From: Bdellovibrio sp.
GTDB taxonomy: Bacteria > Bdellovibrionota > Bacteriovoracia > Bacteriovoracales > Bacteriovoracaceae
Direction of reading: 5' to 3'
DNA: 39,123 nt
Assembly (NCBI GenBank): GCA_020720455.1
Contig: DYOQ01000021.1
Span: 1 to 39,123, forward strand
The position numbers and the translations under genes were made by a program. The stretch's first letter is position 1. The number at the start of each line of letters is the position of its first letter. This document shows positions 1 through 39,123 of the stretch, piece after piece. Below the pieces are notes generated by a model that was not told the origin of the DNA, did not search any database, and was given only the letters and a program-made list of their open reading frames with translations.

Positions 1-93
1 TATTTTCAAAAAAGAAAGTGGCTCCCAGAGCGCTTCTTAGCATCTGCGTCGCGAAACGTGGGGTTTAAAGGACATAGAATATATCTGAGATGA
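1..93 (+). CDS. 3' end of an unidentified gene (partial)
   Basis: Frame 1 is open from the first base to a TGA at 91-93 and encodes about 30 residues, rich in Arg/Lys and aromatic residues and ending in HRIYLR. The composition looks coding, and the reading converges with the ketosynthase gene that ends at 105. The fragment is too short to assign a family. It may belong to the adjacent biosynthetic region, but nothing here proves that. Confidence 0.5.
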   Translation, partial: YFQKRKWLPERFLASASRNVGFKGHRIYLR

Positions 94-102
94 TTTTTTT
101 TC

Positions 103-120
103 AATCAAATTTTTTTGATT
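103..120. terminator. Weak AT-rich hairpin between convergent genes
   Basis: AATCAAA, a TTTT loop and TTTGATT form a 7-bp inverted repeat, with a run of T at 94-101 on its left. It sits between the convergent 3' ends of the partial gene at 1-93 and the ketosynthase gene, whose stop codon it overlaps. The stem holds a single G-C pair, so it would be a weak terminator at best. Confidence 0.3.
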
Positions 121-1394
121 ATGATAGAACTATTTACACCGCCAAAGGCAAAATTATTTGTCATTCCAATATTAAGGTTGCGCGTTCGATTTTCACCTCT
201 TACGACATCAATTGCATCTCCGAATGCATGGTTTTCGAGATTAAGGTTGTATGGTACAAGGTTTTCTTCCATACAACTCATTAAAATATTAAATTCTTGA
301 ATGCCAGCAGCAGCAATAGCATGGCCATGTCTTGATTTTGTTGAGCTAATGCTTATGTTCTTTGCGTATTCACCAAAAACATCAATCAGAGATGTCACTT
401 CAACATCATCATTAGACCTAGTTCCTGTTCCGTGTAGATTTATGTAATCAATCTGATCTGCTTTAATCTTTGAGCTTAATAGCGCTGTTTTAACAGCAGT
501 GATCATTCCTGAGCCAGAAGGATCAGGTGCTGTTATACGGTAACCATCTAGTGAATTACCGAAGCCTAAAATTTCGAACTTTGGCTCAAGATTATATTTT
601 TTCAGTGATGATTCATTTGCCAAGATGCAAAGACCAGATGCTTCACCAATCAACGCCCCTTTTCTAGAGATATCTAACGGCCGACAACATTTTGAAGGGT
701 GTTCTGGAGATGTTGACATAATCCCTAATTTTCCGAATGCTAAATATGCAATTAAATTAATTATTGAATCAGTTCCTCCTGCAACAACAGCATCGACTTC
801 GCCCGCTTGAAGGGCCTTGGAGGCATAAATGATTGCTTGGGTGGAGGCTGCGCAAGCTGTTAAAATTGTTCGTTGAAATGCGCCGAGGCTTAACACATCG
901 GCAAGGTAGATTGATGAAATATCTAGTGGGTTTAAAAGTTGATTTATATTTATTTGATTAGCATTTTTTTCTTTTATGGCATTGATATATTTCCACTCGG
1001 GTATTTTGTTAAGATAGTCAACTTCGTTTTTTATACATTCAAACGGTGTAACATCAAGACCAACACCTATGGCCACTCCTTTTTTATCAGAGGGGATGCG
1101 GTCTAATATTTGTTCGATGCGGTTTTTCATAAAAAAATAGTTAGCAACAATCAGTTCTAGCTTACGATCATAGGACATTATTTCTTTTACAAGTTGAGAT
1201 TCTTCACAATAAAATTGACCTATGCTATTGCGAACTTCTGCTGCTCCTGTTTGTTCAATTCCACTTATATCAAATCGGGCTATAAAATCCCCGGCTGACC
1301 GATTGTCTCTTATGGATTTCATAATCTCTTTTTTTCCGATACCTAAAGGAGAACATGTATCATAATCTATAACAAAGACGCGTTCATGTTTCAT
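105..1394 (-). CDS. Beta-ketoacyl-ACP synthase (FabF/KAS-II type, active)
   Basis: This 429-residue thiolase-fold ketosynthase would condense acyl and malonyl units on an acyl carrier protein. All catalytic elements are visible: the nucleophile Cys181 in TACAAST, His321 in HGTGT, Lys353 and His358 in STKSRHGHA, and a C-terminal NFAFGG loop. The length is normal for FabF. It is the last gene of a three-gene operon. Its ATG overlaps the stop of the upstream KS homologue by one base (TAATG), which implies translational coupling and a KS/CLF-like pair. The partner ACP and ketoreductase are probably the ones encoded at 15987-17151. The product is unknown. A housekeeping FabF is less likely because of the degenerate partner and the unusual neighbours. 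Confidence 0.9.
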   Translation of the reverse strand: MKHERVFVIDYDTCSPLGIGKKEIMKSIRDNRSAGDFIARFDISGIEQTGAAEVRNSIGQFYCEESQLVKEIMSYDRKLELIVANYFFMKNRIEQILDRIPSDKKGVAIGVGLDVTPFECIKNEVDYLNKIPEWKYINAIKEKNANQININQLLNPLDISSIYLADVLSLGAFQRTILTACAASTQAIIYASKALQAGEVDAVVAGGTDSIINLIAYLAFGKLGIMSTSPEHPSKCCRPLDISRKGALIGEASGLCILANESSLKKYNLEPKFEILGFGNSLDGYRITAPDPSGSGMITAVKTALLSSKIKADQIDYINLHGTGTRSNDDVEVTSLIDVFGEYAKNISISSTKSRHGHAIAAAGIQEFNILMSCMEENLVPYNLNLENHAFGDAIDVVRGENRTRNLNIGMTNNFAFGGVNSSIIIKKI

Positions 1395-2479
1395 TATAAA
1401 ACCTCTTGTAAAGTTATTAATGATTCACGTCCAAACGGATCTCTGTTTAAGCAATCGACGCTTCTGTGCCCATGCTTAAGAAAATTACATGATAAAGCAA
1501 TGTTTATTATTGGAGATACTGTTCCTGCGCATCCGATATGCGGATATAAACTAAATATTGTTTTGTATTTGTTTTGCAAAGCAGTTTTTTCTGTTTCAAA
1601 ATCAACCTGTCTTAGTCCACCAGAAAAACATGCCATAGACGATTTTGAATAATAATTTTCAAAGATATTTTTTGATTGAGAAGTTACTAATCGAGGCACG
1701 TTTTTTCCAGTTTTAATAAGAGCAATTTCTGCGAGAGGTGTTCTTGAACTTCCTCTCAAGCTCTCCTCTGTTTCTAACAGGATCATTATGGCTGCGTTAG
1801 ACATGCGCCAAGTGTGGTTGCTTTTATGAGAAAAATTATTAAACGTGAGAGCGAAAAATAGGCCAGCACCGTTTGCAGCACCAACGACAGCAATTGAAGA
1901 CGACATGTTTTTTAAGTTGGAAATACCTTCAGCTAGTGCATCTATTGTAGCGTGCGATGTGTTGCCATAAACAGTACTGTCACCTTTAATGCCACTATAC
2001 TGGGAAACAAAACTGCATGCGGAGTTTGTTAATGCGTTTAACACAAAAAGTGGCGGCAATACTCTTTCAACTCTTTTGTGTTTTGTTGCAAGCTCGCTAT
2101 TTATGCTGTTGTCAAAATATGCAGCGCTAATATTATTAATGTTATTTAGATATTGGTCGAGGCATGTGCCATTGCTCATGTACAAAGGGATATTTGCTCT
2201 TTCTTTTGTTTCAATTTTTGCAGAATCAAGAAGTTCTTGGGCACAAATAGTTGCAGCTATAACGTCTTCTCTCATCACTTTAACATCTTTTTGTGATGGA
2301 AAATACTTAGATTGTTCGTCAAGGTCTAGGTGTAGTGTCTGTAGTTGGTTTTGATATTCTAGATCATATAGTGTAGATTTAGCGGTCACAGGTGCTTCTA
2401 TTGAGTTAAGTTTTATTAAACTGCTAATACCTGGCAATCGAAAATTTATACCTGTAATAAAAATTTTTGGGGCGCTCAT
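1394..2479 (-). CDS. Degenerate ketosynthase, chain-length-factor-like
   Basis: This 361-residue protein follows the ketosynthase fold but lacks the catalytic set. Around residues 168-180 the segment TVYGNTSHATIDAL aligns with the nucleophile elbow, and Gly172 falls where Cys should be. The HGTGT histidine motif is absent, and the C-terminal LYPHIGCAGTVSPI replaces the usual GHxxGAAG loop. Such KS-beta proteins pair with an active KS and shape chain length in type II polyketide and aryl-polyene systems. It overlaps the dehydratase gene by 4 bases (ATGA) and the active KS by 1 base. By inference it forms a heterodimer with the product of 105-1394. It could instead be a decarboxylase-like priming subunit. 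Confidence 0.75.
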   Translation of the reverse strand: MSAPKIFITGINFRLPGISSLIKLNSIEAPVTAKSTLYDLEYQNQLQTLHLDLDEQSKYFPSQKDVKVMREDVIAATICAQELLDSAKIETKERANIPLYMSNGTCLDQYLNNINNISAAYFDNSINSELATKHKRVERVLPPLFVLNALTNSACSFVSQYSGIKGDSTVYGNTSHATIDALAEGISNLKNMSSSIAVVGAANGAGLFFALTFNNFSHKSNHTWRMSNAAIMILLETEESLRGSSRTPLAEIALIKTGKNVPRLVTSQSKNIFENYYSKSSMACFSGGLRQVDFETEKTALQNKYKTIFSLYPHIGCAGTVSPIINIALSCNFLKHGHRSVDCLNRDPFGRESLITLQEVL

Positions 2480-2970
2480 TCCGCTCTTTTGTCTCTCGTG
2501 GGAGCGGTTTGTGTTAAAATATTAAAATATTCATCTCTCATCAACGAAAGCCTATCGTGAATAAATTTTTTCTTTGGAATTAAAACGAAGCTAAGTTCGC
2601 AGCGAGAAATAAATTTTCCATCGACAAACGTTTCGACTACGCCGCTCCCATGACTAATGTCTACGGTGTTGATAGTTCCTGTCATTTCAGCTTTGTCTCC
2701 AGGAAGTAGAAATGATTTAAATTTTGCCTTGTGGACTATAGATAAAATGGAGTATACCTCATTTTCTTTACCAAAAAGTTTTAAATGGCTTTTCTCTAAA
2801 AGAATACCGAGAAGTTGGGCCATTGACTCAAGGGCCAACACTCCTGGTACAATTGGTGCTCCAGGAAAGTGTTCATTGAAAAATTCTTCAGTTAAAGACC
2901 AGCACTTAATACCGCAGATGCTTTCCCCTGGCAGCAAATCGGTAATACGGTCAACTAAATAAAAGCGCAA
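2476..2970 (-). CDS. 3-hydroxyacyl-ACP dehydratase, FabZ/hotdog type
   Basis: This 164-residue single-hotdog protein would dehydrate 3-hydroxyacyl-ACP to trans-2-enoyl-ACP. The FabZ signature is intact: His34 in FNEHFPGAPIVPGV, and Glu48 in LALESMAQ on the following helix. A polar tail of about 30 residues follows the hotdog. The start is a TTG at 2970-2968, placed 6 bases after AGGAGA on the minus strand. It is the first gene of the operon with the CLF-like and KS genes, which it overlaps by 4 bases. Its position beside a KS/CLF pair points to a dedicated polyene or lipid pathway rather than bulk fatty acid synthesis. Confidence 0.85.
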   Translation of the reverse strand: MRFYLVDRITDLLPGESICGIKCWSLTEEFFNEHFPGAPIVPGVLALESMAQLLGILLEKSHLKLFGKENEVYSILSIVHKAKFKSFLLPGDKAEMTGTINTVDISHGSGVVETFVDGKFISRCELSFVLIPKKKFIHDRLSLMRDEYFNILTQTAPTRDKRAE

Positions 2971-3093
2971 GGCGATCTCCTAAAAACAGTTACAAGTTAG
3001 ATTGCTTTAATAAATTAATTAAATCAAGAAAATTCCTTGACTAGAAAATTGAGAATGAGACAATCAGCTAGTTTTTATCAATAGGTTATAATA

Positions 3094-4212
3094 ATGTTTA
3101 AAAAATCACCAATAACAGAAATGCTTAAAACACACATCAGTATTGATGGAGCAGATCCTTCCGTTGTTCCAATTTTTCAAAACTCAGCGTTTGAAAGTAC
3201 AAGCCCATATTTCTATACCAGAAAAGCTAATCCGAACTCTTCGGAGTTTGAAAGCGCGATGATGGCGTTAGAAGGAGCAACGAATGCTGTTTCGGTGACG
3301 ACTGGAATGACTGCGATCAATCTTGTTTTGAACGAAATTAAGGTAGGTCAACATTTAGTCATTAATAAAGATATTTATGGATGTTCATATAAACTTTTTC
3401 AAAGAGTTGCTAAGAAGTTAAATCTTGATCTTACCGTTCTTGACTTATCGAAAGAAGAAGAGATTAGTCAGATACCAATTGGGTGTAGTATGATTGTTTT
3501 TGAAACACCTACAAACCCATTTCTGAAAACTATAGATATAAAAAAAGTCTCTTTAAAAGCAAAACAACAAAACCCAGACTGTCTTATCGTTGTGGATAAT
3601 ACCTGGGCGACTCCTTTGTTTCAGCGGCCACTAGATTTTGGAGCAGATGTTTCTCTGTATAGTGCAACAAAGTATTTTTCTGGCCATAGCGATGTAATGG
3701 GAGGGGTTATTTTAACTAACAATGACTTGCTTGCGGAAAACTTGAGGCAAGAGCGTTTTTATTCTGGAGCGATTCTCTCTCCGTTTTCAGCTTGGCTACT
3801 AAGAAGATCACTACAAACTCTTCCTCTGCGAATGGCAGCACATTACAGCGTTACGGTTGAACTATGTAATTTTTTGAAAGAGAGTAAACTGATTAAAAAG
3901 ATCTATTATCCAGACATAGACGGCAAGCAGCTCACTTCTTATGGCGGAATAATATTTTTTGAATTTAGTGACGACCTAGAAGATCCCTATGTAAAATTTC
4001 GTGATGGGCTAAATGTGTTCGGAACTGGAACAGGTATGGCCTGCGTAACGTCTATGGTTGCTCAGCCGTATAGTGGGAGTCATGCATCAATGTCAGAGAA
4101 AGAAAAAGAAGAAATGCGGGTGCATAAGAAATTAGTTAGGCTCTGCTTTGGCTTTGAAGATGTTGAAGACCTTAAGAGGGATCTGTCTTTGGCGCTTGCA
4201 AGTTTGGCTTAG
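3094..4212 (+). CDS. PLP-dependent Cys/Met metabolism enzyme (cystathionine gamma-synthase/lyase type)
   Basis: This 372-residue fold-type I PLP enzyme of the Cys/Met metabolism family acts on sulfur amino acids or their activated homoserine precursors. The PLP lysine is Lys193 in SATKYFSGHSD. Upstream are FETPTNPFLK (about 136-145), which holds the phosphate- and substrate-binding region, and VVDNTWATPLFQ, with the Asp that contacts the PLP ring nitrogen. The length is slightly below the usual 380-400. It cannot be assigned to synthase, beta- or gamma-lyase by eye. It is transcribed away from the dehydratase operon, and its last 41 bases overlap the 3' end of the B12 radical SAM gene on the other strand. 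It may supply sulfur, methionine or an amino-acid unit to neighbouring enzymes. Confidence 0.85.
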   Translation: MFKKSPITEMLKTHISIDGADPSVVPIFQNSAFESTSPYFYTRKANPNSSEFESAMMALEGATNAVSVTTGMTAINLVLNEIKVGQHLVINKDIYGCSYKLFQRVAKKLNLDLTVLDLSKEEEISQIPIGCSMIVFETPTNPFLKTIDIKKVSLKAKQQNPDCLIVVDNTWATPLFQRPLDFGADVSLYSATKYFSGHSDVMGGVILTNNDLLAENLRQERFYSGAILSPFSAWLLRRSLQTLPLRMAAHYSVTVELCNFLKESKLIKKIYYPDIDGKQLTSYGGIIFFEFSDDLEDPYVKFRDGLNVFGTGTGMACVTSMVAQPYSGSHASMSEKEKEEMRVHKKLVRLCFGFEDVEDLKRDLSLALASLA

Positions 4213-6019
4213 AAAAAATTGTCTTTAGATTCTTAAAAGAAGAAAGACTGAACAAATTAATTGCTACTATTAGTGCTTCAATCAGCGTCTGATTAAGATA
4301 TGATTCAGAGGCTAATCTCTTTGCCAATAGCTTTAGAGGCACAATAAATACGATGCTATTTTTTTGCTCGATTCGGTTGCCGGTTGCTGCATAGGCATCA
4401 GTTAGCTCATGTTTATTAAATATGACAATAAATGTTGCAAGACTAGTTTCTTTATCATTTATTCTGATCTCAAGAGATTTACTTTTAAAAATTTTCTTTA
4501 TGAAGTTTAGTCCTAAAAAATTTAATATCTCAATTAATTGTTCTTTAAATTCCATTTCCTCTTTCTCAAACTTATTAATGTACAGCTTGAAATAATCGTT
4601 AACCATTTTTTCATAACAGTTTTGATAAATTTTATCTTCCAATAAACAGCCAAAAATTACTTTCTCCACTCTTTTTAAGAACAAAATAATTTTAATTCTC
4701 GAGATAGAAGTTCTTTTGTATAAAGCAAGAGGGATGCCAAGTTGCATAAAGAATTTTTTAGGAGATAGAAAATCAAGCCAAATTTTAATGCGTAATACAC
4801 GCAAATCTTCTTCAGTAGCATCTGGGTGTTTAACAAGAAGTCTTGCCTCGGTGAAATCGCTCCATGGTCTGTCTAAAAGCATGTTTTTTTCTTTCATTTC
4901 TTCTCGATAGCTGGTGCCTGGGTATGGTTGAGCATACAGAGGCTCAATATAACTCGCTCCAAGAAACCGAGCATGTTCACCTATTTTGGAAATAGTTTCT
5001 AGGCTATCAAATGGATCCCCAAAAACAAAAGAGTTGCCGATGTGAATAATACCAGCATCCCTAAACTCTTTATTGACGTTTTTAATAAAACAACTATCAC
5101 TAGGATGGCCCTTTTTATATCTTATTAACTGAGCTTGATCTGGTGATTCTGCTCCATAGGAAATGGCCAAGAAACCTGCTTTTGCCATTTTTTGCTTTAG
5201 TTCAATTCGTCCTAGGAATGGTCGGATAAAAGCAAAAAATATAATTTGAAATTGTTCATTTATAATAAGGTCGCAGATTTTTTCAAGACGATCAAGATCT
5301 CCCCCTAGATGATCATCTGTAAGCCAACAAAATTTCACTTCTCTAGTCGCGATGGTCCGTAGCTCACGTAATACATATTCAGGAGAGTGTAGTCGATAAC
5401 AAGATGGGTACGTAGATGCTGGTGAACAAAAGGTGCATATATGTGTGCATCCGCGTGAAGTTTCAAGAAGATCTATTTTGAAGAGTGGCTTAATTCCGTA
5501 GTAGTAATTTTTATTTCTTAAGTGCCTAGCTGGGGGTAAAATAACATCTAAATTTTTGTTTGGGTTTTTAAGAGGAGAACAATATGTTTTTCCATCAATG
5601 CGATAACAAAGTCCTGATATATCCTCTAGGTTTTTTCCCAATACGTATTCTCTGAAACTTAATTCACCATCCCCTCTTATTACGTAGTCACAGTGATCAA
5701 GGGCCTCTTCGTAACAATGTGTAGCATGCAATCCGCCCATTATTATTTTTGTAGTTGGAAAATTTTGTCGCAAAGTATCTGCGACATCATAGTTAGAGAG
5801 AGCATGCATTGTTGTTTTTACATTTATGCCGATTATGTCTGGGGAAAGCTTTTTAAGTGCTGATATAATGTTAGTTTCAAATCGTAGATCAAAAACTTTA
5901 ACGTTGGCAATGTCCTCAACGTGTGCAGCTATTCGTTCTAATCCAAGAGGTGGTAAAATAAAATTGTAGAAAGAGTTTGGTAATATTTGTGTTGGATAAA
6001 TTAATGCAATTTTTTTCAT
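4172..6019 (-). CDS. B12-binding radical SAM enzyme
   Basis: This protein has 615 residues from the chosen start. An N-terminal cobalamin-binding Rossmann domain spans about 1-130, with PPLGLERIA, DIIGINVKTT and IIMGGLHAT typical of this class. The radical SAM cluster motif CxxxCxxC follows at Cys191, Cys195 and Cys198, inside a TIM barrel to about 430. A C-terminal region of about 180 residues has no domain I recognise. Members of this family methylate unactivated carbons, rearrange rings or modify lipids and natural products. The start at 6019 is preferred because AGAAGG lies just upstream. A longer reading to 6205 adds a hydrophobic, non-conserved stretch and collides with the divergent gene. 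The substrate is unknown, but the location between FAS/PKS-type genes suggests an acyl chain. Confidence 0.85.
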   Translation of the reverse strand: MKKIALIYPTQILPNSFYNFILPPLGLERIAAHVEDIANVKVFDLRFETNIISALKKLSPDIIGINVKTTMHALSNYDVADTLRQNFPTTKIIMGGLHATHCYEEALDHCDYVIRGDGELSFREYVLGKNLEDISGLCYRIDGKTYCSPLKNPNKNLDVILPPARHLRNKNYYYGIKPLFKIDLLETSRGCTHICTFCSPASTYPSCYRLHSPEYVLRELRTIATREVKFCWLTDDHLGGDLDRLEKICDLIINEQFQIIFFAFIRPFLGRIELKQKMAKAGFLAISYGAESPDQAQLIRYKKGHPSDSCFIKNVNKEFRDAGIIHIGNSFVFGDPFDSLETISKIGEHARFLGASYIEPLYAQPYPGTSYREEMKEKNMLLDRPWSDFTEARLLVKHPDATEEDLRVLRIKIWLDFLSPKKFFMQLGIPLALYKRTSISRIKIILFLKRVEKVIFGCLLEDKIYQNCYEKMVNDYFKLYINKFEKEEMEFKEQLIEILNFLGLNFIKKIFKSKSLEIRINDKETSLATFIVIFNKHELTDAYAATGNRIEQKNSIVFIVPLKLLAKRLASESYLNQTLIEALIVAINLFSLSSFKNLKTIFSKPNLQAPKTDPS

Positions 6020-6160
6020 GGAGACCTTCTTGAAAATGATGTCAACACTATAACAAATGAAAAAGTTATTAGTACAAAAAATATTGTGATAATTGAATAA
6101 AATGAAAGTTGCGATCAAAGCAAAAAGTATGTATGATGATTTGCTAAACGGAGCTAATTT

Positions 6161-7255
6161 ATGAGTAACATTTTTACTGATGAAGTTAAAAAACATGATC
6201 TGCACAAAAAATGGAATAATACGAAGAAAGAGGCTTATCTATACCAAAAATTATCAGATAATAAGGTTCAGTGCCAACTGTGCCCAAGAATGTGTAAAAT
6301 TGCTCAGGGCCAAACAGGATTTTGCAAAGTAAGAAAAAACATTAAAGGTACTCTTTATACTCAAAACTATGGGAAAGCTACTCATGTTACTGTTGAAAAG
6401 ATTGAGGCAGAGGCTGTATTTCACTATATGCCGGGATCAAAAATTCTTTCTCTTGGGAATTTTGGCTGTAATTTAGATTGTGATTATTGTCAGAATTGGG
6501 TTTATTCTCAGTTTCAGTATACCCCAGAAAGCTCTATAAAAGAATATTCTTCAGAAAAAGTAATAGAAATAGCATTAGCAGAGAATATTCCGATACTAAG
6601 TTGGACATACAATGATCCAGCTGTTTGGTTTGAATTCGTCATTGATACGGCAAAGAAAGCAAAAAAATATGGAATAAAAAATTTATTCAAATCAGCTTTT
6701 TTTCTTACTCCAGAAGCAGTAAAAATGCTGGTTGAGGTAATTGATGTATTTGCAATTTCAATAAAAGCGATGGATGAAGCATACTATACAAAGTTTACTA
6801 AAGGGTGGCTTGGGCCAGTTCTTGAAAACACTAAAATTATACATGCATCGGGTATTCATTATGAGGTTAGCAACTTGGTTGTAACTGAATTAACAAACAA
6901 TAATGAAAGTTATGATAGAATGATTGATTTTATTTTAAAGGATCTTGCGCCGACAACACCAGTACACTTTACTCGTTTTCATCCAGATTATAAATATACT
7001 TGCGTTGCTCAGACCCCTCTAGAAGATGTAATGAATGCAAGAAAAAGAGCAAAAGATAATGGTATTGTTTATCCATACGTTGGAAATGTGTTTGAGTCTG
7101 ATGGATTAAATACGTATTGTCCAAAATGTAATGAGCTTCTTATTGAACGTTTTGGCCTTAGCACATATATTAAAGAGTCGTTTTCAAAAGAAGATGTCTT
7201 ATGCAATAAATGTGGAACTAAGCTGCCTGTTTATTTATCGAGGGAGATACAATGA
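6161..7255 (+). CDS. Radical SAM enzyme of the AmmeMemoRadiSam / PflA-like type
   Basis: This 364-residue radical SAM protein has three cysteine regions. The N-terminal set is Cys38, Cys41, Cys45 and Cys55 (CQLCPRMC and GFCKVR). The canonical CxxxCxxC is Cys103, Cys107 and Cys110 in FGCNLDCDYCQNW. A C-terminal zinc-ribbon-like pair reads YCPKC ... LCNKCG. This arrangement is typical of the radical SAM member of the three-protein AmmeMemoRadiSam system, whose function is not known. Neither an AMMECR1 nor a Memo-like gene lies in this window. A GGAG sequence sits 8 bases before the ATG. The gene is divergent from the B12 radical SAM gene across a 141-bp gap and overlaps the next small gene by 4 bases. 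Confidence 0.85.
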   Translation: MSNIFTDEVKKHDLHKKWNNTKKEAYLYQKLSDNKVQCQLCPRMCKIAQGQTGFCKVRKNIKGTLYTQNYGKATHVTVEKIEAEAVFHYMPGSKILSLGNFGCNLDCDYCQNWVYSQFQYTPESSIKEYSSEKVIEIALAENIPILSWTYNDPAVWFEFVIDTAKKAKKYGIKNLFKSAFFLTPEAVKMLVEVIDVFAISIKAMDEAYYTKFTKGWLGPVLENTKIIHASGIHYEVSNLVVTELTNNNESYDRMIDFILKDLAPTTPVHFTRFHPDYKYTCVAQTPLEDVMNARKRAKDNGIVYPYVGNVFESDGLNTYCPKCNELLIERFGLSTYIKESFSKEDVLCNKCGTKLPVYLSREIQ

Positions 7256-7545
7256 AGTCGTTTTCCTATACTTGGGATGACAGATATTTTCTTTTGCATC
7301 TTCAAATTAATAAAGAGGAAGGTCAATTGTTAGAGGTTAAAATTGTCCGTAAATTCTGTGATAATACGACAAGAGAAGAAAGTGTAATTGTAAGACCAAG
7401 TGGTGTGGGGCATAGGTTTTTAGTGACGAGAACTCATCCAAATGAGCTTGCGTTTGTCTGTTTTTATCCTTCGATATCAAAACTTGAAGTATATAAGCTT
7501 GATGATAGAGCGTATTATCCGACACACTCTTTTTATGCAGACTAG
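7252..7545 (+). CDS. Small unknown protein translationally coupled to the radical SAM enzyme
   Basis: This 97-residue soluble protein has no family I recognise. The ATG overlaps the stop of the radical SAM gene (ATGA), so the two are translated from one message and probably work together. It is rich in beta-prone, aromatic and charged residues, with no signal peptide, no membrane segment and only two Cys. It could be a substrate-recognition partner or a small peptide-like substrate. Its 3' end converges with the MMPL exporter gene, 5 bases away. Confidence 0.7.
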   Translation: MKSFSYTWDDRYFLLHLQINKEEGQLLEVKIVRKFCDNTTREESVIVRPSGVGHRFLVTRTHPNELAFVCFYPSISKLEVYKLDDRAYYPTHSFYAD

Positions 7546-7550
7546 TTACA

Positions 7551-9740
7551 TTAATCTTCGATGTTTTTAAAAATTTCTTTGAAAATCCAAATATCACCTA
7601 TGTTCATAAGTACGATTCCAGTGGCAACTAACAATCCAAGTGTTTTCATCGATGAGAAATATGAAAATAGAAAAACAATACTTGAGACAAGAGTGATAAC
7701 AGCAATCGAGAGTGCTCCAATTCCTTGTTCGTTTACGGCATGAATCATAGCTGTATCTTTTGCTGCGAAGATGAACTGAATAGCATTATCGCCCGTTAGA
7801 CCTACCAGCACACTTACAAAAACACACGTTATAAAGTTTAGAGGAATTCTAAGGATTACAAAGACTAAAATCATAAGAAGGGGTCCCCATAGACATGATA
7901 TTATAAGAGCAACCATGTTGTGCGCGCTCCATTTTTTTACTTGGAAAAGCAAAAAAACTAAAAGAGCAGATACGAGCAAGATGCTATAAAGGAAGCTTTC
8001 TGTTAATACTCTGGGGATTTTCATTGCTATATCGGAAAAAGCAATTATTTCACCAGTTGCATAACATCGAGTTCCATCGTTGCACCATCTTTCAATATCT
8101 TTTACAAGAGTATCAAAAATTTCTACTTTGTTTGCCTTAACAAAAACTACTGCATGAAGTTTTTTATCTGATGAGACATATCGTTTGTACTCTGGCACAA
8201 GGGAGTACTCGGTTAAGACTAATTTTTTTGAAAGTTGAGGCAGATCATTAACATAAAAATCTTCAATGTCGTAAGGGGAATGGATACGACTAACAACAGA
8301 ATGTTTTGCAATGTTTTTTAAAACGTTTTTATTAAAAGCTTCTTGTTCTTTATCTTCAAAAATTATATCAAATGAAGCTTGCCACCCCATTCCTTGTTCT
8401 AGTTTATGAAGTCCAATTCGAAAAGGGTGATCACTTGGAAAGATTTCGAAAGGTGAATCGGCGATTTTTAGTTGCCATAGTGAAAAAAAGCCCAAAACAC
8501 TAATGAGTAGGAAAATTTTTATTAAATTTTTAGGTAAACGCTTTTTTAGTAGTTTTATTGAGAGTCGTGTAAACCATTTGACATTGTTGTTTGTCCAGTA
8601 TGAAAAAAAAGAAAACTGTTTTATAAATGCTGGTAAAAAGAAAAAAACCAACATCCATTCGACAAAGCTCCCGGCCGCTGCCCAAAGTCCAAATCTTTTA
8701 ATTATGGTTAAATCAGTAAAACAAAGTGAACCAAAGCCAAGAATGGTAGTTAATGATGTCAAAAAACAAGGAGTAATAAATTTTTTAAAAATATTTGTAA
8801 CGGTATCTTCATGGTGGTTCATTTTCCATGTTGTTAGAAAGACAAAGTCTTCAATTACAGAAATTGTTAAAATAAGGAATAGACCTACGCTTAGTGAATC
8901 GATGGGCGTTTCTGTAGCGGCCATGCCACCGTAAATAATTATTCCCATGATTGTTAATGTTAATACTAGTAAAAATCCTGATCGATAGGTTCCAAAAAAA
9001 ATTTTTGATATAAAGATTAGTATAATGCTAATTAGAACGTTAAGTATTTGAGTTTGGTTTACACCTTGGAGGCCATAGAAAAATTGTCCCATGTGTCCGA
9101 TGAAGTGAACATTGGTCTGTGTGAAATTATTTTTGGTGAATGTGGTTAAGTTATTTTTAAACCCATGTAATATGTTAGGGTTAAAATCACCATACGGAGT
9201 GCCGCCAATAGTATCATAAAATAAAATTTCTACTCCAAACTTTGTATTTGTCTCATCTACAAACAGTTTATGCCAAGGTGTATTGATTAATTTTGCGAAC
9301 TCATTGCGAATGTTAATAGGTTTATTTTCGCAAGGATCATTTATTAAGAGAGGATACGTTATTTTATCAATGCTCCTGTCAACTCGTCGAAGAAGGAGCG
9401 GTGTACGAATAACACTAATTTCGTGGTTGTTATGTACTTCATTTCTAAGCCACTTGTTGATTAAACATATCTGCTTTGATTCAAAAGGAGTTTCTTGCTC
9501 AAACAACAGATAGAGAGAATTTCTTATTGGAAAATCATTTGAAGTTTTTTCAAGACGCTCATATGTGATAGAGTTTTTTTCTAATAACCGTTCTGTTGTA
9601 ATATGAAATTGAAGATTTGGAATGAAAAAAAGTGATGTTGTAAATAGCAGTCCAAAAAACAGCAGCACTACTTTATGGTGATGGTGTGCCAAGTTAAATA
9701 TTTTGATTAATAGATTGTCAAATTTATCAAGAATACTCAT
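7551..9740 (-). CDS. MMPL/RND-superfamily exporter
   Basis: This 729-residue polytopic inner-membrane protein has the RND half-repeat twice: a TM helix near residues 24-45, a large periplasmic loop, a cluster of about five TM helices, then a second periplasmic loop and a second cluster. The pattern fits the 12-TM MMPL and predicted RND exporters that move lipids or polyenes out of the cytoplasmic membrane. At about 730 residues it is shorter than AcrB-type pumps (about 1040). In aryl-polyene clusters a similar exporter accompanies the KS, CLF and DH genes, so export of the locally made lipid is the natural inference. A long hairpin lies 8 bases upstream of the ATG, and I see no Shine-Dalgarno sequence between them. 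Confidence 0.85.
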   Translation of the reverse strand: MSILDKFDNLLIKIFNLAHHHHKVVLLFFGLLFTTSLFFIPNLQFHITTERLLEKNSITYERLEKTSNDFPIRNSLYLLFEQETPFESKQICLINKWLRNEVHNNHEISVIRTPLLLRRVDRSIDKITYPLLINDPCENKPINIRNEFAKLINTPWHKLFVDETNTKFGVEILFYDTIGGTPYGDFNPNILHGFKNNLTTFTKNNFTQTNVHFIGHMGQFFYGLQGVNQTQILNVLISIILIFISKIFFGTYRSGFLLVLTLTIMGIIIYGGMAATETPIDSLSVGLFLILTISVIEDFVFLTTWKMNHHEDTVTNIFKKFITPCFLTSLTTILGFGSLCFTDLTIIKRFGLWAAAGSFVEWMLVFFFLPAFIKQFSFFSYWTNNNVKWFTRLSIKLLKKRLPKNLIKIFLLISVLGFFSLWQLKIADSPFEIFPSDHPFRIGLHKLEQGMGWQASFDIIFEDKEQEAFNKNVLKNIAKHSVVSRIHSPYDIEDFYVNDLPQLSKKLVLTEYSLVPEYKRYVSSDKKLHAVVFVKANKVEIFDTLVKDIERWCNDGTRCYATGEIIAFSDIAMKIPRVLTESFLYSILLVSALLVFLLFQVKKWSAHNMVALIISCLWGPLLMILVFVILRIPLNFITCVFVSVLVGLTGDNAIQFIFAAKDTAMIHAVNEQGIGALSIAVITLVSSIVFLFSYFSSMKTLGLLVATGIVLMNIGDIWIFKEIFKNIED

Positions 9741-9748
9741 GTTTGAAA

Positions 9749-9779
9749 TAGGCCACGAGTTGTTTTAACTCGTGGCCTA
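9749..9779 (-). terminator. Perfect 13-bp stem-loop at the exporter start
   Basis: TAGGCCACGAGTT, the loop GTTTT and AACTCGTGGCCTA form a perfect 13-bp stem with a 5-base loop. It follows the stop codon of the secreted-protein gene (9786) by 6 bases and ends 8 bases before the ATG of the MMPL exporter. On the minus strand only a short ATTTC follows it, not a full U-run. It may be a terminator for the upstream gene or a translational block on the exporter. The strong GC-rich stem stands out in this AT-rich DNA. Confidence 0.7.
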
Positions 9780-9785
9780 GAACAA

Positions 9786-11294
9786 TTAATTTGTAAATGG
9801 TAGAATGGTAACTTGATTACCATTCCATGCTTCTGAGAAAATTCGCGTTGCGACTTTTACATCCTTTCCTGATTTTAACTCAGGAAAAACAGTTTTAAAT
9901 GAAATTAGGTTCCAGTCGGTTGCTTGGCCGTAATGATAATTACGGTAGCTAATTTTATTTAACTCAGTATCTTTTGATTTTAGTTTAGTATCTATCATCT
10001 TGTTTTTCAGATCAAAACTTGTTGGTAAAAGAGACTTTAAGTCTTTTGGAGGATTAGTGAAAAAACTAGGCAAATCAACAATGATTGTTTCGCCTGTTAT
10101 GGCACTTCTAATCTGTGTTTTCTCTCTTAATAAATTTTCGGCCATTGTAAGATTTACTTCGATGTTGCTTTCCCATGGAATAATTTTTGAAGAGTTAATC
10201 ATCGCATACTCATGTGCAGGGCGATTCTTAGTCTCTTCCCACACTATCCGTATATAATTCATTCCTTGACGAAGGTGAACAAGAGCTCTCTCTGTCCAAG
10301 CTACTCCGTTGTCACGAAGAGTGAAAAGAGATGAAAAATTGTCTGATTTAAGAAGTTTGACACGCTCGAAATCGTTAGCACCATCAACTTTTCCTAATTT
10401 GAAACCATCAAGGCCAATCAACAGCCCCTCATCTTTTATCAAAGAAGTAATACCATCAAGATTATATGCACATGCATAACTTAAGCTTGCTAAACCAGTG
10501 TGAATAGAGCTTATTGTTGCTAGTCGATCAACATCAGCTAATATTTTATATCTATTTAGCCCGTCAACGAATGACGTAGTTCCATAAACAACTTTGTTGT
10601 CCCACAAAACCGTTTCTTTACCTATTTCTAGTTTCTGGAGACGAGCAAGTGATTTTGCTGCGCTTGGATAGACCTCTGTTGCTAAATAATTTTGAAAAAC
10701 TGAAGCCGTTTCAAATTGAGAAGTAACATAGCCTTTTTTAGATGTATATGGCGCTATTATGTAATTTAGCATTGCGCTTGAATGGGCATTTGTAAAATGA
10801 ACAGTATATCGTTCAACAATTGATTGGACAGCAACAATTAGTGCACTGTTTGTTATTTTCTCTTTTTTCGCAAGTGTAGTTAAACGATAAACAATTCCTC
10901 GGAATGGTTTTAGTGAAACAAACTGGGCAGCAAAGTAGCGTAAATCTAGAGGAAGAGAGTCGTAATCAGATTCAAGTTTATCAATAATATTATCTATATC
11001 GTCAGCTGATTTAGCGCCAATAATATTATCTCGAACACTTTTAAGCTCAGGGGACATTTGATCTTCACCTAAAAGATTATCTCTAGAGGAGATATTCCTT
11101 CCGCTCCACCGATCTTTTGCATCTTTAATAAAAGCATTAATTTTATTACTTTCGAAAACTTCAAAACTAATAGCAGGTAATTTGAATTCAACACCAGTCT
11201 TGGTGATCGCTTGTGTACCTTTACTTTCGACGTCAGCAAAAGCACCCGGTGTTAAATAGGCTACACTAAATAACAAAATCCACTTTCTTATCAT
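9786..11294 (-). CDS. Secreted protein of unknown function (502 aa)
   Basis: I do not recognise this family. The N-terminus is a clear Sec signal peptide: MIRK, a hydrophobic stretch, and probable cleavage after AFA near residue 20. The mature part is soluble, mixed alpha/beta, low in Cys and without obvious repeats, and there is no lipobox. GGAGG lies 5 bases before the ATG. The gene sits upstream of and on the same strand as the MMPL exporter, separated from it by the 13-bp stem-loop. A periplasmic or outer-membrane-associated partner of the exporter is plausible but unproven. Confidence 0.75.
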   Translation of the reverse strand: MIRKWILLFSVAYLTPGAFADVESKGTQAITKTGVEFKLPAISFEVFESNKINAFIKDAKDRWSGRNISSRDNLLGEDQMSPELKSVRDNIIGAKSADDIDNIIDKLESDYDSLPLDLRYFAAQFVSLKPFRGIVYRLTTLAKKEKITNSALIVAVQSIVERYTVHFTNAHSSAMLNYIIAPYTSKKGYVTSQFETASVFQNYLATEVYPSAAKSLARLQKLEIGKETVLWDNKVVYGTTSFVDGLNRYKILADVDRLATISSIHTGLASLSYACAYNLDGITSLIKDEGLLIGLDGFKLGKVDGANDFERVKLLKSDNFSSLFTLRDNGVAWTERALVHLRQGMNYIRIVWEETKNRPAHEYAMINSSKIIPWESNIEVNLTMAENLLREKTQIRSAITGETIIVDLPSFFTNPPKDLKSLLPTSFDLKNKMIDTKLKSKDTELNKISYRNYHYGQATDWNLISFKTVFPELKSGKDVKVATRIFSEAWNGNQVTILPFTN

Positions 11295-11410
11295 AATTCC
11301 TCCATGATTCTATATCTTTTAACTCTAACCTAAAAATCGATATGAGTAATTAAAAAAAAAGATTATTATTAAATGCTTCAATATTAATTGATTAATTTGG
11401 AATGAAACTT

Positions 11411-13270
11411 ATGATGGAACAGATACTTGTAGATGGTAACGAGGCCGTTGCGTGGGCAGCGTTTGAATCGAATGTAACATTTTTAAGTCACTATCCAGGT
11501 TCGCCAGTAAACAAAATTGCGCCGAAGTTATTTGAACTCTCAAAAAAATTTAACTCAGAAATTAAGTTTAATGATGCGTTAAATGAACATGTTGCTACAC
11601 TTTCTGCTCAAGGAGCAAGCTTGTGTGGGGCAAGGTCTCTTGTGGTTATGAAACATGTTGGTATGAATATAGCTGCTGATCCATTGAACTATCTTGGATT
11701 AACCGGTGTTGTTGGTGGCATGCTTATTGTTGTTGGTACAGATCCTGGGGCCAGTTGCAGTACGGGAGAGGAGGATCCACATTGGTATATTCCTCAATTA
11801 AATTTCCCTGTTTTTGAACCAACGAGCGTCAGAGAAATTTTTGAATTGACAAAAAAATCATACTTGCTTTCTGAAAAATATAAACTTCCATGCCTAATGT
11901 TTATTCCTGCTTCTCTTTGTAATAATCACTCAACCATATCAGTGTCAATGTCAGTGTCTAGAACTGTAGATAAATTGCCCGCGAACATGTTTAAAAAAAA
12001 TTTTAACTTATATGTTAATGTTGGCACAAGAAGTGTGATCAACAATAAAAATCTTTTTGAGAAAATTTGGAAAATCGCGCAGGAGAATATTTGTGCGAAA
12101 TCGTTTTTTAGTAAAAATTCCAAAATTGGAATCATAACAAGAGGGGCGACCTTCGGACATGTTTTTGAAAGTGTTGAGCGACTTGGTTTGTACGATTTAA
12201 TACATCTTCTCAATTATGACTTGGTTTTTCCATTAAACAAAGATGATGTGTTGGATTTTGTAAGCAATAAAGATGAGGTTATTGTCATTGAGGATCAGGG
12301 AGGATTCCTAGAAAATCAAATCAAAAATTTATTGTATAACCATGCAAACGTGAAAATCTATGGAAAAAATTATTTTCCTCCGTACGGAGAGATCTCTTTT
12401 GCGATGGTATATAATTTTCTGCAAAATTATTTTTCTTTTACATGTTCAAAAAATGTAGCAGATTCAAACCTGAAATTCGAGGTGCCTGAGCGTTTGGGAG
12501 TATTTTGTGAAGGTTGTCCACACCGATCATCTTTTTTTATAATAGATAAAGTTCTTAAAGAGCATGCTTCAATAGGCCCAAGTATTATCGGTGGAGATAT
12601 TGGTTGCTCTTCACTCCCTCCACAACGCGCAGACTGGCTATTGTGTATGAATGCTGGAATAGGTATTGCTCAGGGTATTGTTCAGCTTGGCACTGAACAG
12701 CTTGTCATTTCTACTGGTGGAGATGGAAGTTTTTTTCATGGCGGTCTTATTTCTCTTATAAGTGCTGTTCATAATAAATTAAATCTTCTGCATATTGTGC
12801 TTGATAATGAATATATTGCAATGACAGGTCATCAGTTATCACCAACATCGAAAAATTCAACTAAGCACGTGAAACTTCTAAAGGCAGTAGGTGTAGACCA
12901 TGTGTTAACGACGAATGCATTTAGGCCAAAGGACTATGAGCGCAAGTTAGAAAAATTAATCAAGTTTAGTGGTGTTCGGGTTTTATGGGTTAAAGGAAAA
13001 TGTGCAAAGATGCGCTCACGGAAATACAAGGAAGTGAAGAGTTTGGTGCACCCATTTATTAATTATAAAAAGTGTGGCAAATGTACCATTTGCTATTCTG
13101 AGTTGCAGTGTCCTGCAATTGTCAAAAAAACTGGAAATACATTTAGTATTTCATTAGAACAATGTCAAAGGTGTGGAGTGTGTAAAAGCATTTGTCCAAA
13201 TGGCGCAGTATCAAGAAAGATTAATACCAAAGATTTATTTAAAGTGATCTTTTCAAATGGACAACAATAA
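11411..13270 (+). CDS. iorA: Indolepyruvate:ferredoxin oxidoreductase, alpha subunit
   Basis: This large TPP-dependent subunit converts aryl- or branched 2-oxoacids plus CoA to acyl-CoA, reducing ferredoxin. The N-terminal pyrimidine-binding half starts with DGNEAVAWAA and contains HYPGSP. The TPP motif GDGSFFHGG, with a downstream Asn in LDNEY, lies about two thirds along. The C-terminus carries a two-cluster ferredoxin domain: CGKCTIC...CP, then CQRCGVCKSICP. The total length, about 619-622 residues, is normal. Starts at 11402, 11411 and 11414 are possible; 11411 is favoured because GGA lies about 9 bases upstream, whereas it abuts the first ATG. It overlaps iorB by 14 bases. It lies between two minus-strand groups of lipid genes, so it may provide an arylacetyl- or branched-acyl-CoA starter. 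Confidence 0.9.
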   Translation: MMEQILVDGNEAVAWAAFESNVTFLSHYPGSPVNKIAPKLFELSKKFNSEIKFNDALNEHVATLSAQGASLCGARSLVVMKHVGMNIAADPLNYLGLTGVVGGMLIVVGTDPGASCSTGEEDPHWYIPQLNFPVFEPTSVREIFELTKKSYLLSEKYKLPCLMFIPASLCNNHSTISVSMSVSRTVDKLPANMFKKNFNLYVNVGTRSVINNKNLFEKIWKIAQENICAKSFFSKNSKIGIITRGATFGHVFESVERLGLYDLIHLLNYDLVFPLNKDDVLDFVSNKDEVIVIEDQGGFLENQIKNLLYNHANVKIYGKNYFPPYGEISFAMVYNFLQNYFSFTCSKNVADSNLKFEVPERLGVFCEGCPHRSSFFIIDKVLKEHASIGPSIIGGDIGCSSLPPQRADWLLCMNAGIGIAQGIVQLGTEQLVISTGGDGSFFHGGLISLISAVHNKLNLLHIVLDNEYIAMTGHQLSPTSKNSTKHVKLLKAVGVDHVLTTNAFRPKDYERKLEKLIKFSGVRVLWVKGKCAKMRSRKYKEVKSLVHPFINYKKCGKCTICYSELQCPAIVKKTGNTFSISLEQCQRCGVCKSICPNGAVSRKINTKDLFKVIFSNGQQ

Positions 13271-13835
13271 GATGAAAATTAAAAAAAATAATATCAATAT
13301 AATAATTGCTGGCATAGGAGGACAGGGTGTTGGTCATCTCTCGAGGTGCCTGTGGACGCTTGTTGTGAGGAGTGGACATAATGTACATGGTTCTTTTGTA
13401 AAAGGAGGTGCTCAATCCTTGGGATCTATCTATTCAACGATGAGAATTTTTGTTGATAAGAATATCCAGTACGAAAATTATTCACATCAAATTCTTGAAA
13501 ACGACTTAGATCTTTTAATTGCATTAGAGCCATATGAATCTTTGCGGTATAAAAACTTTTTTAATGATGAAACAAAAATAATATGTTCGACTAATATTGT
13601 AAAACCTTGGGTTGGGCCGTTAGAAAATTGTTTGTTTGAAGATCCTGTAGCTGTTCTTTTCTCTTGTGGGAGAGATGTTATCGCAAAAGATTTCCAAGCG
13701 CTGGCCATTCAAAAACACAACAATGTTAAAGCTGCTGGCCTTGAGATGATGATTATTGCTATGGAAAATAATTTTATCCCATATAACGCTAAAGAAATTA
13801 AAGAGATTTACTGGAGTAGCTTAAAGACATTTTGA
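13257..13835 (+). CDS. iorB: Indolepyruvate:ferredoxin oxidoreductase, beta subunit
   Basis: This 192-residue gamma-domain subunit of the 2-oxoacid:ferredoxin oxidoreductase family pairs with IorA. The nucleotide- or CoA-related loop GIGGQGVGHLS (about 17-27) and the KGGAQSLGSIYS segment (about 49-60) are diagnostic, and DLLIALEPYE follows. It begins inside the end of iorA (14-base overlap); an ATG at 13272 is an alternative start. The last 38 bases overlap the 3' end of the enoyl-reductase-like gene on the opposite strand. Confidence 0.9.
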   Translation: MDNNKMKIKKNNINIIIAGIGGQGVGHLSRCLWTLVVRSGHNVHGSFVKGGAQSLGSIYSTMRIFVDKNIQYENYSHQILENDLDLLIALEPYESLRYKNFFNDETKIICSTNIVKPWVGPLENCLFEDPVAVLFSCGRDVIAKDFQALAIQKHNNVKAAGLEMMIIAMENNFIPYNAKEIKEIYWSSLKTF

Positions 13836-14850
13836 AGCGTTTTGTGATGTCTGTGAGCACTCCTGCGTCATGGAGGATTTCAGCTGGTGAAAGCGTTTGC
13901 CCAAATATTGGAGTTTTCCTATTTCTTAAAATATTGATTGCGGAAATTATCAGTTCAGCAGTTATTCCATACATATCTTTCCCAGATAAAGAAACGTGAG
14001 CATTTCTTCCGTTGATACACTTTGCAGCTACGATTAAATTGAAATTTTGTTTTTGTCTTACATCGTCTGTCAAAAAAGGCGTTTGGCCACCGAGAAATCT
14101 GTTTATGACTTTTTCTAATGGTATTTTTTTCTCTTCTGTATTTTTTTCTAGTGCAAACGAAGCCGATGCATCATCGATAAGAATAAAGCTACTAGAGTTT
14201 TTTACTTTGTAATTTTTACTGAAAAACAAAACCTCAGGATATGGAGTAAAAAAAGCGACACCATTATTTTTAATTGTGACATCTGAAAGTACAAAAGGCG
14301 TTGTGATTTTTTTCAATTCGCTATTAATTAAAGCAAATTGATTGAAGTAATTATGAACCTTCATTGTAAATCTTGTTCCTCGAGAGGTGCTTGTAGAATT
14401 AAATTTATAAAAAGAATTTATTGATTCGTACTCGATGGATTTTGGTAAATGTTCGAAAGCCAATAAATCTGCCAGTGCTGATTCAAAAGAACAAGAATGA
14501 ATTATGCATGATTTGTTACTTGTAGTATCGAGAGAACATTTTACAAAACTTTGCTCGCCAGTTAAATCTAAATAATACAGAGAACGATCCCAAATTTCTT
14601 TAAGTAAATTTTGACCATAAATCATATATGGCCCAACACAGTTAACAAGAATATCTGTTTGGTCAAGGAATGAATAGTCAGGATGAGCGCTTAGCAGATC
14701 AAGTTGGAAAATATTTTCAACAAAATTAGAAGCTCTGTACTCTTGTTTATTTCGAATCGCCACAGAGTATGGAATATGTTCTTCATCTAATCTTTTTGTA
14801 ATTATTGTTCCTGTAAAACCATTTGCGCCAAGAATTGTTACTCGACTCAT
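13798..14850 (-). CDS. Trans-acting enoyl-reductase-like / saccharopine dehydrogenase-family protein
   Basis: This 350-residue NAD(P)-binding protein has an N-terminal Rossmann motif, GANGFTG (residues 8-14), and the hallmark NCVGPYMIYGQ ... YLDLTGEQ region (about 69-103). The same pattern occurs in trans-acting enoyl reductases of mycobacterial lipid synthesis and in saccharopine-reductase-like proteins. It is the last gene of the KR-ACP-hexapeptide operon, one base after the preceding stop. In that context reduction of an ACP-bound enoyl or keto intermediate is likely, so the chain need not be fully unsaturated. True saccharopine dehydrogenase activity is unlikely, because no lysine-pathway genes are nearby. 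Confidence 0.7.
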   Translation of the reverse strand: MSRVTILGANGFTGTIITKRLDEEHIPYSVAIRNKQEYRASNFVENIFQLDLLSAHPDYSFLDQTDILVNCVGPYMIYGQNLLKEIWDRSLYYLDLTGEQSFVKCSLDTTSNKSCIIHSCSFESALADLLAFEHLPKSIEYESINSFYKFNSTSTSRGTRFTMKVHNYFNQFALINSELKKITTPFVLSDVTIKNNGVAFFTPYPEVLFFSKNYKVKNSSSFILIDDASASFALEKNTEEKKIPLEKVINRFLGGQTPFLTDDVRQKQNFNLIVAAKCINGRNAHVSLSGKDMYGITAELIISAINILRNRKTPIFGQTLSPAEILHDAGVLTDITKRFKMSLSYSSKSL

Positions 14851-14851
14851 A

Positions 14852-15985
14852 TTATTTTCCGGCGAAATCTTTAATTATAATATTTTGAGGAGGAGGGCAC
14901 TTTAAATTGTTTGGAATAATTCTACCTGGAGCAATAATATTGCCGCCTCCAACTACTGATTCATGACCATAGGCGATGCCCAAAAGTGGTTGTCTTGAAT
15001 TAACCAACCCATTTGTCGTTGGGATAACAATTTCTTTATTGTCTAATCTTATGTCACAATTGATGACGGCCATAACTGCAACGTTTCGGCCGTAAATAGA
15101 AAACTGATATGGGCCGTGTATCAAAAAAACATTTTCGTAAGTCATGCAAAGATTGATTAGGTTTCCTGCAGAAACATAAGTGTTGTTTCCTAAAATTGAA
15201 AACGCAATGACAGTGTTGTCTTCAATTGTGGTTCCATCTCCAACCTTTGTCATTCTTAAAACGCAATGTGCACCAATAGTAATATTATCTCCAAGCTCAA
15301 CGCCTTCGAGAACGGCGGTTGAATGAATGTTGCAACCTTTGCCAATTTTATTAAGACGTCTAAGCGCAAAAGAATATGAGCGCGAACCTATCTTGAAAAA
15401 TGATTTCAAAATTATTGTCGGTACAATTTTTTGTGTTTTGATTGTGCGCCCTAAGTTTAAGGCTAGATTTGCATAAAGTAGATGAAAAGGTGAATCTATC
15501 CTAGTTATCCATGTTTCACACTGATCAATGTTATATTGTCCCGATGGTACAATTTGTTTGGGCAAGCGGATATGGTTCTTAAATATTTGTTGATTAATAA
15601 TGACATTTTTAAAAATTAGATTTTTCTGTTTATAATATTTAAAATTGTAACACCAGTCTGTGCCACCTCCTCCTGCACATGGTAGTAAAAATCTCAAGTT
15701 AAAACTATTTTCTGAGAAAGAGAATTCTAGTGAGGTAGGTGAATTTTTGGACAACCTGATGGCTGCCAGTAAATATTTTTCTGTAAAAATTAAATCATCA
15801 TCAAAAGTAAGGAAATTATCATCGTGAATTTCTTCGACGGATTGCACCTCTTGAAGATTTAACCCAACTTTTTTAATAATTATTTCTTGAAAGAGTTTCA
15901 AGTTAATCCCAAAAATTGGCACATCTCCAATGGCATCACCAAACGAATGTAGGGCCTTGCCTGTCTTGATTCGATAGATGTTCAA
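14852..15985 (-). CDS. Left-handed beta-helix (hexapeptide repeat) protein, putative acyltransferase
   Basis: This 377-residue protein has two parts. The N-terminal half of about 200 residues is of unknown fold and contains a glycine cluster (CAGGGGTDWCYN, about 118-129). From about residue 215 hexapeptide repeats follow (IGKGCNIHSTAV, LGDNITIGAHCV, VGDGTTIEDNTV, LGNNTYVSAGNLI), forming a left-handed beta-helix as in LpxA/LpxD-type acyltransferases and sugar-nucleotide enzymes. The start is TTG at 15985-15983. The ACP gene upstream ends one base before it, so the two are coupled. Use of acyl-ACP as donor is the obvious hypothesis. I cannot identify a catalytic His with certainty, and the N-terminal domain is not that of LpxD. 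Confidence 0.65.
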   Translation of the reverse strand: MNIYRIKTGKALHSFGDAIGDVPIFGINLKLFQEIIIKKVGLNLQEVQSVEEIHDDNFLTFDDDLIFTEKYLLAAIRLSKNSPTSLEFSFSENSFNLRFLLPCAGGGGTDWCYNFKYYKQKNLIFKNVIINQQIFKNHIRLPKQIVPSGQYNIDQCETWITRIDSPFHLLYANLALNLGRTIKTQKIVPTIILKSFFKIGSRSYSFALRRLNKIGKGCNIHSTAVLEGVELGDNITIGAHCVLRMTKVGDGTTIEDNTVIAFSILGNNTYVSAGNLINLCMTYENVFLIHGPYQFSIYGRNVAVMAVINCDIRLDNKEIVIPTTNGLVNSRQPLLGIAYGHESVVGGGNIIAPGRIIPNNLKCPPPQNIIIKDFAGK

Positions 15986-15986
15986 G

Positions 15987-16376
15987 TTAAAGCCTTGTTT
16001 TTTTTATTACAATATTGGTTAGGGTTTGTACGGTAAGTAAATAAGGAATTTTGGACACCGTAAGCCCTGCTTGTATTTTGTGTTCGGGAACTTCTGGCAT
16101 CGCTAAGCGCAGGGCCTTTAACCCTTCTTCAGTAATAACGTTGTTTATAGAAAATGGAACTCCGGCCATTTCATTTTTTGCGAAATTTTCAAATTCACTT
16201 ATTTTTATACTAACATTAAACTCATTTTCAAGAGCATAAAGTAGATCAATTAGATCAATTGAATCAATACACAGATCTTCAACAAGGGTCTTGTCTGGTG
16301 AGATCTCTGATTCATTAATTCTGCAAGATGAGATCAAAGCCTCTTTGACTTTTTTGTATACATGTTCTTTTTCCAT
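15987..16376 (-). CDS. Acyl carrier protein with C-terminal extension
   Basis: Residues 1-80 form a standard ACP four-helix domain with the phosphopantetheine serine at Ser39 in DLCIDSIDLID. At 129 residues it is about 45 longer than typical ACPs; the extra part (about 75-129) includes a GVPFSINNVITEEGL segment and a hydrophobic VQTLTNIVI end. GAGGA precedes the ATG by about 5 bases. It lies 13 bases after the ketoreductase and one base before the hexapeptide protein gene. It is presumably the carrier for the KS/CLF/DH set at 105-2970, which lacks its own ACP. The extension may be a docking element for one of those partners. Confidence 0.85.
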   Translation of the reverse strand: MEKEHVYKKVKEALISSCRINESEISPDKTLVEDLCIDSIDLIDLLYALENEFNVSIKISEFENFAKNEMAGVPFSINNVITEEGLKALRLAMPEVPEHKIQAGLTVSKIPYLLTVQTLTNIVIKKTRL

Positions 16377-16389
16377 AACGTCCTCACTT

Positions 16390-17151
16390 TTATAATCTTA
16401 TTCCACCATCGACAAAAATTTGCGTACCTGTTATAAATGATGCAGTAACATCTGATGCTAGAAACAAGACACTCATTGCTATCTCGCTAGGGGTTGCAAA
16501 TCTTCTCAGTGGAGTATTGTTTAATAATATAACAGAATGTCTATCTTGAAGTGCATTGCTCATTGGTGTTTCAACTACGCCCGGGCAAACAGCATTTACG
16601 CGAATATTTTTTTTCCCGAGCTCTAGGGCCATAACCTCGGTTAGTCGATTAACTGCCGCTTTCATTGATGCATAAACTGAGACCCCTCGACCAAACCGAT
16701 CAGAAACTGCCGATGAAATGTTTACAATATTTCCATTTTTTTGTCTCAGCATGATTTTACCGACCTCTCTACTAAGTTTTGCTAGGGATGAAAAATTAGA
16801 AGAGTAAATGATATCAATATCGTTATCTTCTAGTGCAAGAAATGGTGTTTCAATTGTTGCTCCGGCATTGTTGATAAGAACGTCGATACGGTTCCATTTT
16901 TTTAGCACAACGCCCAGACCTTGTTGTATGGAAGGTGTGGAGTCTATGTCCATCTCTATGGGAATAAAGTTATTAAGTGGTATTTCTGCAAGATTTATCC
17001 AATTAAATAACTTATCTAACTTTGAGAGAGAGTTTCGATAAACTCCAACTACCAGCGCACCTTCTTTTAAGAAGCTTTGTACAATTGCAGATCCAATTCC
17101 GCCATTGCATCCTGTTACTACAACAATCTTATTTTTGAGCTGAAGATCCAA
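16390..17151 (-). CDS. 3-oxoacyl-ACP reductase-like SDR (FabG type)
   Basis: This 253-residue classical short-chain dehydrogenase reduces 3-oxoacyl-ACP with NADPH if it follows FabG. The cofactor loop TGCNGGIG starts at about residue 13, NNAG lies at about 90, and the catalytic triad is Ser in NISSAVS with Tyr and Lys in YASMKAA. The C-terminus GTQIFVDGGIRL is typical. The first codon is TTG (17151-17149). It is the first gene of the KR-ACP-hexapeptide-ER operon and completes the reductive cycle with the dehydratase at 2476-2970. Sequence alone cannot exclude another alcohol/ketone substrate, but the adjacent ACP supports an acyl-ACP one. Confidence 0.85.
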   Translation of the reverse strand: MDLQLKNKIVVVTGCNGGIGSAIVQSFLKEGALVVGVYRNSLSKLDKLFNWINLAEIPLNNFIPIEMDIDSTPSIQQGLGVVLKKWNRIDVLINNAGATIETPFLALEDNDIDIIYSSNFSSLAKLSREVGKIMLRQKNGNIVNISSAVSDRFGRGVSVYASMKAAVNRLTEVMALELGKKNIRVNAVCPGVVETPMSNALQDRHSVILLNNTPLRRFATPSEIAMSVLFLASDVTASFITGTQIFVDGGIRL

Positions 17152-17268
17152 TTTTTTCTCTGTGTTATGGCGTTATGTTGTCGTCTATTACACCTCATAC
17201 GCTATCTTTCAGTCAAGTCTTTCCAAAGTTAAAATATTAAAAGAATTTAAATAATCGAGATGTTTCAT

Positions 17269-17298
17269 TTGTTGCAAACGGAAATGATCTGTTATATT
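17269..17298 (+). promoter_or_regulatory. Possible promoter for psd
   Basis: TTGTTG (17269-17274) and TATATT (17293-17298), 18 bases apart, resemble -35 and -10 hexamers just upstream of the psd ribosome-binding site. The region is AT-rich, so chance matches are common. Confidence 0.35.
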
Positions 17299-17320
17299 TT
17301 TTAATCACTGGAGGATGATT

Positions 17321-18211
17321 ATGGAAGTACAGCTGTTTGATAGATATAGTGGAAAAATTGAGAATGAAAAAATTTATGGCGAATCATTTATAAATTTTGC
17401 TTATAACTCACCTCTTGGCCAGGCTTTAATTAAAGTAGTGCCATTAAAATTTGTTAGTGAACTTTTTGGAAGATATCAAGATTTAAGTTTTAGTGCGAAG
17501 AAAATTGAAAAGTTTGTTTCTATGTTTAAAATTAACATGGATGATTTTGAGCAAAGTGAAAAAGGTTTTCGATCGTTTAATGATTTTTTCGAGCGAAAAC
17601 TGAAATCAGGAAAGAGAGTATTTGTTTCTGATAAGCAGATGCCGGCATTTTGTGAAGCGAGGTATCTTGGATACAATGAACTTGATGCCAAAGAAATGGT
17701 CCCTGTTAAGGGTTATAATTTAAGTATTTCAGATTTAATTGAAAATAGTGAGCTGGCCAAAGATTTTAACAATGGGCCAGTGATTATTGCACGTCTTGCT
17801 CCTGTAGATTATCACAGATTTCATTTTCCGGATGACGGTACAGTTTTGAAAAGTTATCGAGTGAAGGGTGAGTACCACTCTGTTAATCCTATTGCTCTAA
17901 AACATGACGGAAAAATTTTAATTAAGAATGAGAGAGAGGTCTCGTTATTAGATTGTAAAACGTTTGGGAAAATTTTGTATGTTGAAGTTGGGGCAATGTG
18001 CGTAGGGAAAATTAAACAGACGTATCAAAAGATGAGCTACAAAAGAGGTGATGAAAAAGGAACATTTCTTTTTGGCGGCTCAACGGTTGTCATAGTTGGA
18101 CAAAAGGGTAAGTGGAAAATAGCCCAAGATATTTTAGAAAATAGTGAACGAGGTATTGAAACATACGTCCGTCTTGGTGATTTGATTGGGATAGGCATAG
18201 AGATTCGCTAA
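17321..18211 (+). CDS. psd: Phosphatidylserine decarboxylase
   Basis: This enzyme converts phosphatidylserine to phosphatidylethanolamine at the inner membrane, using a pyruvoyl group made by self-cleavage. The cleavage motif is visible as FGGSTVVIV near residues 252-260, with the Gly-Ser bond as the processing site. APVDYHRFHFP (about 160-170) is the conserved His-containing segment. At about 296 residues the length is normal. GGAGG at 17310-17314 abuts an ATG at 17315 but stands 6 bases before the ATG at 17321, which is therefore the better start. The last bases overlap in another frame with the open frame of a Fic remnant. Confidence 0.92.
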   Translation: MEVQLFDRYSGKIENEKIYGESFINFAYNSPLGQALIKVVPLKFVSELFGRYQDLSFSAKKIEKFVSMFKINMDDFEQSEKGFRSFNDFFERKLKSGKRVFVSDKQMPAFCEARYLGYNELDAKEMVPVKGYNLSISDLIENSELAKDFNNGPVIIARLAPVDYHRFHFPDDGTVLKSYRVKGEYHSVNPIALKHDGKILIKNEREVSLLDCKTFGKILYVEVGAMCVGKIKQTYQKMSYKRGDEKGTFLFGGSTVVIVGQKGKWKIAQDILENSERGIETYVRLGDLIGIGIEIR

Positions 18212-18420
18212 TTGCAAATTTTCCTGATCCTGTAAAAAAACCGAGTAAGGTAGAGGATATTATTTTAGAAGTTGAAAATGTTTATGTGCATGATGCGTAT
18301 AACTCCCTTTCAATTGAAGGCCATATGGTTACAGAGGAACTTATTAGAAGAATTGCAAGTGGGAGTTTTTTTGCAGTTTGTTTTAAGCGAGATGGCACAA
18401 TCATAATACGCTTGTATTAA
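18181..18420 (+). pseudogene. Remnant of a Fic-family protein (N-terminal part)
   Basis: A stop-to-stop frame with no usable start encodes about 79 residues and ends at TAA 18418-18420. It contains ENVYVHDAYNSLSIEGH followed by MVTEELIRRI, which resembles the segment just before the Fic domain in Fic/DOC proteins, where the SxxxEG glutamate motif inhibits the enzyme. The catalytic HPFxxGN region is absent, and after the match the frame ends within about 20 residues. It lies directly after psd and overlaps its last 31 bases. It is most likely a truncated, dead gene. Confidence 0.6.
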
Positions 18421-18498
18421 ACTTTAAATAATCATTTAACTTTTTAAAATATTCGTTTAATATACTAGTTTTAGAAATGAAATGTTTGGAATTAAATT

Positions 18499-19119
18499 AT
18501 GGCCGTCATACACGATCAATCACATAAACAACATCTTTTAGATGCAGCAGTACAATTGTTTGCACAAAAAGGTTATGACGGAGCAACTCTTAAAGAGATT
18601 GCGGATAGGGCCAGAGCAAATGTCGCTCTTATAAGTTATCATTTTGGCGGTAAAGAAGGTTTGTATAGAGAAATTTTAGAGTCTCTCGTACAGGATAGGC
18701 TTAGCGCTACCGAGAGGATGCTTAGACCAGTGTCTAGCGAGGAAGAGTTTAAAATACATTTGAAGTTGTTTATTGAAGAGCTTATTCAGGCACATTTTAA
18801 ATCTCCGTATCTTATGAAAATTGTTCATCGAGATTTCGATGGCGACAATCAAATGGTGTTTGAGATTTTTAAGGGTTCATTTCACAAAATATTTTTAAAT
18901 ATAAAAAGTTTTCTTCAACACGCAATTGATAAAAAAATTCTTAGACAAAATATTGATTCGGAGTGTGCGGCAACGATTCTGATTGGTGGTTTAGTTCATT
19001 CATTAAGAACTGATTTTTTGAGAAAAAAATTATTTGGAAAAACGTTAACTGGTAAGAAATATGCAGATCACTTTATTGAACAATTTCTAATGAATTTTAT
19101 GGACGGGACACTGAAGTAA
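18499..19119 (+). CDS. TetR/AcrR-family transcriptional regulator
   Basis: This 206-residue one-component repressor has an N-terminal TetR helix-turn-helix (HLLDAAVQLFAQKGYDGATL, then KEIADRARANVALISYHFGG, about 12-52), followed by an all-helical ligand-binding domain with a C-terminal region as in the CerR/AcrR subgroup. The stop is 14 bases before the TolC gene, so the regulator is the first gene of the efflux operon and presumably controls its own transcription. The AT-rich 78-bp upstream gap would hold the operator, but I see no convincing palindrome there. The inducer is unknown. Confidence 0.88.
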   Translation: MAVIHDQSHKQHLLDAAVQLFAQKGYDGATLKEIADRARANVALISYHFGGKEGLYREILESLVQDRLSATERMLRPVSSEEEFKIHLKLFIEELIQAHFKSPYLMKIVHRDFDGDNQMVFEIFKGSFHKIFLNIKSFLQHAIDKKILRQNIDSECAATILIGGLVHSLRTDFLRKKLFGKTLTGKKYADHFIEQFLMNFMDGTLK

Positions 19120-19133
19120 AAAGAGGAAATGAT

Positions 19134-20555
19134 ATGATTAAAAAGAATGTTTTTGCCTTGGCAGTTTTTATGCGGTTTTTTGCTGTTACTGTTTCGCAAG
19201 CGCAAACTCTTACGCTCGATGGTTTTCTGGGTGTAGTCAAAAATTCTAATCAGGCGTTCATGGGGGCAGCTTCGGCAGAAGATGCTGCAAAACTTCTAGA
19301 GGCCGAGGGAAAGATTATTTATTCCCCAACAGTTTTTACCACCGTTCAGACAGGAGAAGAGGGTAGGCCAAGTTTTATGCCAAGTCTAAATTATGAGAAA
19401 ATCAAATCAAATTCATATCTGCTTGGAGTTTCACAAAATACGCCAGTTGGATTACAGGCTAAAGTTTATTACACACTAAGTGAGACGGAGTACAAGGGTA
19501 TGCTCCCTACTTATTTTGAAGGAAGACCTGCGATTGAAGTTGGACAATCGTTATGGCGAAACTTTTTTGGCCGTGAAATCAGAGCTGGCGTTGAAGCTCA
19601 AACTTCTCAAGCAAAAGCAATTAAGTTTCAAGAATCATTTAAGAAAAAAATTATTTTGGCCGAAGCTGAAAGCTCATATTGGCGCTTGGCCCTTGCACGA
19701 GAAACTTACTCTATTGCAAAAGAAAATCTATTAAGATCAAAAAAAATTCATAAGTGGGCAAGTAGACGAGTGCAATTATCACTTGCAGATAGGTCTGATT
19801 TGCTTCAGGCGACAACGCTTTTACAGTCAAGACAACTCGAGCTTAAGATGGCAAGAAATGAGCTTCAATCTGCCGCTACAGCGTTTAATAATTCAAGAGG
19901 TTTAAGTTCAAGTATTGTTGATCAAACTCTGTCACCTCTTTCTGTTTCTGTTTCCGTACTTTCTAAAATGAAAATCCCAGAGAAGGCCATTCAAAGAGAA
20001 GATCTATTGGCCATGATTGAGCAATCAAGCGCGTTGAAGTCGCAGTCTCAGTTAGGGCAAGAAAAAAACTTACCGACGTTAGAGTTGTTCGGCATCTACG
20101 CGTTTAACAGTAAAGAGTCCACGCAGTCTGAAGCATTTAGTGAAAGTTTTGCTTCTAATCGGCCAACTTCCGCAATAGGGATTCGTTTCTCCTCGCCACT
20201 TACTTTTTTAGATTCAAAAAGTGTCAGAGATGGTTATGAGGAGCAAAAAATATCAGCTGAATATAATTTGCAAAGGAAAAAATTTCTTCTTGAACAAGAC
20301 TGGAATGATCTTCTTAGAAAGTTTCGAGAAGCAAAAGAGAGGCTTGTAGATGCCAATTCTCTTGAAGCTGCACAAAAAGAAAAACTTGATTACGAGAGAA
20401 AGCGTCAAGAACTAGGACGAACAACTCTTTTTCAGGTCTTAAACTTTGAGACAGATTATTTAAAGTCTCAAGAAATCAGACTGAAAACAACGGCTGAACT
20501 GTTACAGCTTGCTGCTCAAATGAAGCTTTATGGAGTAGATAATGAATCTCGCTAA
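19134..20555 (+). CDS. TolC-family outer-membrane efflux protein
   Basis: This 473-residue protein has a signal peptide (cleavage probably after SQAQ, near residue 24) and the long coiled-coil repeats of the TolC/OEP family, including a helical run at about 155-260 and a second at about 380-465. Trimers form the outer-membrane exit duct of tripartite pumps. AGAGGA lies about 7 bases before the ATG. It overlaps the RND gene by 14 bases, so the two are coupled. No periplasmic adaptor gene lies between regulator, duct and pump. Confidence 0.88.
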   Translation: MIKKNVFALAVFMRFFAVTVSQAQTLTLDGFLGVVKNSNQAFMGAASAEDAAKLLEAEGKIIYSPTVFTTVQTGEEGRPSFMPSLNYEKIKSNSYLLGVSQNTPVGLQAKVYYTLSETEYKGMLPTYFEGRPAIEVGQSLWRNFFGREIRAGVEAQTSQAKAIKFQESFKKKIILAEAESSYWRLALARETYSIAKENLLRSKKIHKWASRRVQLSLADRSDLLQATTLLQSRQLELKMARNELQSAATAFNNSRGLSSSIVDQTLSPLSVSVSVLSKMKIPEKAIQREDLLAMIEQSSALKSQSQLGQEKNLPTLELFGIYAFNSKESTQSEAFSESFASNRPTSAIGIRFSSPLTFLDSKSVRDGYEEQKISAEYNLQRKKFLLEQDWNDLLRKFREAKERLVDANSLEAAQKEKLDYERKRQELGRTTLFQVLNFETDYLKSQEIRLKTTAELLQLAAQMKLYGVDNESR

Positions 20556-23500
20556 ACTCTCAATTGAAAGACCTACGTTTATTACTTGTCTTGTTATTCT
20601 TTCTGTAGTGGCAGGAGTGATGCTATTTAAAAGTCTAGGTGTTGATCTTTTTCCAGATGTAACGTTTCCTGTTGTTACTGTGACGACACCGTACCCAGGA
20701 GCAGGGCCTTCTGAGATTGAAACACTTGTCTCTAAGCCGCTTGAGGATGAGATTAGTACTCTTTCCGGGATTAAAAGATTAAGTTCAATTAATCAAGAAG
20801 GTATCAGTGTTGTTGTTGCAGAGTTTACTCTTGAAACAGATGTAAAGTATGCTGAACAGCAAGTAAGAGATCGTGTCGGTGGAGCAAAAAGAAAACTACC
20901 AGAAGATATTAAAGAACCGATCATCAGAAGAATTGATCCTTCTGATATGCCTATCTTAATTTTAGCACTTCAATCTGAACTACCTCCTGCTGAGATGTAT
21001 GATCTTGCAGAGGATGTCATCAAGCCTAAACTAGAACAAGTAAATCAAGTTGGATTAGTTAAAGTTCTTGGTGGAAGAAAAAGAGAGATACACGTTGCAC
21101 TAGATAGAACAAAGCTTAAGTCTTTTGAAATTTCTGCGGGCCAAGTAGCTAAGAGAATTTCAGGTGCAGGAGAAGATATCCCAAGTGGTAAAAAATCAGT
21201 TGGAGATCAAGAGACAATTTATAGAACTGTTGGGCAGTTTAAAACGATTGAAGAGATTAAAAATCTTGTGGTCAATTTTTTTGGGAATGAAAAAGCAGTT
21301 CGCGTTTCAGATATTGGCAGTGTTCTAGACACGCTCGAAGACGAGACTTCAAGGACATTTTTGAATGATAAGAAATCACTTTTTATCTACGTTTATAAGC
21401 AGTCAGGTACAAACACAATTGCTGTTGTAAATAATCTTTTAAAAAAAATGGATGAAGTAAATGTGATACTTTCGAAATCAACTCATCAATCACGTCTTAA
21501 TATGATTCGCGATGGATCAAAGTGGATTAAAACTAACGTTGAAGATGTAAAAGACTCTATTCTTATTGGCGCTATCTTGGCAGTTGTTGTAGTCTTTCTT
21601 TTCCTTGGCAATATTAGGTCAACGATTATTACTGGTCTTGCACTACCTAACTCACTTCTCGGCGCATTTATATTAATGGCGATTGCTGGATATACAATTA
21701 ACATTATGACACTTTTAGCGCTTAGTCTTTCAGTTGGACTTTTAATTGATGATGCGATTGTTGTGAGGGAAAATATTTTCCGCCATGTTGAAATGGGAAA
21801 GAAGACAAGGCTCGCTGCCTATGATGGTACTGTTGAAGTGACACTTGCTGTTATTGCAACAACGCTTACTGTAATTGCTGTCTTTGGCCCTCTGGGTTTT
21901 TTAAAAGGTGTTACGGGACAATTTTTTAAACAGTTTGGTTTGACCGTTTGTTTTGCTATGGCCATAAGTCTTTTTGATGCTCTAACAATGGCGCCAATGT
22001 TATCAGCATATTTTGCAGGCAAGCACGGCGAACGCAAGACAAATAAATTATATGATTATACTTTGGGTTTTCTTACAAAATCATTTGGAATATTTCAAGA
22101 TTGGCTCGATGATTTTTACGAGAAGCTTTTAAGAAAAGTCGTTAGACGACCAATGTTAACGATTGGAATCAGCATCTTAATATTTTTAGTTTGTATGAAT
22201 TTTGGAAAATATATTCCAAAAACATTTCTTCCAACTCAAGACTCTGGTGAGTTTAATGTTTCAGTTGACCTTCCACCAGGAACAAATTTATCAGCAATGA
22301 CTAAACTTGCATTAAAAGTTTCAGAAATTATAGGTAAAAACAAAGAGGTTGAAACAAGGGCAGTTACAGTTGGAAATGCCGATGGGGACGCTAATCAAGC
22401 AAGTATTTACGTACGCTTAATTCCATTTAAAGAAAGACCCGGCGTAAGGACATCTAATGTTAAGGAAAAAATTAGAACTGATTTAAAACATTACGCATAC
22501 GCAAATCCTGCTGTTAAAGATTTTGACAACGTCGGTGCCGGTATGCGCCCCTTTAACGTAAATATTTTTGGGCCAGATTTAGCGGAGCTTGAAAAAATCG
22601 GATTAGCAGCGTTAGATAAGGTTAAGGCCATTCCAGGTTTTAAAGACCCAGATATAAATTTCAGACCAGGAAAACCTGAGTTTAGGATTGTGCCAGATAA
22701 AGAAAGAGGTGAAGCTCTTGGTGTTCTTACTTCAACAATTGGTAGGGATCTACGAGTTCAGGTTGAAGGTTTAGAAGCGGCAAAGTTTAGAGAAAATGGA
22801 ATTGAATACGATATACGAGTTAGGATGCAAGATGATCAGCGAGATTTAAAATCTGAGTTTTCAAAAATATATGTTCCCAATATCAATGGTTCATTAGTAA
22901 AACTTTCAGATGTGGCAAAACCTGAAGACGCTGTTGGGCCATCAAAGATAAATCGACAAGATAGAAACCGAATGGTTCAGATTAGTGCAGACATCGCTCC
23001 CGGTGCTGGTCTTGGAGATTTGATGAATCAGGTTAAGTCAATCATGATAAATGATTTTAAGTTGACGGAATCTCAGTTTGTTTTTGTTGGACAAGCAGAA
23101 AATTTTAAAGAGCTTGGAACTTCAATGATGTTTGCTATGCTTTCAGGAATACTCTTTATATTCTTGGTTCTTGCAAGTTTATACGAATCGTTTGTTACAC
23201 CTTTGACTATTATGTTGGCGCTTCCTTTGGCCGTTGCTGGAAGCTTAGTGGCTTTATATTTTAGTGGTGAATCTCTTAATATTTTTTCAATGATAGGAAT
23301 TATCATGCTTCTTGGTGTTGCAACAAAAAACTCAATTCTACTTGTAGACTATGCCAATAAGAAAGTTCAAGAGGGCGTTGACCGCTATGAAGCAATTATT
23401 ATTGCAGGAAGAACTAGGCTTAGACCGATCATGATGACAACGATGGCACTAATCGCGGGGACTATCCCAATCGCAATCGGTCTTAACGAGGCTTCAAAAC

Positions 23501-23655
23501 AACGTACTAGTATGGGTGTTGCAATTGTTGGAGGCCTTGTCAGTTCGACACTGTTAACCTTGGTTGTTGTTCCAGCAGCTTATTCATATATTGATAGATT
23601 TAGGTCGTGGGCAAAAATCAGGCTCAGTAACCTTTTTGGAGCTTCTGAACAATAG
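20542..23655 (+). CDS. RND efflux pump, inner-membrane permease (HAE1/AcrB type)
   Basis: This 1037-residue proton-driven exporter has the length and plan of AcrB: TM1 near 12-30, a large periplasmic domain, TM2-6, a second periplasmic domain and a C-terminal TM cluster. Proton-relay residues are present: Asp403-Asp404 in LIDDAIVVREN (TM4) and Lys in GVATKNSILLVDY (TM10). The start overlaps tolC by 14 bases with GGAG upstream. The TetR gene at the head suggests induction by a drug-like or lipophilic compound. A pump of this class normally needs a membrane-fusion protein, which must be encoded elsewhere if this system is functional. Confidence 0.93.
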   Translation: MNLAKLSIERPTFITCLVILSVVAGVMLFKSLGVDLFPDVTFPVVTVTTPYPGAGPSEIETLVSKPLEDEISTLSGIKRLSSINQEGISVVVAEFTLETDVKYAEQQVRDRVGGAKRKLPEDIKEPIIRRIDPSDMPILILALQSELPPAEMYDLAEDVIKPKLEQVNQVGLVKVLGGRKREIHVALDRTKLKSFEISAGQVAKRISGAGEDIPSGKKSVGDQETIYRTVGQFKTIEEIKNLVVNFFGNEKAVRVSDIGSVLDTLEDETSRTFLNDKKSLFIYVYKQSGTNTIAVVNNLLKKMDEVNVILSKSTHQSRLNMIRDGSKWIKTNVEDVKDSILIGAILAVVVVFLFLGNIRSTIITGLALPNSLLGAFILMAIAGYTINIMTLLALSLSVGLLIDDAIVVRENIFRHVEMGKKTRLAAYDGTVEVTLAVIATTLTVIAVFGPLGFLKGVTGQFFKQFGLTVCFAMAISLFDALTMAPMLSAYFAGKHGERKTNKLYDYTLGFLTKSFGIFQDWLDDFYEKLLRKVVRRPMLTIGISILIFLVCMNFGKYIPKTFLPTQDSGEFNVSVDLPPGTNLSAMTKLALKVSEIIGKNKEVETRAVTVGNADGDANQASIYVRLIPFKERPGVRTSNVKEKIRTDLKHYAYANPAVKDFDNVGAGMRPFNVNIFGPDLAELEKIGLAALDKVKAIPGFKDPDINFRPGKPEFRIVPDKERGEALGVLTSTIGRDLRVQVEGLEAAKFRENGIEYDIRVRMQDDQRDLKSEFSKIYVPNINGSLVKLSDVAKPEDAVGPSKINRQDRNRMVQISADIAPGAGLGDLMNQVKSIMINDFKLTESQFVFVGQAENFKELGTSMMFAMLSGILFIFLVLASLYESFVTPLTIMLALPLAVAGSLVALYFSGESLNIFSMIGIIMLLGVATKNSILLVDYANKKVQEGVDRYEAIIIAGRTRLRPIMMTTMALIAGTIPIAIGLNEASKQRTSMGVAIVGGLVSSTLLTLVVVPAAYSYIDRFRSWAKIRLSNLFGASEQ

Positions 23656-23686
23656 AAATCATGAAGTTTATTGCCAATGTTTAGTT

Positions 23687-25045
23687 TTAATATGACAAAA
23701 CAGTTAGGATATCAGAGATGCATTCATTGTATGAATTGTTATTGATGAGTGGGACTGGGCCCGCACTATCTTTCCAATTTTTGGACAACAATAGTTTCTT
23801 AAAATGTGGACGTGTTATTTCTAGATAGCTTTTACGTGCCACCAGCTCATCAGTTACAACCTGAGTCTGTTTACTTGGAGGAAATTGCTCAAGTTTTTCA
23901 AAAACAAGCGCGAGAGTCTCGTCTGCTAAATCATACGGCATATTTCTAATTTTATCTCTTAGGTATTTGAACTTAAGTTCTGGGTCACTTGCTTGCAACA
24001 ATTCATGCCAAATATATTTATCATACTCATTTGGAATTAATCCTGCATAGTCGGCCCATTTTAGACCAGTTTCTTCTACGTAATTTTTAAAATAGATAAA
24101 TTTTTGTCTAGGGGTATAAGTATCCATATTGTCCTTAATAGGAATAGCGCCTGTCTGTTTATTAAGAAAATTAATTCTTTCTTCAAAAAGACGTGCCTGT
24201 AATAATAATGCTTCTGGGCTACCCTGGGGCCGGATGGCACGAATTTCAATGGTTCTATCTTCTATCGGTAAATCCTTCTCGACCACTCTGGTTAAATTTA
24301 ACGCTTGGTATTTTTCAACCGGCCCCCATTTTGCTCCAGTATATACGTTTGAATGAATTGCAGCGGTTAGATCAGAAATCGCTCCACCTGCATTATCAAA
24401 TTTGTTAATAACAGCTTTAAAATCATCGTTATTCCTTTCCGGCAAGTCGCAAATATGTGGAGAATTATTACGACATTTACCTAATATCCCTTGAGAAAGT
24501 TCTTTGTGGTTGTAAAAATCAACAACAAAATTTCTAAATTTTTTAGAATCATCATTGAATGCCGACTTGAGATCAATGTGGATATGTCCACCTCCATCAA
24601 TCGAGTGTGGTCTAAGGTCAATACTCTCAGCGTTTATATAAAGATCTTTTTTTATTCTATCCAAGACCTCTCTGAGTTTATCTACCGACATAGGTGAAGT
24701 ATTGACCTCTATAACTGCGGGGTCAATACTTATGATAAAATACCAGCCATCAGGATAAATAATTTTAGCTGAAGGAGAAGATGGACTGTCCATCACCACG
24801 GTACATTCTGAGCATTTTTCTTTTATCAGAGAGATTAATAGTTTCATATTTTTAGTGTTTTCTGATTTCGGTAAATAAAATTTAGTAGTATCATTTCTAA
24901 TGGTTTCATTTGTGAAAGTCATTTCTGGACCGATAAGAATTTTAATTCTGGTTTCTTCTGTTGAATGTAATGGCCATAAGATTACGGCATAAAATATAAA
25001 AATAAATGATGTTGTTTTAGATAAAATTTTTAAGAATAGGTTCAT
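23687..25045 (-). CDS. Exported amidoligase-like protein
   Basis: This 452-residue protein has an N-terminal signal or signal-anchor sequence (hydrophobic stretch about 11-26). The mature part matches the order of motifs in the glutamine-synthetase-like amidoligase family: GPEMTF (39-44), PAVIEVNTSP (109-118), GGGHIHID (151-158) and RTIEIRAIRPQGSPE (264-278). These correspond to the metal/ATP-binding Glu, His and Arg strands of the family. The second Glu of the usual ExE pair is a Thr here. A C-terminal helical region of about 150 residues follows. Amidoligases make amide bonds with ATP in the cytosol, so an exported member is odd. The assignment rests on motif order only. The gene converges with the RND gene across 31 bases. 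Confidence 0.55.
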   Translation of the reverse strand: MNLFLKILSKTTSFIFIFYAVILWPLHSTEETRIKILIGPEMTFTNETIRNDTTKFYLPKSENTKNMKLLISLIKEKCSECTVVMDSPSSPSAKIIYPDGWYFIISIDPAVIEVNTSPMSVDKLREVLDRIKKDLYINAESIDLRPHSIDGGGHIHIDLKSAFNDDSKKFRNFVVDFYNHKELSQGILGKCRNNSPHICDLPERNNDDFKAVINKFDNAGGAISDLTAAIHSNVYTGAKWGPVEKYQALNLTRVVEKDLPIEDRTIEIRAIRPQGSPEALLLQARLFEERINFLNKQTGAIPIKDNMDTYTPRQKFIYFKNYVEETGLKWADYAGLIPNEYDKYIWHELLQASDPELKFKYLRDKIRNMPYDLADETLALVFEKLEQFPPSKQTQVVTDELVARKSYLEITRPHFKKLLLSKNWKDSAGPVPLINNNSYNECISDILTVLSY

Positions 25046-25062
25046 TGCTTATAATCCTCAAA

Positions 25063-25088
25063 CAATAGTTAATATTTATCGACTATTG
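25063..25088. repeat. Inverted repeat upstream of the amidoligase-like gene
   Basis: CAATAGT and ACTATTG form a perfect 7-bp inverted repeat with a 12-base spacer, 18 bases upstream of the amidoligase-like start codon. It could be an operator or part of the leader. The AT-rich setting makes chance possible. Confidence 0.35.
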
Positions 25089-25092
25089 AACC

Positions 25093-25128
25093 AAAACACT
25101 TAATGCCGAATTGATAGTTGAGTGTTTT
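25093..25128 (-). terminator. Stem-loop after the serine hydrolase operon
   Basis: AAAACACTTAA pairs with TTGAGTGTTTT over 11 positions, one of them G.U in RNA, around a loop of about 14 bases. It overlaps the stop of the 99-residue protein gene and is followed on the minus strand by TTTTGG. It probably separates the hydrolase operon from the amidoligase-like gene. Confidence 0.5.
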
Positions 25129-25426
25129 ATTTAATTAGATTACAACCTTGCAAGGACGTATATTCTGCTTTTGCTTTTGCTTTTTTACTTTTACCTGTTT
25201 CTACCCATTTCTCGTTATCATTAATTACGTATTTGAATTTTGAACCAAATTGAGAGACTCTTGAAACACAAAGATCAATTGGTAACTGTTCGATAAAATG
25301 ACAAGAGCAAATCTCTTTAGCACGTTGTCTATTAAATAAGTATGTGAACGAAAAGTCATCGTTAGAAAAAAGATCCATGGAAATAGTACAGGTTAGAATT
25401 AAAAAAAATATTGATGGTAGTTTCAT
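25127..25426 (-). CDS. Small secreted protein with four cysteines, unknown function
   Basis: This 99-residue protein has a signal peptide (hydrophobic stretch about 5-20). The mature part has Cys40, Cys42, Cys53 and Cys95 and a basic KSKKAKAKA patch at 79-87. The cysteines would allow two disulfides in the periplasm. It begins 2 bases after the serine hydrolase stop, so the two are co-transcribed. It may act with that enzyme. No family is recognised. Confidence 0.65.
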   Translation of the reverse strand: MKLPSIFFLILTCTISMDLFSNDDFSFTYLFNRQRAKEICSCHFIEQLPIDLCVSRVSQFGSKFKYVINDNEKWVETGKSKKAKAKAEYTSLQGCNLIK

Positions 25427-25428
25427 GG

Positions 25429-26547
25429 TTAATCCTTTTTAAAACTTTTTAGAAGTAGGGTTATCATTTTATCTTTGTTGATTCCCCAATAGTTATCTTG
25501 GCCATTTCTTACGATTACTAGATCATATTCTGGAATCATGATTATAAATTGTCCTGCATGGCCGAGGGCCATAAAAGTTGATTCTGGAGCTGCTTCTAGC
25601 TGTTTCTTAATATCAACTTCTGGAATTTTTCGATTCAACCAAAGATGTGCCCCGTAAGATTTTTTAGGGTAAGGTTTTTCTCCTCCAGTAAAAGCAGTGT
25701 TTAATGTTTTCATATAGTCTAGCCACTCTTTAGAAATAACCTGTGTATTTTTCCACCACCCATCTCTTATTAGAAGTAGTCCAAAGCGAGCATAATCCCT
25801 AGGTGTAGCATAAATGTATGATGATCCAACAAAAGTCCCAGAGGGGTCTTGCTCCCACACAACATTTTTCATTCCAATTTTATTAAAGAGGTGCTCCCAC
25901 GCAAACGTATTATAGTCATAATTACTTTCCCTCATTACATCTTTGAGTAGTGACATTAAGAGATTTGTATCTCCACTAGAATAATAAAAGCGGGTTCCTG
26001 GTTTGTACTTTGATTTATGTGAGATAGTAAAAGATCCCATATTACTATTTCCTTCAAGATAAAGCATCTTAATAACGTCAGATTTTTTCATTTGCAAAAG
26101 ATAATCTTCTAGAAAATCAAGTCCTGAACTCATTGTTAAAAAATGTTTCAGCTGCAACTGAGATTTATATACATGATCTTCCCCATGCAAAATATCTGGC
26201 CAATATTTTGATAGATAATCCTCTTTGTTGATAATGTTTAAATCTTGAGCTATTCCGAAAATTACTCCTGCAAACGTTTTTGTCATTGACCACGCAAGAT
26301 GAAGTTGTTCTTCGTTGTAGTTTGGCCCATATTTTTCAAAAACTATTTTTCCATTTTTTACTATAATAAGTGATTCGGTATGTTGGATTTTGTTTTTTTT
26401 AAAGGTGAAATCAACGAAAGATTTAAACTCTTTTTCTTTGAAATAATTTTGATACTCATCTTCTTGCCATGTATCTTCTGGAAAAATATCGTTAGCTTGA
26501 TTAGATAGAGATAGTAATAGTATAATCTGAATAAAGAGTAATTTCAC
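25429..26547 (-). CDS. Exported serine hydrolase, beta-lactamase class C / penicillin-binding-protein-like
   Basis: This 372-residue protein has a signal peptide (about 1-19). Catalytic motifs of the class C beta-lactamase fold are present: SxxK at Ser87-Lys90 (SMTK), YxS in FYYSSGDTN (about residue 186), and HAG in GHAGQF as the third motif. Members of this family include esterases, D-aminopeptidases and peptidases. Beta-lactamase activity itself is not implied. The length is usual. It is the first gene of a two-gene operon with the small cysteine-containing secreted protein. Confidence 0.85.
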   Translation of the reverse strand: MKLLFIQIILLLSLSNQANDIFPEDTWQEDEYQNYFKEKEFKSFVDFTFKKNKIQHTESLIIVKNGKIVFEKYGPNYNEEQLHLAWSMTKTFAGVIFGIAQDLNIINKEDYLSKYWPDILHGEDHVYKSQLQLKHFLTMSSGLDFLEDYLLQMKKSDVIKMLYLEGNSNMGSFTISHKSKYKPGTRFYYSSGDTNLLMSLLKDVMRESNYDYNTFAWEHLFNKIGMKNVVWEQDPSGTFVGSSYIYATPRDYARFGLLLIRDGWWKNTQVISKEWLDYMKTLNTAFTGGEKPYPKKSYGAHLWLNRKIPEVDIKKQLEAAPESTFMALGHAGQFIIMIPEYDLVIVRNGQDNYWGINKDKMITLLLKSFKKD

Positions 26548-26743
26548 TTAAGCTATCCTGAAGAGGTGTGGCCCCCTCTACTCGGAAAAAACTATAGCAA
26601 CTCATTAGTTAAAAATTAGAAATTAATGTCAACAGGTGACACTTATTGTCCATTTACTTAAATTGCAATGGATTATAAAATTATTGAGACGTGTTCTTGG
26701 TATATTAATTTAAGTTCCCATGGTGGTTTTTATAGTTGGCCAA

Positions 26744-28786
26744 ATGTTAATGATACTATTACGTAAGATTTCTTTAGGGTTATTACTATTTTCACTAGTT
26801 GTTCCCTCTTCATTTTCGATAGACAAAAGATGTCTCAAGCAGATTCTTAACTCAGCTGTCGAAAAAAGCGGCAACCTTTCTGCCAAATCTGAACGATTAA
26901 ATACCCTTGAAAAAATGTTACAAAAACTTGATGGTAAATCGGAAAAGGGCCCCAAAGTTGTTATGGCCGCTGTTGAGCTTGGAAATATTCCAGGTTTAAA
27001 AACAGCTAGTGGCGCTAACTTAAATATCTCTGCTGGCGGCGTCTCAACAGTTATGACTGATTTAGGTGTTGAGTACCCTAAGTTGTTAGCGAATAAGAAT
27101 GGTAGTTCGGTAGCGGTTGGAATGTTGATGGATGGCATCGATGTTTCGTCCCTAACCCGCAAAGAAAACATAAGTGTAATAGTTGATGGAAAAAGTCTAG
27201 ATATCGGCGTATATGAGTTTAATAGTTCAAACGGAACAAAATATATTTTTTTAGACAACCCTCTTTTTAAGACGTTTACTGTTATTCCTGATAAAGCAAA
27301 AAATGAGTCAATCTATACAATGAGAGGACTTGAGAATGATGTAGAAGGACAGCAAAGAGTTTGGTCTGCTTTTAATCAAGGGATTTCCAAAATTGTAAAA
27401 CAAGAGTCAGCTGATATTTATATTCCTCATGATAGTCATGTTGCCCCAGCAAGTTTTTATAATTATAAAAACGAAGGACTAAGTCTTATATCATCAAAAC
27501 CACTAATTCATAATGAGCAATATCTAGGCACTTACTCTGCAAAGGGTGATAACGAAAGTGCTAGAGCTATCGCTCTTTGGAATGTAAGTTACGAAGATCT
27601 CAATGAGTATTTTAGACAAGGTGAAAATATTGTAATGATGGCACCTGCTGTTCGAAAGGCTGAACAGAACGAACTCTTCGCAGGCCTAAGTGTTTCCGAT
27701 GGAACCGCCAATGAGATTAATTCTAATATGGCCAAACAACAGATTGATTTTTTTCGAGTGAAGGGCCTAACAAATGGTCTTGGTGAGATTAATAGACCTC
27801 ACCTCTCACCAAGCGTAAAGGCCGGTGTTAGCAAAGAGATGTTGCTTGCAGATGGTATAAAAAATGAAGAGGTGATCAAAGAGTTTCAAGAGCAAGGGTT
27901 TGCTTTTGGTGGCACAAATGCGACTGGCGAATCAATACTCAAAACAAAGGCAAGAGCAAAAGAAGCATTACAGAAAAATTACGGAATGGATATGGATACT
28001 AATCGTCCTTTATTCGTTAGTTTTGCTCGGTGGGTGAATCAAAAAGGGATGACGTTTGCCATAGAGAATATTGAAAATATTTTGAATAAGGGCGGACAAG
28101 TAATTATTGGTGGCCCTGTTGGTGATGAAATAGGAAGCGCTGAACGAGAAATGATATTAGCTCTTATTGAAAAATTAAAAAAAGAGAACAATCCTAACTT
28201 GAAAAACCTAGTATATATCGACGGGATGGTAAAGGGTAATCTTAAAGGTTTAACTCTAGCTGGACATGATTTTTTTATGCTTCCAAGTAGATATGAACCG
28301 TGTGGCTTAACAGATGTTGAGTCTATCTATAACGGAGGAATTCCAATTGGACACAACGTTGGAGGCATTGGAAAAAGTAAGAGTACAATTTTATATGGCC
28401 CAACTGATCCTAATAATCAAGGAGTAGAGCTTGGGAAAGCAATAAATGAAGCATTTGATTCTTATGGTAAAACTAATGAAGAAAGAAAATTGTTCCATGA
28501 TAAACAACTTGCCGCAATTAAAGAGAATTTTTCTTGGGAAAAAAACTTTGATGAGTTTACCAAGATTCAAAGATTAGAGACGTATCATCATACTGTCAAA
28601 GAGCTAGATAATATGGTCTTAAATGGAAAAATAACTCAAGATGAAGCTAAACAATACATTCATGGAAACTTAATCGAGCGATATAAGAATGATATGCCAG
28701 AGTTTACAAAAGCATTAGAGCAGCAGCCAACAGAACGAAAAAGTGAGCTGGTTCGTTGGGTAATTGAATCTAGTATGAACCATTAA
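26744..28786 (+). CDS. Starch/glycogen synthase-like glycosyltransferase (GT5-type) with signal peptide
   Basis: The N-terminus is hydrophobic (LLRKISLGLLLFSLVVPSS) and looks like a signal peptide; starts at 26720, 26744 and 26750 are possible and none has a strong Shine-Dalgarno. Residue numbers here count from 26720. The body has GT5-like landmarks: AGGVST (105-110, where KxGGL occurs), HDSHVAP (237-243), ARWVNQKG (436-443), PSRYEPCGLTDV (522-533) and GGIGKS (548-553). Two GT-B Rossmann halves are therefore present, plus a C-terminal tail of about 60 helical residues. Glycogen synthases use ADP-glucose in the cytosol, so export is unexpected. The first GG loop lacks the usual Lys. Confidence 0.7.
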   Translation: MLMILLRKISLGLLLFSLVVPSSFSIDKRCLKQILNSAVEKSGNLSAKSERLNTLEKMLQKLDGKSEKGPKVVMAAVELGNIPGLKTASGANLNISAGGVSTVMTDLGVEYPKLLANKNGSSVAVGMLMDGIDVSSLTRKENISVIVDGKSLDIGVYEFNSSNGTKYIFLDNPLFKTFTVIPDKAKNESIYTMRGLENDVEGQQRVWSAFNQGISKIVKQESADIYIPHDSHVAPASFYNYKNEGLSLISSKPLIHNEQYLGTYSAKGDNESARAIALWNVSYEDLNEYFRQGENIVMMAPAVRKAEQNELFAGLSVSDGTANEINSNMAKQQIDFFRVKGLTNGLGEINRPHLSPSVKAGVSKEMLLADGIKNEEVIKEFQEQGFAFGGTNATGESILKTKARAKEALQKNYGMDMDTNRPLFVSFARWVNQKGMTFAIENIENILNKGGQVIIGGPVGDEIGSAEREMILALIEKLKKENNPNLKNLVYIDGMVKGNLKGLTLAGHDFFMLPSRYEPCGLTDVESIYNGGIPIGHNVGGIGKSKSTILYGPTDPNNQGVELGKAINEAFDSYGKTNEERKLFHDKQLAAIKENFSWEKNFDEFTKIQRLETYHHTVKELDNMVLNGKITQDEAKQYIHGNLIERYKNDMPEFTKALEQQPTERKSELVRWVIESSMNH

Positions 28787-29252
28787 TATGGCCCATACCC
28801 ACTATAGTTATTAGCTTCCTCGCTGTATAAGCTGTTACACCAATAGTATAGATGATAAGTCCATTAAAGATGTAGTTAGGGATATGAAATATATCTTTGA
28901 GCATGTTTGCAAGCACAAGTCCAAAAACAAGGTTCGGTAATAAACATGATGCAATAGAGTAACTCTCATGTTTGTCTTCTTTAAAAACTACTCTTCTGTG
29001 TAGTAAAACAGTATAAAAACGAAACGGAACAATATTGCTATGATCAACAAAAATCCAAACGCAGACTTTGGAGCGTAAGGTACAATTAATTTATGGAAAA
29101 GCTTGAATGTGATATCTGATAAGGAATCTCGGGATTATAAAAAGTGCAAAAATTAGTAGGGCATATTTAAACTCGCTAGAAAACAGCACTGTTTTCGCTT
29201 CAGCGAAAATTTTAAGGGCCGGGTCAATTGATAGTGGTAGCCTAGAGTTCAT
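28770..29252 (-). pseudogene. Decayed multi-pass membrane protein, probably a cation:proton antiporter remnant
   Basis: Nothing intact lies between 28787 and 29356. On the minus strand a start at 29252 opens about 53 residues ending in a membrane-like segment (KYALLIFALFIIPRFLIRYHI) and a stop. In the same direction two further open stretches give a hydrophobic LLIIAILFRFVFILFYY stretch and then a loop and another helix (FNGLIIYTIGVTAYTARKLI). The first part resembles the N-terminus, and the later parts a C-terminal region, of CPA2-type (Kef-like) antiporters with the middle missing. The family guess is tentative; the degradation is clear. Confidence 0.5.
29180..29209. repeat. Two adjacent palindromes inside the antiporter remnant
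   Basis: AAAACAG CA CTGTTTT (29180-29195) is followed, overlapping by four bases, by TTTTCGCT TC AGCGAAAA (29192-29209) and then TTTT. Both are perfect. The second resembles a terminator-like hairpin reading rightward, towards the arsR promoter. Confidence 0.4.
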
Positions 29253-29300
29253 TATCACTAAGGGATTACTGTTTTTATTAGAAGTGTCTATAAATTTCTC

Positions 29301-29347
29301 TTGACGAAGCTAGTTTAGTAGTTTAGTGTCTTCTAAACCACTAAACT
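29301..29347 (+). promoter_or_regulatory. Promoter region and operator-like inverted repeat of the arsR efflux operon
   Basis: A TTGACG -35-like hexamer lies at 29301-29306. Downstream, AGTTTAGTG (29320-29328) and CACTAAACT (29339-29347) form a perfect 9-bp inverted repeat with a 10-base spacer. TAGTTTAG also occurs twice in tandem at 29311-29326. The -10 region and start of transcription should fall within this repeat, about 13 bases before the first ATG. The layout fits autorepression by the ArsR protein encoded just downstream. No good -10 hexamer is visible. Confidence 0.5.
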
Positions 29348-29371
29348 GAGTTCTGTTTGATGCTAGCTATG

Positions 29372-29650
29372 ATGGAAAAAAATATCGACGAGCTGACTAA
29401 GTTGATGGCAGCCTTGTCCAATACCACAAGACTGATTATAGTTTGTCATCTTATAAATGATGAACTTTGTGGTACACAGATCTTGGAAAAACTAGGCAGC
29501 ACCAAGGGGAATATCTCACAGCATTTAAAGGTCCTACTAGCAGAAAATATAATAAAAAAAAGAAGAGATCAAAACAGAGTGTTTTTCTCGATAAAAGATC
29601 AAAGGATAGTTAATTTAATAAAGGCCCTTAAAAAAAACTTTTGTGTATAA
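29372..29650 (+). CDS. ArsR-family transcriptional regulator
   Basis: This winged-helix repressor of about 92-97 residues has its recognition helix in STKGNISQHLKVL and its wing in KKRRDQNRVFFSI. ATGs at 29360, 29369 and 29372 (and a TTG at 29357) are in frame; none has a clear Shine-Dalgarno. The helix-3 region reads ELCGTQI, with only one Cys where metal-sensing ArsR proteins have ELCVC, and one further Cys near the C-terminus. It may therefore sense something other than arsenic or zinc. It sits at the head of a TolC-RND operon and ends 11 bases before the tolC start. Confidence 0.85.
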   Translation: MEKNIDELTKLMAALSNTTRLIIVCHLINDELCGTQILEKLGSTKGNISQHLKVLLAENIIKKRRDQNRVFFSIKDQRIVNLIKALKKNFCV

Positions 29651-29661
29651 GGAAGAAAAAT

Positions 29662-30984
29662 ATGAAGAAAGAAATTAATTTGTTGGTGTCTCTGATTTTT
29701 GTTGGCGTTTCTGTTACATCTTTTGCGCAGACAAAATTTACACTTGGTGAAATTCAAGCAAAAATTCAGGAGAGCTCGCCTTTGTTGTTAGAAAACAGGG
29801 CCAAGCGCGATCAAGTAATTGCTGCTAATAAATTAGTAAATAGTTACTATTTTCCTCAGCTTTCATTGAAGCATGCGATTTATAAAACCAACAACCCTGT
29901 TGAAGTGTTTGCCTCTAAACTTATGCAAGAAAAATTTGCGATGAGTGATATGATGCCGGATAAAATGAATAATCCAGAAAGGTATACAAACAATCTAACA
30001 ACTGCTGAGCTAGTGATACCTGTAGATATTACGGGATTAATTTCTACTTCAAAGGATGAGGTTAAGTCACAAGGTGAATCGTTAAATTATGAATCAACAT
30101 TTATTGAAAAAGAGATAATGAGGAGTGTTTATAAGTTGGTTGTGGCCAATCATAGTTTAGATCAGCTAGAAAAATTTGTAGTTGATGAGCAGAAGTATTT
30201 AAAGAGGATTATTGATCTTTATGATAATAAAAACAGCGATAATAAAAATCGCTATCTCTCTTATAATCAAGCAAAAATAATAATGATCTCTCTTGGAGAA
30301 ATGAATTTAGTCGTAACATCTGAAAAGAAAAAAATTCAAGAGACCCTAAATTTTCTAATAGGAATTAAAGATGTTCAGATAAGCTATATTCCGGAATCTG
30401 ATCCTGTTGCAAAAGAGAGTGATCAAATTAGCGTTAGCAAGGAAGGACTTGCTCAAACAAGAGATGATTTAAAGGCAATGCAATCTTATATTAGCTCATT
30501 AGACAGCAAGGTCACATTTCAAAAGAAAAAGATGTTACCGACAATGGGAGTTTTTGCCAGGTATAACATTTCAACAGAAGATTTTAATGGGCACGGAAGT
30601 GATCAAGCGTTTGGTGTGATGCTTAAGTGGGATTTTGGTTTAAGTTCATATGAGAATGTTGCGTATGAGTCAGCAGCTAAAACAGTTCAAGCTAAGGCCT
30701 ATGAAGAAAAAATGGCAAAGACAGAGAATGAGATGAAAACTTTACAGGAAGATCTTGTTTCTCTTAAAAACAGAGAGAGCGAAATTTCCAAGAAGCATGA
30801 GTTGTTTTCTGAGAACAAGAGAATCTTAACTCAACAGTATCAGCGAGGGTCTGTTGAGTTATATAATATGCTTGATAATTTCACACATTATATTGAAAAC
30901 TACGCGCAACTCTTAAACGTGAGGCAAGAGTTGTATTCAAAAAAATATCAGTTTGTTGGTCATTTAAAAGAAGTTAAATTTTAG
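29662..30984 (+). CDS. TolC-family outer-membrane efflux protein
   Basis: This protein has about 440 residues with a signal peptide (cleavage after SFAQ, near residue 23). The remainder is dominated by long alpha-helical hairpins typical of OEP channels. The start at 29662 is preferred because AAGGAAG lies 6 bases upstream; a reading from 29641 merely extends into the regulator's end. It is followed 17 bases later by the RND pump gene. As in the operon at 19134, no adaptor lies in between. Confidence 0.88.
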   Translation: MKKEINLLVSLIFVGVSVTSFAQTKFTLGEIQAKIQESSPLLLENRAKRDQVIAANKLVNSYYFPQLSLKHAIYKTNNPVEVFASKLMQEKFAMSDMMPDKMNNPERYTNNLTTAELVIPVDITGLISTSKDEVKSQGESLNYESTFIEKEIMRSVYKLVVANHSLDQLEKFVVDEQKYLKRIIDLYDNKNSDNKNRYLSYNQAKIIMISLGEMNLVVTSEKKKIQETLNFLIGIKDVQISYIPESDPVAKESDQISVSKEGLAQTRDDLKAMQSYISSLDSKVTFQKKKMLPTMGVFARYNISTEDFNGHGSDQAFGVMLKWDFGLSSYENVAYESAAKTVQAKAYEEKMAKTENEMKTLQEDLVSLKNRESEISKKHELFSENKRILTQQYQRGSVELYNMLDNFTHYIENYAQLLNVRQELYSKKYQFVGHLKEVKF

Positions 30985-31001
30985 TTTTAGAGGGTAATTA
31001 T

Positions 31002-34000
31002 ATGAAAAACGACACAAATTTAAGAGCAGCGGGATACATTGCTAAACTGTTTATTAATTCGAAGCTCACTCCACTTTTTGTTATTGTCTCTTTCTTGCTT
31101 GGTTTTTTTGCGATTGTAATGACACCAAAAGAGGAAGAGCCGCAGATTAAAGTTCCAATGATAGATATAGTAGTTCCAGCTCCTGGATTTTCACCTGCTG
31201 AAGTTGAAAAAAGAATTACAAACGTCTTAGAGAGAGAGATGACCTCTCTTCTTTCTGTTAAGCATGTTTACTCAACATCAGCAGAAAGCGCAGCTATTGT
31301 TACTGTTAGGTTTGATGTCGGACAAGATTTAGAGACTTCTTTGGTTAAGGTTCATCACAAGGTCATGACAGCTAAAGGTCGTTTTCCAAAAGAAGCAATG
31401 GACCCGATCGTAAAATCTTATACGATAGACGATGTACCATTTTATGCGATTACGTTTCATTCTAAAAATAAATCAAGTGCAGAAATACGAGAAAAAATTT
31501 ATCCAATGGCATTAAAGCTTCAAGAGATATCTGGCATTTCTGAGTTTTCAATTATTGGTGGCGAGAGAAGAATTGTTCGGATTCAACCAAATTTCTCTGT
31601 GATGGAGAAATTTGGTGTCACGCTGATGGATATTAAAGATGCAATAGATAAAGCTGATAATCAGTACCTTCTCCCTCCAGTACTAGAGCGCAAACCTGTT
31701 CCAATTATTTTGGCAGGTTCATTTATAAATCAGTTAAAAGACATTGAAACTATCCCAGTTGGAAGAAGGTCTGGAACGACTCTTAAGCTTAAGGATGTAG
31801 CATCAATCACTCAAACTTTTGATGATTCACGTTCACATGTTTTTACTGGAAAAGAGTTTGAGAGTGCTGTTACATTAACATTTACAAAAAAGATGGGACA
31901 AAATGCAACAACATTATCTCAGTCACTACATGATAAAATGATGATGTTAGTATCAAAGAATTTAAAAGCTGAAGATGACATCCAGTGGTTGGTCACAAGA
32001 GACTACGGCGAAACGGCAAAAGAAAAATCTGATGAGTTGTTAGAACATCTTTTTATTGCAACATTTTCAGTCATGGTTTTAATTGCTTTAACAATGGGAT
32101 TTAGAGTATCTCTTGTTGTTGGTATTGCAGTTCCAGTTACGCTTGCAATGACTCTATTTGTTTACTATCTTCTCGGCCATACTCTAAATAGAGTAACACT
32201 TTTTGCTCTTATCTTTTCAATCGGTATACTGGTTGATGATGCGATTGTTGTTGTTGAAAATATTTATCGTCACTTGCTTAAAGGGTATAATCACGCAAAA
32301 GATCTTGCTATTGTTATTGCAACAGATGAAGTCGGCAACCCAACGATTCTTGCTACACTTACTGTTATTGTTGCGATTATGCCAATGGCATTTGTTGGTG
32401 GCTTGATGGGCCCATATATGAGACCTATTCCTATCGGTGCATCTCTTGCCATGTTATTTTCATTGTTAATTGCATTTATCGTTACTCCTTGGGCGGCCAA
32501 GAGATTGATTAAAATTAGCAGTAAAGATGAAGCGGCACATAGTCACGATGTGGTAGACGATAAATCGTATATTGCTCGTTTTTTTAGAGCGTTTATTGGA
32601 GGAATGATTAATAAAAAGAAGAATTCTTTAATAGTGTTTGCGTCTACGCTCGTTCTTTTTATGGGTTCAGTTTATTTAGTTCTTGATAAAAAAGTAAAAG
32701 TTAAAATGCTTCCATTTGATAATAAATCAGAGTTTCAGGTTTTAGTTGATTTTGTCCCAGGAACAACTCTTGAAGAGACAAAAAATAAAATGAAAGAGAT
32801 GGTTGAGTTTCTGTATCATTATAGCGACGTTAAAAACATTCAGACATATATTGGAACGGCAGCGCCATTTAACTTTAGTGGAATGGTTAAACATACATTT
32901 ATGAGACAAGGTGCATTTCGTGCAGACCTACAGGTCAACTTACTTGATAAGCACGATAGAAAGATGCAGGGACATGAGTTTGTAAAAATGGTCAGAATAG
33001 ATTTAAATAAAAAATTTGGTGAACAAGTTAATCCTGGAATAAAAATAAAACTGTTAGAGATACCTCCTGGGCCTCCGGTAATGTCGACACTATTAGGAGA
33101 GGTTTATCATTCGGATGAAAATGTTCAAAGAGAGACCACTAAGGTTATAGAAAATATTTATAAACAAGGATCTGGCATTGTAGAGGTAGATACATCGTAT
33201 GAAACTCCTCAGCAAAAGATGTCATATACCTTTGATCGAGAGGCCGGAGCAGTTCACGGTATCCCGCAACTTTTTGCGACGTCAACGTTAGCAATGGCCC
33301 TTGGTAATTTTGATATTTATCAATTACATACTGGAACAAAAGACGAACCAGTCTTTATTAAGATGATGTTACCAAATGACTACAAGAAAAGTGATGAGAA
33401 GTTGATGTCAATGCTTGTTCCGTCGATGGAAGGAGATAAAATTCCACTAAAGCAAATTATGAAAAGTTCAGTAGAAACTTCACAAAATCCAATAATGCAT
33501 AAAGATTTAAAACGGGTGTCTTATGTAATGGCAGAAGTTGCTGGTGAAGAGGAAAGTCCAGTATATGCGATTTTTGGAATTGAGGACAAAATTAAAGAAC
33601 AGAAAATTGATGTTGTTTATACCGACAAATTTGATGAATCACATGAGCGTCCTATATTGAAGTGGGATGGTGAAATGGATATTACGTTAGAAGTGTTTAA
33701 AGATTTAGGGATAGCTTTTTTTATTGCAGTTATTCTTATTATGATTCTTGTCATTGGACAGTATAATTCATTTATTACTCCACTAATAATTGTTCTGCCT
33801 ATTCCAATTACGCTAATTGGAATTATTCCTGGCCACCTAATAATGAACTCATTTTTTACGGCAACATCTATGATTGGTTTTATTGCAGGAGCAGGAATTA
33901 CGGTTAGAAATTCGATTATTTTAGTTGATTTTATTAATCAAAGAATAACAGAAGGTTCTGACTTAAAAAATGCAGTAATTGAGTCTACCATTGTACGTTT

Positions 34001-34187
34001 TAGGCCGATTCTTTTAACGGCACTTGCCGTTGTTGTCGCTGCGCTGGTTATACTCTTTGATCCTATTTTTCAAGGGCTAGCGATAAGCTTGATGTTTGGT
34101 GCGATTATTTCATCTTTGCTTTCTATTCCGCTGGTCCCAGTTCTTTATTACTGGTTTAACTATAATAAACATATAAAACATGAGTAG
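31002..34187 (+). CDS. RND efflux pump, inner-membrane permease (second system)
   Basis: This 1061-residue RND transporter has the full double-repeat layout. The TM4 relay Asp412-Asp413 is present in LVDDAIVVVEN. In TM10 the equivalent of the AcrB lysine is Arg, in GAGITVRNSIILVDF. The N-terminal TPKEEEPQI after TM1 is typical of a subgroup different from HAE1 pumps and from the pump at 20542-23655. AGAGGG lies 8 bases before the ATG. It is probably controlled by the ArsR gene two upstream. The substrate is unknown; metal, thiol-reactive compound or organic solute are all possible. Confidence 0.92.
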   Translation: MKNDTNLRAAGYIAKLFINSKLTPLFVIVSFLLGFFAIVMTPKEEEPQIKVPMIDIVVPAPGFSPAEVEKRITNVLEREMTSLLSVKHVYSTSAESAAIVTVRFDVGQDLETSLVKVHHKVMTAKGRFPKEAMDPIVKSYTIDDVPFYAITFHSKNKSSAEIREKIYPMALKLQEISGISEFSIIGGERRIVRIQPNFSVMEKFGVTLMDIKDAIDKADNQYLLPPVLERKPVPIILAGSFINQLKDIETIPVGRRSGTTLKLKDVASITQTFDDSRSHVFTGKEFESAVTLTFTKKMGQNATTLSQSLHDKMMMLVSKNLKAEDDIQWLVTRDYGETAKEKSDELLEHLFIATFSVMVLIALTMGFRVSLVVGIAVPVTLAMTLFVYYLLGHTLNRVTLFALIFSIGILVDDAIVVVENIYRHLLKGYNHAKDLAIVIATDEVGNPTILATLTVIVAIMPMAFVGGLMGPYMRPIPIGASLAMLFSLLIAFIVTPWAAKRLIKISSKDEAAHSHDVVDDKSYIARFFRAFIGGMINKKKNSLIVFASTLVLFMGSVYLVLDKKVKVKMLPFDNKSEFQVLVDFVPGTTLEETKNKMKEMVEFLYHYSDVKNIQTYIGTAAPFNFSGMVKHTFMRQGAFRADLQVNLLDKHDRKMQGHEFVKMVRIDLNKKFGEQVNPGIKIKLLEIPPGPPVMSTLLGEVYHSDENVQRETTKVIENIYKQGSGIVEVDTSYETPQQKMSYTFDREAGAVHGIPQLFATSTLAMALGNFDIYQLHTGTKDEPVFIKMMLPNDYKKSDEKLMSMLVPSMEGDKIPLKQIMKSSVETSQNPIMHKDLKRVSYVMAEVAGEEESPVYAIFGIEDKIKEQKIDVVYTDKFDESHERPILKWDGEMDITLEVFKDLGIAFFIAVILIMILVIGQYNSFITPLIIVLPIPITLIGIIPGHLIMNSFFTATSMIGFIAGAGITVRNSIILVDFINQRITEGSDLKNAVIESTIVRFRPILLTALAVVVAALVILFDPIFQGLAISLMFGAIISSLLSIPLVPVLYYWFNYNKHIKHE

Positions 34188-34264
34188 AGGTATTTATCCT
34201 GTTTGAGCTAAAAATTTCGCAACAAGCATAGTTTTTTGCTAAAGAAAGCGGTATCCTTTTTTCC

Positions 34265-34927
34265 ATGTTTGATAAATTACTCTCATTAGTCATGTATAGT
34301 GAACGCAGAGGACTTTTAATAGTTTTCGTAGTCCTCGTGCTTTGTGGGCTTGGTCTTCCAATTCCAGAAGACATAAGCATTGTTGCCAGTGGCGTGATGG
34401 TGGCAACAGATATAACAACATTTTGGGAAGCATTAATTGTTTGTATGTTGGGAGTTCTTGCCGGAGATTCAATAATTTATTGGATTGGAAGATTATGGGG
34501 TGAGCGTTTATTCAAAATTCGTTTTGTTTCTAAAATATTAAAACCATCAATGATACAAACTGCAGCGAGATATTCTAAATCATATGGCCGGATGATTATT
34601 TTCTTTACAAGATTTTTGCCAGGACTTCGAGCTCCTACGTACTTTTTTTTAGGATCAGCGAAAGATTCGTATTTTAAATTCTTATTAATTGATGGCCTTG
34701 CTGCTTCAATTTCTGTTCCTGTTTGGGTTTACGTTGGAAAAGTGTTTGGAGAGAATCTTGATTATTTAGAAAAACTTGTGAAAAAAATGAAGTTTGGAAG
34801 TATACTCCTAGTTCTTTTTTTAATAGCTCTTGTAGTGTTGGTACACTATGCAAAAAATATAATGCTTAAGGCCGTTGATCAAAACGCTGCCAAGATAGAG
34901 AGTAAGAATAAAAATAAATTGTCATGA
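34265..34927 (+). CDS. DedA-family membrane protein
   Basis: This 220-residue inner-membrane protein has the DedA/VTT features: GLPIPEDISIVASGV near residues 30-45, LAGDSIIYWIGRLWG, and the conserved RFLPGLRAPTYFFLG. DedA proteins are linked to lipid flipping, membrane potential and envelope homeostasis. About five hydrophobic segments are visible. It lies 77 bases after the RND gene on the same strand, and its 3' end overlaps the PAS gene by 6 bases. A role in the efflux operon is not evident. Confidence 0.88.
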   Translation: MFDKLLSLVMYSERRGLLIVFVVLVLCGLGLPIPEDISIVASGVMVATDITTFWEALIVCMLGVLAGDSIIYWIGRLWGERLFKIRFVSKILKPSMIQTAARYSKSYGRMIIFFTRFLPGLRAPTYFFLGSAKDSYFKFLLIDGLAASISVPVWVYVGKVFGENLDYLEKLVKKMKFGSILLVLFLIALVVLVHYAKNIMLKAVDQNAAKIESKNKNKLS

Positions 34928-35263
34928 TCTTATAAAATGTGGCATCTGTTCAGGAATCTCAAGCGAGATTTCAACCAATCCAGCAATTGTACCATTTTGA
35001 TACCATGGAGATTGATTAATAAATTTCTTCTTCCCCTTTTTCTCGATAGTATAGTTATTGGCCTGTTGAGTTGCGATTATCTGTCTTATTATTTCACACG
35101 ATCGTGGTTGGTGGCAGTCAAAGAGACTTTTACCGATTAAGCTTTTACCTCCAAAGTCCTTATTAACCTCTTCTGATTTTTTGTTCATATAAAGAATGAT
35201 GCCGTTAGTATCGCAGATTGTAACCGCCCCCGGAAACTCTTTTGCCCAATCAATATTTGTCAT
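34922..35263 (-). CDS. Stand-alone PAS-domain protein
   Basis: This 113-residue protein consists of a single PAS domain: PGAVTICDTNGIILYMNKKS at the N-terminus, GKSLIGKSLFDCHQPRS in the middle and SPWYQNGTIAGLVEIS at the end. There is no output domain, signal peptide or membrane segment. AGGAGA stands about 6 bases before the ATG. It is downstream of and on the same strand as the rlmI-like gene (19-base gap), so it is likely co-transcribed. The conserved CHQPRSC stretch may bind a cofactor or metal, but this cannot be decided here. Confidence 0.85.
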   Translation of the reverse strand: MTNIDWAKEFPGAVTICDTNGIILYMNKKSEEVNKDFGGKSLIGKSLFDCHQPRSCEIIRQIIATQQANNYTIEKKGKKKFINQSPWYQNGTIAGLVEISLEIPEQMPHFIRS

Positions 35264-35282
35264 AAATATTCTCCTTTAGAAT

Positions 35283-36479
35283 TTATACCGCTCGAACGAG
35301 CAATCCTTTTAAATATTCTGACTCGGGAAAGGAGATTCTTATTGGGTGATCACCTGCTTGATGGAGTTGTTTGATTATTTGAATTTCTTTGCCAGCATCA
35401 ATAGACGCCCATGCTGTGGCCATACGAAAATCTTCGGATGATATACTTCCAGAGCAAGAAAAAGTAGCTAAAATCCCTCCAGGCATTAAGCTTCGCAATC
35501 CTTGCAGATTGATATCTTTATATGCACGCATTGCTTTGTCTCTGCTTCCCCTATCTGGTGCTAGTTTTGGAGGATCAAGAATTATCATATCATAACGTTT
35601 TTCGGTTTTATAATTTTCTCTTAGATACTCAAAGACATCCGCCTTTATGCTTTGTTGCCTAGAAGAATCTAAATTATTAAGCTTTAAATTTTTTTCAAGA
35701 AGAGCAAGTGCATTTGCAGAACTATCAACAGACGTTACATGACTTGCTCCTGCTGCAAGCGCGGGGATTGTAAACCCTCCGCAATAAGAGAAACAGTCGA
35801 GTACTTGTGCATTTGCTGCTAATTTTGCCACCTCAATTCTGTTTTCTTTTTGATCGAGATAGAATCCAGTTTTTTGGCCATCAACGATTGATATATTAAA
35901 TTTCACATCACCTTGCATGATAGTTAAATCACCTTCTGGTAATTTTCCATATACAACTCCTCGCTGAGGCGGAAGACCTTCCCATTTTCTACCATCGCCA
36001 TCGCTTCGTTCATAAATACAGCTTGGTTGTAGTTTGCTTTTAAGGGCATGTATAATTACGTCACGTTGCTTGTCTGCACCATGGGTTGATAGTTGAATGA
36101 CTAATACATCGCTGTATTGATCGACTATTACGCCTGGAAGAAAATCAGACTCTGAATGAACAAGTCTTCTTGTTAAGTTAGTTGTCGTAGTGTTTGGCGA
36201 TAATTTTTCTCTAAGCTTGATTGCAGAATCAATTTTTTCATTGATCCATAAGTCGTCTACTGGAACATTATCTCGCCATTCCATAAGCCTAAGTGCAATT
36301 GAAGAGCCAGGAGGACAAAACTGTCCAAGTGCTAAGAAGTTTCCATCACTATCAACAACGGTGATGGTATCTCCTGGATTTGGATTCCCACTAACACCGC
36401 TTATGGCACCAGAAAAAATCCAAGGGTGCCTTGTTTTAATCTGTTTTTCCTTTCCTTTTTTAAGCGTGACGACATTCAT
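35283..36479 (-). CDS. rlmI: Class I SAM-dependent 23S rRNA (cytosine) methyltransferase, RlmI type
   Basis: This 398-residue protein has an N-terminal PUA domain (about 1-80, RHPWIFSGAI) and a Rossmann methyltransferase domain with DCFSYCGGFTIPALAAGA as the SAM loop and MIILDPPKLA as the catalytic DPPK-type motif. RlmI methylates C1962 of 23S rRNA in E. coli. The length is the family norm. It may be followed in one transcript by the PAS-domain gene. Other members of this family modify other cytosines, so the exact target is inferred. Confidence 0.85.
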   Translation of the reverse strand: MNVVTLKKGKEKQIKTRHPWIFSGAISGVSGNPNPGDTITVVDSDGNFLALGQFCPPGSSIALRLMEWRDNVPVDDLWINEKIDSAIKLREKLSPNTTTTNLTRRLVHSESDFLPGVIVDQYSDVLVIQLSTHGADKQRDVIIHALKSKLQPSCIYERSDGDGRKWEGLPPQRGVVYGKLPEGDLTIMQGDVKFNISIVDGQKTGFYLDQKENRIEVAKLAANAQVLDCFSYCGGFTIPALAAGASHVTSVDSSANALALLEKNLKLNNLDSSRQQSIKADVFEYLRENYKTEKRYDMIILDPPKLAPDRGSRDKAMRAYKDINLQGLRSLMPGGILATFSCSGSISSEDFRMATAWASIDAGKEIQIIKQLHQAGDHPIRISFPESEYLKGLLVRAV

Positions 36480-36506
36480 AATTTTTCCAGTTGGTATAGA
36501 ATTTCT

Positions 36507-38381
36507 TTATGAAAAAAACTCCATGAGCACGGAAATAAGAGGTAATAATATTGATCCCACTATTGCTTCTCCTGCAATTAATCCAGATGCAAGAGGAGCA
36601 TTTAATAAATTAAAGCTACCTTTTTCTTTTGGAGAAAATTTTCCCCAAACAGTAGAAATTATACTTCCAATTGCTATCCCGATGTTAAGCGATGGAGGAA
36701 GAATGAGTGCAAAACCAAATGCTGATGGAATTGGTATCCACCAAAATTTGCTAACCTTGTTTCCACTTGCATCTGTTTTCTTGATTGCTAAAAGAAGTTC
36801 AAATACAATGCCTATGAAAATAGCAATGACAGATGCTTGTAAGGCCCCTTGTGGTAAATAGCTAAGTCCCTTTTCCATCACAATCGCAAGCGTTGCAATT
36901 TTTAAACCTGTTGGTGCAGACAGTTGTCCAGCACCAAGTCCCACGCCATAAGTTTTTTGTAAAATCTGAAACATTAACGGTGTTAAGAAAGCACCGACAG
37001 GAACAACGATTAATTGTGCAATAATTAGTGTTGTGAACTTTCCGCCAATTCTTTGAGCTACCCAGAACGAAGGGACTACGTTTTCAGAAGATGCTTGAGG
37101 GTTTGCGCTAATATATGCAGCGGTTAAATTTGATTTGATCTGAGCTGGCCATAAGATTCCAAATAAAAACTGAGTGGCATTCGCCATTAGAGAGACTGGG
37201 CCAGAACCTGTAATACCAAGAACGCGAAGCCCAGCAATAACTAAAATTGGCTGTATTGCTATAGCAAGAAGAACTTGGGCCCATGGCATGTCAAACCAAG
37301 AACAAGTAATCCACACAAGAATAATTACGCTCGATGCGATACCACCTATGATCCATGACCAAGGAATTTCTTCATCCGCTAGAGAAATATGCTCAGGTTC
37401 AAGATAATCAGCGTTTCTTTTTTCAACCCAGTTTTTTACAACAGGAATAATTACGCTAGTTATTGCTGCTGCAATCATCATTGCAGTTGCGGGCCACATC
37501 ATCCATTGAACAACATATTTAAAATGTGATGTTGACTGAACAAAATCTGCTGCCTTGCCACAGTTGTTGACCAAAAATTCAAGGGTGGTGCTTTGTTCTT
37601 GTCCTGTAAGCGTAGAGTACTTATCAATATTGGCCATACAGGTATCGAAAATAGTTGAAGGGGTTCCAGATAGCGCTGATAACTTAGCAACTTTTGTTCC
37701 AAACATATTAATGAACCAAGTACCAAGAAGTCCAGACAGACCAACGGAGAGAGGAACAAGCATTCCTAGTCCAATTGCAGCTAGCTCTAGGCCCATGGAC
37801 ATGTTCAAAGTGGCATTTCCTACGATAGATGGAATTACTCCAAATGAGTCTCTTAGGAATGTGAGAAATCCTGCAACAGCAGTACTGATTGAGAGTACAT
37901 TTCTTTTGAGGCCAGTGTTTTCTCCTTCGCTAGGATCAGATAGCGTTTGAGCGACACTCAGATTTGCTCTGCTTGTTGGCCAAGGAATTGTGCGATCTTT
38001 TAATATAGCTTTACGTGGGACAATACCCATAAAGATTCCAAGATTTGCCGAAACTAGCAACCAGATAAACATTTGCATAAAGCTTGGGTTAAAACCAATA
38101 TCTCTATTAAAAACTACTTTGATGTAATAAAACGCAGCAAGAATGACGACCATGAATGCAATACCAGAGCATGCAGCGATCATACTTTGAATGATATTTA
38201 GCTGGATTGCCAATTCCTTATTGCTATAGCGATTTGAGAATAAGAATGCAGTAAGAAACATTCCTCCCATTGTAAGATCAACACTCATTCCTAGCTTAAG
38301 TGTTACATACGGTGTCGCTGCAGAGGCAAGCGCACACAGGCCAATTCCAAGTAGAACAACTCTTAAGTTTAACTCTTTCAA
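36507..38381 (-). CDS. OPT-family oligopeptide/metal-complex transporter
   Basis: This 624-residue membrane protein has 14-16 hydrophobic segments and the OPT-type layout, including YVTLKLGMSVDLTMGGMF near residue 25 and GIVPRKAILKDRTIPWP, close to conserved OPT motifs. OPT proteins import oligopeptides or metal chelates by proton coupling. The start is TTG at 38381-38379, 7 bases after AAGGAGA on the minus strand. A perfect 17-base palindrome lies directly upstream. The divergent ArsR-like gene raises the possibility that transport is metal-responsive. Confidence 0.85.
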   Translation of the reverse strand: MKELNLRVVLLGIGLCALASAATPYVTLKLGMSVDLTMGGMFLTAFLFSNRYSNKELAIQLNIIQSMIAACSGIAFMVVILAAFYYIKVVFNRDIGFNPSFMQMFIWLLVSANLGIFMGIVPRKAILKDRTIPWPTSRANLSVAQTLSDPSEGENTGLKRNVLSISTAVAGFLTFLRDSFGVIPSIVGNATLNMSMGLELAAIGLGMLVPLSVGLSGLLGTWFINMFGTKVAKLSALSGTPSTIFDTCMANIDKYSTLTGQEQSTTLEFLVNNCGKAADFVQSTSHFKYVVQWMMWPATAMMIAAAITSVIIPVVKNWVEKRNADYLEPEHISLADEEIPWSWIIGGIASSVIILVWITCSWFDMPWAQVLLAIAIQPILVIAGLRVLGITGSGPVSLMANATQFLFGILWPAQIKSNLTAAYISANPQASSENVVPSFWVAQRIGGKFTTLIIAQLIVVPVGAFLTPLMFQILQKTYGVGLGAGQLSAPTGLKIATLAIVMEKGLSYLPQGALQASVIAIFIGIVFELLLAIKKTDASGNKVSKFWWIPIPSAFGFALILPPSLNIGIAIGSIISTVWGKFSPKEKGSFNLLNAPLASGLIAGEAIVGSILLPLISVLMEFFS

Positions 38382-38391
38382 TTGAATTCTC

Positions 38392-38408
38392 CTTAATAAA
38401 TTATTAAG
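38392..38408. promoter_or_regulatory. Perfect palindrome in the divergent OPT/arsR leader
   Basis: CTTAATAA A TTATTAAG is a perfect 8-1-8 palindrome, starting 11 bases upstream of the OPT start codon and partly overlapping its Shine-Dalgarno. It lies in the 114-bp gap between the OPT gene and the divergent ArsR-type gene, a position suited to an operator. Confidence 0.45.
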
Positions 38409-38495
38409 CTATCAATCCTAGCTGAATGTTTTTAAAATGACGAGTGGAATGGTAGTATAAAAAAAGAGTGATTAAAATTTGAGGTGTTGTGATAT

Positions 38496-38795
38496 ATGAA
38501 GCATATAGAATCTTTGCTTAAAGCATTGGCCGATAAAAATAGACTAAGAATCATTGGTTTGCTCCACCATAAATGCTATTGTGTCTGTGAGTTGGCACAT
38601 GTTCTAAAAATTACCCAACCAAGTGTTTCAAAGCATCTTAAAAAACTGAAAGCATCTGGGATTATTGATTCTAGACAAGATGGATTGTGGACAACATATT
38701 TTCTTATTAAGCTTGATAATGTAGAGAATCAAAAGATACTAGCTTCAATTCTCTCGTCTCTTGGGAAAAATTTACAAATTAAGAAAGTTATATAA
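38496..38795 (+). CDS. ArsR-family metalloregulator
   Basis: This 99-residue winged-helix repressor has the recognition helix in TQPSVSKHLKKL and the wing in DSRQDGLWTTYFLI. CYCVCELA near residues 27-34 is close to the ELCVC metal-binding motif of ArsR/SmtB sensors, with Cys residues suited to As(III) or soft metals. GAGG lies about 10 bases before the ATG. It is followed by a CPKC thioredoxin-like protein and a partial gene, a regulator-thioredoxin-permease arrangement common in arsenic- or metal-related cassettes. Confidence 0.88.
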   Translation: MKHIESLLKALADKNRLRIIGLLHHKCYCVCELAHVLKITQPSVSKHLKKLKASGIIDSRQDGLWTTYFLIKLDNVENQKILASILSSLGKNLQIKKVI

Positions 38796-38820
38796 TATAG
38801 TTTCCATGTACGGAGGATCT

Positions 38821-39054
38821 ATGAAAATTGAAATTTTGGGCACAGGTTGTCCTAAATGTAAAAAACTTTATGAGAATACACTTTCTGCAATAAAAATGAC
38901 CGGTATTTCTGCTGACGTTGAAAAGATAGAAGATATTGCTAAAATTATGAGCGCAGGAGTTATGTCTACACCTGCAATTGTTGTTGATGGTGTTGTTAAG
39001 TCATCTGGAAAACTTCTATCACCAGAAGACATCGCTACTCTTATTAAAGGGTAG
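38821..39054 (+). CDS. Small thioredoxin-fold redox protein
   Basis: This 77-residue protein of the small redox-active disulfide family has the active site Cys10-Pro-Lys-Cys13 and a cis-Pro in MSTPAIVVDG. The start at 38821 is supported by GGAGG a few bases upstream; a longer frame from 38761 overlaps the regulator and is not credible. It lies 25 bases after the ArsR gene and is co-transcribed with it and with the gene that begins at 39063. Such proteins often accompany permeases of unknown substrate. Confidence 0.88.
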   Translation: MKIEILGTGCPKCKKLYENTLSAIKMTGISADVEKIEDIAKIMSAGVMSTPAIVVDGVVKSSGKLLSPEDIATLIKG

Positions 39055-39062
39055 ACTTTCTT

Positions 39063-39123
39063 ATGGTTTGGAAATTAGACGCAGATCAGATTAAGAGTAT
39101 TTCACCCAATCATATTCTGTTTC
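39063..39123 (+). CDS. 5' end of an unidentified gene (partial, runs off the window)
   Basis: An ATG at 39063, 8 bases after the thioredoxin stop and preceded by AAAGGG, opens a frame of 20 residues to the window end (starting MVWKLDADQ). The spacing suggests the same operon. A permease is the usual third gene in such cassettes, but the visible residues do not show it. Confidence 0.5.
   Translation, partial: MVWKLDADQIKSISPNHILF

What the first reader, a model, noticed from the sequence alone, without database searches (positions are those of the whole stretch)
105..17151. Split biosynthetic region combining a KS/CLF/DH/ACP/KR lipid module with radical SAM, PLP and IorAB enzymes
Two minus-strand operons are complementary: one has DH, CLF-like and KS but no ACP or KR; the other has KR, ACP, a hexapeptide protein and an enoyl-reductase-like protein but no KS. 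Between them lie a B12 radical SAM enzyme, an AmmeMemoRadiSam-type radical SAM enzyme, a PLP enzyme, IorA/IorB, an MMPL-type exporter and a secreted unknown. The KS/CLF pair, DH, KR, ACP and exporter follow aryl-polyene logic, but no AMP ligase, ammonia lyase or LolA-like gene is visible. IorAB could supply an aryl- or branched-acyl-CoA starter, and the radical SAM enzymes could tailor the chain. Type II FAS genes with radical SAM genes have also been discussed for ladderane lipids. I do not know a described cluster with this exact content.
Basis: partly seen in the sequence, partly recalled or inferred. Interest (0 to 1): 0.85.

Follow-up and report, generated by a model that had tools for sequence, protein, structure and literature searches.

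The report
Undescribed exported-lipid biosynthesis gene cluster
Fifteen neighbouring genes in an uncultured relative of predatory bacteria form one undescribed factory that probably builds and exports an unusual fatty molecule; most of the same set is a single operon in unrelated Bacteroidota, so the grouping is real, but the product is unknown.

Summary

In a relative from another genus (G029) the two complementary half-operons are one block: B12rSAM-PLP-DH-CLF-KS-KR-ACP-HEX-ER. The remaining window genes (IorAB, AmmeMemo-type radical SAM, orf97, MMPL, secreted protein) form a second G029 locus. In two Bacteroidota genomes nearly the whole set is one uninterrupted 13-gene operon ending IorA-IorB-radical SAM-PLP-acyltransferase. 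A further KS-free cluster recurs in Gammaproteobacteria, Aquificota, Planctomycetota and Bdellovibrionota. So IorAB, this radical SAM subfamily, the PLP enzyme and the hexapeptide protein travel as a core, with or without a dedicated type II fatty-acid synthase.

It fails membership tests for aryl polyene and ladderane clusters. orf97 is the split-off C-terminal domain of the radical SAM enzyme.

Most likely a dedicated KS/CLF system builds an acyl chain, an amino-acid-derived unit enters through PLP and IorAB, HEX transfers the acyl group, and the MMPL/secreted pair exports it. The cluster's unity is well supported; substrates and product are inference. Three relatives also carry HgcAB-like fusion proteins in these clusters.

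The parts
105..1394 (-). Ketosynthase (KS), catalytic Cys-His-His intact; clade separate from the genome's own FabF
1394..2479 (-). Chain-length-factor-like KS homologue lacking catalytic Cys/His
2476..2970 (-). FabZ-type 3-hydroxyacyl-ACP dehydratase (DH)
3094..4212 (+). PLP enzyme of the Cys/Met metabolism family with invariant YGC motif; cluster partner of the AmmeMemo-type radical SAM
4172..6010 (-). B12-binding radical SAM enzyme (BchE/HpnJ-like; CX3CX2C)
   Evidence: start chosen by alignment to G029 (61%) and Riflebacteria (46%)
6161..7255 (+). AmmeMemoRadiSam-type radical SAM enzyme, cluster-specific clade
7252..7545 (+). orf97: separated C-terminal LDRAHFP-type domain of the radical SAM enzyme (fused in most relatives)
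7551..9740 (-). MMPL/HAE3-type RND exporter
9786..11294 (-). Secreted 502 aa protein, conserved next to the MMPL gene in G029 (about 41%)
11402..13270 (+). IorA-like 2-oxoacid:ferredoxin oxidoreductase subunit
13257..13835 (+). IorB-like subunit
13798..14850 (-). Rossmann oxidoreductase, saccharopine-dehydrogenase-like, possible trans-acting enoyl reductase (ER)
14852..15985 (-). HEX: two-domain left-handed beta-helix protein, probable acyl(-ACP) transferase; marker gene of the system
15987..16376 (-). Acyl carrier protein (DSID site)
16390..17151 (-). Ketoreductase (SDR, FabG-like)

Best explanation
A single dedicated biosynthetic and export system for an acyl (lipid or polyketide-like) product. 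Shown by sequence and comparison: the 15 genes belong together; a KS/CLF pair, DH, KR, ACP and a Rossmann oxidoreductase form a type II fatty-acid-like elongation unit; HEX, the PLP enzyme, the AmmeMemo-type radical SAM (plus orf97) and IorAB form a conserved core that also exists without the KS. Inferred: the PLP enzyme releases a 2-oxoacid from a gamma- or beta-substituted amino acid, IorAB oxidatively decarboxylates it to an acyl-CoA and yields reduced ferredoxin, which can drive the radical SAM enzymes; that acyl unit starts or is joined to the chain made by KS/CLF-DH-KR-ER on the ACP; the radical SAM enzymes modify it; HEX transfers the acyl group from ACP to an acceptor; the MMPL pump with the secreted 502 aa protein moves the product to the outer envelope. 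In KS-free relatives the chain would come from housekeeping fatty acids with a desaturase and an LGT-like transferase.
For: Same set contiguous or in one operon in other phyla; G623 and G648 carry DH-CLF-KS-KR-ACP-HEX-ER-[desaturase+MMPL]-IorA-IorB-AmmeRS-PLP-AT without a gap. Family co-occurrence: among 128 other genomes HEX in 3, cluster-type radical SAM in the same 3 plus one, cluster-type IorA in 2 of those 3 (Fisher p 1e-5 and 4e-4). KS clade distinct from own FabF (100/100). PLP keeps the YGC motif and an alpha-carboxylate Arg in the members aligned. AmmeRS cluster clade 100/99 against other copies. HEX resembles LpxD/LpxA/GlmU-type transferases in sequence and two-domain architecture and sits next to the ACP.
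Against: No direct evidence for any substrate or product. In KS-free clusters the IorAB/PLP/rSAM core cannot be a starter supply for a cluster-encoded KS, so it may instead make the head group. The PLP enzyme lacks the Lys240-Asp241 pair of methionine gamma-lyase (R-F instead), so the 2-oxoacid it might release is unknown. HEX's catalytic residues and acceptor are unknown. The window's MMPL is only about 20-26% similar to the Bacteroidota and G095 ones, so their orthology is unsure. G405 has the set without IorAB at that site.
Confidence: 0.5

Rival explanations
1. The IorAB, radical SAM, PLP and HEX core makes and attaches an amino-acid-derived head group or acceptor, and the KS/CLF unit only supplies the acyl chain; the core is the constant part and the acyl supply is interchangeable.
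For: The core is found with KS/CLF genes (window, Bacteroidota), without them but with a desaturase and an LGT-like gene, and with NRPS-like genes in Desulfobacteraceae L035; Cys/Met-family PLP enzymes act on amino acids; HEX is of the acyltransferase fold.
Against: IorAB produces acyl-CoA rather than a head group in known enzymes (established knowledge); no head-group transferase other than HEX (and AT3 in some) is seen.
Confidence: 0.3
2. A divergent aryl polyene or other highly reducing type II PKS cluster that makes a polyene pigment.
For: KS/CLF, DH, KR, ACP and an RND exporter are shared with aryl polyene clusters.
Against: No ApeH-type ligase, no second DH, no LolA/LolB-like genes, KS nearer FabF (176 bits) than ApeO (6qsp, 114 bits) or the ishigamide KS (6kxd, 117 bits) (naming of these two entries from my own knowledge); an extra reductase is present.
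Confidence: 0.08
3. A relative of the ladderane / polyunsaturated hydrocarbon clusters of anammox bacteria and Desulfotalea.
For: Type II FAS genes with radical SAM genes.
Against: No phytoene-desaturase-like genes or CoA ligase; the B12 radical SAM scores 60 against a cut-off of 360 for the ladderane family and better with BchE/HpnJ.
Confidence: 0.04
4. Chance neighbourhood: a fatty acid operon, an IorAB operon and unrelated enzymes.
For: Several changes of strand in the window; the genes lie on two contigs in G029.
Against: One operon in Bacteroidota, one contig in Riflebacteria, co-occurrence in the family.
Confidence: 0.03

Closest known systems
Aryl polyene (APE) biosynthetic clusters (PMC8253772)
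   Same: KS plus chain length factor, KR, DH, ACP, RND/MMPL exporter, envelope lipid logic
   Different: no acyl-ACP synthetase ApeH, no second DH/KS/ACP, no LolA/LolB-like proteins or thioesterase; has IorAB, PLP, two radical SAM enzymes, HEX and a Rossmann reductase; KS closer to FabF
Ladderane / polyunsaturated hydrocarbon FASII clusters (PMC2649909)
   Same: type II FAS genes with radical SAM enzymes and divergent KS paralogues
   Different: no phytoene-desaturase-like proteins, ligase or TIGR04072 radical SAM; IorAB, PLP and HEX are not among the genes that paper describes in the passages read
AmmeMemoRadiSam system radical SAM (TIGR04337)
   Same: passes the family cut-off (279 vs 220 bits)
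   Different: separate clade with an extra C-terminal domain (orf97 in the window); no Memo or AMMECR1 gene beside it
IorAB, indolepyruvate ferredoxin oxidoreductase (TIGR03336/TIGR03334)
   Same: TPP-enzyme, POR and 4Fe-4S domains; IorA-IorB pair
   Different: well below the equivalog cut-offs; found in a biosynthetic operon; substrate unknown
Methionine gamma-lyase / cystathionine gamma-lyase family
   Same: fold family, YxR, Cys116-equivalent, alpha-carboxylate Arg
   Different: Lys240-Asp241 of methionine gamma-lyase replaced by Arg-Phe in the members aligned; far below every equivalog cut-off

Membership tests
Aryl polyene cluster | KS/CLF heterodimer genes, KR, DH, ACP | tested here: met
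Aryl polyene cluster | acyl-ACP synthetase (ApeH) loading 4-hydroxybenzoate | tested here: not met
   no AMP-ligase among the 15 genes; none of the 13 operon genes in G623/G648 is one by position or similarity
Aryl polyene cluster | LolA/LolB-like carriers, thioesterase, second DH/KS/ACP | tested here: not met
   the secreted 502 aa protein matches no family
Aryl polyene cluster | KS of the ApeO type | tested here: inconclusive
   best PDB hits are FabF; ApeO (6qsp) is weaker; no tree with Ape proteins was built
Ladderane / PUHC clusters | phytoene-desaturase-like amine oxidases | tested here: not met
   none; definition from PMC2649909
Ladderane / PUHC clusters | TIGR04072 B12 radical SAM | tested here: not met
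   60.4 bits against a cut-off of 360
Type II fatty acid / polyketide synthase system (general) | discrete KS with Cys-His-His, ACP with Ser site, KR, DH | tested here: met
Canonical IorAB | score above the IOR_alpha and IOR_beta equivalog cut-offs | tested here: not met
   413 vs 651 and 61 vs 206 bits
Canonical AmmeMemoRadiSam system | Memo and AMMECR1 partners nearby | tested here: not met
   none among the window genes scanned; separate clade
Methionine gamma-lyase | Cys116 equivalent | tested here: met
   YGC in every cluster member covering the site
Methionine gamma-lyase | Lys240-Asp241 substrate-site pair | tested here: not met
   R-F at this place; assignment of the residues from my own knowledge of the P. 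putida enzyme
LpxA/LpxD-type acyl-ACP transferase (HEX) | left-handed beta-helix domain | tested here: met
LpxA/LpxD-type acyl-ACP transferase (HEX) | acyl-ACP-dependent transfer | not testable with these tools
   needs biochemistry; ACP adjacency only

The most novel reading that the evidence does not exclude
An undescribed biosynthetic class defined by the IorAB, radical SAM (with LDRAHFP domain), PLP and HEX core, spread over about seven phyla, that makes a new kind of membrane or exported lipid with an amino-acid-derived unit. In some lineages it is joined by HgcAB-like corrinoid fusion proteins and a methyltransferase, which would give HgcAB relatives a testable native role in lipid or polyketide biosynthesis.
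Probability: 0.35. Interest if true: 0.9.

Novelty: new variant of a known kind. Interest (0 to 1): 0.72.

Why it matters
It defines a biosynthetic gene cluster type that recurs across phyla, in all loci recovered here from metagenome-assembled genomes where a title was shown, and that standard class rules (aryl polyene, ladderane, type II PKS) do not describe. It would add a new lipid or natural-product class, give a functional context to an orphan AmmeMemo-type radical SAM subfamily and to IorAB-like enzymes in biosynthesis, and, through the linked HgcAB-like fusion genes in three phyla, offer a testable lead on what relatives of the mercury-methylation proteins do.

Tried and rejected
Aryl polyene and ladderane assignments (defining genes missing). 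PLP enzyme as plain methionine gamma-lyase (Cys116 kept, Lys-Asp pair not). Housekeeping FabF origin of the KS (separate clade). Literature searches for a described cluster found none, but the library is open-access only. Promoter and terminator scans gave no more sites than shuffles. The AmmeRS of G022 is in an NRPS neighbourhood without HEX or cluster-type IorA, so the radical SAM alone is not diagnostic. The rSAM400/MTTase gene of G029 is absent from the window's genome, as is an HgcAB-like gene. The KS genes of Riflebacteria G163 fall outside the cluster KS clade, perhaps by long branches.
Full report
Observation. Two minus-strand runs are complementary: DH-CLF-KS (2970 to 105) and KR-ACP-HEX-ER (17151 to 13798). 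Between them lie PLP (+), B12 radical SAM (-), AmmeMemo-type radical SAM plus orf97 (+), MMPL plus a secreted 502 aa protein (-), and IorA-IorB (+). Within runs the genes overlap or lie 1-45 bases apart. Position 1 is a contig end, so the KS operon may be cut.

CLF. It has no Pfam hit and only a weak FabF hit. The AF2 model (pLDDT 67, pTM 0.73) matches KS folds at E about 1e-14, the best being chains of the AntDE ketosynthase complex. The catalytic Cys and His positions are absent in the CLFs aligned, while the partner KSs keep Cys-His-His. The pairing as KS/CLF is therefore well supported by sequence and fold.

Are the halves one system? Of 78 relatives only G029 (a Bdellovibrionales MAG, MEQL01) has both CLF and HEX at high score. 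There they are one block: B12rSAM, PLP (opposite strand), DH, CLF, KS, KR, ACP, HEX, ER, at 47-73% identity. The window is a rearranged version of that order. The other window genes form a second G029 locus on contig C25: IorB-IorA, the secreted protein (41%), MMPL (48%), orf97 (59%) and radical SAM (79%).

Wider comparison. A scan of 85,000 species genomes with a HEX alignment gave 19 loci, read. Type B (with KS): window, G029, Halobacteriovoraceae (KR-ACP-HEX-MMPL-desaturase-ER on a short contig whose KS side is cut off), Saprospiraceae, Cryomorphaceae, another Bacteroidetes MAG and three further Bacteroidia. G623 and G648 hold DH-CLF-KS-KR-ACP-HEX-ER-[desaturase+MMPL in one ORF]-IorA-IorB-AmmeRS-PLP-acyltransferase as one uninterrupted operon. 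Type A (no KS): IorA-IorB-AmmeRS-PLP-desaturase-LGT-like-HEX, often with a PF10118 gene, in Gammaproteobacteria and Aquificaceae; AmmeRS-PLP-desaturase-LGT-like-HEX in Brocadiia; and close variants in two Bdellovibrionota (G145, G316). Riflebacteria G163 carries IorAB, HEX, KR, B12rSAM, AmmeRS, orf97, DH and KS genes along one contig. Desulfobacteraceae L035 has AmmeRS, then NRPS-like genes, then HEX-IorA-IorB-PLP. Every one of the 19 record titles is a MAG.

Co-occurrence. Among 128 other genomes of the family, HEX is in 3, radical SAMs of at least 45% identity are in the same 3 plus G022, and cluster-type IorA is in 2 of the 3. Fisher p is 1e-5 for HEX with the radical SAM and 4e-4 for HEX with IorA (genomes are not independent samples). 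The rarity (5 of 369 genomes of the phylum; 4 of 395 of the class of G161) with a conserved set suggests transfer as a unit (inference).

Components. The window AmmeRS passes TIGR04337 but belongs to a clade (100/99) apart from the other copies. Most clade members have a C-terminal extension ending LDRAHFP that the other copies lack; orf97 is that domain as a separate gene in the window, G029, G163 and G022. The PLP enzyme keeps YGC and an alpha-carboxylate Arg in every member covering those sites, but has Arg-Phe where methionine gamma-lyase has Lys-Asp (residue roles from my own knowledge), so its substrate is open. IorA/IorB are below the equivalog cut-offs. HEX (AF2 pLDDT 88.8) is a two-domain protein: an alpha/beta N-terminal domain and a left-handed beta-helix. 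Sequence profiles match LpxD and GlmU helices; Foldseek gives ST0452/GlmU-like two-domain proteins at TM about 0.55, and I see no nucleotidyltransferase signature in its N-terminal domain. The motif VFLIHGPYQFS is its hallmark. KS sits in a clade with other cluster KSs (100/100) apart from the genome's own FabF and a second KS.

Mechanism. Shown: gene set, conserved linkage, catalytic motifs. Inferred: PLP gives a 2-oxoacid; IorAB makes an acyl-CoA and reduced ferredoxin; the radical SAMs use that reductant; KS/CLF-DH-KR-ER elongates on ACP; HEX transfers; MMPL and the secreted protein export. The KS-free clusters keep open the rival that the core makes a head group or acceptor and the KS set is one of several acyl suppliers.

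Known systems. Aryl polyene clusters have ApeH, LolA/LolB-like genes and duplicated KS/DH/ACP functions (PMC8253772): not met. Ladderane clusters have phytoene-desaturase-like proteins and other radical SAMs (PMC2649909): not met. No paper found in the open-access library describes this content; that is weak evidence of novelty, since most subscription papers are missing.

Side result. G029, G163 and L035 hold, beside IorAB or AmmeRS, a methyltransferase and an HgcA-HgcB fusion protein. The G029 and G163 proteins pass NF043039 'HgcAB-like fusion'; the L035 one is assigned by similarity and motif. The cap-helix motif reads NVWCAAG without the following Lys of the mercury-methylation motif NVWCA(A/G/S)GK given in PMC7536318. 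Fused HgcAB proteins were used as paralog outgroups in PMC7438021. The window's own genome has none.

Verdict. A real, conserved, undescribed biosynthetic cluster; elongation machinery of a known kind combined with a core that I could not match to any described system. Product unknown.

Noticed in passing
L091:8371-9492 (G029 C25), L093:11989-13068 (G163 C109), L100:7579-8763 (Desulfobacteraceae): HgcAB-like fusion proteins with an adjacent SAM methyltransferase lie beside IorAB or the AmmeMemo-type radical SAM in three phyla; motif NVWCAAG without the Lys of mercury methylators. The first two pass NF043039; the third is by similarity and motif. Absent from the window's genome.
   Followed up: partly
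L104:14292-20000 and L105 (G022 C210): A 58% identical AmmeMemo-type radical SAM and an orf97 homologue lie beside a giant NRPS-like ORF (over 3284 aa), a PPTase-like ORF and further radical-SAM-like ORFs (read by eye, no family scan), so this radical SAM/orf97 pair may also serve another carrier-protein pathway.
   Followed up: no
L091:10172-11371 and 11968-13389; G163:C109:18425-21002: Pairs of MiaB/RimO-like radical SAM methylthiotransferase homologues inside the cluster in G029 and G163; not in the window genome.
   Followed up: partly
L037-L048, L132, L040: KS-free cluster IorA-IorB-AmmeRS-PLP-desaturase-LGT-like-HEX, often with a PF10118 gene, conserved across Gammaproteobacteria, Aquificaceae, Brocadiia and Bdellovibrionota; LGT homologue in a biosynthetic operon.
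   Followed up: partly
L128:14808-17510, L130:14046-16772: Single ORF that joins a fatty-acid-desaturase-like part and an MMPL transporter part (900 and 908 aa) in two Bacteroidota operons.
   Followed up: no
23687-25045: 452 aa ORF without a Pfam hit has a 33% homologue right beside the AmmeRS gene in G029 C25 (18825-20243), although it lies 6.5 kb outside the cluster here.
   Followed up: no
17315-23655: Phosphatidylserine decarboxylase gene next to the KR, then a TetR, outer-membrane efflux protein and RND pump operon: ordinary genes, not part of the cluster in relatives examined.
   Followed up: no
1: The window begins at the end of contig C7, 104 bases after the KS stop codon, so genes that follow KS may be missing.
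   Followed up: no
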